From positions 1,798,001 through 1,862,000 of the forward strand of contig AP026547.1 of NCBI GenBank assembly GCA_026075535.2: 64,000 nt of DNA, written 5' to 3'. Of this stretch, positions 1 to 64,000 are shown in pieces. Below the pieces are notes generated by a model that did not search any database, was not told the origin of the DNA, and saw only the letters and a list, made by a program, of their open reading frames with translations. A program made the translations under genes and the position numbers. Numbering within the stretch: position 1 is the stretch's first letter; the number at the start of each line of letters is the position of its first letter. This DNA comes from Tricholoma matsutake (Eukaryota; Basidiomycota; Agaricomycetes; Agaricales; Tricholomataceae).

Positions 1-12
1 CCCTAATAAGTC

Positions 13-316
13 TCCTGTGGCTCAAGTGGTTGAGCACACTTGTTTGGTTTGTCATGTGATTCCTTATGGTGAGGTCTTGAGTTCAATTCCTGCAGTACAC
101 AAATTTATTTTGTGGGTACTTTATGAAATTCACCAAGTCTGAAGTCCTTTGAGCTCATATCTAATTGACTTATCATTTGGTTGAAATGCATTCCAGTTGG
201 ACTCCAGTGGGGGATTGAACTCTACATGACTTAGTGTAGTTAAATTGGACTCCACTTGGACTCTGGTCAGTCCGGTCAGAGTCCACTAGGACAGGTGGGG
301 GACTGTAAAGTACTGG
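13..316 (+). repeat. tRNA-derived SINE-like element, copy 1
   Basis: The head reads like a tRNA gene promoter: an A-box-like TGGCTCAAGTGG at 18-29 and a B-box-like GAGTTCAATTCC at 79-90, about 50 nt apart. The body (185-300) is built of diverged GGACTC-type repeats. The 3' end is the motif GGTGGGGGACTGTAAAGTAC near 295-314, which recurs at the ends of other copies in this window. No coding capacity is seen. The family is inferred from box spacing and shared ends; it was not matched to a named SINE. Confidence 0.6.
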
Positions 317-499
317 TCCTCCCCATTGGCAAAGTATCTCAGGAAGTGAAAAGGCAATGGCAGTAAATCCAGCCTCTTCATGAAGAGGAATTGACTGCAC
401 TGTATACAATTGATTTATACCAGCTCTTGCTTGAGAGGCCTCTTCAATGAGAATTTTGGCAGACTTTACTTCATCAGGATCCCATTTCCATTTTTGACT

Positions 500-768
500 A
501 GTTTGATCCAACCAAAGCTGGTATATTGCTTTCCCACTTGGACTTTGCTTGGACTTTGCTTGGACTTTGCTTGGACAACATCAATTGTGCATTTATTTAC
601 ACCTTTAAAGTACTGTCCGAGTAAAGTCTGAGTTCCAGACTTAGAGAAATTCTTGTAAGTCTCACAAAATGATGTGTGCACAGCAAGAATTGAACCAACA
701 GACTTCTGGACTAGCAATCACATGACAACCAAACATGCACACCCTACCACTTAAGCCAAGTAGTCATT
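500..768 (-). repeat. tRNA-derived SINE-like element, copy 2
   Basis: On the minus strand the head has an A-box-like TGGCTTAAGTGG near 749-760 and a B-box-like GGTTCAATTCT near 687-697. The body contains four tandem TTGGACTTTGC-type units at about 537-575 (plus strand). The exact 3' end is uncertain because it runs into copy 1 material. Confidence 0.5.
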
Positions 769-842
769 TAAAGTTACATACATTATATCTGTTTATTACT
801 AAATCTAATTTTTTATATATCATGAATAGATTATTAAATTGA

Positions 843-923
843 CCCCCTCACATCTGTGCGAGGGGTACAACCTAATTAATAAGTATAGTACTAGGCCCTC
901 CCCTTGCAAGCTCGAGGGGAGGG
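843..923. other. Two adjacent C-rich/G-rich hairpins
   Basis: Two inverted repeats lie close together: CCCCTC...GAGGGG at 843-866 and CCCTCCCC...GGGGAGGG at 896-923. The surrounding 770-1060 shows no gene. Similar hairpins occur at 52354-52489. Function unknown. Confidence 0.4.
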
Positions 924-1064
924 GGCTGTAACTATCAATTATAAAAATAAATTAAAAACACCCACCATGAACAGTTGCTTGTGGTGGCATTTGTCTCTCC
1001 CCGGGTCATCCCCTGGCCATCTTGCTCTCCTGTCCCCATTCTCCTCCCCCCTGAACCATAAAAC

Positions 1065-1390
1065 AAGCTGTGGTGGTGCAGTGGTTGATTGCACCTAACA
1101 TTTATGGTAAATGCCCAAAGTCAAGCGTTCAAGTCTCTATTGTGCACATTTTTGAAGCATTACATAATAAGGAGGTTGCTGACTCAGATGGTCCTGGGAC
1201 TGTATGAGTGCTGGTCCACTCGGACTCTGCTTGGACACTCAGACAGTCAGGACTCAGCTCGGACTGCACATTTAGTTTGGCAGGACTCTCAGCCAAAAAA
1301 GTCCAAGCAAAGTCCGAGCAAAGTCCTAGGACTGTCTGAGTGTCTGAGTGGAGTCTGCTCAGATTGGGGGAGGGGAGTGTAAAGACCTCA
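1065..1390 (+). repeat. tRNA-derived SINE-like element, copy 3
   Basis: An A-box-like TGGTGCAGTGGTT lies near 1073-1085 and a B-box-like GCGTTCAAGTCTC near 1124-1136. The body is dense in GGACTC/GGACTG repeats (1190-1350) and the end is GGGGAGGGGAGTGTAAAGAC near 1367-1386, matching the 3' signature of copies 1, 4 and 5. Confidence 0.55.
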
Positions 1391-1438
1391 GTTAGTTAAA
1401 CAAAACAACAGAAAACATGTAAAAAAACACTTACAAGT

Positions 1439-1470
1439 GAGCCCAAATGACAATACCATCATTTGGGCTC
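1439..1470. repeat. 12-bp perfect inverted repeat
   Basis: GAGCCCAAATGA and its exact reverse complement flank an 8-nt loop. The same arm, as GGGCCCAAATGAC, forms a hairpin at 51945-51977 and a single arm near 50891. The 1390-1636 interval around it has no recognisable gene. Confidence 0.5.
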
Positions 1471-1635
1471 ATTCCCATTGTTGGTTATTGGGGTAGGAGG
1501 TAGGGAGGATGTGGTGCTGTTGACTGTGGTGGTGGTAGAGGTGATGTGCCAGCATTGTTGATGATGCAGCTGTGTGCTTTATCATACACAGCCACCAGCA
1601 ATGGTATGTGACTGAGATTTTCACCTACCTTTCAA

Positions 1636-1958
1636 GCCTGTTTGGTGCAATGGTTATTATCATCTACTGATTATGTAATCTTGTCATTAGGACAGGTGTT
1701 CAACTCTTTGTGGTGTAACATATTTTATTTAATTCATAATAACAACAACAAACACTCTGACTCAGACAGTCCTAGGACTGTATGAGTACGTGTCCAATCA
1801 GACTCCACTTGGATGCTTGGACTGGACATCCTGGTTTGGCAGGAGTCTTAGCCAAAAAAAGTCTAAGTAAAGTCTGAGCAAAGTCTGAGGACAGTCCTAG
1901 GACTGTCCAAGTGTCCGAGCAGAGTCCACTCAGATTGGGGGGGGGAGTGTAAAGACCT
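1636..1958 (+). repeat. tRNA-derived SINE-like element, copy 4, inserted in a gene
   Basis: A weaker tRNA-like head (1640-1715; B-box-like GGTGTTCAACTC near 1695) is followed by a GGACTC-repeat body (1757-1930) and the 3' signature ending GAGTGTAAAGAC at about 1945-1956. It abuts and interrupts the minus-strand zinc-finger gene, whose reading frame runs straight into the element's end. Confidence 0.5.
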
Positions 1959-2640
1959 CTGACAATTTCCACACTCTCTCCAGCCATAATTGTGATGTGC
2001 AGCCACCCAGAGCAATCAAATACATCCATTGAGTCTTTATCATGAGACTTCACCCCTTCATGACCACTCTTTTTAGACTTGTGCTGATGTGAGTTCACCT
2101 GAGCACAGTGGTACATGAATCAGGATGTAGGCATGTGCTTGTGATGGTAGACACTATGGTAGCTTGTAGATGATAAGCATCATATAACAAGACCAAATTA
2201 GATGTGAGGTCATGATAATGGTAAACTTACACAAATCGATATTTCAGCTGTCCCCATATTTCTTTAGCAAAGGAGTCTAAAACAGTCTTGCTACCCATGG
2301 CTATAGTCATGAGAGAAGACAGATCCACCCAAGCATCAAGAGAAACTACATTTTCTGATTCAGAAAGAGCCCCAAGAGAACCCAAGAAGGTGTCAAGGTC
2401 CACAATAGACAAATCAGAAAGGTTGTCATTCCCCTCAGTCTGAGCTCTAGGAGTGGGTGGCACATTCTCTTTATCACCTTGTCCATGTTTTCACTCTGCA
2501 GTCACTTCAGCACTTCTTTTCAAGCATGGCAGACAGGATTTAGAGAAGCCATCATGTGTCTTTTTAAAGTTTGACATGTCACATGGCCATGACCTTCTGC
2601 ATTTGGTACAAGTCTTCTGTTCTGGACTGTCAGGGTCCAT
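1959..2640 (-). pseudogene. CxxC zinc-finger family protein, truncated by a SINE
   Basis: I recognise a fungal multi-copy family but not a function. Read on the minus strand from the ATG at 2640, the product starts MDPDSPEQKTCTKCRRSW and carries paired CxxC motifs (CTKC ... CLPC), a likely zinc ribbon, then a DKENVPPTP linker. An in-frame TGA sits at 2491-2493 where CGA is likely. Exon 1 ends at about 2231 with a clean GTAAGT donor just after YRFV, and the next exon carries YHCAQVNSHQHKSKKS and the conserved CSGWLHITI near 2000-2115. The frame is cut at 1958 by a SINE-like element; nothing recognisable as the C-terminus lies beyond it. Many related genes in this fungal group travel with transposons, so it may be transposon-derived. 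Confidence 0.6.
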
Positions 2641-2929
2641 GAGTAACCAGGGAAATAGATCAGTAAGACAGAATTTTGATGCGCCTCAAGAGAAGTAAAC
2701 CTGCTTGACACAAGTTTGATGTGTGTTTGATGTGATGTGAGAAGACCTATGCGTACATGAATGTGGAAACTATATTGTGTATGTAATCTACGAGGTACAG
2801 CCTTTCCTGAAAATCACATGTTGCAAAGAATCTGCTGGGTCAATAGTGTTCAGTGGGACACCCACCACCACCCAACTTCTTTGACAACATAAATGAATCA
2901 ATATGTGCTTGTAATCATATATGGGCACT

Positions 2930-4355
2930 CTTACCACTGGAATTTTGAGACAAGATCAAGTGGTTCAATTCTTTTTTCTGTGGTTGGTGTGGATGTCTTT
3001 AGATCAACATCAAAATTATTGTATGCATATGAGGCAAGTAAAGTTTATCCAAGCTGTTGGATGGCCACAGCTGATTTGGTCGACAGCAATGTTATTGCAT
3101 GATGAATTGCATTGACTGAAATAGTTATTCCAAGATGTGCGAGGGCTTCAACAACCTTTTCAGATGTGCCACAAGAGTGTAAGAAAATTACTATGATGCT
3201 CTCCAATGCATTTGTTTGTGAATTGGTGCTTTGCATCATGATGCTAAGTACATATAACAACTTTTTTCTGTTCAGCCCATTTGTCAGCTGTTATTTGAGG
3301 ACTATTCAGATAACAATTTCCATACAATGGAGATTACTTGGAAGAATGCTGAGTTTGGCAGCCTACACTAGACTTAGGTTTACTAAAAGACAGGATCAAA
3401 TTATCTTTGTTGCATGGAAGTAGGAACAAAGGTAAGGAAATATGTGAAAAGATCAACCGTGTAAGTAAAAGGCTGCATCAGGCGTCATGTGTGATTTAGG
3501 AAGGCCACATTGGGCATAGTCACATATTGGGAAGGTACCACATGAATAGGGTAATGTCAGCACTGCTGGATGTGGATAGAAGGGTAATAACTTACTAATA
3601 AGGATGTATGGTGCCATTGCCAGGATGTATGTTGCCAGTGTGTTGTTGTCATATTCACTGGATTGTGTCAGTGATGTGTATGGCAATGTGTGTGGCTGTG
3701 CTGGCACCATGGAAGTGTGTAATGGTGGTGTAGGTAAATTAACTTGTTGTAATGTCATGTAAGTCTTGCATCTTGCTAATCTTTTCTGTTCATGTGTTTG
3801 TGGGATGTCTCTGAATCCCTCAATAACTCCTTGAAGGTCTATCTCATCAAAACCATCCCAATAATTGGCATCATCTGTTTCTTGTAGTATTTCACAGCCA
3901 GTACCTGCTGCAGCCCTGTTCTTAGATTCACCTGTGCCTGTCACTGATAAGAGCTCATCCAGGAGTACCCACAGATGTGGTGCAAGACTCTCCATTTTTT
4001 CTGCCATTACCTCAATCTGGAACATCTCAATTTGTTCTGCTGATGCATGCAGCATGTTGAACTGCCATCCATTCTTCATCTTGACCAGCTCCTGGATCTC
4101 GGTCTGATACTGCTTCTCAGCTGATTCATGTACCCATTGCAGTACAAGTCCCTCGAATGCCCCATGCAAACAGAAGAGAGATATTGTATGTGAGCATAAC
4201 TGCACCAAATCCACAACCAGTGGATGGTCTGCATATTGTCTGCTAGAAAGCAAAACTTGCAGAAACTTCAAGATAGTAAGGCTCTCTGAGTCAAATAGTC
4301 TAAGAATGTTGAGCACATGGTCTTGGAAGTCCATTGTGCAATGAGTGTTGAGCAC
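2930..4355 (-). pseudogene. DUF6589-type protein, N-terminal part, truncated
   Basis: The first exon runs from the ATG at 4355 to about 3460 (start MLNTHCTMDF). It includes a leucine-rich segment, then SLAPHLWVLLDELL and a WDGFDEIDLQGVIEG motif that I associate with Agaricomycete DUF6589 proteins. After an intron of roughly 170 nt the frame resumes (about 3260-3045) with MMQSTNSQTNALESIIVIFL and SCGTSEKVVEALAHLGI, strongly conserved in that family, and then NNFDVDLKTSTPT near 2985-3020. Coding stops near 2930, where TGGTAAGAG could be a donor; the large C-terminal DUF6589 domain is missing. The function of the family is unknown. It is probably a remnant rather than an active gene. Confidence 0.6.
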
Positions 4356-4509
4356 AACTGGACTCAGAGTATATTTGAGATAAAGATATGTAATAAATAT
4401 TCATAAATAGATATCCTATGGTATTTTTTGTGTTCCACCATCACTTGTGCCTGTGGCTGGCTTTGTTTACTGGTGCTTTGTGCTAGGCCCTATGGAGTGG
4501 TTGAAGGAA

Positions 4510-4618
4510 ACCAATGTATAAGGGATGCATTCTTCTCACGTAGGGAGAAAGTGGCACCTTTGGCAACCCATTGGGTCAACCAGAAGGGCCATCTGACATT
4601 TGGATCTTTGAGGTACAC
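4510..4618 (-). repeat. D1 terminal repeat B2
   Basis: 109 bp, matching B1 (5072-5180) in direct orientation, with A2 between them. Several of the differences are TG in one copy against CA in the other at the same dinucleotide, implying ancestral CG. The left edge is the left boundary of D1. Confidence 0.75.
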
Positions 4619-5071
4619 TACTACAAAGAAGTGTCTAAGGGTGGGTTGGTGGGGAATGAAAGATATATATAGTACTATAAGAGAATCAGAGAAACAGAGA
4701 GAAAGAAGTAAAACTCCACCATACCTGGGAGAGAAAGTGAGAGACAGAGAGAAACCTAGGAAAGGGGTTATCTCAGACAATTCACCTTTCTCCCAAGGAA
4801 TAGGGGAAATGACATAGGTAAGAGATATAGGTGCATGCAGTGCTTTGTCACCATGCAAGATGTGCAAGATGAGGAATCTGCATGCAGTGCTGCATCATAG
4901 CGTGCAAAGTGTGCAAAGATGAGGATGGCATGCAGTGCTGTGTTGTAGTGTGCAAGATGTGTAAAGACACCTCGGAGGCTGTGGCACATGGTGCAGGGTC
5001 ATAGTATCTGTGCAACCAGTTGTCATGGCTTGACCTTTCCATTGGACTTGCATAAACACTCTTTAAACTCG
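4619..5071 (-). repeat. D1 terminal repeat A2
   Basis: About 450 bp lying between B2 and B1. Its 4660-4930 part matches 30223-30490, and its 4930-5071 part matches 37086-37230, so A1 is the same sequence cut in two by a later insertion. Both copies end at the same CTTTAAACTCG boundary. Confidence 0.75.
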
Positions 5072-5180
5072 ACCAATGTATAAGGGATGTGTTCTTCTCA
5101 CATAGGAAGAAAATGGCACCTTCGACAACCCATTGGGTCAACCAGAAGGGCCATCTGACATTCAGATCTTCAAGGTACAC
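5072..5180 (-). repeat. D1 terminal repeat B1
   Basis: Partner of B2, 109 bp. It lies on the internal side of A2, next to the end of the recombinase ORF, as expected for the ORF-B1-A2-B2 order. Confidence 0.75.
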
Positions 5181-5377
5181 CTAAAGCCTATATAGAAAAG
5201 GTAGAGAGTATGGGTAGGGAAGAAGAAAGATGAGAGCAACAATGTGAGGAGCGAAGATATGTAAAAAATTGTCCTTGAGTGTCCAGATTACAGTCCATTG
5301 ATAAATGAAGCTCAGAGATGAAATATGTGTGTTGTGTGGCTTTGTAGCATCTCAGCGGGGAAAGAGAAAGCCACGTG

Positions 5378-6352
5378 TCATGCATGCAGCATTGCCTGCA
5401 GGAGAACGGGATGTTTGCAGATGTAGATCTGCCATGCAGAAGACACCCATTGACTGATTCCTTGAATGATATGCGGAGCAACGCTGTGTTCTGCCACTGA
5501 GGTAGCACCACCAGCATGCATTGATTGGCCTCCAAAGTCCTTGTCAATGAAATGACGGAGCTGAGTCATGAAGAAAGATTGCATTGGGATGCTGCCATCC
5601 TGCTTGAGCCAAAGCGGAGATGACAGGGGGAAGAGACGGTTGTGGGATTTTAGGTAAGTGCAAAAAAGCCTAGTCACATTACAGATGAGGTGATTGTCAC
5701 ACAGGATAATCAGGTTTCCTTCAAAGAATCTGTCGGCCTTATGGCCAGGCAAGAAAAATTAAATGGTCAAAGCCTGCAATGCAACAGATGTCTGCTGAGA
5801 TAGTTTGCAGGGATCTCGCAGAGAGTGATCATCTGGGAATGTGACTTCTCTGAGGCACATTAGCGCAAAGAAACTGACACACAATTGAGTGCAGAAGAGA
5901 ATGTCATCATGCATCGGGAATTGATCATAGGCAGTACATACAGTGTTGAGGTTGTCAATAGTCAGTGCATGTTTACATGTGGTGGGAGTCCCCTGTAGAT
6001 GTTTGCACCCTTGCAAGGTGCAATGTACTAAGCGGGATTTGGGGGTGTCATTGATGGAGGGGAAATAGGGTTCCAATTGTTGACAGATGCCTGAGAGATA
6101 GGTGTCAACAGATACAGGTTTAATATGGTGGCACATATAGACAGTGTAAAGGCTGAGAGTGTCAGCTGTAGGTTCTACAGGCAGGTTGTGCATTCGAATG
6201 AATGAGAGATAGGAGTTGAGGGCTGAGCCATAGTTGTTCCAGGTGCTGATGTCAATCGCCTGGCCAAGGACGATTGTGTGCCCTCGAACCAGGTGCTCTG
6301 GTGACCATGGCTTCTGATGTGGTTGCCAGGCATGGACATGAGAGGTGATCAT
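5378..6352 (-). pseudogene. D1 tyrosine recombinase (YR)
   Basis: This enzyme would integrate the circular DIRS-type element. It starts at the ATG at 6352, whose ATGA overlaps the stop of the upstream RNase H tail (LGAAKK, 6354-6370). The N-terminal core-binding part includes SALNSYLSFIRMH and a YLSGICQQLE motif. A break separates 5759 from 5752. The catalytic half includes GGQSMHAGGATS, then IQGISQW and WQIYICKHPVLLQ. The Tyr nucleophile in QIYI is kept. The family norm, from memory, is SMRAGG, IGRW and IYIRK; here Arg-to-His, Arg-to-Gln and Arg-to-Cys would each follow from CpG transition. It is probably inactive. Confidence 0.7.
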
Positions 6353-6600
6353 TTTTTAGCTGCCCCCAGCGTATGCAGATGTGGGGGTTGAAAAGTTGAG
6401 ATGTGGAGGCATGGGACTAGTGCATGCACCTTGAATGGACCGAGAGATATGATAAACAGACCAAGGATAAATAGGGGGTTGCAAGGCTCCATGAGGTGGC
6501 AGTGTGACACCCGCCCCCCCCAACAGGTCTGCATTTTGAGCGTGAATCCCTATAATCCTATGAAAAGAGTAGGGAAGGGATGGGAGGGTAAAAAAAGGTA
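6353..6600 (-). pseudogene. D1 RNase H C-terminal tail
   Basis: Just upstream of the recombinase (minus strand) the frame reads HALVPCLHISTFQPP and then HTLGAAKK, the typical end of the RT/RNase H ORF in DIRS elements of this fungal group. The main RNase H body of D1 lies about 20 kb away at 26917-27500, separated by the nested block. The 6480-6690 part is not interpretable. Confidence 0.5.
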
Positions 6601-6691
6601 ATAAGCAAAGAGTTGGGAAAAAATGTAAAGAAAAAATACAGGTTGAACAGAGTGATCAGGAACGCTGAGAAATACATGACGATCTTCCATA

Positions 6692-7127
6692 TGTAAGGGG
6701 ACTAGGGGGAACTAGGGGGGGTGCCCTGTGTGTTTCTCCTATTTTTTATGTTCATTCTATATTTTTCCTCACTTCATTTCCTTCTATTCTTCATTTTCTA
6801 TGATGTTTCTGGATTTTATTACTAATTTCCCTTTCTATCACATTTGTGCATGTTGACAGTTTTATATTTAGAGGCAGAGCACGCCTTCCGACATCTTCCC
6901 CTTGGTATGATGTCATTCGGTGGCCTTGATCTGCCTATCTCCGCCTTTTCTATTTTTAGATTATTATTTGATTTTTGCCATCTTCACATATACTGGGCAT
7001 TGGCAAAGGGATCCTTAGAGTTTTCTCTTTGGATTTCCCTTTGCTAGGTGCACCCCCAATCCCTGTAATATGTAGTATAATTTTAACTTTGGATTTCCCT
7101 TTGCTAGAGGCTGAGGTTGCCCTTATA
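6692..7127 (+). mobile_element. Solo LTR of the G2 Gypsy family
   Basis: Begins TGTAAGGGGACTAGGGG and ends CCCTTATA. It matches the two G2 LTRs (30726-31151, 36346-36771) in reverse orientation over its whole length, including the internal duplicated CTAGCAAAGGGAAATCC-type box. Flanking 5-mers are CCATA and CCCTA, a plausible target duplication with one mismatch. It lies between the two recombinase copies. No internal region is present, consistent with LTR-LTR recombination. Confidence 0.75.
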
Positions 7128-7249
7128 CCCTAGTACCAACTGTCTGAGTAGAGTCCACAGTATCTCATATAGAAGAAAGAATCTGTAATCAGAAAAGTCA
7201 ATGCTTTGACAAAGATAAAGCAAGGGGATTAAGTGGAAGCAGGCTCATG

Positions 7250-8231
7250 TGCTGGATGCCCAAAGAGTAGGGCCTGCAAAAGAACAGTGTTCTTTCAGAT
7301 GTAGATTTGGAACATGAGCAAGGCCCACCAACCAATCACCTGAATGACAGGAGGGGCAACACCAGCTTCAGTGAGTGATGTCGCTCTGCCAGCATGCATG
7401 GACTGGCCTCCAATGTCTTTTGGGGAAAATGTTCTGAGCTTAGTCATGAACCATCCACGTGTGGGGACTTCTCCATTTTTCCGCAGCCACAGTTCAGGTT
7501 GGAAAGGATGAAGTGCATCACAAGATGTCAGATATGAGTTGAAGTGAGGGTAGGGGTTTGTGTGGGTGTTGGTGTTCTGGATGATGATTGTGTTGCCTTC
7601 ATAGAAATGGTCTCCCTTGTGTCTGGGAAGGAAGAAGGAGTAGTGGCTCTCATTGACAACAACTGTATGACAAAGTGATACCTTCTTGTAATTTCATGAT
7701 GCTATTTGGTCAAGGGAAAGAGAGCTCACCAAGGCGCATAAGTCCATGGAAACCTGTGAGTAGCATTGCCAAGAATAGTTTGTTGTCATGTGACTGCAAC
7801 ATGCCCAGCTTCTCAATTACGACCTCAAGGTCAGACCTTGAGAGTGGTCGTTTGTGTTTGATGGGAGAACCAAAACAGCAATGGCAGCCAGCAACAGACC
7901 GTTTGACAAGATTATTACTCTGATGAGTTCTGACGTTGGGGAAAAACAGCTCCAGTTGCTTGGCTATGCCTGAAAGGTAGGAGTTGACAGAGTCAGGCTT
8001 GATAAAAGTTGACATGTAGACTGTAACAAAACTGAGAGTTTCTTCAGTGGGTTCAATAGGGAAATGGTGAAGCCTGCAGAAAGTGATATAAGAGTTGAGT
8101 GCAGATGTATAAGTGAGATTGGATGATTCATCAATAGAGAGACCCAGCGCAATGGCACGCTCATGAATGAGGTGTTCCATTGACCATTCTTCTTGGAGAG
8201 GTTGTCGAGACCCCTCAGAAAGCTCAATCAT
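7250..8231 (-). pseudogene. D2 tyrosine recombinase (YR)
   Basis: A second recombinase, of a different DIRS lineage from the one at 5378-6352. It starts at the ATG at 8231 in the context AAAAAATGA, overlapping the upstream LGATKK stop exactly as in D1. The N-terminal part has SALNSYITFCRLH and SYLSGIAKQLELFF. The frame is damaged near 7700. The catalytic part reads GGQSMHAGRATSL, VIGWW and FQIYI, followed by a TGA at 7295-7297 and then KNTVLLQALL. The expected IYIRKN makes this stop a CGA-to-TGA change, and WW for RW a CGG-to-TGG change. The nucleophile Tyr is present. Inactive. Confidence 0.7.
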
Positions 8232-8344
8232 TTTTTGGTAGCCCCCAGCGTATCTTGAGGGGTAGTAAAGACAGAAACCCAGAAAGAGTAGACAATGACA
8301 GTGAGAAGGATTCAGAGACAAAATCAAGCCTGAGATTTGGAAGT

Positions 8345-8784
8345 GCAATTCAGCCCCTTATGACCCTTCTCTTTACAGATGTTGCAGACATGCATCCAGT
8401 GACACACAGTGTCATCCAGGATGCAGAGACCTTGATTCCATCGATTGCAGGCTTCATTCTTCTTGTGTGAACTATTGTGCATTTGTATTTCACCCATGTG
8501 AACCACAGCAGCACCTATCCATGTGACTAGTCCACAGGTCAAGAAACTCATGAAGATCAGTGAGTTCAAGGTCACGTCGCAACCCCACTCAATGCCTGAC
8601 AGCACAGTCAAAAGCGATAACACATGGCCAAAGAGCTCTGTTGACCTGTGCAGAAAAGCAAATACAGTTGCGCAAACAGTCTTGCTCCATGCAATACTCT
8701 AATCACCGGTGGTACTGACAATCTTGTTAGGACTGACTGATGGAAACTTGAACTCCATATCGCCCACAACTTTGATGTGTTCAT
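8345..8784 (-). pseudogene. D2 gag, C-terminal fragment with zinc finger
   Basis: Starting at the G1 insertion point (8784), the minus frame reads EHIKVVGDMEFKFPS and STTGD-stop-SIAWSKTV, a DIRS gag core with TAG where Trp is expected. It then drifts in frame, and near 8340-8460 carries CNRWNQGLC ... CNICKEKGHKGLNC, a cysteine/histidine zinc-finger cluster like that of DIRS gag proteins. The upstream part of the same protein is at 14991-15439. Confidence 0.6.
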
Positions 8785-9186
8785 TGTTAGGGCAACACCC
8801 ACTATCTGCTAGCTAAGACCATGCAGGTTCTCTCTACAAGAAGGGGGCAGGATCTGTGTGCATGATGGGGGAACTGATGGTTTTGATGTGAGGGGTTATT
8901 AATAGATGAGTTGGTTGAGAAAGGCCTTTCACACCAAAAATGTAGGTGGAATACCTAAGAGAACACAACTGGGGTCCCCTAGGCATATATTTAGGGTTTA
9001 TATACTATGTTACATATATTGTACATTGTTGTTACCGACACACTCATACATGCACATACATATTGATGCATGCGAAATAAAATTCTCACATTATCAAAGT
9101 GTAGCATCATTTGGTGTAATGTAGCGTAATTCGACATAATAAAATAAAAATGAAATTTTATTAGGTAATGGGGTGGTTTCCTAACA
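8785..9186 (-). repeat. G1 3' LTR
   Basis: 402 bp with TGTTAG/CTAACA inverted ends. It carries about 10 bp (ACAACTGGGG) not in the partner. Several sites show CA here and TG in the partner, or the reverse. Confidence 0.9.
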
Positions 9187-9197
9187 TTACCCCCCTT

Positions 9198-9662
9198 TTA
9201 TACCTCGACTTCCAGGCGAGAAAATATTGCATCTGTCCCCTCCATGAAATTTTGGTAAGGCCGGAATCTCATCCCCTCATACACCATTCTCGCAATGCGA
9301 CGCGGAGCATTCGGATTATGTTTAAAGAATTGGGTGATCACATTGCAGGCTCGCTTACAATTCTCTTCGGGCTCCCACAAATTATTTTCATTGGTATAGT
9401 TTTTCCACTTTATTAAGAACTCCAATTTGTTCCGTTGAAGACATGAGTCTAGAATTTCTTCAACTATGTATTCTGGAGCACCTTCTACTATTATCGGAGG
9501 TTGTGGAGTAGTTTGTTGGCCAGGAATAGTGGGTGGGTGGTAAGGGCATAGGTGGGATATGTTAATCTCAGGATCAATCTTGAATGATTGGGGTAATTTT
9601 AGCACTACCACATTAGGCGAGATCACTTTAGAGATTGCATATGGGCCAACTTGTTTTTCCAT
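9198..9662 (-). pseudogene. G1 chromodomain (integrase C-terminus)
   Basis: The minus frame reads INISHLCPYHPP (GPY/F-type integrase tail) then EYIVEEILDSC, LEFLIKWKNYTNENNLWEP and CNVITQFFKHN. These are the aromatic-cage and W-P positions of a chromodomain, which in chromoviruses guides integration to heterochromatin. It lies in a different frame from the integrase core upstream, so a frameshift separates them near 9640. Confidence 0.8.
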
Positions 9663-10926
9663 AAGTTTCCTTGAAGGTCATGGAATATTCAGGTCCTTGG
9701 TACTTAGCCACACCAACTTTGTACTCTGGAGCACGTGCTCGAGTATGATCTGTGTGTCGCATCATGTCATCACATGCTTTCTTCAATGCCACCTCTGCTT
9801 CCTCTTGTACCTTTTGCATCTTAGATACAAAGTCTTCTACCAACTGTACTTTGACTTCCCTTCTGGGTTCTACTCCCATGCGAGGATGATATCCATAATT
9901 CATGAAAAAGGGTGACATACGAGTAGCCAAATGGAATTTGTTATTGTGGGAAAATTTGGCAATTGCCAGCCATTCAGGCCAGTCAGTTTGTTGGTAGTTG
10001 ACAAACATATGTAGGTACTGCTCCAACTCCTGGTTCATTCTCTCTGTCTGCCCATCAGTCTGCAGGTGATATGCTGTAGATAGTTTAGTTTGAATTCCCA
10101 ATATGTTGTTCAGTTCTCGCATAAACATGGAAGCAAATTGTGGTCCACAATTGGAGATAACAGTATCGGGTAACCCATGTAACCGCCATACCTGATTTAG
10201 ATAGAGGTGCACCAAGCCCAATGATGAGGTTTCTGTAGTAGTAGGAATAATATGGACCTCCTTTGTGAAGCGGTCACATACTACAAATATTGCATCGTAC
10301 CCTTGAGCCTCGGGTAATCCGGTAATAAAATCCACAGATATATCTCGCCACGGTGCTTTAGGTATAGGGTTCGGCATTAACTTTCCTGCAGGTTTCTCTG
10401 GAAATTTCTTCCCCCTCATGCACGTATCACATCCATCCACATACCCCAACACATACTTCGAAATTCCGGGCCACCAATAGTTTCTCATTACTAATTCCAA
10501 CATCTTCCATCTTCCTGGGTGTCTGGCAGTCAGCATATTATGATGTAACCAGATGATCTCCCTTCGCAAATCCTGATCCTTTGGTACATACACTTTTCCT
10601 TGAAACAACACCAACCCTTGTTCCTCAGCCCATTCATCTCCTTTAATATTACCTTTCTTCTCTCCCTTCAGAGCTTTCACGGCTTCCACTACTTCATCAT
10701 CCATTTCTGAACATTGTCTAATTTTAGACAACATTTCCATTTCCGAGCTATCTATTAATAGATGCCCTTGACGCATAGTGCAAATGCGAAAGTATTTGGG
10801 TTTGAGTAAGGTAACATTCTTATTGTCCTCCTCCACCCCCCTTTTATGATCAATATGTCTGGATAATGCATCTGCTTTCCTCATTAAGCTTCCTGCTTTG
10901 TGGACCAAGTGAAAATTGAAACACAA
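9628..10926 (-). pseudogene. G1 RNase H end and integrase core
   Basis: The frame opens with the end of RNase H (HKAGSLMRKADALSRHID), then the HHCC zinc region (GHPGRWKMLELV ... YWWPGISKY ... CDTCMRGK), then the catalytic core: WRDISVDFITGLPEA (first Asp), VISNCGPQF, TERMNQELEQYL (Glu). The second Asp motif is normally SDRGPQF in Gypsy integrases; here Asp is Asn and Arg is Cys (10147-10152), both explained by CpG transitions. The integrase is therefore predicted to be catalytically dead, although the frame is open for 432 codons. Confidence 0.85.
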
Positions 10927-12170
10927 TAGGAATAGTGCCTAACGCGCTTGCCGGTGATTAAGCTTCTTAGCGGACATGAAGTATTGCAGATTTTGATGAT
11001 CCATCCAGATCTCAATCTGATGTGTACATCCCTCCAAATAATGCCTCCATGCCTCCAATGCTCATATTATCCCCAACATCTCTTTGTCATGCACATCATA
11101 ATTCCTCTCCACATCATTCAACCCTCAGGACAAATATGCCCAAGGATGCCATTTGTCATCTTCACACAGCATTGATAATACTGCTCCAGTAGCAAAATCA
11201 GATGCATCTGATTCCACTCATAAAGGGCATGTGAAATCCACTGGGGCTAATATTGGTCCCTCCACAAACTTCCTCTTCAACTCCTCAAACACTGTCTGCT
11301 GCTGCTCTCCCCACCTCCACACTACTCCCTTTTGCGTAAGGTTATGTAAGGGTGTGGCAATTTTAGAAAAATTGTGCACAAAGCGACAATAATAATTTGC
11401 GAGTCCCAAGAAGGCTTGAACCTCCTTGACACAGGTGGGCGCAGGCCAATCTGTGATCACCTGTACCTTGATCGGATCCATTTTGATCCCATCAGGGCTG
11501 ATCAATAATCCTAGGAACTCAATTTCGCTTGCCCCAAACACACACTTCTCCGGTTTCAAAAATAGATCATTCTCTGCTAACCTCCATAGCACCTCCTGCA
11601 CTATCGCCTCATGATTCTCTTCATCCTCCATGAATATCAGAATGTCATCAATAAATATTATTACCATGCCTTTGTCTATTACATCCTTGAAAATGTTGTT
11701 CATCATATTTTGGAAGGTCAGGGGACTATTAGTCATCCCAAAAAACATGACAAGCGGCTCAAAGGATCCTCGACATGTGGCAAATGTGGCCTTCCACTCA
11801 TCTCCTTTCTTTATTCATACATTGATGTATCCCCATTGTAAATCCAATTTTGTAAAGACCTTGGCTTTTCCCACCTTGTCAATTATTTCTGAGATCAATG
11901 GCAGGGGGTACATGTTGTTCACTGTCCACTCATTCACAGATACCTATAATCTGTACACATCCTCTTCCTTTGGTCTTTCTTTGGCACAAAGAATATTGGT
12001 GATGTCTGCAGTGATTTCAAAGGTCATATGTATCCTTTGCACAATTGCTCCTTCAGGAACACATCCACTTCTTCTTGTTCCATCGTAGATAATGGATATA
12101 CCTTCGATTTCTTTGGCACAAACCCTGGCTTCATCTCAATTGCATGATCCCATGGCTTCTGCACCAGCAT
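10927..12170 (-). pseudogene. G1 reverse transcriptase and RNase H
   Basis: RT spans roughly 12170-11240 in two frames: [13 protein letters not shown] and PIFFVPKKD in one, then FTKLDLQWGYINV, a stop, and FEPLVMFFGMTNSP, IIFIDDILIF and FLGLANYYCRFVHNFS in another, so a frameshift lies near 11980. The YxDD-equivalent FIDD is intact. RNase H follows ([31 protein letters not shown]) with several stops between 11240 and 10927. Non-functional. Confidence 0.8.
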
Positions 12171-13013
12171 TCACTCAGACTCCTTCTTCTGGAACACTGA
12201 CAGATATTCATGATACACTTTTGGCACCCACTCCTCCACTGGCTTCTCCACCTTCACAATATTCTTGTCCCATGACTGTCCTCCACAAATTGCTCTAAAG
12301 GTTTGTTTCTGTTCTTCTTTCTCGATCATGACCAGAACTTCCTCATTTGGCATTTCCTCATCCTCCACTTCCTCCATCATAACAGAATACTTCCTTGGAC
12401 ATTCTTTCTCTTTCTTTTTCCTTTTCTCCTTCTTCATCTTCCTCCCATACACATTACATTCCTTAGGACAATGAGTCATTTGTACTTTCCCAGTTTTCCA
12501 ATCAATTTCAGGATTATGCTTCTGTAACCATGGACATCCTATTATTAGATTGGTTTTCCCAAGATCACACACTTCAAATATGGCTCACTCCTGATGCTCC
12601 TGATACTTTAGTACCATAGTCACCTCCTCCTTGATAGTTCCTCCACGATTGACTGTTCTGTCAATATTGTACACCATTATAGGTTGTGCCAGCTTGCATG
12701 TGTTAATACCGTTTCCAGTAATTAAGGACCAATTAATGAATAATCCTGTAGCACCACTATCAGGCAATGCTTCCACATCAATCACTGCATGTGTGTCCAC
12801 TGTCTTCAGTCCCACAGTCAAGGTGATTTTGGGTTCTATTTGTGCAGAGTGAATAAAGAATTTAGGGGTTTTTGGAAATGGCACATGACAATTTTCTTTG
12901 TCACATGATTGACAATAGTTGTACTCCTCGATTTCCTTTTCTGATTTACTCTGGGTTTCCTCGGATACTAATACATTGTAATGATTCTGGGTCACCAATG
13001 GGGAAACCTTCAC
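12171..13013 (-). pseudogene. G1 aspartic protease and linker
   Basis: The protease active site reads ALPDSGATGLFINW at about 12740-12780, with a typical YNIDRTVNRGG downstream. A stop near 12585 separates it from the linker, which carries NLIIGCPWLQKHNPEIDWKT, the conserved segment before RT, and a Lys/Glu-rich stretch. The protease matures the Gag-Pol polyprotein. Confidence 0.75.
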
Positions 13014-13019
13014 TGGGAC

Positions 13020-14107
13020 TCTTCCACAAAATTCTTCTGCTTGCCTTCCTCTGGCTTCACTTCCTCAATTGTAGCTTCCCTAATCTTTCTTTTCTGCCTA
13101 CAATTTCTAGAAATGTGTCCTAACTGCCCACAGTTAAAACATTTAAGTGGGGCTCATCTCCCTGCTTGATCAACGTCCATTGCCTCTGCTGGTACTGCTG
13201 ACTCCGCAACTATAGGTGTCACTGCCATGGCTGGTGGCTGTGCCCTCAGAGCTTGCACCTGAGGCGCCTTTCCTTTCTCAGACTTTCCTCCTGATGACTT
13301 TCCAAATTTACTACTTCCATACATCAACTTTGACTCCACCTGTTCCTGCCGATATTGCCAGTCAAGGCACATTGCCCAATTATACCACTCGTCCAACTTC
13401 TCTGGCATAGAAGTTAGTCAGTAGATAGACTTGAATAAAGAGGGATTTAATCCTGCTTTCAAAAACTCTACCAACGCAGCTTCTCCCATATCTGTTTGCG
13501 AAGCTTCTGCTTTGAACTGCAAAATAAATTCATCCACCATTAGGGAACCTTGGCACATGGTCTTTAATTTAGCATTGGCTGTCGCCTTTGGATTAGGGTC
13601 TCCAAACTGTGCCTCCAATCTCTCCAGAAATTCCTTGAAGGTTGCAAATGGTTTATTTCCCACAGCAATTTGAGTAATAGCCTCATTTCTCCAGAACTGT
13701 GCTTTCCCCCCCTGAATGTATGAGAGAGCAAACATAATCCTAGACTCAGCTGTATGAAACTCTGGCTTCCTCCCATGGATGTACAATACTATAGAGCTGA
13801 TGAAGGATTTTGTATTCTCCATGGTACCGTCAAAGATTTGTGGGGGCATGTACTTAGGTAAGTGCGCTTTTCCATTTCCAGATTTCTCTGCCATCTCATC
13901 CTCCTGCGACATCCACTCCACCATCTCCTCCATCTCATCATCTCTTTCTCCTGTTGTCTCTGGCTGTACTTCCACTTGTCTGGGCTGTGATGCTGCCAAC
14001 ACTGACACTAATTGCGACATTTGCACTGTAAGTGCATCAATTTTTGACTCTAACGCTGGTGTGGGAACAGGATTAGGGCCGGGATTAGAAGTTGAGGGTT
14101 CAGACAT
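13020..14107 (-). pseudogene. G1 Gag (capsid and nucleocapsid)
   Basis: Starts at the ATG at 14107 (MSEPSTSNPGPNPVP). A coiled-coil-like N-terminus with an acidic run precedes the retrotransposon Gag fold (FDGTMENTKSFISSIVLYI; LSYIQGGKAQFW; FLERLEAQFGDPN; FLKAGLNPSLFKSIY). TGA at about 13415-13417 follows SIY, where the family has Arg (SIYRL). A second TGA near 13153 lies just before a CCHC knuckle, CFNCGQLGHISRNC (about 13099-13145). Both stops are read as CGA-to-TGA changes. Not translatable as one protein. Confidence 0.8.
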
Positions 14108-14594
14108 AATGGTAAAATCTGTGATGAATCACTTCTTTGACAAATTCAAGATTCATTCTTCGGGATCTCTCCAAACGTTTACAGGTCACGTGATTGTTTG
14201 TCGATCATTCGTCAATGGTTCATCGATTGTTCATCATTCATTGGGCGTCTTTCAGATCAATAACCCTTCCAACAGTGCCTGATCTCGGGGATAACACTGA
14301 ATTTGGCTTGTAACTCAAATAGTTGTCCAAATAGAGTGATGTAAATCGTAACTAAACCAGATCCAATTGGTTGTCTGGTTGCAGCTGTCCTAATGACGAG
14401 TGCTGCCTCTCAATCACTGGCAGTTGCAATGTAAGGCAAGGCCTGGCATTGGTTTACAAAAGAAAAGGTAGATTACGTATATACAAGTACTTCTGGCTCA
14501 TGCCGAAGGGATGAGTAATCGGATGTGGTGCAGTGAAACAATGATGTATGCACAAGTAAGAGAAGGTGCACTGATATGGGCAGTTGTGTTCTTC

Positions 14595-14985
14595 TGTTAG
14601 GGTGACACCCACTATCTGCTAGCTAAGACCATGCAGGTTCTCTCTACAAGAAGGGGGTGGGATCCGTGCATGTGATGGGGGAACTGATGGTTTTGATGCA
14701 AGGGGTTATTAATAGATGAGTTGGTTGAGAAAGGCCTTTCACACTGCAAACGTAGGTGGAATACCTAAGAGAACCCCTAGGCATATATTTAGGGTTTATA
14801 TACTATGTTACATATATTGTACATTGTTGTTACTGACGCACTCATACATGCACGTACATATTGATGCATGCAAAATAAAATTCTCATGTTATCAAAGTGT
14901 AGCATCATTTGGTGTAATGTAGCATAATTCGACATAATAAAATAAAAATGAAATTTTATTAGGTAATGGGGTGGTTTCCTAACAT
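14595..14985 (-). repeat. G1 5' LTR
   Basis: 391 bp; same ends as the partner. On the minus strand this is the upstream LTR that would carry the promoter. The 14108-14594 leader between it and gag shows no ORF. Confidence 0.9.
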
Positions 14986-14990
14986 TCATC

Positions 14991-15439
14991 ATTGTTGGAG
15001 GTGGAGTGGTAACCAGATAAGACATTATCAAGATTGATGGCACGACCTGCCAGGAAATTTTTCCACCCACCATCTGGGAACTTGGGACAGTCAGGTTGAT
15101 TGAGCAACTCAGACTTGGCTCCTTTTGGATCGCTGGTGTAGTGCTTAAGCAGCTTCCGAGTTTTCTCCAGGAGGCAAAGCAATTCATACACTATTTGTAG
15201 TATTTCAGGCATATGCAAGCTCGGAGCTGTCCAACATTGCATTGAGGTGAGCTCGCTTATGAGCCAGGTGTGTCTCATTCTCATCTTCTCCAGGAACTGG
15301 CTCATCATCATCATCAGAAGTGGTTGGTCAGTCTCTTGCACCTCATTTTCCGGCTGCAGTAATAAACTGATCATGATTGTCGATGATTGCAAGATATTGG
15401 GTGAAAGGTCATTCCACTTCTTCACCACCCTCAGGGATT
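14991..15439 (-). pseudogene. D2 gag, middle fragment
   Basis: Directly continues the reading from 26563 (after removing G3) as AIPEGGEEVE-stop-PFTQYLAIID, then an Asp/Glu-rich part (TSDDDDEPVPGEDENETH), then in another frame PDCPKFPDGGWKNFLAG and AINLDNVLSGYHSTSNNDE, ending exactly at the TTCAT duplication of G1. The FPD-W and NLD-V motifs match the D1 gag (EWRHIFRG, VNLDVIFSNLHHI). Confidence 0.65.
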
Positions 15440-15443
15440 GCAG

Positions 15444-16460
15444 TGATAGGTCCACCATGCACTCTAAGCTCTAAGAATGTCTCCAAATGCATTGACACAT
15501 CAACACACATGCTCCCAACCCCTACAAACCCCTATGAACCCTGTGAGACCACTCAGAAACTACTTCAAGCAACTTTGAATGATTTCAAATGACTTCAAAC
15601 AACTTTGCAACACTTTGAGCAAGTTCAAGTGACTTTGCAGCACCTCAAATGCTGTCAGCTGCCATATGCTAATTGCACAGTCCTTCAGACACACACAGCA
15701 CACCTTGTATGAGTTAGTGCATCACATATTGAGCACCACTGAACACGAGGAGACATGACAACAGGATTCTAGGATGTGATTGTGGTGCTTTGATGTCTTG
15801 ATAATATATTGGATCAATAGGACAGGTACCCACAATAAATTGTGGCTCTATACATTTCCCTTCTTATCATCTTTCATTTATTTTATGATTTGCAAAGTTC
15901 TTTATTGTTTAATATCTTGCCTCATGTATTCCTCATGTTCTATTTCCTTTTAAGTACCACCTCTCCCAAACATATATAGCCTTGTACTAGCTACTTAAAA
16001 CAACAGAATAGATTGCCCTCTCACACGAATCATCTGATTTAAGAGCAATTCTTTTAAGTCCAAGCCTCTAAACTTAGTCTCAAAGTTCAGTGTTTTACAC
16101 CAAACTTCTTTGAACTTCTCATACTAGCTTCTCAAAACAATCATCTATCGTATATCCCCTCTCGAAAGCATTTCTACATTCCTATAGTCTATCCTCAGCC
16201 ATCGTCGAAATCATCCTCGTCCTCTATAAGCCCCTCGAACTTCTTCGAACTCCTTTGAACATCTTCGAACTTTCCTCAAACATCATCGCAGCACTTTGTA
16301 CACTCTCAAACCTCATCAAACTTCATTGGACCCTCTCTAAAGTCGTTTCCCTAACCTTTGGTGATATTTAGTACCACCTTGCAACCTTCCTCTAACTAGT
16401 GTTATACCATTCGAGGCCTTATTTTGGGTTTTGTTTGGGTTTCCTGGTTGAGTATCATCA
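15444..16460 (+). repeat. G3 5' LTR
   Basis: 1017 bp. Notable for runs of short TTCGAAC/TTTGAAC-type motifs (16200-16330) and ACTTCAAG-type motifs (15545-15650). The TATATAGCC near 15974 may be a TATA element. Confidence 0.85.
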
Positions 16461-16463
16461 TTT

Positions 16464-16480
16464 TGGAGCCCACCACGAGG
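16464..16480 (+). other. G3 candidate primer-binding site
   Basis: TGGAGCCCACCACGAGG starts three bases after the 5' LTR. The leading TGG would pair with a tRNA CCA end. The tRNA species was not identified. Confidence 0.5.
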
Positions 16481-16652
16481 GGTTTCTAAATCATTTCATC
16501 ACCTAATCTCCTGGCTTAGGCCAACACAAGCTAGAAACCTACAAATCGACACTCGCCATGCCTTCAAATCTCTCAAACAATCAGGAGATATTCTAATCCC
16601 TGTTTCCAAAGCAGAATCAACTCACTGTTGACTATTCCCTTCACCAATATCA

Positions 16653-17740
16653 TTGCCTTCAACACCATCCTCTACTTCTTTGTCTTCATCATCTACCTCT
16701 TCATTCATCCTTCCAACAACTTCAACTCCTCTACCATCATTCACTCAAGTTTTAACCCCTACCCCTAGAAACATCGCATTCATGACTACACAAGCAACGA
16801 TGCCAGCTCATGGTCATTCCACAGCTCTGAAATTTGACCCTACCCAGCCGTGAGAACTTTGCAGAGAGTTTAATGAGCTTGAATGGCTTTTCTCAGCATG
16901 CAACATCATGAACTCTGAAGAAATGAAGAAGCATGCTTGTCACTTCCTCAATATCAACACTTCCAAACTCTGGGAATCATTTCCAGAATACGATGCTGGC
17001 ATTTCGTTCCAGAATTTTTGCATCGCTATTCACCAACTGTACCCTGGTTCCAAAGACAATCAGAAATGGTCAATTTTGGACATGGACAAACTCATCAGTA
17101 AACAACTTCACATAGGTATTTAGAACGCGAGTAATTTGGGATTATACTTTTGGTCATTCTATAACATCACAAAGTTTCTGTCTACTAAAGGCAGGATTTC
17201 CGACACTGAACAAAGCAGAGCCTTCATTCTGGGTTTCCAACCAGGTTTATGGGCTAGAATTGCTTGACAACTCAAACTAAAATTCCCCAATCACTACCCC
17301 GATGACCACTACCCACTTGACAATATTCATGCAGCAGCAAAATTCGTTTTAGCAGGATCTATTGGCTCAGATTCAACATCACTACTCAGTTTGCATTCTT
17401 CAGCACCTTTGGCAATCCCAACAACCTCAACATCTTCACCTCAAATTAAATTGGAAGATCTTATGGCAATTCTCGAGAAATTCACAGCCACTCTTGTAAC
17501 TGCTTTAGCAGGTTCGAAGACCACAAACACTACTTAACCTGACAGTGGATTTCATTTGGACCAGCTCAAAACTTTAGTTTGCATCTTTTGTGGGCTTACA
17601 GGACATTTCATTAGTGATTGCTTGGTTTGCCAGTCATATATCAATGAAGGAAAATGTAAGAAGAACACTGAAGGCAAAATCGTTCTCCCAAATGGTCAAT
17701 TCACTCCTTGAAGCATCCCCAGTCATTTTATCAAGGACAG
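16653..17740 (+). pseudogene. G3 Gag with zinc knuckle
   Basis: A Ser/Thr/Pro-rich N-terminus (16653-16800) leads into a Gag fold (ALKFDPTQP-stop-ELCREFNELEWLF; FPEYDAGISFQNFC; AIHQLYPGS; FLSTKGRISDTEQSRAF; GFQPGLWARIA). A knuckle CIFCGLTGHFISDC is at 17581-17622, followed by NTEGKIVLPNGQFTP. Stops after QP, IA and TP are TGA where Arg is expected; a TAG follows IGI. Together they make the gene untranslatable. The 17740-18557 stretch continues as a low-complexity Gag-Pol linker. Confidence 0.65.
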
Positions 17741-18557
17741 GATTGATGAATGGACTCAACGAAACCCTCCATCTAATGTTACCCCTTTGCTAATGTATAA
17801 TTTTGCACCTTCAACAGTTTCTTTGACACCATCCAGAGGTGTCTACCAAATTACCGACCTATCCACAGTGGCCAAAGATCATATCGCACAACTCAAACAA
17901 GAGATATATGCTTTGCAAAGTGGTAGACCTTTTGTGCAAACTGATTCAAATGCATCAACAGTTCCTACCTCATGGCCTTCAATCCCTCAGATCCCTGCAC
18001 TGGTTGAATGATTTGTCCCACAACCACCAGCACCATCAATATTGTCCATAGCAACCAACATACCTAATTCAAATTCAGCACCATCTTTGACCTCTGAAAC
18101 CATCGCAACTGGTAATACATCCCTACAATGGTGCTAAAGAAAATTTGTATCTACCTCCCCACAAATGCAACTTTGCATCGACAGGAAAGGCAAAAGATGG
18201 CCCATTGTACCATACCCAAGCCCCCATTCAAAAGGACAAAATCACCGAAGACATCTTCACTCAATCGATGAAAATGCTGATTATCACTCTAACCCCCAAA
18301 GAATTACTTTCGCTATCGCCCAAAGTTCATACAAAATGGAAGGAACAGGTCACTGCGCATTGTATCCAGCAACCCAAAGGAAATAATGCTATGAATCTCC
18401 TTAATGATGACATTTTCATAATTGATGACCCTTACAAAACATATATTAGCAGTCTTCACCCTGGAGAAATACCTGAACCTTTCATTGCAGCCAAGGAATC
18501 ACACTCTATTAAATTGGTCATTATGAACGTCAACGGCAGAAATCCCGTCGAAAGTGT

Positions 18558-19894
18558 TGATAGGTCCACCTTGTCATTCAAGCTTGGAAAACACATCTAC
18601 AATCATTGTCGAAGCTCTACGAACCCATACAAACCCCTCTGAAGCTCTACGAATCTCTACAAAGTCACGAGAATGCTTTGAAATTCTTTGCATTGCTTCA
18701 AAACTCTTCGCAACACCTCGAAATTTGTTGTATGCCTTCAGCCGCCATAATACAATTCCCCCAACCTTTGTACAGCTCAGGATATACACTTGGAACATCA
18801 TCGATGAGTTCCAAACCAGTCTCAAGCAATATTGCACTGATTTCGGCCTTTGAACAAGTCCAATATTTCCTCAACTGACTTCAAAAATCATTGAACATCG
18901 AAAATCGACATCAGACACTATATCGCTATTTGAATGGTCATTGCACACATGCCAGACGTATCCCCAACCAGTCTCGAGCAATATTGCACCGATTTCGGGC
19001 CACGAATGAAGTCTGAAGAAACTTCAAAAATCTTTGAAAAACCTTGAACCTCAAAAAACATCTTTGGACAGTATTTCCTATTTGAATGATCTTTGGACAC
19101 ATACTGGACACATGGGACACTATCTTGAGTATATCGAACACATTTCCACTGCATGTGCATGCATACAATCCACTCAAAGCAGTTTCCGATGTTTTATGCA
19201 ATTTATAACAAGGACAGTCCACTTTTAGCTATTCTTTCTTATTATTTCTTCATCGTGTGTTATATTCACCCTTTCTAGTCTCACTTTATCGCTCTGATAT
19301 ACTTCTATTGTCTTTTGCCTTGAGTTTTCCACATGTTTGCCTCATGTTCTCTAGCCTTTTTAGGTATTTTCTTTATTTTATATAAAAAGATGTACTAGAT
19401 ACAAAGAAAAACAAGAAAGTCGTTGTTTTCCTCCCAGATCACAGTAATTTGAGAGTTAAGTTTAGTCTTATTCAGTTTGAAGTTTGGTGTTTTATGCTAA
19501 ACTTCCTCAAAATTCCTCAAAATTCCTCGCATTATGCTATTTTCGCTCTCGTTTCCCTCAATTCACCTTTGCTTCACTCTACTACTCATCTAGTCCCCCA
19601 ATCTTGCATCCAAACATATTTGTGCACTTGAAATTCCTCAAAACTTCTTCAAAAAAACCTTGAAAAATATTGGAACATCTTGAAAATCATCGCAATGTCT
19701 CGAAAATCCTCAAAAGTCCTCAAAACACATTCTTTTGGCTTCAAACTGCTTCGACAACCAGTTGTTTTATGACTATTTGACAGTCAGTCTGACAGGTGAC
19801 ATCTAGAGGGCCTCGCATCCTTCCTCTGACTTGTGTTATACCATCCGAAGCCTTTTTGTGGGTTTTGTTTGGGTTTCCAGGTTGAGCATCATCA
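18558..19894 (+). mobile_element. Solo LTR nested inside G3
   Basis: A 1337-bp LTR of the same broad family as G3's LTRs (start TGATAGGTCCACC, end TTGAGCATCATCA), with no internal region. It interrupts the G3 protease coding region: the left side ends at Glu-Ser and the right resumes at IVDPGSSI. The flanking 4-mers are GTGT and GCAT, which are the two CpG-transition products of GCGT, a decayed target duplication. Confidence 0.75.
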
Positions 19895-20260
19895 GCATAG
19901 TTGATCCGGGTTCATCAATCATTGCAATGTCAGAAGAAGTTTGTCATGAACTTGGTCTCACATACGATCCTTCAGTACACATCCCTCTACAATTGGCTAA
20001 CAGTGGTATTGACCAGAGTTTAGGTTAAGCACAAAATGTACCTTGCAAAGTTGGTAGCATCACCCTCTATATGCAAATACACATCATCCATGATCCAGCC
20101 TACGACATTCTGCTCGGACAACCATTCAATGTTCTCACAGAGAGTATGGTAAAGAATTATGGAAACAAAGCACAAATGATAACTATTCTTGATCTGAACT
20201 TGACTATTCCAACTATCCCCCAATCTAATCATCGAAGAAGAGTAGTTTGTGAGGATTTTT
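19895..20260 (+). pseudogene. G3 aspartic protease
   Basis: Begins right at the solo-LTR junction with IVDPGSSIIAMSEEVCHELGL (active-site region, Asp-Pro-Gly-Ser), includes HDPAYDILLGQPF (the usual flap-side ILLG motif, with Gln where Arg is usual) and a stop after SLG. The N-terminal part of the domain is before 18557. Confidence 0.6.
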
Positions 20261-21632
20261 GCAACTAGAGGATAAAATCTTGGAGAATAACCAGTGCACC
20301 CTCATTATTTCTTTTGACCACTCTAATTCCTCTATAACTATTGAGTACACTGTGAATATTCCCGATATTGACTCCTCGAACTCTTTGAACACCCTTTCCT
20401 TTTCTTTGATTCTTGTGAACTTATATTTAATGGCTAGCCACCAGTATTCAATGTTCTTATCAGCCTTGATGGCCACCTCTATGCACAACTCTGCTATCAT
20501 TTCCCCTCCCCACATCTTGTCAACTGACTTTATATACCCAATCTTTGCAGCTTCAAAGAAGAAATACAAACCAGTCACACAGAAAGTTCAACCAGTTATT
20601 ACTGAACTACCCGATCGATTTCGCATTATTTGAACAATCACTGGTGACCCCCTCAAGAAAATGCCAAAACTCAATCCTCACCCCCCATCATTTGTCCCTT
20701 CTCCCCAATATACACTCAAATGCAAAGCTATTATCAACAAAAACCATCCTGGCAATTTCCTATGGCCAGAAGAATGAAAGCTTATGCACAACTTTATCCG
20801 ACATCACAAAATGGGTTTCGCATGGACCAAACAAGAATGAGGAAACTTTCACCCCAACTTCTTTCCTCCTATCAAATTCCCTGTTATTCCTCACACTCCA
20901 TGGGTCAAATGTAATATCCCTATACCTCCTGGTCTGTACAAACAGATCTGTGAGATGCTGAAAAAGAAGATAGAAGAAGGAGTATACGAGTCATCGAACT
21001 CATCATATCGATTGCAATGGTTTTGCATTGTAAAGAAAGATGCAAAATCACTTCGAATTGTCCACAGTCTCGAACCTCTTAATCAAGTAACAATTCAGCA
21101 CTCTGGCATTGTCCCAATCCCCAAGCATCTAGCTGAACAGTTTGGGGGATGCACTTGCAGTGGAATGTTGGACCTATATGTTGCATTCGACGAAAGGAAA
21201 GTCGCAGAATCATCTCGAGATGTAACAACATTTCAGACACCTTTCAGAGTGCTTAGAATTGTCACCCTACCAATGGGTTGGACGAACTCAGTTCTGATCT
21301 TACACAACGACATCACATTCATCCTACAACCTGAAATTCCTCATATCACCATCCCTTACATTGATGACACACCAGTTAAGGGTCCAAAATCAGAATATCA
21401 AACTATCGGAGGATCTTATGAAATGATCACCGATAATCCAGGCATTCGACACTTCATTTGGGAACATTTTGGGAATCTAAATCTTATAGTCCAATGCATG
21501 AAGTATTGTGGAGTAGCATTTTCTGGTCCGAAACTCTACCTTTGCATCCCCGAAATAATTGTTTTAGGTCGTCAATGCAATATTGAAGGTCATATGGCCG
21601 ATCCCACTTGCATCACAGCAGTTAGCAAATGA
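20261..21632 (+). pseudogene. G3 reverse transcriptase
   Basis: The clear RT core is open from 20955: GVYESSNSSYRLQWF, IVKKDAKSLRIVHSLEPLN, then GMLDLYVAFDERKV and TLPMGWTNSV, and IPYIDDTPVKGP at about 21353-21388 with both catalytic Asp present. The 20261-20950 linker is frameshifted. The RT carries no internal stop between 20955 and 21632, better preserved than the rest of the element. Confidence 0.75.
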
Positions 21633-22480
21633 GGACCTTGTCAAAGCCTTGCCAAAGTTAAGGCATTTTTAGGGACTATTGGAGTTTGTCGTATCTTTAT
21701 TCAAAACTTCACTCAACGTGCTACAGCTCTAATACACCTTACACGAAAAGATGTCCCTTTCGAATTTGGACCAAAACAAATCACAGCACAGGAAGACCTG
21801 AAGCAAGCACTCATCAATTCTCCAGCAATTCGTGCTATTGACTACTCATCCAATGCCCCAGTTATTCTATCAGTCAACACTTTGTACATTGCTATTGGTT
21901 TCTTTCTCATGCAATGCAATCCTGACAACCCTCAAAAATGATATTACAGTCAATTTGGCTTGATCACGCTTAACGACAGTGGATCCCAGTTCTTGCAAGC
22001 AAAACTTAAACTCTACGGTCCATATCGTGCTCTCAGAGCACTTTGATTGTACCTAATAGGGGTCCGAAGCCTCATCATCATCAAAGTCGACACAAGGTAT
22101 ATCAAAGGCATGCTCTTGAATCCTGATATCGCACCTAGCACTAGCATCAATCAATGGATTGTTTTGATTCTCACTTTTCACTTCACATTAGTTCATGTTG
22201 CAGGTACACATCATGGTCCAGATGGACTTTTGAGACGTCCTCCACAAGACGAAGATGACCAGTTCAATAACAAAAACAATTTCAGAGACTGGATCAACCA
22301 TCTTCACAGTTTCATACACCAAATCAATCCCATTATGACTTGTCCCTTCACTTCCTATCGAGTTTTGACACTCTCCCTCTCTTCAGATCTCAGTAAAAGG
22401 GAGGATCTGACCTACAACGATGTTCCACAAATGATCAATGCAAAAAAGGATGATGAAAGATTGATTTGTGTTTGAAATTG
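21633..22480 (+). pseudogene. G3 connection and RNase H
   Basis: KAFLGTIGVCRIFIQNFT (RT thumb/connection motif) is followed by an RNase H-like segment (AIDYSSNAPVILSVNT; GSQFLQAKLKLYG; IIIKVDTRYIKGML; NQWIVLILTFHFTLVHVAG; HGPDGLLRRPP). TGA stops at about 21940 and 22043 interrupt it. Confidence 0.6.
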
Positions 22481-23720
22481 GTTAGAGGATTTGGTATGAC
22501 CTCCAGATTTATCAGATTCTGAATATGCTATCTTCATTCAATATTGCACCAAATTCTTCTTAGATTGCAGCAAACTTTGGAGGAAGGACTCTCACAGAGC
22601 TCACAAAATCATCACAATTCCCAAGCGTCATCTCGAAGTTATTTGTGCAGCTCATGACAATATTGGACACAAAATGGTCTTCACAACGAAATCCATTATT
22701 TCCCTATGATTCTGGTGGCCGAACATGAAAGCTGACATCACATGGTTTATTTGCACCTGCCACCTCTGCCAAGTATGACAAACTCGAAATCTCCTCATCC
22801 CACCTACTGTAGCCACACCTGCACCTTTATTCGGCAAAGTCTACATTGATACTACGCAAATGCCTCCCTTGAGTGGCTTCAAGTATATCATACAGGGTCA
22901 ATGTTCACTAATGACTTATCCTGAATGGTGAAATCTTTGGTGAGAAAATGCCATGACCCTCGGGGATTGGATCTTCAAAGACATCATTTGTAGATGGGGT
23001 TCACTATACAAAATCGTGAGCGATAACAGATCAGCCTTCATCGCAGCATTGGAGTACCTTTCAAAACAATATCACATTAACCACATTCAAATTAGCAGCT
23101 ACAATTCTCATGCAAACGGAATCATCAAATGAGCTCACTTTGATATTTGACAATCATTATTCAAAGCAGTCTATGGAGATCAGAGCAAATGGTCAGCTGG
23201 AGCACACTCAGTGTTTTTGGCAGAACAAGTTATGGTTCGTAGATGCATGGTTTGCTCTCCTTACTTCACAATTACAGGATCACATCCCCTAATCCCACTC
23301 GACATCTCTGAAGCAACATACTTGCAACCCCCTCCCGGTTCTATCTTATCAACAACTGATCTCATCGCTCGCAGAGCAATAGCACTACAGAAACAATCAT
23401 CTGACCTCGAAATTCTCTATTCGAAAGTCTATACCGCTCGACTCAAAGCTGCAAAACATTTTGAACTCGTTCACAAATGAACGATGCACAACTACAACTT
23501 CGGAAAAGGCAACCTGGTCCTACTTCGCAACACGCAAATTGAGAAATCTCTCAATTGCAAGATGCATCCTCAATATTTAGGTCCCCTCATTGTCATTGAT
23601 CGAAACTATGGGGAGCCTACATCATCTGTGAACTCGATGGATCAGTATTTCATCAACCAGTCGCAGCCTTCCGACTCCTTCCCTACTTTGCACAAAAATC
23701 AATTCCCCTGCTGCTGAACT
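22481..23720 (+). pseudogene. G3 integrase
   Basis: The zinc region (HDNIGHK ... CHLCQV) and core motifs YIDTTQMPPL, KIVSDNRSAF and NGIIK-stop-AHFDI are visible. The last is normally NGIIER; the catalytic Glu is Lys and Arg is TGA (23127-23132), both explained by CpG transitions in ATCGAACGA-like codons. A C-terminal LGPLIVIDRN segment follows. Several other TGA stops are present. Confidence 0.65.
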
Positions 23721-24064
23721 TCCTCAATATTGACTCTGAACATCTCAAAAAACTGCGAAACACTTCGAACGTCAACAAAGATATTCCCAAAGACCTTCTG
23801 GACTTTGAAGATGAATAATTATCCCTTTCTCTTTGTTTGCAATCACTTACCTATGACCTCGATTTCTTTTAGTGTACAATACAAGTCGCAATATCGCATT
23901 ATAGTGTGGTCATGTAAACTCCAAAAGGGTTTTTTGGCCATGATGATCTACTGAGCCTTTCCCTAAAATTTTCATTTTTTCATTTTCTTTTACTTTTCTT
24001 ATCGCTACTTTTGAGACTCACAAAAAATTAAAATTGTAAAAACAGAAAGAACAACAAAATATTT

Positions 24065-25400
24065 CTATTCCTCCAACATTTCCTCCACCACCTCTATTTG
24101 TCTACACAATACTTCCATCTTGACCTTCAACTCTGTTAACCTCATCACCAGGAATCGATGACAAATCATGACCTCCTCATCGACATCCTCACCCTCTTCA
24201 AAACCATGTGATACTTTTGCTTTTGCCCTTCCTTTTCCTTTCAATGATCTCTTTTTCTCCTTTGATGATCTCAAAGGTCCCGCAACCAGTTTGACTGCAG
24301 TGATGGGTCCCACTACACAAATCCGAGGCACTTCCGATCAGAAAAATAAGTTAGCAAACACTACAAATTACTTCAAATAAATTTCATACCTGGTTTTGGG
24401 TGCAAATCTTGTTTCACAACCCTGAATCCTCTCACTTCACGTTTGCAAAGTCCCCACCTCGAGACCCCTTCCCAATAACACCCCTGCGCTGCTTGAGTGC
24501 ACTTCATGCACTTCAGGGCTCCCTCCTTGACAACACACAATGGCTGGGATCTCATCCCAGCACATCAATTGCACTACGACATTGTTAGCAATCAGAAAAG
24601 ACATTGAAGCCAAATGAAAAAACTTTCTGGGCCCTCAAAGCCAAGAAGTCCGCCCTCAGCAAACCTCCTCCATTTGCTCTCTACCTCGTCCTCAACGATC
24701 TTGTCCTCCTCATCCTCGCTTCCCTCGATCTCCACTGCCTTCCGCTTCCCAATCCTGATTATCGGCAATCCTCCTAAATCTTCTTCTTTGTCCTCCTCTC
24801 CAGCCTCTAGCCTCTTGATAGCTCTTGCCTCCACTGCAAGCTCTGCGTTTCATTGCTGCAACTCTTCCTTTGACAATGTTTTTGCACAAAATGCAGCAAG
24901 AGCTACATTCCAAGCGTCCACTAAGGCCCCCCTCCAAGCCTTGATCTTTGCCTTCTTCACATCTTCCTCTGCCCTGTGAGCCTCCTCCTCCTCCTCCTGA
25001 ACCCATCTCGCTTCCTCTTCCCTTCGCTCTCACTCTACCTGTTCACTCAGATCTGCAAACAAAAAGTCCCCCCCCACAAAAGCCATTTGCGTTGAGCCAT
25101 TGGTTTGAAAAGCTCGAAAACCTTTTCAACAACCTGTTGCATGGTCAAGTTGTGCTCTTCCCCCAAATTGTGTGCCAGTTCGTCATATTCCACCTGAACA
25201 TATCGTGTTAGAATCTGAATATCAAATAACAAGCGGAAACTTACCATCTTCTCACAAAAACCTTTCCCCCACACTTCGAAGTCAACGTCTTCAGCAACAC
25301 CACAATCGGGCATCACTTTTGCATATTCAAGGACCTCAGTGTTGAGTTCAGAGAGGAGAGACATGAAGAGAAATAGTGTCAAAGGTTTAGGAGGTGACAA
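24065..25400 (-). pseudogene. Antisense spliced gene carried inside G3
   Basis: Transcribed against the retroelement. Exon 1 starts at 25400 (MSPPKPLTLFLFMSL) and ends KGFCEKM, followed by GTAAGT, a CTAAC branch site and CAG; this intron of about 51 nt (near 25195-25248) returns to frame as VEYDELAHNLGEEHNL. The middle exon is a charged, coiled-coil-like region with Lys/Glu runs, then LPIIRIGKRKAVEIEGSEDEE. Later exons carry a Cys cluster (LKCMKCTQAAQGC) and a Glu-rich end. Two further intron-like junctions with GCTAAC branch sites are near 24340 and 24575. An in-frame stop lies near 25045. I know similar antisense ORFs in Agaricomycete Gypsy elements; their role is unknown. Confidence 0.55.
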
Positions 25401-25512
25401 AGAAGAACAAGAAGTTTTTTGAGTTTTGTTTACAATTTCAACACAATCGCGCAGTTCACACGTGACTCCAATTGGCTGACTGGGACAGTCAGGATTTCAG
25501 TAAGGGAAAGGA

Positions 25513-26562
25513 TGATAGGTCCACCATGTGCTCTAAGCTCTGGGAATGTCTCCAAATGCATCAACACATCAACACACATGCTCCCAACCCCTACAAACCA
25601 CCACAAACCCTGCAAGACCGCTCCGAAACTACATACTTCGAGCAACTTCAAACGATTTCAAATGACTTCAAATGACTTCACAGCACCTTGAATGCTGTTG
25701 GCCACCATAAGCTTATTGCACAGTCCTTCAGACACACGCAGCACACCTTGTATGAGTTAGTGCATCACATATCAAGCACCACCAGACATGAGGAGACATG
25801 ACAATGGGATTCCAGGATGTGATTGTGGCGCTTTGACATCTTGATGATATATTGGATCAATAGGACAGGTACCCACAATAAATTGTGACTCTATATGTTT
25901 CCCTTCTTATCATCTTTCATTTATTTTATGATTTGTGAAGTTCTTTATTGTTTTATATCTTGCCTCATGTATTCCTCATGTTCTATTTCCTTTTAAGTAC
26001 CACCTCTCCCAAACATATATAGCCTTGTACTAGCTACTTAGAATGACAGAATAGATTGCCCTCTCACACAAATCATCTGATTTAAGAGCAATTCTCTTAA
26101 GTCCAAGCCTCTAAACTTGGTCTTAAAGTTCAGTGTTTTATGCCAAACTTCTTCGAACTTCTCATACTAGCTTCTCGAAACAATCGTCTATCGTCTATCC
26201 CCTCTCAAAAGCATTTCTACATCCCTATAGTCTATCCTCAGCCATCATCGAAATCATCCTCGTCCTCTATAAGCCCTTCAAACTTCTTCAAACTCCTTCG
26301 AACATCTTCAAACATCTTCAAACATTCCTTGAACATCATCACAGTGCTTTGTACACTCTCGAACCTCATCGAACATCATTGCAGTGCTTCATACACTCTC
26401 AAACCTCATCGAACTTCATCAGACCCTCTCTAAAGTCATTTCCCTAACCTTGGGTAACAGCGGTGATATTTAGTACCACCTTGCAACCTTTCTCTAACTA
26501 GTGTTATACCATTCGAGGCCTTATTGTGGGTTTTGTTTGGGTTTCCTGGTCAAGTATCATCA
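25513..26562 (+). repeat. G3 3' LTR
   Basis: 1050 bp, the same as the 5' LTR apart from many CpG-type differences and an extra internal duplication of roughly 40 bp near 26340-26410. Confidence 0.85.
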
Positions 26563-26822
26563 GCGGCAGTGAGAGTGGTGTAAATTTCTGCAAGAGCTGC
26601 TGCTTTTGAGATACAAAGGTTCCTGTAATCTGAGACATAGCCGTCACAAGTTGCCAACACACTGCCAGTAGTTGGTACATTGGCCAGGCTTGCTGTAATG
26701 GCTGCATCTGAATGAATGTTTCCTTGTCCAGTAGAGTTGGTGGCATGAACATTGGGAACAAAGATCCCAGGACCTGTAAGAATATGGGTGCCTGTCACTC
26801 TGGTAGGTTCATTAGACATGAG
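26563..26822 (-). pseudogene. D2 gag, N-terminal fragment
   Basis: From the ATG at 26822 (MSNEPTRVTGTHILTGPG) the frame runs through VSDYRNLCISKAAALAE to TTLTAA, where G3 is inserted; it resumes at 15439. The layout (disordered N-terminus, helical segment, then TQYLAIID) parallels the D1 gag. Confidence 0.6.
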
Positions 26823-26916
26823 TATACTTTGAGGAAAGTTCAATTGAAGACAAAAGTATGGATTTAGCAGAAATCGTATTGCCCACAAAAAAGCGAAGAC
26901 AGCAGACTTGAGGGAG

Positions 26917-27500
26917 TTAGGCAAGTGCAGGGCTGTGAGAGATTGTGTCAGCTACAGTGTTATGTTCCCCAGGAACATGGAGGACTCGGATCTGGAGTTC
27001 TTTCCTGATCATGAGGTCAACACAGTGACAAAGCAAGAGATTGAAATTAGGTTGACACCATAGGGAGTTAAAAATGTTCACAGTATTCATGCTGTTAGTG
27101 TAGATGATGATCTTTGAGCAATGTCCCATCATCCTGTTAACATCATTGCATGTGCTTGCGATGGCAAGAGTTTTGTAGAAAAAGATGATGTTGTGTGCAT
27201 TATCATTTGGCACAGTTGCAAAAAAAACTGGTTGCATGTTGTGGATACCAGAAACTGAGGCCTTGTAAAGAAGCATCACAGAAAATGACTGCATCAGCAT
27301 CTTCGACCTCCCATTTTACACATGAGAGCAGCCAGATACCAAGTGACTGCTTCATATGCTCTGAGGCCCAGATGAGGTCTTCATGCACAGCATTGTTAAC
27401 CCAGATTTTGGTCAAAGGCAGGTCTTTGCCTGCAATTTTTGGATACACTCTATTGAGCACTGGACATAGTAAAGGAAAAACATTGAAGGCCCAGTTCATC
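26917..27500 (-). pseudogene. D1 RNase H
   Basis: Minus-strand motifs: ADAVIFCDASLQGLSFWYP (first catalytic Asp), IIIYTNSMNTVNIFNSLW, and VLHVPGEHNTVADTIS, the typical end of DIRS RNase H. Two overlapping frames are needed, with a break near 27200-27300. Arg is missing after ADTIS (usual ADAISR). The D2 gag begins about 100 bp beyond. Confidence 0.7.
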
Positions 27501-28790
27501 CAACCTGCAAGCTGTTGCCATCTTCATAATGTCCATGAAGCACCATGTTTAACTTCAGACCACGAGGTGAACTTAGTCAGCTCTTCGAGCAGCCCGGCCA
27601 CTGCTTTCTTGGGGAGGCAGAAAGTGAGACTATTAGGGTCCACTTGGATGCTGATGACTGTGAGTTTCTTGCCCCAAACTTGTTTGTGTCATTCATGTGG
27701 TATGCCAAGTTTGTCCCATAAGGACAGAAGCTTGACCTGGTTTCCAGGCATCCATTAATTGTACTTGTGATACCAAACAATGTTTCTATCTTCATCAATG
27801 CCAAAAGAATCATCAATGTATGCCCAAAGATTTTCAATCAGCTTGATGTAACGCGCAATCCATGTCATGAGCCCATGAAAGGATATATAGATTCCTGGAG
27901 ATCCCCTTCCTCCAAAGCAATTATCCCTATCAATGTTGTGTTCTCCATCGATCATCACCACTTGTTTAATTTGCCACAGAGGATGCATAGGTAGCAGCCG
28001 ATAGGCTTCAGCTACGTCTGACTTGTAGATGACCCAGGTCTGTTCGGTGGAGGTTCAACAGTGCCTTGCCAAGATGTGTCATATTGTCTAAAGGGAATCC
28101 TTTGATGTCCTCTCATCTGATCATTTAATTAGGTGCATAAGGTCCTGCACTCTGACTGATCACCATCCACAGTTTCTTGGAGTGTGGCTTAGGTACAGCA
28201 TGGATGGGTGAAGCATGCATCCCTGGCAAAAGATCTCGGCCAAAAGAGCCAGAGAATCTTCCCTTTGAACATTCATGATCCTGTTGCACATGTAAGAAAA
28301 TGGCTTCTTCCTGCTTCAGAGGCATGCCCAGTGATTCATCAACTATTGAGGGACATTCTGTCACATTCACCATGTCTTGTATCTGCCCAAGGCCAAAAAC
28401 CTTCACATAGCCCTCGACAGACTGATTCTACAAAGGGGCAATTTGGGTGAGTCTTCAACAAGTCTTCAAACCGGTCCACATTGATTGGTGTCACTATCTT
28501 GAAGAGGTCTGGCCATGCTTTGATAGTGTTCACTGCATCTTTATTCTCAAATTCCGATGCTGGAACCCCTGACAGAGGCTTCACATACTCGGTCCAATTG
28601 GCTAGACAAGTCTTTAACATCACTCCTTTCTCATCAGTGTTACCACCCTCATCTCCTTCTGACCAAATGTTGTAATACAGGTACTTAGGCATCATCCCAT
28701 AGAGTGCTGACTGCAGCTTTCTTTGCTGTGTCCAGGTTGTCGACATTGCTTGCAGATATGGCAGTATTGACAGGTCCCAGCAGCACTCCT
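27500..28790 (-). pseudogene. D1 reverse transcriptase
   Basis: The N-terminal region YLYYNIWSEGDEGG, PDLFKIVTPINVDRFEDLL and CPFVESVCRGLCEGFWPWA is at 28670-28350. Then come CSKGRFSGSFGRDLLPGM, SPIHAVPKPHSKKLWMV (28300-28150), MHPLWQIKQVVMIDG, FGGRGSPGIYISF and LWAYIDDSFGID (catalytic YIDD near 27809-27820). The start overlaps the end of gag. The enzyme copies the element RNA; here at least three frameshifts and several stops prevent expression. Confidence 0.75.
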
Positions 28791-30200
28791 ACAGCCTGCT
28801 GGGCTGTTATATTGATTGCAGATCTTGACAGAATGGTCCCACTGCCTCAATTCTCCAGCTGTGAAATGACCATTGGAACTTCCTTGGATCCCATCGGGTA
28901 GGAGGAAAGCTGAGTAGAGGTATGAGAATTGGTCATGTTCTGTGAGTAAAATTGCTTGTCCACCCCCAACTCTGGTCCTGACAGCTTTGTCAAATGTGAT
29001 AAGCTTGTGGTGTGAGTTTGCATGTCTGGTGGAGAACTTGCATCCCATGTAGTCACCCCACTGTTGGAGTTCTTTGATTTGGTGGGGAAAAGCATACAAG
29101 GTCACTTTGATGGTCGCATGCCAGGCTGAGGTCCAGTCTCCACTTGTTTGTACCTTTCTAGCTGGATCTGTCTTTCCAAGAGAGATCTCTGTTCTTCTGA
29201 TGCAGCCCACATTCTCCTTAGGAGGGGCAATGTGGTGGAGGTTGCTGAAGATGACATCAAGGTTGACTGATTCTCCTCTAAAGATGTGCCTCCACTCAGA
29301 CTTGTGGAATCCTTGTGGTGCTGATGTGGATCATCGGATTTCTCATTTAGCAAAACTGATATCCTTTTGGAAGATTCCAAGGGTCTCTCTCATCTTCTTT
29401 TGGTTCTTGTCAATCTCTCTTCCCTGCACTTCCACTTCTGCCGCATACCATGGGAGCTGGGACTGATAGACTCTCTTCTTCCTGTTGTTCTCTCCCTCAC
29501 CTCATTCATCCTCTGACCCATCTGCTGAGCTGGATGACTCTGACTGACTTCTCCTTTTTTGTTTTGTGGCCAGTTCTTTTCGTAGGGCTCATAGAAACTG
29601 TTCACCTTCATCTTGTCTGGGTTCAGCTCAGTGTTGTCAGTCATGCTCTGATCTGTGCTCCTGTCCATCTCCATCAGCTGTCATTCCTGTCTCATGTTGT
29701 CCTTGTTGTTCAGCAAGTTGATGTTGGTGGTCGATGATGTCAAGGTGGGTTGTATACTGGTCCAGTGCTGTTCTTCCAATGGACTCGCTAATCTCTGCCT
29801 GTCGGATGATCTGTAAGATCTGGTATAAGGACTCCACCTTGGATGTCTTTCTTTCCCTAAAGACTTTGACAAGCTCATCCATTTTCTTGATGAGGTCAAC
29901 CCTGAATTCTGTATGCATTCCATGTCATCTTTCATGTTCAGGCAGTGGAGAAGTGAGTCGTGATTCTGCTTGTGACAATGAGTGTCGATGTCCAATGGAT
30001 CTGTCAATCAGGACAATAGAAATGCTCCGGGGCACTGCTGGTGCAGACTGTCCTGTGTTTGTAGAGACAGTTTCGCTTGGTCCGCCCTGCTCAGTTGCTG
30101 TTGTTGGCTCTCCTCCAGTTCCTGTTTGCTGTCTGCCTCCCTCTGGGAGAACATGAGGCTGTGATTGTCCAAAATAGTTGACATGACCATTTCCTGACAT
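28692..30200 (-). pseudogene. D1 Gag
   Basis: Start at the ATG at 30200 (MSGNGHVNYFGQSQPHV). A Gln/Gly/Thr-rich N-terminus precedes a helical segment (FRVDLIKKMDELVKVF; TALDQYTTHLDIIDH), a charged linker, then the core EWRHIFRGESVNLDVI, FSNLHHIAPPKENVG, TEISLGKTDPARKVQTSGDW, SAWHATIKVTLYAF and LYSAFLLPDGIQGSS. The C-terminus holds CNQYNSPAGC ... CHICKQCRQPGHSKESC, a zinc-finger cluster at about 28713-28820. Frame changes occur near 29940, 29640 and 29210. Confidence 0.7.
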
Positions 30201-30222
30201 GTGAGGTACGATGTATTGTTTA

Positions 30223-30488
30223 GAATGAAAGATATATGTAGTACTGGGAGAGAAAGTGAGAGAAACAAGTAAAACTCCACCATACCTGGGAGAGAAAGTG
30301 AGAGACAGAGAGAAACCCAGAAAAGGGGTTATCTCAGACAATTCACCTTTCTCCTGAGGAATAGGGGAAATGACATAGGTAAGAGATATAGGTGCACACA
30401 GTGCTTTGTCACCATGCAAGATGTGCAAGATGAGGGATCTGCACACAGTGCTGTGTCATATCATGCAAAGCATGCAAAGATGAGGATG
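30223..30488 (-). repeat. D1 terminal repeat A1, internal part
   Basis: Matches 4650-4930 of A2 in the same orientation. It breaks off at GCAC, where a small transposon is inserted; the rest of A1 is at 37086-37230. Confidence 0.75.
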
Positions 30489-30725
30489 GCACATCAGTAA
30501 TCTTGCATTTCAGTTTCCATGGGTTATTTAACCTGAGTAACCTCTAAAAACCAGCTAAAACTTTGAAACTTGTGAACTCGATGACCTATGTCCCTTTTCT
30601 CTGAAACCTAACATGGGAACCACAAGGTGAAAACCTAGAAAACCAGATATTATATAACACAAATACATTTTCACACAATTGTAAGTTAACAGTAATAGTT
30701 GTACTTAGGCGACACAGGGCACACC

Positions 30726-31151
30726 TATAAGGGCAACCTAAGCCTCTAGCAAAGGGAAATCCAAAGTTAAAATTATACTACATAATACAGGCATTGGGGA
30801 CACACCTAGCAAAGGGAAATCCAAAGAGAAAACTCTAAGGATCCCCTTGCTGATGCCCAGTATATGTGAAGATGACAAAAATCAAATATAACCTAAAAAT
30901 AGAAAAAGGCGGAGATAGGCGGATCAAGGCTGCCGAATGACATCATACCAAGGGGTATGTGTCAGAAGGGGTACTCCGCCTCTAAATATAAAAGTGTCAA
31001 CATGTACAAACATGATAGCAAGGGAAAATTAGTAATAAAATCCGGAAAAATCATAGAAAATGAAGAATAGAAGGAAATCAGGTGGGGAAAAATATAGGAC
31101 AAACATAAAAAATAGGAAAAACACACAGGGCACCCCCCTAGTCCCCTTACA
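30726..31151 (-). repeat. G2 3' LTR
   Basis: Differs from the 5' LTR at seven positions; six are C/T or G/A at CpG. Contains a duplicated CTAGCAAAGGGAAATCCAAA box about 60 bp apart. Confidence 0.9.
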
Positions 31152-31192
31152 TCACCCCCTCTCTAAGATGCATCGCCCCGATGCATTCAAAA

Positions 31193-31900
31193 TCACATAC
31201 GACCAAAGTCCGTGACTTGAATGCAACGTGGTGCAGCAGTGTGCCATCGGTGGAATTCCTTGATTAACCGAGGGGCATTTACATCAGACTCTTTGACCCA
31301 TGAGTTCTCCTCATACCCATAACCCTTCCAATGTACCAAATACTGGAGTTTTTCTTGATGCAAACAGCTGTCCAAGATTGACTCAACTTCGTATTGGGGT
31401 TCTCCCTCGATCACTGTAGGTGGTGGTGGTGGGTGTGAATGGCATCCTGGGAATGGATCTGGGGGAGCTGGAAGCAATTTGACAACATGGAAGACAGGAT
31501 GGAGTCTGGACATGGAGGCTGGGAGGCGTAGATGATAGGCATGCATTCCAACGCACTTGACAATGGGGAAAGGTCCCAAGAAGCAATGAGTGAGTTTCTT
31601 GGATGGACGTGTAGTGGAGACGTCACTGGAGTCAAGATAACTCGATCACCAACCTTGTACTGAGGGGTTGGGGAGTGGCATTGGTTGTAAAATCGTGCCA
31701 TGTCACCCTTCGCCTTTGCTAAGGCTGCCCTTGCCTCCTCCAAGCTATCCCTCATGCGTTCTGTGAACTCATTCACTGTCTTGATGTGTGAGGGAGTTTG
31801 GCGAGGTTCAAATCCCATGCGTGGATGTTGTCCAGTGTCTAAGAGGAAAGGGGTCTGTTGAGTGGAAGCATGGACATGGTTGTTGTATCCAAACTCGGCC
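31193..31900 (-). pseudogene. G2 integrase C-terminus and chromodomain
   Basis: LAEFGYNNHVHASTQQTPF and YKVGDRVILTP end the integrase. A one-base loss near 31610 shifts the frame; it resumes as FLGPFPIVKCVGMHAYHL (GPY/F module), then QYEVESILDSCLHQ, LQYLVHWKGYGYEENSW and LIKEFHRWH, a chromodomain. Such domains bias insertion toward heterochromatin. Confidence 0.8.
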
Positions 31901-33290
31901 AAAGGAAGGAGATCATCCCAATTGTCCTGGCATTCATTGACAAAGAGGCGGATGTACTGCTCCAGTTCCTGGTTGACTCACTCCATCTGGCCATCAGTTT
32001 GTGGGTGATAAGCGGTTGAAGCGAGGAGTTTGATCCCCAGGAGTCGGTACAGCTCACGAGTGAACTCTGCCATGAACTGAGGGCCACGATCTGAGAGGAA
32101 GGCACCAGGAAGTCCATGTAATTTCCACACGTGGTGGAGGTAGAGTCGAGCGGCACCTAGGGCACTGACAGTGGTGTGAGTGGGAATGAAGTGAGTGCAT
32201 TTTCCCACTGAGTCAACTGTGCACATCACCGCATCAAACCCATTTGACTCTGGCAATTCCACCACAAAGTCGATGCTGACAACATCCCAATGACTCTCTG
32301 GAACAGGAAGAGGGTGTAGCTCACCAATAGGCTTGCGACAAGGAACCTTGGTGCATAAGCAAAGGTCACAAGTGTGACAATACTGACCAATGAGCGGTGA
32401 CATTTGTGGCCACCAATAGTTCCGTGAGGTGAGCTCCAAGGTCTTCCAGCATCCGGGGTGGCCAGTAATCTGTGAGTCATGGTGTTGGGATATGATGTGC
32501 CGGTGAAGGTCTGGGTCATTGGGAACATAGATGTGATCCCTGAAATACAACAAGTCCTCCTTTTCAGCCCACTCTGCTGCACGTAAGGAAAGGGTCGATC
32601 CCTTCCTCAGTTCTTTAACAGCTCGGGCGACAACATCCTCATGTAAACCACTATGGTTTGCATGACAAATGTCATGTAGGATGTCCCACTCCTCGCCCTG
32701 GGGTGCGATGCCTTCCAGTGCCCGAATGGTGAACAGGTCTGGCTGCAACAGCACAATGTTTTGGTTGTCACCACTGCCATCCCCATGGTCTGCACGTCGG
32801 GATAGGGCATTGGTCTTCCCCATGCTGCGACCCAGATGGTGGTGCAAGGAGAAGTCAAATCTAGATAGATACAGGGACCAATGAGCTTGACGATGGTTCA
32901 ATTTCTTGGCCATCATGAAGTACTCGAGATTCTTGTGATCCGTCCAAATTTCCACCTTGTGTTGGGCACCCTTGAGGAAGTGTCACCACTCCTCAAGCGC
33001 ACACATTATCACCAACATCTCCTTGTCATGGATCTCATAGTTTTGCTCTACAGCACTAAGGCTTTTGGAGTAGAACGCAACTGGATGCCACTTCTGGTCC
33101 TCCAGAGACTGCTGAGACAACACAGTGCCCGTCGCAAAGTCAGAACTGTTGGCTTCTACACAAAAAGGATGCGAATTGTCAGCAAAGGTAAGGATCGGAG
33201 AAGAAGTGACCATCTCATTAAGCTTTTTGAATGCCTCCTGTTGTGAATTATCCCACCTCCATGCCTCCTTTCCTGTCAAGTCGAACAGTG
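31900..33290 (-). pseudogene. G2 RNase H and integrase core
   Basis: RNase H: PILTFADNSHPFCVEANSSD, HDKEMLVIMCALEEW-stop-HFLKGAQ, VEIWTDHKNLEYFM, NALSRRADH. Integrase: zinc region, then SIDFVVELPESNGFD, FLSDRGPQFMAEF (Asp kept) and QTDGQME-stop-VNQELEQYI. The stops are TGA where Arg is expected (EWRHF; ERVNQ). The integrase catalytic residues are otherwise present, unlike in G1. Confidence 0.8.
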
Positions 33291-33291
33291 G

Positions 33292-34362
33292 TCATGCATG
33301 ATGTGAGAAATCCTTGATAAAACACCGATAGAAATTGATGAAGCCCAGGAAAGACTGCACCTCCTTCTTGTTTGTGGGTGTCAGCCAAGCTGTGACCCTG
33401 TTTACCTTGATAGGATCCATCTCCACTTGACCCTCCGAGATAATCAGGCCGAGGTACTCAATCTTGGTCCTTTTGAACTCGCATTTGTCCTGACAAAGGT
33501 AGAGTTTGTACCATTGAAGTCGCTCTAGGACGAGGCATGTGATGCGATGGTGCTCTTCAACCATGCGAGTGAAGATGAGGATGTTGTTGAGATAGATGCA
33601 GACAACGCCTTCGAGGATGAGGTTGTGGAAGATGTCGTTCATCATGGTCTGAAAGGTGGCAGGGCTATTAGTAAGGCCAAAGAACATGACAAGCGGTTCA
33701 AAAAGACCACAGTTGGTACGAAAGGCTGCCTTCCACTCATCTCCCTCCTTTATCCTCACATTATTATAGCCCCAACAGACATCGAGCTTGGTGAAGTATC
33801 GGGCTCCATGGAGCTGGCTTACGAGTTTGGAGATGAGGGGTAGTGGGTAGCAATTTTTGACTGTGATGTTGTTGAGCCTTCTGTAGTCTTGAACCGGTCG
33901 AAGTGAGCCATCCTTCTTCTTGACAAAGAAAAAGGGAGAGGCCATGGGTGACTTTGATGGTCGAATACGTCCAGAGGCCAGGTGCTCGTCGATGAACTGG
34001 TCAAGCTGCCGTTGTTCTTCCGGAGAGAGAGGATAGACCTTGCAGGATGAAGGGGTTGCACCGGGGGTGAGTTCAATCGTGTGATCCCATGGCTTGCGTG
34101 CAGGAAGAGAGTCGAATGACTCCTTGGAGAACATGTCTTCAAACTCATGGAGATGAGGGAGTAAGGAGTTAGTAGAGGATTTAGCAGCATTGTTTTTGTG
34201 GAAGGCCTTGGCGAGGCGTTGGGATATGTTCGATGTGGCACACACCTCATGCGATGAGCAAATCACAGTGTAGAAGATCTGATCACCCTCCTCCACTTCC
34301 TCTGGGTCCTCATCATCATCATCTGAGTCCGGCATTAGATCAGGAACCCCTTCCAATTCCAC
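33292..34362 (-). pseudogene. G2 reverse transcriptase
   Basis: Open for 356 codons: FDSLPARKPWDHTIEL, RPSKSPMASPFFFVKKKD, DYRRLNNITVKNCYPLPLI, ARYFTKLDVCWGYNNV (motif A Asp), LFEPLVMFFGLTNSPATF. The catalytic box reads CIYLNNILIF (33583-33588) in place of the universal YLDD: both Asp codons are AAC, each explained by one G-to-A at a CpG in CTCGACGAC. The enzyme cannot coordinate the catalytic metals, so it is dead although the frame is open. Confidence 0.88.
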
Positions 34363-35064
34363 TTCAGGTATAGGCAGGGGTCCAGCACGACACTTCTGAG
34401 TACGTCATATTGCCGCCTTCTGTCCACAATGTTCTTGCCTGGCTTCTGTGAAACACATCCGACAGCAGGATGGACATCGGCTCATGGTAACCTCCCTGGT
34501 ATGCCAGTCAACCTCTGGGTTATGGTCTCGAAGCCATGGATATCCCAAAATCACCTTTTGCTTTCCTAATTGAGTGACAGCAAAAAGGGCATGCTCACTA
34601 TGATCTTTGTAACAGAAAACCAGGTCTGCAACCTCTCAGATGGCACCAGCTTCATTTGGGGATCCATCCACGTTATATACAGGTATCGGACGTGAGAGTG
34701 AGTGAGTATTTAGGTGATGTTGTTGTACCAGATGGGAATCAATGAAGAGACCAGTCGCACCAGAGTCCAGGAGCGCAGAGACACCAAGTATCTGTCCAGT
34801 GTCGGTCATCTGCAGTTCGATGGCTAGGTTTAAGGAATGTGCAGAGGGAGTGGATGCCACAATATACTTGCGTGGTAGTTTATGCTCCCATGATTTAATT
34901 TTGGGACATGGAGTAGAAGGAGAGATGGGGAGAGCAGGTACGTCTTTAGCCAACTTCGAAGGGTCAGAGAGGGGAGCAGTCACAGAAATGGATTCATTCT
35001 CTGGGGATTCAACTGACAAGACTTCAAAGCAGTTATGGACAGGCAGTGAGGGTGTACGATTCAC
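34363..35064 (-). pseudogene. G2 aspartic protease and linker
   Basis: Protease motif SALLDSGATGLFIDSHLV at about 34740-34795, YNVDGSPNEAGAI then TGA. The linker has ALFAVTQLGKQKVILGYPW and LRDHNPEVDW, then CPSCCRMC and another TGA before RTQKC. Both TGA sit at expected Arg codons. Confidence 0.75.
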
Positions 35065-36308
35065 TCGCTGCGAATAGGAAAATCCTGCTCCTCTACAACT
35101 TCCAACTTAATCTCCTCTGCAACTTGATCCTTCGCTTCCTCAACATCTACAAGCGCCAACAAATCTTGCAGGAGTTCATCTCATCCCTCGGGGGTGAGCA
35201 TGCGGATATCCTGACGATGGGGACACGCTCCAGCCCTGTGTCCAGGTTCCCCACAATGGTAGCAGAGATCCAACTTATGTGCATGGCTGCAGGCTGCATC
35301 AACATCCATTGGTACTGGGACATTGACAGCTGGTGTGGGAGTTTGACGAACAGGAATGGGGTTAGGGCGGGGGAGGCTTCGATTGAAGGTGTAGGGCATA
35401 TGAGTGGTAGTTGGAGCACAGAATGCAGCATTAAATGCCACATTTGTGAGTCGGTTCTCATCACAGAGTGAAGCAGCTTCATACCAAGCAAGGATATCAT
35501 CATCCGCTGGGTGTCCTTCCAACATCTGTGCAATCTGGTCCTGAATTTCTCGGTTGAGCCCCCGTTGGAACTTCACCACCACTGGTAACCCACTCCCATA
35601 TCCTGCCATGTCCACCAAATCCTTGAACTCATCAATATAGTCGTCCATGGATCGATGTCCCTGGTGGTAAGCGGATGACTCAAGTCATGTCACTGCTCGG
35701 TGGCATTCATTGAGGGGGCAGAAGTGGCATACGAACTCAGCTCAAAAGTCACCCCAAGTGGAGAAAGGTAGAGAACCGAGTTCTTTAGTTTGATGTAGGA
35801 TACAGTCCACATAGAGATAGGCGCATTCAGATTTCATGTATGTGAGGGCCCTATAAATTTTTGCAGCCTCATCAACAAATTGATGGGACTGGAGACTAAT
35901 GTATAACTCACAGGAATTAAGGAATGCATGTCCCTGCGCACATGCACCATTAAATTCGGTGGGGGGGGACAGTTTGATCTGGGCACATTCCTTAGTGGAT
36001 GTGTTTGGCAAAATGTCATTGTTGGGTGCGCTTGGAGTCGTAAAGGGGGAACTATTGGTCGTAGGGTTAGCCTGGAGGGTCCTAACAAAGTTTTCAATCA
36101 TAGATTTAAGTGAGTCGATTTGTGCGTGCATTCCGGAAACGTCACTTTCAAGTGCGTCGAAGCGTTCTGATGCATCCATGTCGCTAGGGAGCACATTTGG
36201 TGCAAATGACGGCATAATAAAGGCGAGATTATCTGGAACGGTGTGTAGGGACTCTGTGGAGCTTTGGGAAGCATTGTCCAGTCCGTACCTGCCTATCTTG
36301 GGCAGCAC
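35065..36308 (-). pseudogene. G2 Gag
   Basis: Starts at 36308 (MLPKIGRYGLDNASQS) immediately inside the 5' LTR. A helical segment (ERFDALESDVSGMHAQIDSL) precedes the Gag fold (LSPPTEFNGA; FLNSCELYISL; LTYMKSECAYLY; FSTWGDF-stop-AEFVCHF; SMDDYIDEFKDLVDMAGY; VVKFQRGLNREIQDQIA). The knuckle CYHCGEPGHRAGACPH is near 35220-35270. TGA stops after GDF, VT, PEG and RSE match Arg positions. Confidence 0.8.
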
Positions 36309-36345
36309 GTTCGCGATTTTCGGGCCTTAGGGGAGAGTTTTCTAC

Positions 36346-36771
36346 TATAAGGGCAACCTAAGCCTCTAGCAAAGGGAAATCCAAAGTTAAAATTATACTA
36401 CATAATACAGGCATTGGGGACACACCTAGCAAAGGGAAATCCAAAGAGAAAACTCTAAGGATCCCCTTGCTGATGCCCAGTATATGTGAAGACGACAAAA
36501 ATCAAATATAACCTAAAAATAGAAAAAGGCGGAGATAGGCAGATCAAGGCCGCCAAATGACATCATACCAAGGGGTATGTGTCGGAAGGGGTACTCCGCC
36601 TCTAAATATAAAAGTGTCAACATGTACAAACATGATAGCAAGGGAAAATTAGTAATAAAATCCAGAAAAATCATAGAAAATGAAGAATAGAAGGAAATGA
36701 GGTGGGGAAAAATATAGGACAAACATAAAAAATAGGAAAAACACACAGGGCACCCCCCTAGTCCCCTTACA
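36346..36771 (-). repeat. G2 5' LTR
   Basis: 426 bp, starting TGTAAGGGG on the minus strand. Short open frames within it are not genes. Confidence 0.9.
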
Positions 36772-37085
36772 ATGCCAGGAAATAAGTAATTAATGGTTGG
36801 AGGGTTTATATACCTGGAGAAGCACATGGACCATTTGACATTGTTTGTTAGCTTATCATATATCTTGCATCACATTGATATCATGACAAATATTGCCACA
36901 TGGTCCGTGCACGTCATCGGGTATATAAACCTTTCACACATGTGCACTTGTGTTCCCTGACAGTAGTTAGTTATATGTACAATTATAATTGCCAGTTTCC
37001 TGGTTTTCAGTTTTTCAGTTTCGAGAAACCAAGAAACCGATGAAAACCATTGAAAACCCGGAATCTATTTTGCAATTTTACTGAT

Positions 37086-37230
37086 GCACACGGTGCTGTG
37101 TCGTAGCGTGCAAGACGTGCAAGGACACCTCGGAGGCTGTGGCACGCGGTGCAGGGTCGTAGTATCCGTGCGACTAGTTGTTATGGCTTGACCTTTCCAT
37201 TGGACTTGCGTAAGCACTCTTTAAACTCGA
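37086..37230 (-). repeat. D1 terminal repeat A1, outer part
   Basis: Matches 4930-5071 of A2. It keeps many CpG where A2 has TG or CA. The right edge CTTTAAACTCGA is the outer boundary of D1; unique DNA follows. Confidence 0.75.
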
Positions 37231-37645
37231 TAAAGTTATGCTGGGTTTGAAATTTGCCAGATAATATAATATTCGGAGAAAGCCTTGAGTACCGATTTCC
37301 TCTCAACCGCGAAGTTGGGCATGGGAAGGAGGCTGGATGCGAAATGCATATGCGAGATGCGCCCAACTTTGAACACCCCTATTGATCGGTACGGTTTTTG
37401 GCCTTGACTCAACGGACTTTTCACCGAGGACCAAATAAGCACAGGTGGTTCGCGAACGTGTTTGCGAACCTTGCTCCCAATCGATTCCATCTGAAAAGAA
37501 GAATTGTGAAAGATGAAAGATGAAGATCGGAGCCCTTGATTCAAAGGCGTGCGTATCATTTGAACGAGTGACCTGAGATGCGCCGCCACTGCGCCAACAA
37601 GACAACTTTTATATACATACGAGGGATATATCAGCCAATACAACA

Positions 37646-39647
<2,002 letters not shown>

Positions 39648-39767
39648 TGATTCACTCAGACAATTCACCTCATCCCTCTTACCTCACTACTATTTCAAAT
39701 ATCTTTTTACTTTGTAATAGGTAATCACTAAATATGAGACATCCCACAGCCATCTGCCACTGTCAAC

Positions 39768-41438
39768 ATGCCCAAGCCTAAAGACACTGCAGGAGCAAAG
39801 AAGCCTCCTGCTTGCACTCGAACCAAAACATCCAAAGCTAAAGAAGCAGAAAATGCTTCTGCCTCTCCTGAACCTGAACCCCATAAAAAGCCTAAGAAAG
39901 CTATGAAAAAAACAGCAAAACAAAAGGTTGTAGCTCAAGCTTCTAGCGGTGAAGAGGAGTCAGATGGTGGTGAGGCTGCTGAGGCTGAGGATGATCCAAA
40001 GGTTGAGTAAGTACTCCCATCCTTGACATTTTCCAGCCATATGAATGCATGACTCAGATTTTCAGCTGGAAAGATGAGGATCTAAACTTCCTTCTCATTG
40101 CTGCAATTGAAGAGGATGATGAAATCAAACAGGGCCTCTTTCCACCACCAGGAGCCAATAAGAGCTTGGCTAAAGGGGGTAGCAAGCCCAAGACCAAGTA
40201 TCAGTGGGAACTAGCAAGGAAGGTATTTGAGGAGCATGAAAAGTACAAGGATGTGTTTGCCCAGGCAAAAACTTTGAGCAAAAAGGGAGTGTGGGGCCAT
40301 AAGATAAAAAATTGGCTTAAGCGGTGAGTATCATTCTATGCTGTGATTTCTTCAGTAATGGTGCTGATGAATTTTGCCCATACCAGGATGACACAGGATG
40401 TATGCAAATACCAAGACAAAATAGGGGAGACAGGTGCTGGCATTACTTGTGAGGAGGAAATCAACATGGAGCTTGATAATCCTTTTATGAACAAATGGGG
40501 TGAATGTTTGGGTTAGACCCTGCTGAAACATAAGCACTGATAAGTGCTCACCACCGTGACTAGCCATGATCAAAATGAAATGTCCATGGTACTGGCAGTT
40601 AAAAGCCATCATCTCTGAGTGGCCCAACCAGGTTCCAGCTGGAATTGGAAATAATGTGTCAGATTATGATGTATCACTTCTGCTGGCTAGTGCATATACC
40701 TCAGAACTTGCCGACACTTCCAGTGATGGAATCATAGGCTTTAATGACACACAGCATGTCAATGATGATGGTGATGATACTGGGAGTAAGGGGGTTGGCA
40801 ATGAAAGTCATGAGACTGATGATGGACTTGGAGATGAAGGGTCAGAGGAGGAAGTTCAAATTGTGACCAAGGGAAGTGCAAAGCACAAAGCGAGTGCACT
40901 GGAAGAAGCAAAGCCTGTCATCACTGCGAAGAAGACAGCCCCACAGAAGGGCAAATGAACTCCTGCCAATGCAACTCAGTCTGCATCAAAGAAGTCAAAG
41001 ACAGGTGCTGAGAGGATGAATGCAGTTTCAGTCAAGGAGGAGGAGACCACCCAGAAATTCCTGGAGCTGAAGAAGACAAAGGTCAGGGCAGAGACAGAGA
41101 AGCAGGTGGCAAAGGTTAGAGCAAAGGCAGATGTGAAGATACAAGTGGACAGGCTGAGAGTGGATATAGCCATAAGGAAGATGGAGTTGGAATACAAGTT
41201 CAAGATGGCTCAGCTGGGGCACATTGACTGTGACCACAGTGTTGGGCAGAGTAGTATCTCATTCTCATGAAACAATCCTGCTGCATCAAGCTCAAGTGGA
41301 TGGTCTGGTGCAGGATCGATGACTCCCTCTGGTTACTTTGGTGGAGAACTACAGGCACAAGATTTGAGTCCAATTCCACTGATCGACCCATACAACTTCA
41401 ATTTTAGTGGGTATGACCTCAATGACACTAACAATTGA
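39768..41438 (+). pseudogene. Harbinger Myb/SANT-like DNA-binding protein
   Basis: The partner protein that recruits the transposase to terminal DNA and the nucleus in PIF/Harbinger systems. Exons 39768-40006, 40066-40323, 40387-40499 and 40564-41438; all junctions keep frame. The N-terminus is Lys/Pro/Ala-rich and acidic. Exon 2 has WKDEDLNFLLIAAIEEDDE, QWELARKVFEEHEKYKD and GVWGHKIKNWLKR. Exons 3-4 have EINMELDNPFMNKW and KCPWYWQLKAIISEWPNQ. A coiled-coil follows (LKKTKVRAETEKQVAKVRAK). In-frame TGA at about 40956 (GK-stop-TP) and 41268 (SFS-stop-NN) are each likely CGA, so the copy is silenced at protein level though otherwise well preserved. Confidence 0.7.
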
Positions 41439-41551
41439 ATGGTTACATGTAAACTTTGTAGGGCACTACTACAATGTTATACTACAGAACTGTCAGAACC
41501 AGAAGAAATACCATACTGTGTGCGTGATCATGCAGCATGATGTGCTTGTAC

Positions 41552-43172
41552 TCAGAAAAGTTTTGCTTTGAGGTTTTCACGTTGAGCCTTTCCTGCTTGG
41601 AGATGTGCTGTATGAGCATGAGCATGCAGAGGTTGGGCTGGGTCAACATCAGAGTCAGATGATGAGAAAGACAGACCCTCTGCAATGAATGGATCTTCTG
41701 AGCCTGAAATATCAGAGTCAAGCTCTCTTTCCTTCTCTTCACACTGCATTGCAAATGAGTGAAGACTGATACAAGCAGCAACCCAGTATGTTGTGAGTAT
41801 GTGGCTGTTCTTGTCACAGATGTTTACATGGAGATTCTTGAGTGAATGGAAACATCCTTTGAGAAACCCAATAGCATGTTCAGACCAAATGCACAGCTTA
41901 GAAACCTGAGTATTGAAAGTATCATTTTCAGGAAGATCTCACTCCAGCTTCTTGTATGGTGCCACTATCGAGACATTGATCTAAGCTGACATTAGAATGT
42001 TGCGAGTCTGCTCAAAATGGAGACGTACTGGATATGCTGAGTCAGCCCATACACATTCACCATCCTTCATGACATCCTTGTAGTTGCTTGCGAGTTGTGT
42101 TCCACCCCATGCTGTTGAGTCATGTGTGCTCCCCGTATATCCATATCCAAAATCAATAATTCACAGGTTAGGAAGTGAGATTATCTTCGAATTAAGTTAG
42201 AGATTAGTATCAGGTAAGATGGATAGTATGACATGCTTGGATGTTTAAGGAGTACTGATTCTTTCAATCAAAATAACTTTCACCAAACCAGTGTGGTCAT
42301 TCTGAAAGTGGCATGAGAGTTCCGTCAATGAAGCACCACCCATCATGCCAAGCTTTGCATGAGTGCTTATGGACCCACTTCTTCACTGCTTCCTTTTCCT
42401 CTGCAGTGGGAAAATGCACTGCTTTATCCATGAACTCTGTCCTCTGCCATAACCCACTGAGTAACAAGCAAGACAGTTCCTTTCCCACTTCCTGCCCAGT
42501 TAGCAATGCTCTGAAGGCTCAACACATTGCCATCATGACCAAACTGATATAGTGTGATGGGCAGTTGTTCTTCCACTGGCATCTGAGTGCTATTGGAGTT
42601 GTTCTGGAATATGGGATCTGGTGCAATCGCAGCAATGATAGCATCAAAGGTGAGAGGGGTGACCTGCAGTTCTTCATCTGTTCAATATGCTGATGGACCC
42701 ATTGTTGCAGACAGGCCCAGCAGTCTCCAGGATTGAGAACCTGCCCACCGTAACCTTCCTCACTGTCCTCAGAACTGCCCATTAGCCCTGTGTCCCCATC
42801 CTTGTCTGAGAACTCCAACATGTCACTAGCAAAGTCTGAATCTTTATCATCACCATATCCCAATGAGCTGAAGGAATGATGTCCAACTGAAATGAGCTTG
42901 GGAACCAGGTCAGAGAGACTGGTGGTGAAAGGTCCAGATGTGATGGAGGTATCAGATCCAAACATAGTCTTTCCCCGCCAATTGTAACCCAAAATTTCTT
43001 GCCAGACATCATCTGAGGCATCCAAACTGAAGTCTGAGCTACCACTCATCTCATCACCTTCAAAGCTGGAGACTGAAGACAATGTGGACATCTCAGACAT
43101 AGAACTCAGTCCATGGTTGCCAGAATTGAGAAGGTGGAACTGCTTTCTGAGCCTTGAGATATGGCTGCGCAT
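41552..43172 (-). pseudogene. Harbinger DDE transposase
   Basis: Minus strand, DDE_Tnp_4-like. Motifs in order: FDAIIAAIAPDPIFQNN, MPVEEQLPITLYQFGHDG, LSLQSIANWAGSGKGTV (helix-turn-helix-like), VHFPTAEEKEAVKKWV, DGWCFIDGTLMPLSE (first Asp), SE-stop-PHWFGESYFD-stop-KNQYS, GYGYTGSTHDSTAWGGT (second Asp), VWADSAYP and IWSEHAIGFLKGCF (Glu). The triad residues survive. TGA replaces Arg in SERPHW and FDRKNQ; frameshifts occur near 42510 and 42640. The N-terminal region to 43172 is acidic and Ser-rich. An intron probably lies near 42135-42240. Confidence 0.7.
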
Positions 43173-43376
43173 GCGGTGATCATACTCGCATCACAGTTTG
43201 TTGTAGTGGAATATGAGCTTTTTTGTGCAAGTGTTTCATCATGGAGCCATGGGCAGGAGACAAAGTAGAGATCATATAGATGACATTGAAATGGTTCAAG
43301 TACTACATGAGTGCAAGAGGCAGCTGAATTGACCATTGAATTGCTTGTATGAAAGTTGACAGTCAGAGTGATATAT

Positions 43377-43530
43377 TGATTCACATGTGATTCAAGGGTG
43401 ATTCACATGTGATTCAAGGGTGATTCACATGTGATTCAAGGGTGATTCACATGTGATTCAAGGGTGATTCACATGTGATTCAAGGGTGATTCACATGTGA
43501 TTCAAGGGTGATTCACATGTGATTCAAGGG
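43377..43530. repeat. Seven perfect 22-bp tandem repeats
   Basis: Seven identical 22-bp units, each with two TGATTCA heptamers separated by CATG, followed by a partial unit that runs into TGATTCACTCAGATGA. The heptamer is also the start of the transposon's terminal repeat, so these may be subterminal transposase-binding sites. Confidence 0.85.
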
Positions 43531-43805
43531 TGATTCACTCAGATGAATTTTTCATAGCTTTCTTAGGCTTTTTATGGGGTTCAGGCTCAGGAGAGGCAGA
43601 AGCATTTTCTGCTTCTTTAGCTTTGGATGTTTTGGTTCAAGTGCAAGCAGGAGGCTTTTTTGCTCCTGCAGTGTCTTTAGGCTTGGGCATGTCGACAGTG
43701 GCAGATGGCCATGGGATGTCTTATATTTAGTGATTACCTATTACAAAGTAAAAAGATATTTGAAATAGTAGTAAGAGGGATGAGGTGAATCATCTGAGTG
43801 AATCA
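43531..43805. mobile_element. MITE-like inverted copy of the Harbinger 5' end
   Basis: A 275-bp segment bounded by a perfect 16-bp inverted repeat (TGATTCACTCAGATGA / TCATCTGAGTGAATCA). Its interior is the reverse complement of 39660-39912, including the first exon of the Myb-like gene. It looks like an internal-deletion MITE joined to, or serving as, the element's right end. Confidence 0.75.
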
Positions 43806-44212
43806 TGATTCAAAAATTTGGGCAATTCAAGTGTTGATTCAAGTTGTTAAATCGGACCTTGAATTGCTGTTGAATTGCTGTTGAATCACCACCCTGAATC
43901 GCCATTGAATTGCTGTTGAATCGTCTACTCTGACTGCTACTATTGAAATGCAAGTACAAGAGGATACTGTCTCCCTCAGTTGTTGTTGGCCACAGATTGG
44001 ACAAGTTGAAGCCAATTGTTGCTCATAGATAGTTTTGCAGCATGGCAGCTGCAGGTGGAGAAATATAGATGAGGCAGCTTGTAGTGCTTGTTTCCCTGCC
44101 AGTGCTGTGTGCATGGTTAGAGCATGTTTGAGTGGATGATGTGACATGTTGGTTGGTTTGATGTAAATGCTCTAGGATGCTACTTACACTGAGGTCTTTA
44201 CTGTGCCCCACG
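43806..44212. repeat. TTGAATC/GATTCAA-rich degenerate repeats
   Basis: Multiple copies of TTGAATTGC, TTGAATCG and GATTCAAG occur in 43806-43935, resembling decayed versions of the 22-bp array. 43940-44212 holds no recognised gene. Confidence 0.45.
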
Positions 44213-44730
44213 TATTCCAAGCCAGTCCACATGGAATTTGGTGGACTCCACATGGACTAGCTCAGACTCTGCACAGACTAGCTCAGACTGGCACCCACTC
44301 ATTTGGCTCAAATGTCCTGTATAGCAGTTGCTCAGACTCCTAGAGAGTCTGCATGGACTTTCATGGAGTCCAAGCTATTTTTGGACTTTTACTCAGAGTG
44401 TGCATGGACTTTGTCTGAGAAACATCAATTTACTTGGACTCGGACAGACTCAGACAGATACATGTCTGAGTTGAGTCCAAGTTGAGTCTGTGGATGCATA
44501 GCAGAGGCTCAGTTGACTACAGAAAAATTATGTACTAAAGTAGAATCAAACCCCAAGCCTTGTTGCCAACTGTAATTTACCCTGCCCCACCTATTCCGGT
44601 TGGACTCCAGTTATTCCAGTTATTCCAGTCGGATTCTGGTCGGACTAACCAGAATAACTGGAGTCCGACTGGAGTCCAGTGGATTTCAGTGGATTCCAGT
44701 GGACTCCGGTGGAATCTGGTATAATAGACT
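44213..44730. repeat. Composite of SINE-like GACTC repeats
   Basis: Dense GGACTC/GAGTCC units (44230-44500) and, on the minus strand, a body ending in AGGTGGGGCAGGGTAAATTA (44574-44593 region), directly followed by a B-box-like GGGGTTTGATTCTA near 44540-44555. It appears to be two SINE-like copies joined end to end. Confidence 0.5.
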
Positions 44731-44784
44731 AACTTGGTTTTAGAAATGTATCCATATAAATAACATTGAACATAGACAGAATTG

Positions 44785-47075
44785 TTACATGTCATCATCA
44801 CTATCACTATCACTATCACTATCACTATCACTATCACTATTGTTTGCCTTACTTGCCTTTTCCTCTTGTTTTGCAATAACATGTCTAGTATGATAAAATA
44901 GCATGCTATGCAGAAACCAGTTGAAGTTACCAGCTGTCATTTTCTTCAACATTGATTCATATCCTCCCATCCATGCATTTAACTGTTCACAAGCCTGTTT
45001 GTTGCATGTTAGTCAGTATTATTGTTACATGAAACAAGTATCAAAGCTTGCCTGTGTGTTGAATGCACATCTGAAACAAGATTTGCCTTGTTTATCTTTG
45101 GCTTCAACAACCAGATTAGGTGCAGAGCCATCTGCTGGTGCAGGATTACACCATTTCTTGCAAAGTTCATCATCATCTCAGTGGTTGATGTAATGATAAG
45201 CATCAACAATAAATTGTGTTGTCATTTCCCATGCCCTTTCCCATGATCCATTCCTGAGCGCAGTTCGAAGTACCAGACATGCTTTATCAATGCAAATGTA
45301 ATCTGGTCTGGACTCTTCAGTATGAAAAACCTTCTCCAAAAATGCCAAAATATTGGTTGGTGATTCAGCCTTTGGAAATTTTGCCCAGGCAACCACAACA
45401 CCACATGGTGCACATATTGTTTCAACACAGTAAAAGCTAGGAGCACTGAAATAATTTTTGTGCTCTGTTTCCTCCATTGGCTCATCATGTGGTTGTTCTG
45501 TTTGCTCATTCCTTGAAATCCATGGCAGGTTTTCAGCTGGCCTTTGTGTAATCCTTCGGAAACCAGGTGCAGATTGTCTTTTGTGTTGAGCAATGTATTT
45601 ATTCCATTGTGGCTGATGCTGTTGACATGCTTGTGTTGCTCTGATTTTTTCATTGTCACAGTTGTGAACACAGCATTTTGCACCATGGGCTTGTTCATGT
45701 ATTGCACAAAAGACAGCACCATGATAGTTTATGAGATCATCTGCACAGTTTTCATAAGCACAGTGCTTTGGCCCAAAGCATGTTCCATCAACAACTACCA
45801 TCTTTACTGGTGCTTTGTCAATGTCCATGCCATCTTCAGAGGTGGATGCAGATGTTGAACCAGAAGATGATGAAGAACTGGAATTGGCAGGTTGTGAAGA
45901 GGATTGTTCAACCTCATCAACTCCAACCACACCAGCAGAAAGAGCAGTTGGAGTAGTATCAGCAGTTGTTGCAATGTAGTCATGAGTGCATTCTGAACAA
46001 GCATGTTGATCTGCAGCTCTGATAACTCCATTTTCACCAAGAATTGAGAAAGCTTCTTTTGTAATTTCACCAATTGCAAGATTATCCCAAACTGACAGCT
46101 CTGTATCAGCAGAAGCAGCAATGGTGCAGATGGACTCTTGAACAAAGGCCTGCCATATTTGACGATGTGACAACCAATGAAACCCATGTTGCTGTGTTTT
46201 TCCAAAAGAATTGCCATGTATGATGAGGCTGAAGCATGAAAGCTGTACATGGCATTCACAACAGCATTTGAGAAAACCCGATCAACCCATACACTTTGAC
46301 CAACTTTGAGGAATTTGGCAGAATTCAAATACAAGCTGGTGAACTGGTTCTCTTCATTGATTTCTGGAGTGCGCTCATGATCGGCCCTATATGATGTCAT
46401 GCAATTGGGGCATCTTCCAGTAAGAACTGGAACATCCTTGTGAATGGTATTATTCTTCACAAGTGTTACCAGGGAAATGTCTCTTTGTTTGGTTGTCTGA
46501 ACCAGAGACCAAAATCCACATCCGCTTGTGACACATTGATATGATTGAGGACAAATGATATGCACAGCTTCAATTGCTGTATATGATATTGGCTTGAGAG
46601 CAGTCTTTAGATGGCCCTTTTTGTTGTATTTGATGAGGCCCAAGTGCCGTACCAATTCATCAAGTTTGGTTGCAATGTTGCTGACAATGTGGTTTTCAGA
46701 AATGCCTTCATACCGGTCAGATTCATGCAATAGGGATGCACTGTTGTTCACTTTTGCATGTACTGCCCATGACAAGCTTTTGATCCAACTGTTGATGGTA
46801 GATATGTTTTCTCCTTTTGCAAGCGAATACTGTTGTCTCGCATGTAAACTGAGAAGATCAGGATTTTCAGTCATTGTAAACAACAGTAATAAAACTGTTG
46901 AGAGTGAGATGTCATCTGGGAAGTTTTTCTGGATGAATTGACTGAATGAAAGGAAAGTCAATTCTGGAAATGGGCTGAATTCTGACAATGCAGCAGCTGT
47001 GGGCAAAAAACTAAGACCCAGCAAAATCCACAATGGCAAAGGTAGACAGCAAAGACTTGAAAACAGCCAGAGCAT
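44785..47075 (-). pseudogene. KDZ-associated CxC5/CxC6 cysteine-cluster protein
   Basis: Family of fungal proteins linked to Kyakuja-Dileera-Zisupton transposases. Start MLWLFSSLC at 47075 (uncertain). CxC5-like region: ICPQSYQCVTSGCGFW and LTGRCPNCMTSYRADHER, then LYLNSAKFLKVGQSVWVDRVF. A one-base frameshift lies near 46213; the frame resumes LSHRQIWQAFVQESI and RAADQHACSECT. CxC6-like: KHCAYENCADDL ... VFCAIHEQAHGAKC, CDNEKIRATQACQQHQPQW. Then FYCVETICAPCGVVVAW, RPDYICIDKACLVLR, IVDAYHYINH-TGA-DDDELC, and after an intron (44995-45051) ACEQLNAWMGGYESML and an (SD)n tail. Conserved Asp and Glu in the last part may form a nuclease core (inference). One frameshift and one TGA; otherwise well kept. 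Confidence 0.7.
44794..44840. repeat. Hexanucleotide (ATCACT)n microsatellite
   Basis: About seven units of ATCACT encode the Ser-Asp tail of the KDZ-associated protein on the minus strand. Confidence 0.8.
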
Positions 47076-47228
47076 TGCATTTGGGCAATTGGAGTTACTA
47101 AAAGAGGGGACTTAGAACTATAACATGATTGGATTGGTCCATTGTATCTACTTACACAGCCTTAGACTTCTGCTTTTTTCTGCCAGTTACTTCTTTTGCT
47201 TTGCCTTTTCCCTTCTCTTTCTCTTTCT

Positions 47229-47370
47229 CCTTTTCCTTTTCCTTTTCCTTTTCCTTTTCCTTTTCCTTTTCCTTTTCCTTTTCCTTTTCCTTTTCCTTTT
47301 CCTTTTCCTTTTCCTTTTCCTTTTCCTTTTCCTTTTCCTTTTCCTTTTCCTTTTCCTTTTCCTTTTCCTT
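47229..47370. repeat. (CCTTTT)n hexanucleotide repeat, 23 units
   Basis: Twenty-three uninterrupted CCTTTT units plus a partial one. On the minus strand it encodes the Gly-Lys tail of the gene at 47162-49971. The plus-strand open frames here are artefacts of the repeat. Confidence 0.95.
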
Positions 47371-49556
47371 TCTGAGTTTCTCCCATGTCAGATCCTGCCT
47401 CTGTCTCTCCCTTTGTCAAACCCTCTCCCCCATTTGCCAGCCATTCCAGAAGATCAGAAAATGCATATGCAGGTTTCAATATTCCCCACAACTCAATATC
47501 CGAGAGCTTGTTGTCACTGTCCTCAAGCCAAGACACCATCGTAGGATAACCAGAAAGCTTTGGAAAAGCCTTGCTATATGTCAAGTGCCACTGTGATTTT
47601 CCCTTGAAAATGCTGATGATATCTGCATGTGTTGGCTTCCAATCAAAAACTTCTTTCAACTTTCCAGTCTCCCATAACATATTGCAGGTCTTGACAGCCA
47701 CCAACCATGCCTTGTACTTCTGCCATGCATAACCCAAATTTACATCCTTGTGATCGGTTAACTCAACCAGAATACTGAGAGAAGCAACCATCTTGTCTTT
47801 GAATAGAGAGCCAGTGACAGAAAGAGGTGTAGACATGTGAGTCTCAGGTGGGGCAGTACTAGTAGAACCAACCAGAGTCAAGACAGATAATGCAGGAAGG
47901 AATGTGGGTTGTTGTTCCTTATGTGAAATAAACATCAAGTAATCTTGATGGAGACTGTAAAAGTGTCTCACATAACAGACTGGAAGAATATAGTCTTTCT
48001 TTCTCTTAATCCATTCAATGTCTTCATCAAATGATACTGCAGCCTCACATCAGCCTTTGTCAGTCCACTCTCCTTGTTCATAAACAGATATTTGAGGGTT
48101 GGTTTCTATCATGGGATTATTATAAACAATAATAGGTATGCATGAAGGCTCCATACTTTCAATTGGAGACCACTTTGCAGCAATAGATTTGAGGATGGGT
48201 GCCATAGAAAACTGAACATCGACTTTGAGAATCCGGAATGGCTTGACTTCGATAGAATCAACTAGTGAGTTATAAATATGTACTCTGCCCATCCTCAAAA
48301 CTGGAGTCTTGAGATTGTTGTCATCACCTGCATCAGCAAAATTGAAGACATTCCCAGTGGCATGTCCATGCATATGTCCACCAGTAGTGCGGGATGATCC
48401 ATGGAGAGCAGGTGGTGGACTGGATGATGGACTAGTCATCTGAACATCTATGGATGTTTTACAATGGTAAAAAGCAAAAGCAAAAGTAAAGACCCCCTAC
48501 CTGGATCTTGAAACCCTTTGGCTTGGACCATGGATGTTGCGCCAGGAACAACTACAATGATATATTAAAAAGACCAAGTAATATTATTTTTTCATTACCT
48601 GTGTCACCTGTCGAGGAGCCCAGTAAATGATCTAATACTAATTCTAGATTTTAAATTACAACTACAACAAATTAAAATACCTTTGGACCTAAGGGCTACT
48701 ACAGAGACAGGGGATGGTCAGGATGTAACCAGTAAAAGAAAAAGAAAATGGGGGCTTGCTAGTGGTTTTAGTACCCCTGTTGTTGGCGTTGGCGCCAGCA
48801 TTGTCATCCGTGGCCTTCCTGCCACTGGTGTTGGTGGTGTCGACCCCATTGTTGGCATTGTCATTGGTGGTGTCATCGCAAGGTTTGGGGCCTCCATTGT
48901 GGTCGTCGCCCCAGCCCTCCCCATGGCTGGCATCATCGTTGGTGTTCACGTCGTCATCCTGGGCCTCCTCATCATTGTCATCCTGGGCCTCCTCGTCATT
49001 GTTGTCCTGGGCCTCCTCGTTGTTGTCGTACTGGGCCTCCTCATCGTTGTCATCCTGGGCTTCCTTGTCGTTGTCATCCTGGTGCTCCCCATTGCCATTG
49101 TCATCGTTGTTGTCCTGGCACTCCCCATTGCCGTTGTCATCATTGTCGTCCTGGCGCTCCCCATTGTCAGTGTCAGCATTGGTGTCATCATTGGTGTCGT
49201 TGGCGGGCTTGCCGTTGTTCCCGTCGTCAGCCTTGCCATTGTCCTTGTTGTCGGCCTCCCTGTTGTTGTCGTTGTTGGCTGCAGGCTCCCCATGGCTTGA
49301 GCTGTCATCAGTGCCATTGTTGTTGCTGGATTTGTTGCTGGTCTCCTCTTCGCTCTCCTTGCTGTCACTGGATGGGGCCTGCAGGGCTTGAGGTCGACCA
49401 GTGCCACCCTGACCAGGAAGAGGGGGCAGGAAACTTGCCTTGGCCACTTGAGCACGTTTGGGGGGGGCAACAGAAACTCCGCTCACTTTGAGAGTGAGTT
49501 TGGCTCTATGAAAGAAAAAAAGAATGAGAAAAGATATTAATAAAGAAGAAACATAC

Positions 49557-49719
49557 CTTAAAGGGGCAGCCAAAGCCACACCCTGTCCTTTCAAGCCTCT
49601 TTTCAAGGTCCTGTAAAAGGAATAGCATGTTAGTATACCATAATGATGATAAAAAAGAAACATACCTTAAAGGGGTGGCCAAAGCCGCACCCTGTCCTTT
49701 TGAGCCTTTTTTCGAGGTA
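49557..49719 (-). repeat. Tandem duplication of a 54-nt exon and its intron
   Basis: Exons 2 and 3 of the gene at 47162-49971 are both 54 nt, in the same phase, and are followed by near-identical GTATGTTTCTT donors; preceding introns end TTTTACAG. An internal exon-intron duplication is the simplest reading. Confidence 0.7.
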
Positions 49720-50151
49720 CTGTAAAAAGGAACAGAATGTTAGTACCATAATGGCTGGATAGAAGAGCTGGGTTACTTACATTTTGCTACCTTTCCCCTT
49801 CCCAGACCATTCCTCTTCTTCCTTCTCCTCATCTCGCTTCACTTTCTTTGAGCTGTCCTTTTCGAGTGCTGATATGGCACATTTGTGGGTTCGCAATCCT
49901 GATTTGGGTGGGGATTTCGATGGCGATGGGCTGGATCCCTTGTTGCATTTGTTGGCACGGGTGGTTGGCATGGTTTTTGATGGGGGTGGTTGGTGGATGG
50001 GGTCGCAATGTGTCGGTGGTTGGGTTACTGTGGTGTGGTTGTGTGTGAGAGCGCTTGTGATGACACATCACACAGCTGTGATGCGCTATTACTGATGATG
50101 ATTTGTTACCACGCACCTTAATTGGGTAATAAAAGTGTCAAATGTTGGGTA

Positions 50152-50505
50152 AAGAGAACGACTTGGTAGCTAAGTGGTTAAGTGTGCTGTTCTATTTATG
50201 GTTCAACCTATGGTCGAGTGTTCAATTCTTGTTGGATGTGAAACTTTTATTTGGTAAAGCATGTGCTGTCCAGTTTGTCCAGTTGTGTGGTTGGTCATGC
50301 ATCCGGGTGACTCTGGTGAATCCAGTTGTAATGAGTCCGGTCAGATTCCAGGGATTCTGGGTGTAAATTGGATCCTTATTCCGACTGGAATTATGCTGCA
50401 TAGGGAAAAATACATACAAAAAAAATTCCACCAGATTCCAGAAATTCTGGCTGGACAAACCGGAATCCAACCGGAATAGGTGGGGGAGTGTAAAGTACTT
50501 GTTGC
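50152..50505 (+). repeat. tRNA-derived SINE-like element, copy 5
   Basis: A-box-like TGGTAGCTAAGTGGTT near 50164-50179, B-box-like GAGTGTTCAATTCTT near 50216-50230, a body with GGAATTCTGG/CCGGAATCC-type repeats, and the 3' signature AGGTGGGGGAGTGTAAAGTA at about 50478-50497. Confidence 0.6.
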
Positions 50506-50637
50506 CAAGCACAAATAGCAGCAGTTAACCACTACACCACAGACCCATTGTCAGTAAGTGCAAACAATTGCATTATCTAACCATACTTATTTAAATCATG
50601 TGATTCATGTGCAAGTTCAAGACATGTCAACAATCAT

Positions 50638-52340
50638 TGTTGACCACCACCACCACTCTCAATGCTGCTGCCTCCCACCTCCCTCTACCACCACCACCAC
50701 CCAGTCAGCCCCCTCCTCCGATGCCTCTTGCACCAACAGCAACACAAACAGCATGGAACAAATGATGTCCAACATTGTTTGGGCCCCAGGCAAGTCTTTT
50801 TTTACCTTTCTTTATTTTATGAACTAACTATTTTCTTAGCAAACTAGCTGAGGTGATGCAACAGGCCCAAATGAGCCAAGCCAATGCAATGGGCCCAAAT
50901 GACAATAATGGTTGTTTTGGCCCCAAGTAAGTTTTTTTTTACTTTTCTTCCATTGTTTTATCAACTCATTAACTATTTTCTTTCTTTTTTTTTTAGGTTA
51001 ACAATGATTTCTAAACCCCAAAATGGCATGCCATACACCCAGCTGCCCAACATGCCCATCCCCATGGCTGCAAGCACCTGCTTGCAGCGTGGGTGTGCCT
51101 ACCAAGATGGAACACGCAGGGGATGCAGGGGGATGCTGGGAGGCCTGTGAAGTGGGGTACCCATAAGGTATGCACCCAATCCCTTGACACAATGACCCAA
51201 GTAAGTTTTTTCTTTCTTTTTTCTTTCTATGAAACTACTAATTATATTTTCATTATAATTTAGATTCCATTTTAGTGGCAACATGACCCACATACACCAC
51301 ACCGCTGGCCCCCAGCCTCGTGAGCAACTGCTCGTGGGGTGGATCACAGGTGGAACAATGATGACAATGACTGAGGGGGATGGGGGTGCCACCACCACCA
51401 CCACTGCTGCTGTGAGCCCCTGCTCACCGAGTGGATGGGCAAGGGTGAGGGGACAAGGAGGGGGAAAGGGAGGGTATGATGAACGGCAAGGGGACAACAG
51501 GGTGATATCCACCACCACCACTGCAGGGATGACGACAACACAGACTACGAACCAAAATGACAACACCAATGTGATGAGAAGGGAAGCCAAACAAAAAAAA
51601 GGCCCAAGTAAGCTTTTTTTCTTTTTTTCTTTTCTCATTCCCTTCTTTTTCTTATGAACAAACTTTTTTAGATACTAATTTGAACTATAGCCAACAACAG
51701 GGGACAAGGAAGATAATGAGAGGGAGCCAATGAGCACCACCTGCCTCCAGCCTCATGAGCAACTGCTTGTGGGGTGGATAGTGGGTGGAACAACAATGAC
51801 CATGATGACAACTACTACAGCACCCCTGACCACTACAGGGACAATGAGAGGATGGTGACAATGACAAGCACAAGGACAATGACTGTGAGGGGGACAATGG
51901 TGACATGGACAGCAACAGCAACATATGAGCCAAGCTGATGCAATGGGCCCAAATGACAATAATCGTCATTTGGGCCCCAAGAAGTAAGTTTTTTTTCTTT
52001 CATCCTTGTTTCTATGAACCAACTAACTATTTTTTTAATTATAATGTAGGTTCCATTTTAGTGGTAATGACAGATGCTGATGCGACACAACCCACACATG
52101 CCCATGGCCCATGCAATGACAACAGGACACCACCACCTGGGAACCCAACAGCGGGACCACCACCACCACCACCACCACGTCTACCGCCACACCCAACTGC
52201 TGCTGCAGGGACAGGGATGATGAGAGGGCAAGGACCAACACTGGAAGAGAACATGCCAATGCCAACGCACAAGGATGGCAGCCCTCTCCCTCCCCCCGCA
52301 TTTTGTGTGGGGTGGGTTTTTTTCTTTTTCTTTTTCTTCT
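50638..52340 (+). other. Low-complexity gene remnant with five similar introns
   Basis: Five intron-like modules of about 50-70 bp follow GGCCCC(A/AA)-type exon ends: 50790-50839 (GC donor), 50927-50996, 51201-51263, 51607-51671 and 51984-52049. Each has a (GT/GC)AAGT donor, a T-run, a TATGAAC..ACTA-type segment that could be the branch site, and a TAG acceptor. Exons after modules 3 and 5 both start TTCCATTTTAGTGG. Exon sequences are His/Thr/Pro-rich (CCACCA repeats). No known domain. Coding potential is doubtful, but the repeated intron structure is clear. Confidence 0.45.
51945..51977. repeat. 13-bp perfect inverted repeat
   Basis: GGGCCCAAATGAC, a 7-nt loop, then its exact reverse complement. 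It lies at the end of an exon-like segment just before intron module 5, and shares its arm with the hairpin at 1439-1470. Confidence 0.7.
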
Positions 52341-52353
52341 TTTTCTTTTAGCC

Positions 52354-52489
52354 CTCCCCCACATTGTGGGGGGAGTTTTTTTGTTAAATCTATAGTTTGT
52401 TAACTCCCCCTCGCATGTGGCATGAGGGGTTGAGTTTGTAATGTAGTTATGATTAATACCCATCCCTCTCGCATCTTGCATAAGGGAGG
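52354..52489. other. Three successive C-rich/G-rich hairpins
   Basis: Inverted repeats at 52354-52374, 52402-52436 and 52464-52489, each with CTCCCC- or CCCTC-type arms and short loops. 52490-52640 shows nothing else recognisable. Confidence 0.45.
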
Positions 52490-52639
52490 TCTTTTTTGTA
52501 TTTCTTTGATTGTATTGTATACTCCTTTATGTTAGATGCGAGGCATGCAGTTAATAAAATTTATTTGTTCAATTTTTGAGAGATAAATACTTGAGTTTGA
52601 GTTTGAGTGTCATAAATAAACTATGTATTACTAACAAAT

Positions 52640-52890
52640 AATTCACCCATGGCTCAACTGGTTGATCACATGTGTTTAGTTTGTTGTGTGATGACTTAGT
52701 TGGAGGTCTTAGGTTCAATCCTTGCTCTGCACCCCTTTATTTTGTAGGCACATCATGACTTTCAAAAAGCTTGGAACTCATAAGATATCAAATTACCCAG
52801 ATTCTGTGTGGACTCCATACAGACTAGCTCAGACTCCACACAGTCCATGCAGAGTCCACTAGGATATGTGGGGCACTGTAAATTACTGCC
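52640..52890 (+). repeat. tRNA-derived SINE-like element, copy 6
   Basis: A-box-like TGGCTCAACTGGTTG near 52655-52669, B-box-like AGGTTCAATCCTTG near 52710-52723, GACTCC-type repeats in the body and the end TGTGGGGCACTGTAAATTAC near 52866-52885. The head closely resembles copy 1. Confidence 0.6.
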
Positions 52891-53607
52891 TCCCTGCCAT
52901 CCCATTGGACCCACTGTTGTGTTGTCACTATCATTGTTCCCCTCCCCTTCCTGCTGTTGTGGTGGGTGCCTCTCTGTCCTTGTCCTTGTGCCTCTTGTCT
53001 GGCCCTCCCTGTTCCCATATCCCTGTCCTACCATCTTGATGTTGTCATTGTTGCACTCCTGCTCTGCAGTAGTTGGGGGTGCTACTGTCATGGGTGTATG
53101 GTCTTGCTACTACCTAACCACCTCATGAGCAGGGGCTCATGGCAGTGGTGGGGGTGGGTCAGGGGGCACCAGTTGTCATCATCAATAGTAAAATCACTAC
53201 CTAAAATCATTTTGGTTAGCAACAAGGAAATGAAATGAAAAGAAACTTACCTGTAAACAATGAAAATAAAGTTAGATGAATAAAGGAAAACAAGATATGA
53301 ATAAACAACAACTTACCTTGGCCCATTTCGTGCACTTTGTGTTGCCAGAGTAGGACCTAAAAAAACTGTTAGTTGTGAAATAAGAAGGTAAAAATAACAA
53401 TTTTGTCGTTGTTTCTTGCAATGATCAATGCCCACAGCTGGTGACTTAAATAACCATTAATACCCATGACACTGCCAACATGGGTATGGTATGTCACAGG
53501 TCCAACTGTACCCATACTCATCAAACCTGTGGGCAGTTTACCCATACCTGTGCTTCTCACAAGAAGTATTCTGGATGACAGATGTGTCTAATTCTGATTG
53601 ACAGAGA
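52891..53607. other. No gene recognised
   Basis: CT/TG-rich low-complexity sequence with remnants related to 51300-51900 (for example a CTCATGAGCA box near 53122). Two possible GTAAGT donors on the minus strand (near 53250 and 53312) hint at a decayed spliced gene. The right end is the target of the Copia element. Confidence 0.35.
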
Positions 53608-53881
53608 TGTTGAAATTAATCCCAGTGATGCATGCTGTATACATGAGGCAATACATGCAGCATACGCATGTTACTGCACTTACTGTGCATACATGCGGTA
53701 AACACATTCCTGAGTCATGTGACATCCTTATTATTATGTATATAAGGAGAACCTGTACCGTAGTAGGAATACAGTGTTCTTACCTCTGCTAACCCTAGCT
53801 GTAAGTCTAAGTAAACCCCAGGTAGGTTGTAAGGAACGTGTTGTCTCTTCCACTGTGCAGTGTATATAGTCTGCTCCAACA
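53608..53881 (+). repeat. Copia 5' LTR
   Basis: 274 bp. Contains a TGAGTCA box (53711-53717) and a TATATAAGG box (53739-53747), a plausible bZIP site and TATA element for the retroelement promoter. Confidence 0.93.
53739..53747 (+). promoter_or_regulatory. Copia LTR TATA-like box
   Basis: TATATAAGG lies in the LTR about 22 bp downstream of a TGAGTCA (Gcn4/AP-1-like) box. Both are conserved in the 3' LTR. Promoter function is inferred from position only. Confidence 0.45.
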
Positions 53882-53895
53882 GGTTATGGGCCCTG
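53882..53895 (+). other. Copia primer-binding site (half-tRNA type)
   Basis: GGTTATGGGCCC starts directly after the LTR. Its complement, GGGCCCATAACC, matches the anticodon stem-loop of eukaryotic initiator tRNA-Met rather than a tRNA 3' end, as known for Drosophila copia, which is primed by a cleaved initiator tRNA half. Confidence 0.65.
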
Positions 53896-53978
53896 CTGGG
53901 CACGTCGCGAATGCGCCTTAATTGGCTGCGAACGACGTTGACTTCATCGTCTCCAAATTATAACCTTGCACTCTTCGT

Positions 53979-54050
53979 GAGCTGCATTGCGCTCCCTGCG
54001 AGCTGCATTGCGCTCCCTGCGAGCTGCATTGCGCTCCCTGCGAGCTGCAC
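53979..54050 (+). repeat. 21-bp tandem repeat in the Copia leader
   Basis: Three 21-bp units (GAGCTGCATTGCGCTCCCTG plus C) and a partial fourth in the untranslated leader. Likely replication slippage; possible RNA structure. Confidence 0.85.
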
Positions 54051-54139
54051 ATAAAACCTAGGTTGACTAGGGTTAACCACTCTGAAGGAGTGTTTTCTCC
54101 TGAGAACGTTAAACATGTTTTATTGAGTAAAAAGACTGA

Positions 54140-57100
54140 TTGAGCGCTTTTAACAGCTGCCACCACAAAATCATGTCTTCAACTCTTGAGAAACTCGTTC
54201 AAACTTTCGACGGATCAAATTACATTCAATGGGCCGACTCAATGAAGGCGTGGCTCAGGTCTCAGGGCCTCTGGCAAATAACTAGTGGGGTGGAGCAAAA
54301 ACCGCCCCCGGCGCCTCCCTTGACAGCGACGAACGCTACTTTGGTAGCGGATGCTAATGCCAAGCTCCAGACCTGGAGCAACAAAAATGACCAGGCCATT
54401 GGTAGCCTAGTGCTCCGCCTGGCCCCCTCCATTCGGCAGCGTGCCAACTCAAAGGACACTGCTGAGGAGGTGTGGGATCTCATCCGCACCGATTATGGTG
54501 TGGACGGCCCCTCCCAAGTCTTCGCGGACTTTAGGTCCGCAATAGCGATCAAGATCCCAGCTGCGAACCCCGCACTGGAGATTGCTAGAATGGCAGACAA
54601 ATTTGAGCGCCTTACGGCTGCTAACGTTGCCATCCCCGAGCTAGTGCAAGCAATGATTCTACTTGCTGTGATGCCGCGCGAGTACGATTCCTTGTCCGCA
54701 ATGGTCCTTAACATGACCGCTACTAGCGCCTTGACATTTAAACATGTCAAGGACTCCATTGTCGCTGAAGCCTCAAGGCGCACAGCAGTAGGAAAGCCCG
54801 CTGGCCAGCCTCAGGCCAACAAACTTTCTGCTGTTAAGCGCAAAGGGGGAAACCCCAAATGGCAGCCCAAAGAAGGGCAAAACAGCAATGGAGACTCGTC
54901 CCGAAAGCGTGGACGATGTGGGGACAGAAAGACTAAGGAGGAGAAGCCGAAGGATAAACATACCCACCTCGCCTCCAAAGCCTATACCACCATAAATGGT
55001 AATGGCACCATCATACTGCCGATGCCGCTTATACAGCGCATCGAAAGACGCGAACACACTCCCACAAGGGATCCTCGCCGCCGACCGCCTGCACAGGCAT
55101 ATATGGGCGCGGCCTCTACCTCTTGTTCGGTTTATGCCGAATATCAGCAAGCTCGAGACACCCTCGAGCAAATGCAACTTCCGCGCAGCGCGAAAAATCT
55201 GCGACCGCTGGAAGAGCACCTGACGGTGCGAGAAGGAAAGAGAAGAAGGATAGAACCAGAACCCGAGTCTAGGATCGAGGAGGTAGAAGACGATACCGTC
55301 TCCCTCGGATCTGAACCTCCGGTGTCTGATGAGGAAGTGTGGAAAGCCGTCGACGAAATGCTCGTCGATGAACCCCTTGATACAGGGGCGTATGATGACA
55401 GGTCAGTCCTTTTCCCTGCCACAAGCACTAAGATTAATATTCCTATGAATACAGCGAACTTTTCATGTGAAATTTTACTGCTATTAAATGTATCATGGAA
55501 TTATTTAGATCTTAATATATGTGCTATGTGTGCAAAGGGAGATTGTAAGAAAGGTGCCGACTGGATCATGGATTCAGGCGCATCAAAACACTTCACTGGT
55601 GAAATAAAAGATTTCGCTTCTTACGAGCCTTTACCGAGAAAGGACTCTACCTTGGTCCAAATGGCCACTGGTACTACTCATATAGTAGGAAAAGGAGCAG
55701 TCTTCATTAAACACCAGGTAGTATGTCATGGGAAGTCAGAGACACGTGAAACACGGTTATACCCCATCTACTACATACCCGACATTAATACTCGATTGAT
55801 GTCAATGGGGGTCTTTTTACAAGACGGAAGTGATGTGCATGGTTCCTCCACACACATTTCATTTATTGAGCATGGAAACCCAATCATGCATTGTGTCCCT
55901 CTAAGGAGGAATGACACGATCTATTGGGCTCGGACTCATATATTGAGCACCAAAAAGGTTAATGTCGCGACTATTTATGTCGCTGACTACTTGACTTGGC
56001 ATAGGCAACTTGGACACCCATCCAAAGAGGCGCTAGGGAAAATGCCTAAAAGCACCATAAAATTCCCAAGGAATTTAATTATTCCTAAAGACAAAATTAT
56101 ATGTCCAGGGTGTGCAGAAGGGAAAATGACCTCAAAATCTTTTCCCGAGTCAGACTCACGAGCTGACAAATCCTTTGAATTAATACATTCCGACCTAAAG
56201 GAACTCCCGGTACTATCGTACCACAAACATAAATACTTCATTGTATTTCTGGATGACAAAATGTCACATATTTGGGTCCAATGTCTCAGAAAGAAATCTG
56301 ACGCTGCTGCAGCGATTAGACAATTTCAAGCGATGGCTAAAACCCAATATGGCGCTACAATCAAGCGCTGGCATGTCGATCCAGGGGGGGAGTTCAAGGA
56401 TCGTGAGCTACAAAAACAGCTCAAGGACTTAGGCATCAAAATAGAGATGTCTGCACCCCACGTTCATCAACAGAACGGGTGCACAGAGTGTGCCATAAGG
56501 ACAATAATGGAAAAGTCGCAAACCTTGCGATTCACCGCTTGTCTACCACAATCATGGTGGGAATTTTGCATAGAACATGCAACACATTTATACAACCGAA
56601 CCCCAATAAGGCGCCTGAAATGGCTGACACCTTTTGAGGACCTGACAAAGGTCCGCCCAGATCTAAACAATCTGAAGGTCTTCGGTTGCGGTGCTTATGT
56701 CTATCTACCAAAGGAAAAACGTCCAACAACATTATCTCCTCGATCGGAGTTAATGATGTACCTTGGAGTTGGCATTAAAGCATATCATTTCATGCGACAA
56801 AATGGCGCAATATTCATTGGTGCCACGGCACTATTTGATGAAACGATGTTCCCATGCTGTCCCGGAGCTAAAACTCCTGCCAAGACAGACCTTGGTGATT
56901 TTCCACCTCCAGAACCAGAAGATGATGACCACTCATCTGGAATGGATGGCGATGACCCTATACCGCCACAAAATCCGCCCCTTCCTCCATCATTAGAAGA
57001 TGATGATGATGATTTACCAAGCGAGCAAAAGGTGCATGACGATGCGACTAATGCTCCTCCTCCGCCGCCTCCAGTTAACACTGAGGACTTTCGTCCAAGA

Positions 57101-59035
57101 TGTGAAGATCAACAGGAATGGCAGCAATTGCCCCATCGATCAGGCAGGCAGAGGAAAATCCCAAACCGTCCCGGCAATACCTATGGAGAACAGCGACTCC
57201 CCTCTGACATAGAGAGAGACATTGCACGTGATCGATATTGGAAGAAGTCTGTGGGTCAAGATTCGGATCATAACCGAACACGACCACGACCTCAACAGCA
57301 AGAACCGGTTACTGGACCGAGTTCGGCACCCCACGAGAGTGTGCCCGATTCCAATAATCAAGAACATGATTACCCAATGGGGGAACCGGATGAAGCAGGT
57401 TATATTAAAAAGATAACCAAGGAAGGTGGAGATGAGCTTATCCGCTGGCTGTTATCAAAAGCAGTCACACCATCAAGCGGAAAAAGCCTAGTTCCAAACC
57501 AACTTTGCGATATTGCGCGCCTACCCCAGCAGCAGCAACTTGAGTGGAAACAGGCTTGTCGTGAAGAGTTAGAGGCTCTTCGCAAGCGACAAGTCTATGA
57601 TATTGTCGATCTTCCACATGATCGGAAAACGATCAAAAATAGATGGGTTTTCTCCGTGAAATTGGACGGAAGAAAACGAGCCAGACTCGTGGCCAAAGGC
57701 TTTTCACAAGTCGAAGGCATTGACTTTGATGAGATTTTCTCACCAGTAGTCCGCTACGAGACCGTACGCCTCATGTTTGCCCTTGTGTCTCTAGAAGGCA
57801 TGTATATGACCGGTCTAGATGTAAAAACCGCATTTTTATATGGCAAACTTGATGAGGAGATCTATATGGATCAACCTGAGGGTTTCAGACTCGAGGGTAA
57901 AGAGCGCAAAGTAATGCGCTTACGCCGAGCATTGTATGGCCTTAAACAGGCTTCACTAGCATGGTGGAAAGAGCTAGAGGCATTTATGCGCACCATTGGG
58001 TTTGTGCGTGCCAGCTCCGATGCCGGCATCTTCATACACAAGGATCCTAAGACAGGCAGCATCATTATTGCGCTAGTCTATGTTGACGATGGCTTGTTCA
58101 TGGGCAAGAACAAGAAACTTGTGGATGAAAAGAAGAATGCTTGCCTGAAGCATTGGGAGTGCCGTAGTACTGAAAAAGTCACAGAATTCTTAGGCATGCG
58201 CATCACCCAGACCGCTACAAAAGTCAAACTCGATCAAACAGAATATCTCGCCAAAGTGCTCGAGAGGTTCGAGATGACAAATGCCAAAGTTGCCCCCACT
58301 CTGCTCCCGACTGGCTACAAACTGTCGGAGAACACAGCGACACCAAACGCGGCACTTAGATTGAAATATCAGTCTGTGATCGGATCTTTATTGTATCTGA
58401 TGCTCGGAACGCGACCTGATATCGCTTACGCGGTAATCAAGATGTCGCAATTCTCGGCTAATCCTAGCCAAGAACATCTAGACAAAGCAATGTACATAAT
58501 GCGCTATCTGGTGGGAACCCAGAAGTACAGTATAGTCTACAATGGAGAGAAATCCGAGGGGCTGCAGGCCTTCACAGATTCTGATTGGGCAGCTGACACT
58601 GTCAAGCACCGATCTACAATGGGTTACTTTGCTACTCTAGCGAGTGGCATTGTGTGCTGGCAGTCCCGTTTACAAAAAACTGTAGCACTGTCATCCACAG
58701 AAGCCGAATATATGGCTCTCTCCGACACTTGTCGGCAGATAGTGTGGATAGAGTCCTTATTCCAGGAACTTGGATATACACTGAAGCACGTACCAATCTG
58801 CGCTGATAATCAGGGATCCATCTTTATTGGATCAAATCCAGTTCAGGAAAGAAGGACCAAACATATAGACATTCGCTACCACTACACCCGCGAATGCATA
58901 GAAAATGACAAAGTCACAGTCGTTTTCATTCCTGGAAGTGATAACCCAGCTGACATGTTCACAAAGAACCTTGGCGCCGTCCTATTCAGGAAATTTAGAG
59001 ACTCTCTCAGAATTACTTTCGAGATTCAAACTTAG
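54140..59035 (+). CDS. Copia Gag-Pol polyprotein
   Basis: 1631 residues, no stop or frameshift. The first ATG is 54140; the ATG at 54173 (MSSTLEKLVQTF) fits the family start better. Gag (UBN2-like) spans about residues 15-220 (FDGSNYIQWADSMKAWL). No CCHC knuckle is visible; a Lys/Arg-rich stretch (about 225-275) and a charged spacer follow. Protease: WIMDSGASKHFTG, Asp478. GAG-pre-integrase: YLTWHRQLGHPS ... CPGCAEGK. Integrase: Asp685 (HSDLKEL), Asp747 (HVDPGGEF), Glu783 (NGCTECA), exact DD35E spacing. A Pro/Asp-rich linker, about 915-1075. RT: NRWVFSVKLDG, FSPVVRYETVRLM, YVDD at about 1314. RNase H: FTDSDWAAD, LSSTEAEYMAL, TKHIDIRYH. All catalytic residues are present, so the element could be active. 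Confidence 0.93.
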   Translation: MSAFNSCHHKIMSSTLEKLVQTFDGSNYIQWADSMKAWLRSQGLWQITSGVEQKPPPAPPLTATNATLVADANAKLQTWSNKNDQAIGSLVLRLAPSIRQRANSKDTAEEVWDLIRTDYGVDGPSQVFADFRSAIAIKIPAANPALEIARMADKFERLTAANVAIPELVQAMILLAVMPREYDSLSAMVLNMTATSALTFKHVKDSIVAEASRRTAVGKPAGQPQANKLSAVKRKGGNPKWQPKEGQNSNGDSSRKRGRCGDRKTKEEKPKDKHTHLASKAYTTINGNGTIILPMPLIQRIERREHTPTRDPRRRPPAQAYMGAASTSCSVYAEYQQARDTLEQMQLPRSAKNLRPLEEHLTVREGKRRRIEPEPESRIEEVEDDTVSLGSEPPVSDEEVWKAVDEMLVDEPLDTGAYDDRSVLFPATSTKINIPMNTANFSCEILLLLNVSWNYLDLNICAMCAKGDCKKGADWIMDSGASKHFTGEIKDFASYEPLPRKDSTLVQMATGTTHIVGKGAVFIKHQVVCHGKSETRETRLYPIYYIPDINTRLMSMGVFLQDGSDVHGSSTHISFIEHGNPIMHCVPLRRNDTIYWARTHILSTKKVNVATIYVADYLTWHRQLGHPSKEALGKMPKSTIKFPRNLIIPKDKIICPGCAEGKMTSKSFPESDSRADKSFELIHSDLKELPVLSYHKHKYFIVFLDDKMSHIWVQCLRKKSDAAAAIRQFQAMAKTQYGATIKRWHVDPGGEFKDRELQKQLKDLGIKIEMSAPHVHQQNGCTECAIRTIMEKSQTLRFTACLPQSWWEFCIEHATHLYNRTPIRRLKWLTPFEDLTKVRPDLNNLKVFGCGAYVYLPKEKRPTTLSPRSELMMYLGVGIKAYHFMRQNGAIFIGATALFDETMFPCCPGAKTPAKTDLGDFPPPEPEDDDHSSGMDGDDPIPPQNPPLPPSLEDDDDDLPSEQKVHDDATNAPPPPPPVNTEDFRPRCEDQQEWQQLPHRSGRQRKIPNRPGNTYGEQRLPSDIERDIARDRYWKKSVGQDSDHNRTRPRPQQQEPVTGPSSAPHESVPDSNNQEHDYPMGEPDEAGYIKKITKEGGDELIRWLLSKAVTPSSGKSLVPNQLCDIARLPQQQQLEWKQACREELEALRKRQVYDIVDLPHDRKTIKNRWVFSVKLDGRKRARLVAKGFSQVEGIDFDEIFSPVVRYETVRLMFALVSLEGMYMTGLDVKTAFLYGKLDEEIYMDQPEGFRLEGKERKVMRLRRALYGLKQASLAWWKELEAFMRTIGFVRASSDAGIFIHKDPKTGSIIIALVYVDDGLFMGKNKKLVDEKKNACLKHWECRSTEKVTEFLGMRITQTATKVKLDQTEYLAKVLERFEMTNAKVAPTLLPTGYKLSENTATPNAALRLKYQSVIGSLLYLMLGTRPDIAYAVIKMSQFSANPSQEHLDKAMYIMRYLVGTQKYSIVYNGEKSEGLQAFTDSDWAADTVKHRSTMGYFATLASGIVCWQSRLQKTVALSSTEAEYMALSDTCRQIVWIESLFQELGYTLKHVPICADNQGSIFIGSNPVQERRTKHIDIRYHYTRECIENDKVTVVFIPGSDNPADMFTKNLGAVLFRKFRDSLRITFEIQT

Positions 59036-59067
59036 CTGCTTAGAGCGCTGTACAGTTTGAGGGGGGG

Positions 59068-59341
59068 TGTTGAAATTAATCCCAGTGATGCATGCTGTAT
59101 ACATGAGGCAATACATGCAGCATACGCATGTTACTGCGCTTACTGCGCATACATGTGGTAAACACATTCCTGAGTCATGTGACGTCCTTATTATTATGTA
59201 TATAAGGAGAACCTGTACCGTAGTAGGAATACAGTGTTCTTACCTCTGCTAACCCTAGCTGTAAGTCTAAGTAAACCCCAGGTAGGTTGTAAGGAACGTG
59301 TTGTCTCTTCCACTGTGCAGCGTATATAGTCTGCTCCAACA
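59068..59341 (+). repeat. Copia 3' LTR
   Basis: Partner of 53608-53881. It retains CG at four of the five sites that differ; the 5' LTR retains CG at the other. Confidence 0.93.
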
Positions 59342-59346
59342 AGAGA

Positions 59347-59675
59347 ACATCAGATGCCATTGCCTCACTTGGAGTTTCATGAAATGGGCCCATGGCAGCA
59401 CAGATGAGGTCTGGGCCAGCCAATCTTTTACAGACTGAAACCCCTTTGCAGCCAACTCACAGTGCTGCTGGCAATGTCATTGCTTGGTTTCCTGCATACA
59501 TCTTTGGGCATCTTCTGCTGTTCTCATGCTCTCTCTCTGTTGTGAGTGCAATGTTGTGTGCCTTCTGCAATATGGATTCAAAATATCCCAGATCAATGAT
59601 CTCCCAAATATCCTCCCCTTCTTCATCTTCTGATTCAGATTCAGACTTAGAAGCTTCTTCTTCTTCCTCAATCAC
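59347..59675 (-). pseudogene. Fragment of an unknown fungal multi-copy protein
   Basis: From the ATG at 59675 the frame has an acidic run (MIEEEEEASKSESESEDEEG), then YFESILQKAHNIALTTEREH and CPKMYAGNQAMT. A further segment in another frame reads AAKGFQSVKDWLAQ. This resembles the N-terminus of transposon-linked proteins of Agaricomycetes, but I cannot name the family. It is cut by the Copia insertion; the left flank (53369-53607) may hold the continuation. Confidence 0.35.
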
Positions 59676-60924
59676 TGCTGCACTGACACCAATGATGTTG
59701 ACTCATAGTGTTGTCTCAGCTTGAGCTGATGTTTTTTATAAAATGAGCCATAACTTGGCAAATAAAATGGATCAAATCTCCCGAATATTTGAGTGTATAG
59801 ATAACCCCAAAAAGCAAGGGGTCCTCTGCCAAAGTTATTTGAAACAATCAGCCATTCCCAACTTATTTGGCTGGCTCTGTTTTTGAGCTGAGTCACTGAG
59901 TTGAAATTTGTTTCTTAAATAAGTCAGAAATGAATCATCTGATCAACTGAAGTTAGCTAAAGACCCCCCAGTTTTTGGGCCCATTCATATGCTCAAATAT
60001 CTTGGTGATTTTATCTATTTTATCTACCAAGTTACAGTTCATTATATAGAAAACATCAGCTCAAGCTGTGGCAACACTAACATTGTTGAGAGTGGCAGCA
60101 GTCATGGTGATGCCATCTGGTTGGCAGGGAGACTCAGGATGGCATGAATCTGGACAGGGTGATTTGGGCAATGTGATGATGGGATCAATCTCATCAACCT
60201 CTTCAATGACAAGCTTGGGTTGAGTACCATCTGGCCCAGTTTGCATGACTTCTCCTGGGCATTTCTATGCATATTTTCTTACACCTTGCCTCCTCATTTT
60301 GCAGTGGCAAATATTATGTGACCAGCTTATTAAGCAGCCAACCTTACACCTCAAATTTTTGAAAGAGCACAGTTCTATAAGAAGATGCATTTAGAAATTA
60401 ATACAAAAGTGGAAATTATTTTCACTACTATGTCATAAGTATGACAGATACATATGGACATTTGCTAAACACTTAATGCACCTTTCCTAGCTTTCAGAAT
60501 GATTCTAGACAGTAGTGGTGCCCAGCAGTAGTGTTCATCATTGCTGCTTACATAAAGGTGTCAGTTCCTGAGTGTTGCTATCTTACTTCAATAGGACTGT
60601 AGAAAGACAATCCTAGTATGAACAAGAGTAGAACTCAGTCTCTGTATAAGTGACTATTTTTTTTTTCCCCATGTATTCTCTTTTTGTGGTGTACCATATG
60701 TGAGAGATAAAAGTGTATGCTGTATAGTATGTTTATTGTGCTATCGTCCAAAATGAATTCTTCATCATCAGCTTGGAGAGACCACAGTGTGGCTCTCAAG
60801 TGCCATTGGCGCTGTAATAAGTGATGCTGGACCATGGATAGTGTATGAGTGTGTCATCTCGTCTGTATTTGTCATTCATTCCCCATTTCTCTCTTGTGCT
60901 CCCCAGCTCCTTTCAGTCCCTTCT
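59676..60924. other. Mostly non-coding; LINE 3' UTR at the right
   Basis: 59676-60650 has only short, unrecognised open frames (for example 60061-60246, minus). A run of ten T at 60657-60666 may be the poly(A) tail of the minus-strand LINE, with 60667-60924 its 3' UTR. Confidence 0.35.
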
Positions 60925-63900
60925 TCATTGTGGTTCTTCTACTAGGGTGGGTATCTCCCTGAATGTGTCCTGTAGGCAGCCAGTTGTGGCTATGAAAGTG
61001 AATAGTGCGCATAACATTTTCTTCATTGTGAATAGCTTTGTCAAGTCTATGTTCCTCCCCCCTGTTGCATTTCATAGTGCTTGCCTGGCTTCTTCATGCA
61101 CAGGGCAGTGTAGTAATAAGTGTTGTATGGTTTCATCACTCTGTTGGCAGGCTGGGCATTTCGGTGAGTCATTCTTTCCTAAGCAGTGTAGGTGCATGTG
61201 TCCTGTCCTCAGTTGCGTGAGTATACTTGCTAGCTTCCTTGGTAACAGCATGATGAGTTGGATGTATTTTCCTGATGGCACATTTGGGTCGGTGTTCTTC
61301 ATTCTCTCATATCTGTATGAGCTTGTCCAGATGCGCTGTGCCCATTGTTTCAGTTTCTCCCCATAAGCTTGTTTCACTGCTGATGTGCTATGTGGGAGCT
61401 TGTTGCGTAGGAACCTTGGTAGGTCATCCATGCTGCTGCTGCCCTCCATTATGGCCTTCTTTGCTTCTTCATCCACTCGCTCATTTCCCTCCACTCCCTT
61501 ATGCCCTGGTACCCATTTGACCTTTATCTTTATGCCGCTATGTGTCTTTTGTAGTGCTGTGACAATGCTATGGAAAGCGTCAAAGATGTAATGACCTGGG
61601 TTGTGCTTAGTTAGTGTCATAGCTGTGATAGAAGCCTGATTGTCAATGTATATGCAAGCCGACCATATTCCCCATTCCTTTTTTATCAGCCATGTGCCTA
61701 GTGCTGCGCCAATTCCTTCTCCTTTGTAAACAGTATGGTGTTGTGTGGGGCCAAGTTGGTACCAGAGACTGCTCTTTGGTCTTCCTTGTCTGTATAGGAC
61801 CGCACTAGCTCCTACTTTACCTTCCATTCCTGAGCTGTCTGTGAAAACCTTTACATCCACCTCATCCTGTGGGATTGATGTTATTGCTTGTTTGATGTCT
61901 GCTGCAATTTCTGTTTTTACTCCTGGCTTCCATTTTGTATCATATCTGATTGCTTTGATGGTTTCTATTTTCTGTGGCTGGATGTTGTACCCATGCATGA
62001 GGTCATGGAGGGGTGTCAGATGGCACTTGACCAAGCGGCTCACTGCATTCAATACTGGCTTGTGTAGCAGGTGCATGGCTGGTAGGGTGGTGAGTCGAAC
62101 TGCTGCTTGTTGTCTGTGCTTGTCTACTAGCAGTTGGAATGGTAGTAAGTTTGCCATTACTTCTATTGCGTCCATAGCCATGGTGCTCATGGCGCCTGTG
62201 ATCATGATTGCGGCACGTCTTTGGATTGTTGCTAGCTTTGTTAGTATTGCTTGTTTTGTCCCACCTTTGTCCAGAGTCTTTGTGCCCACTTTCTGGTGTG
62301 GGGTGAGGAAAATGTCAGCTGCATAGAGCATTCTGGGGATTGTGATGGATATGTAAAGTTGGCGGAAGTATTTAGCGTGTATTCCTTTGGTTGTTCGCAC
62401 TATCCTGTTGAACTGGATGATCCAGTCTTGACCTTTACCAAGTGCGGATGCGCATTGTGCCTTCCAGTTTAACTTGTTGTCTACCATCACTCCTAGGAAC
62501 CTTGCAGTCTCTTTCAATGGTATCCTTTGGTTTCCTAATGTTAGAGTGTTTCGAGGCATGGGTATTCTTTTCTGGGTGTTGATTGGGTTGGGTGCCATCT
62601 TCCTGGTGATGTCTAGTAGTTGGAATTTGTCTATGCCAAATTCACAATTGTGTAGTTTAGCCCATTCGAATACTCCTCCTGTGTGGTTCATTATGTCACA
62701 GAGTTTGGTATGTGTTTCCGTGAAATCTTTTCCTGTGGCAATTACCGCCGCATCATCCATGAATAGTAGCATTGACTTGCCTTTTTTGATGTCTGGGGTT
62801 TTTAGTAAGTCAGCGTTGTATAATAGGTAGCATATTGCTGAAAATGGGTCTCCTTGATCCAAGCTGTTCAGTACTGTGAATGTTTCTGTTTGGAAGTCAT
62901 CAAATGATAGTGTTGTTTGTCTGTTTTTGAGTCGTCTCTTCATCCATTCCATGTATTCCATGGGTATCCCACGTTTTCTCATGTTGTGAATGAGTCTTTT
63001 GATATCCATGCTGGGGAAGGCGCTCTTGATGTCGAGGAAGAGCGTAGATGCAACCTGGCCTTTATGCCATGCATCCTTGATTGTTTTTGTTAATGTGTGA
63101 ATCGAGTCTGTGGTGGTGCATCCCGGTCTCGTGCCAAAATGATTTGCTGGTAAAGTGTTGAATTTCTCACACATATGTACAATTTCTTCTGTCTGGCAGC
63201 TGTTCAGGAGGCATGCTAAGCCATCCGATAGGACAATGGGTCGCCATGCTGTGGGCATGGTGTAGTCGGGCTTCCCGGGTTTCTTTAGTATCAGAGTTTC
63301 TGTGATCGACCATACCTTTGGGTAGTAGTTCAGTGTGTTGGTGGCATGGTACAGTGGTCCTAGGTGAGGAACGATAGCTTCTCTGGCATGTATGAGTACC
63401 GAGTTCAGGATGGTCCCACTCTGACTGGCTTTGAATGGCTTCAACTTCTTTATGGCCTGGTGTATCTGGTTGTTCGTTATGTTCTGGAATGTCCACTGTG
63501 GGGGCGGGTATCTGTAGTTCTCTGGTGGTGGTGTTAGCCGTGGGTTAGCTGGTGGGAAGAATGTTTAATAAAACAGTTTTCCTTTGCCCATGTTGTTGGA
63601 CTCTTTTCTGCGTACTCTTTTTGTGACTGGGTCCTTCAGCTGTAGCGTCAGTATCCTTACTCTGCCCGCATCCGTGGGTGGTGACATCACTACCTTACTT
63701 GCTTGCCATACACTCGTTCCGTCTAAGCCTTCCAGCCATTCTATCCAGTGATCCACTTTGGCATTTCATATCTTCTCTGAGTATGCATTGCGTTGCTGTC
63801 AATATTCTTTGTGAATTGGGTGGTCTGGGCTTCCGCAGTGGTATTTGGATCTTCCCCCTAGCTGCATCATTTTCTTTTTCTCCTTTGCTAGTTCCATTGA

Positions 63901-64000
63901 CCACCATCTTTTGGAGTATGGGCTTGGTTTCATTAGCTGTACGTGTTTGTTGATGGCGTCTTGGATCGCTGTGTTTAGAGCTTCCAGTTTGTTGTCAAAA
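60925..64000 (-). pseudogene. LINE (non-LTR retrotransposon) RT-RNase H ORF, 5' end off window
   Basis: The frame enters from the right edge with ALNTAIQDAINKHVQLMKPS and PYSKRWWSMELAKEKK (linker after the endonuclease). Two TGA follow near 63800 and 63770 (EY-stop-QQRN; KI-stop-NAK) and a TAA near 63565; 63444-61072 is then open. RT: PTAWRPIVLSDGLACLL, TTTDSIHTLTKTI, STLFLDIKSAFPSMD, LDQGDPFSAICYLLYN, MLLFMDDAAVIATG (catalytic FMDD), FLGVMVDNKLNW. RNase H: VKVFTDSSGMEGKVGAS, ACIYIDNQASI, WVPGHKGVEGNERVDEEAK. C-terminal zinc cluster CPACQQSDETIQHLLLHC. TGA at 61072 follows EARQAL, yet coding continues to 60925 (NATGGRNIDLTKLF), so it too is likely CGA-derived. RNase H in the ORF points to a Tad/I-type clade. 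Confidence 0.85.

Follow-up and report, generated by a model that had tools for sequence, protein, structure and literature searches.

Does the DNA analysed here, a window of 64,000 nucleotides from the Tricholoma matsutake genome, hold transposable elements genuinely inserted into one another, and which part of it is unusual? Jumping genes are nested four deep in this stretch, as a sequence-only reading had claimed, and the stack is confirmed as genuine by empty sites at all of its junctions. In a genome with 71.6% repeats, such a stack is routine. The unusual part of the region is not the stacking, but the element designated D2, which was not noticed as such in the sequence-only reading. We consider it probable that the successive insertions are true and that D2 belongs to a family of non-autonomous retroelements with gag and a tyrosine recombinase (YR), served by a reverse transcriptase (RT) in trans.

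Order and boundaries of the insertions

Short joined flanks were compared with 24 stretches (L039 to L062) and with the window. The five insertions claimed earlier, and a sixth absent from that list (S2, a marY1-type solo LTR in D2), are real; once excised, the rejoined flanks of every junction correspond to an uninterrupted site in relatives in the same genome. The deepest chain runs from D1 through D2 and G3 to the solo LTR S (Table 1). Nesting, order and boundaries are shown by these comparisons and, with the gene content of the D2 family described below, are the established part of the explanation. The relative insertion history proposed earlier was right in its order, with which the repeat divergences agree, and nearly all of its coordinates hold, the end of G1 being at 14984 rather than 14985. 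That collapsed or misjoined repeats gave a false stack is highly improbable. The region is nearly all repeats and the sequencing reads were ~10 kb (PMC10211490), but an assembly breakpoint at a junction is unlikely because each empty site recurs elsewhere in the genome, target duplications or exact empty sites mark the individual junctions, decayed forms of one target occur at two of them, and the window is without any N.

Table 1. Elements and their parts in the window
Feature	Positions	Strand	Basis
D1, Ngaro-like element	4510..37230	-	split direct repeats; relatives L041, L045-L047
D1 repeat B2	4510..4618	-	90% to B1
D1 repeat A2, uninterrupted	4654..5072	-	repeat comparison
D1 repeat B1	5072..5180	-	repeat comparison
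D1 tyrosine recombinase region to D2 junction	5378..6433	-	ORFs; 88% to C7 relative
D2, truncated copy of RT-less gag and recombinase family	6434..26930	-	ends by relatives; empty sites
S2, marY1-type solo LTR in D2, 436 bp	6692..7127		CCATA/CCCTA; 91% to G2 LTRs
D2 tyrosine recombinase, two overlapping-frame ORF pieces	7298..8357	-	74-76% DNA identity to C13, C2 relatives
D2 gag C-terminal end, zinc-knuckle-like CCHC pattern (by eye)	8327..8698	-	ORFs; gag query
G1, gypsy-type LTR element	8785..14984	-	TTCAT/TTCAT; integrase matches
D2 gag middle, between G1 and G3	14990..15443	-	gag query residues 88-182 and 184-251
G3, old LTR element	15444..26562	+	flanks GCAG/GCGG; weak RVT_1
S, solo LTR of G3-related family in G3	18558..19894	+	flanks GTGT/GCAT; empty sites
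D2 gag N-terminal piece	26563..26930	-	gag query residues 6-94
D1 RNase H, RT, gag, inner A1 part	26931..30491	-	RT/RNase H query; 91% to C7 relative
M, small terminal-inverted-repeat transposon	30492..37086		TSD CA/CA; M-family comparison
G2, marY1-type gypsy element	30726..36771	-	RVT_1, RNase H, integrase; flanks ACACC/ATGCC
D1 repeat A1, outer part	37093..37230	-	90% to A2

D1 measures 32.7 kb as it stands and 5.6 kb once D2 and M are subtracted. Described earlier as DIRS-type, it is Ngaro-like, not DIRS1-like, because its repeats are direct and split (A1 - B1 A2 B2, the inner repeats following the recombinase, in the window and likewise in L045) and there is no methyltransferase room between RNase H and recombinase, the matches to which are 78 bp apart in L045; direct, split repeats also led us to reject a DIRS1-like structure with inverted terminal repeats and an internal complementary region. 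No Dam match was found in the L045 stretches scanned, which cover part of its ORFs. The order RT, RNase H, recombinase is that of Ngaro, with weak RNase H-like matches (E 0.0017 and 0.022), and the RT of D1-type relatives, which has no RVT_1 match in Pfam, is recognised by a YMDD-type motif and this order. The A1 repeat is in two parts (37230-37093 and 30491-30223) with M between them, and no target site duplication flanks 4510 and 37230. YR retroelements of Agaricomycotina are reported as Ngaro, not DIRS (PMC3783388), and have split direct repeats A1 ... B1-A2-B2, gag and YR but no methyltransferase, a description that D1 fits in full.

D2, which is 2.7 kb long without S2, G1 and G3, does lie between the RNase H and recombinase of D1. 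Four stretches cross the empty site (L041 at 88%, L045-L047 at 73-74%), and D2 separates residues 365-476 from residues 475-508 in the match to the RT/RNase H query of a D1-type relative. A D2-type gag query finds residues 6-94, 88-182, 184-251 and 244-282 in that order in the window, the pieces having been compared separately, so that the coding continuity claimed across the junctions is borne out. D2 was rejected as a full DIRS-type element; its 5′ end falls inside the stretch that matches A1 of L043, A2-B2 are absent, and it is instead a truncated copy from a family that lacks RT. The RT/RNase H query has no RT match in the D2 parts of the window, and no target duplication is seen at 6434/26930.

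The empty G1 site is present in all six D2-type stretches and the empty G3 site in five of the six, the exception, L042, matching only from window position 15149 and ending there. Together with the ordered gag pieces, these sites place both elements within the D2 gag, as proposed. G1 has at least 16 other copies, 91-93% identical over positions 1-6193 or further; G3 is 9.8 kb net of S, with LTRs (15444-16460 and 25513-26562) that are 83.7% identical. The claim that S lies inside G3 is upheld: among the 39 other G3 copies scored, the two halves abut in at least 30, and S is absent from all 12 G3 sites read. The last 84 bp of S are 86-88% identical to the G3 LTR ends, and its 1,337-bp unit recurs elsewhere with the same ends, with no LTR pair among 40 scored copies. 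An empty S2 site is present in L059 and L043.

M, 544 bp net of G2, was correctly placed in the A1 repeat of D1; D1's own A2 and L039 cross the empty M site, and 11 of 11 M-family stretches have an empty G2 site. The target duplications proposed for G1 (TTCAT), G3 (GCAG/GCGG) and S (GTGT/GCAT) stand. The 4-bp GCAC proposed for M was rejected in favour of 2 bp, CA, as seven of the nine M-family members read (from 11 stretches, L049 and L050 sharing flanks) have 2-bp duplications and none a 4-bp duplication. The imperfect duplications of S and G2 are explained by CpG decay because some relatives retain the undecayed letters, GCGT at two of 12 G3 sites and ACGCC at one of nine M sites. G2 (6,046 bp, 426-bp LTRs) fits a marY1-type element by size and gypsy-type pol, marY1 of T. 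matsutake being described as 6,047 bp with 426-bp LTRs (PMC10211490).

The Ngaro-like D1 landed first, ~0.4 kb from a YggS-like ORF. A D2 piece then inserted between its RNase H and recombinase; this copy is short at both ends and takes the place of ~8 bp of target, so that it was probably joined by end repair or trimmed afterwards. The old G3, the younger G1 and the marY1-type S2 entered D2, followed by S into G3, and M hit the A1 repeat separately before the marY1-type G2 hit M. The stack provides a checked insertion order for setting CpG-decay clocks in a mushroom genome.

A gag and recombinase family without reverse transcriptase

The D2 family has gag, a YR and split direct repeats, and no RT or RNase H. 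The RT/RNase H query has a match in each of the four D1-type sequences supplied, but in none of seven D2-type stretches. From A1 to B2, L062 spans 3.4 kb, of which all but 187 and 266 bp is taken up by gag, YR and repeats. All four split repeats are present in L043, L061 and L062, 90-96% alike within a copy; L059 has the A pair only, and the stretches of L060 and L042 examined have no split repeats.

Genome-wide, the gag to YR spacing was determined from all 139 gag matches, with the 114 that reach residue 264 retained, and 150 listed YR matches. For gag matches with at least 58% identity (n=25), 17 have a listed YR within 9 kb, 13 of these at 739-832 bp and none at 2490-2610 bp, whereas 44 of the 89 matches with 23-43% identity have a listed YR within 9 kb, 27 at 2505-2594 bp, none at 700-850 bp, three at 1575-2049 bp and 14 at 3465-8636 bp. 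No listed YR lies within 9 kb of 8 of the 25 and 45 of the 89, respectively. A smaller count (83 of 139 gag and 58 YR matches) gave the same kind of result. Four D2-type spacings are wider, at 1258-2014 bp, and the one read, in the C5 copy, was rejected as a hidden RT, since it stems from an insert of 1.19 kb that lacks any RT match. RT-bearing loci with a YR ~2.6 kb upstream of D2-type repeats also occur on C1, at about 17.759-17.763 and 18.131-18.138 Mb. D2-family copies down to 58% gag protein identity have the same gag-YR spacing, and the alignment of L075 to L062 is unbroken across this stretch. In pairs with dS > 0.4, dN/dS is 0.12-0.25 for gag and 0.05-0.27 for YR, dS being saturated for the deep pairs and no value having been obtained for two gag pairs; close pairs (YR 0.24-0.91, gag 0.29-0.50) are weakly constrained.

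Relatives and known elements

The YRs of seven matsutake RT-less copies form one group in the YR tree (100/100). A Phage_integrase match (Pfam) is present in 11 of 19 aligned YR relatives, and the best matches of the predicted YR fold, a medium-confidence model (mean pLDDT 66), are all Cre, with TM about 0.4; the predicted gag fold (mean pLDDT 43) was not used. Pfam searches with single broken ORFs were mostly empty for YR, gag and RT, and gave no match for the broken YR ORFs of D1 in the window, although the D1 YR is homologous to the YRs in these tree, Pfam and fold comparisons. In other DNA, a metagenome protein (P0103) has a gag end (53% over 64 residues) and YR in one ORF; no gag or YR relative was confirmed in viral contigs. 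Gag and YR proteins were also paired by source contigs of equal size, for 87 of 92 gag and 180 of 188 listed YR matches. Eight pairs agree in contig size and source, against 0.86 on average and 4 at most when the lengths are shifted. Room for an RT exists in four of the eight, and those of P0161 and P0167, with YRs elsewhere in the YR tree, are probably due to chance; P0003/P0215 and P0005/P0236, and only these, point weakly to RT-less contigs.

Retroelements with gag and without RT, as in the D2 family, include HeT-A of Drosophila and the TR-GAG elements of plants. Neither of these is known to have a tyrosine recombinase or split direct repeats, unlike the D2 family. With Ngaro of Agaricomycotina (PMC3783388), the D2 family shares split direct repeats, gag and YR but lacks RT and RNase H. 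SIRE, the non-autonomous partner of VIPER and a short derivative of a YR retroelement, is likewise considered to rely on proteins of another element, but keeps only terminal parts of VIPER (PMC6681497), whereas the D2 family keeps its gag and YR genes. Cryptons also have a YR without RT but neither gag nor long direct repeats (PMC3212892); with gag and split repeats both present, we rejected the D2 family as a Crypton, an element with YR as its sole protein and no long repeats.

How the family could move

We infer that the D2 family is a non-autonomous retroelement lineage that uses RT in trans. Gag would package the RNA of such an element, and RT/RNase H supplied by RT-bearing Ngaro elements in the same genome would copy it; a circle in which the split repeats are restored would then be inserted by the YR. 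On balance, we lean towards an old YR-retroelement lineage, present in more than one fungus, that lost RT once and then diversified with gag and recombinase under selection and with Ngaro RT in use.

Were D2 instead derived from a Ngaro copy through an internal deletion that removed RT, with relatives that are equally dead deletion products, the truncation of the window copy at both ends, the stops or inserts in several copies and the weak constraint in close pairs would all be expected. This is unlikely given the gag-YR spacing conserved down to 58% gag identity, the unbroken L075-L062 alignment, the dN/dS of 0.05-0.27 in diverged pairs, the three copies with all four split repeats and the gag-YR ORF in other DNA. 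A Crypton-like mode, in which the recombinase alone moves the family as a DNA circle and reverse transcription is not needed, is similarly doubtful. The YR alone can excise and insert in Cryptons (PMC3212892) and the family has no RT, but its zinc-knuckle gag, needless for a DNA-only element, is kept under constraint. A1 and A2 of L062 are, moreover, 95% alike but 79-83% similar to those of the three further copies in the comparison, the pattern that rebuilding of the repeats in each cycle would give; this contrast is absent in the close relatives L043 and L061.

If the family retains gag and recombinase in the absence of RT, it separates the steps of the YR-retroelement cycle that can be borrowed from those that have to be encoded in cis, and offers a natural test of RNA-RT matching. 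RT-keyed surveys miss elements without RT, and because of this blindness such a class could sit among the 'unclassified' repeats, 25.4% of the T. matsutake genome (PMC10211490). In the matsutake copies that were translated (L043, L059 and D1), CpG-type changes occur at conserved, catalytic-looking positions, and these copies are therefore probably inactive.

Nesting, target sites and relative ages

The assembled genome comprises 13 contigs (161,040,721 bases), with the window at C10:1798001-1862000, and repeats account for 71.6% of the telomere-to-telomere Tricholoma matsutake genome, according to PMC10211490. D1, the host element of the stack, spans 32.7 kb, of which 5.6 kb is left once D2, a gag and tyrosine recombinase (YR) element, and M, a small transposon, are subtracted. 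Self-comparison of the window located the split direct repeats of D1 (see table) and three LTR pairs, those of G1 (gypsy-type), G2 (marY1-type) and G3 (an old LTR element), together with an extra, inverted G2 LTR copy, S2. The deepest chain has four elements, D1 > D2 > G3 > S, S being a solo LTR; a second chain is D1 > M > G2, and D2 also hosts G1 and S2.

Features of the window
Feature	Position	Strand	Observation
D1 repeat A1	37230-37093 plus 30491-30223	-	self-comparison
D1 repeat B1	5180-5072	-	self-comparison
D1 repeat A2	5072-4654	-	self-comparison
D1 repeat B2	4618-4510	-	self-comparison
S2	6692-7127		self-comparison
ORF, YggS-like	37649-38206		alanine-racemase-N match; about 0.4 kb from D1 end
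Inverted repeats, about 260 bp	39648-43805		arms 95% identical, separated by 3.6 kb
ORFs with CxC5 and CxC6 cysteine clusters	45181-47111		clusters associated with KDZ transposases
Copia element	53608-59341		274-bp repeats 98% alike; 1,631-codon open frame with gag, integrase and RVT_2 matches
830-codon ORF, LINE-like	61075-63564		RVT_1, RNase H and zf-RVT matches

Probes joining both flanks of each insert were run against 24 stretches of the same genome and the window, and all six junctions probed (M, G2, G1, G3, D2 and S2) are crossed by relatives without the insert. The empty site of M is crossed at 2 places, that of G2 in 11 of 11 M stretches, those of G1 and G3 in 6/6 and 5/6 D2-type stretches, respectively, and that of D2 in 4 D1-type stretches; for S2, two of six stretches cross at 68% identity and four match both sides as separate pieces. 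The G3 halves flanking S abut in at least 30 of 39 other scored G3 copies, confirmed at the 12 sites read. The nesting proposed by the sequence-only reading (S in G3, G3 and G1 in D2, D2 and the G2-bearing M in D1) is thus matched by empty sites in relatives at all junctions, and its suggested comparison of rejoined flanks with same-genome relatives met uninterrupted sites at all junctions probed.

That reading had called the host DIRS-type, a label we replace. The D1 relatives L045 and L046 have the order A1-gag-RT-RNase H-YR-B1-A2-B2 (RT, reverse transcriptase), with no space for a methyltransferase; this layout, its RT recognised by motif rather than Pfam, is Ngaro-like by the criteria in PMC4157794 and PMC3783388. 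The closest D1 relative (L039:4521-6237 plus L041:2154-5918; C7 about 3.7395-3.7609 Mb) is split by about 16 kb that include a G3-like element, and 15 bp separate its 3′ end from an inverted D1-type gag piece.

The TTCAT duplication claimed for G1 is exact on both sides. S has the claimed flanks GTGT/GCAT, and the 12 uninterrupted G3 sites read have GCGT (2), GTGT (2) or GCAT (8); G2 is flanked by ACACC/ATGCC, with ACGCC (1), ACACC (4), ATGCC (1) and other sequences (3) in the nine M copies read. Both mismatched pairs are the expected outcome if a single target underwent CpG decay on one strand or the other, and the undecayed GCGT (2/12 sites, S) and ACGCC (1/9 copies, G2) fit this explanation. 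The flanks claimed for G3, GCAG/GCGG, are present and differ by one CpG-type change, the undecayed form not being seen in five relatives read. Those of S2, CCATA/CCCTA, differ by one transversion, not accounted for by CpG decay. A 4-bp GCAC duplication had been assigned to M, and this does not hold, as 7 of 9 M-family copies have a 2-bp duplication and none a 4-bp one; excision gives identical joined sequence under either length. No target duplications were seen at the flanks of D1 and D2; at the D2 insertion site, L041 has about 8 bp absent from the window.

Divergence was measured as K2P between repeat or LTR pairs. With CpG-type differences masked, values are 0.036, 0.045 and 0.031 for the D1 repeats, 0.023 for G3, 0.0028 for G1 and 0.0024 for G2; unmasked, they are 0.079, 0.113 and 0.113, 0.090, 0.049 and 0.017, respectively. 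The order fits the nesting, also with the CpG masking that the sequence-only reading had suggested, with D1 and G3 within error of each other and G1 and G2 likewise once masked. Masking removes 17 of the 18 G1 differences, so the unmasked value is presumably mostly a methylation-decay clock. The ages are relative only.

The gag and recombinase family of D2

In the D2 copy of the window, and likewise in L042, L043 and L059-L062, the recombinase directly follows the gag end, and an RT/RNase H query matched none of seven D2-type stretches but all four D1-type sequences given. Genome-wide, 114 of the 139 gag matches listed extend to residue 264 of 282, and for these the distance to a same-strand YR no more than 9 kb away was counted. 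Among the matches listed, 17 of 25 with at least 58% identity have a YR, 13 at 739-832 bp, the peak that includes the D2 copy of the window (757 bp), and 4 at 1258-2014 bp; at 23-43% identity 44 of 89 do, the distance being 2505-2594 bp in 27, 1575-2049 bp in 3 and 3465-8636 bp in 14. Neither class, among the matches listed, has a member in the peak of the other.

L043, L061 and L062 each keep the full set of four split repeats, with 90-96% identity inside a copy; L059 has the A pair only, and L042 and L060 have none in the stretch examined. A1 and A2 of L062 are 95% alike, against 79-83% when compared with A repeats from the other three copies; in the close relatives L043 and L061, A-repeat identity is equal within and between copies (91-93%). 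D2-type A2-B2 units with no listed gag match adjoining are present on C1 at about 17.447, 17.708, 18.068, 17.762 and 18.138 Mb, the last two with an RT-type recombinase about 2.6 kb upstream, an arrangement that could reflect a helper element or nested insertions.

In pairwise dN/dS counts (not a branch model; deep dS is saturated and 2 of 15 gag pairs have no value), D2-family pairs with dS over 0.4 have gag values of 0.12-0.25 and YR values of 0.05-0.27, or 0.10-0.21 and 0.05-0.25 with CpG-type codons left out. For L059 and L042, with dS near 0.26, the values are 0.31 and 0.26, respectively. Constraint is weaker in close pairs (gag 0.29-0.50, YR 0.24-0.91), in keeping with decay once a copy has inserted. 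Conserved recombinase positions show CpG-type changes in the translated matsutake copies, which are probably inactive.

These sequences establish the architecture of the D2 family, a gag-YR junction shared by its copies, constraint when diverged copies are compared and, in L062, apparently rebuilt repeats. Such elements would use RT supplied in trans; alternatively, the family might move as a DNA-only circle, or its copies might be dead deletion derivatives.

Relatives of the gag include named proteins of Galerina, Laccaria, Hypsizygus, Armillaria and Piloderma and many unnamed metagenome proteins, and YR relatives include Mycena. The RT-less layout is seen beyond matsutake in P0103, a metagenome ORF of 502 residues, the first 64 of which are 53% identical to the L059 gag end and the remainder YR. 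In a tree of 39 YR sequences, 12 from matsutake and 27 hand-picked from matches, the 7 matsutake RT-less sequences and metagenome P0093 form one group (100/100), with P0103, P0215 and P0236 joining at the next level up (97/90); the 5 matsutake sequences with RT are placed elsewhere. The open-access literature searched contained no description of a YR retroelement keeping gag and YR without RT.

Neighbouring features

The Copia element looks young. The inverted-repeat unit, one arm of which adjoins a 22-bp tandem array (43377-43538), is perhaps a DNA transposon, and the YggS-like ORF is possibly a host gene adjoining the stack. The M copies L049 (C8:36001-39000) and L050 (C1:11439501-11442500) have identical flanks and one is close to the C8 end, so they are probably a segmental duplication.
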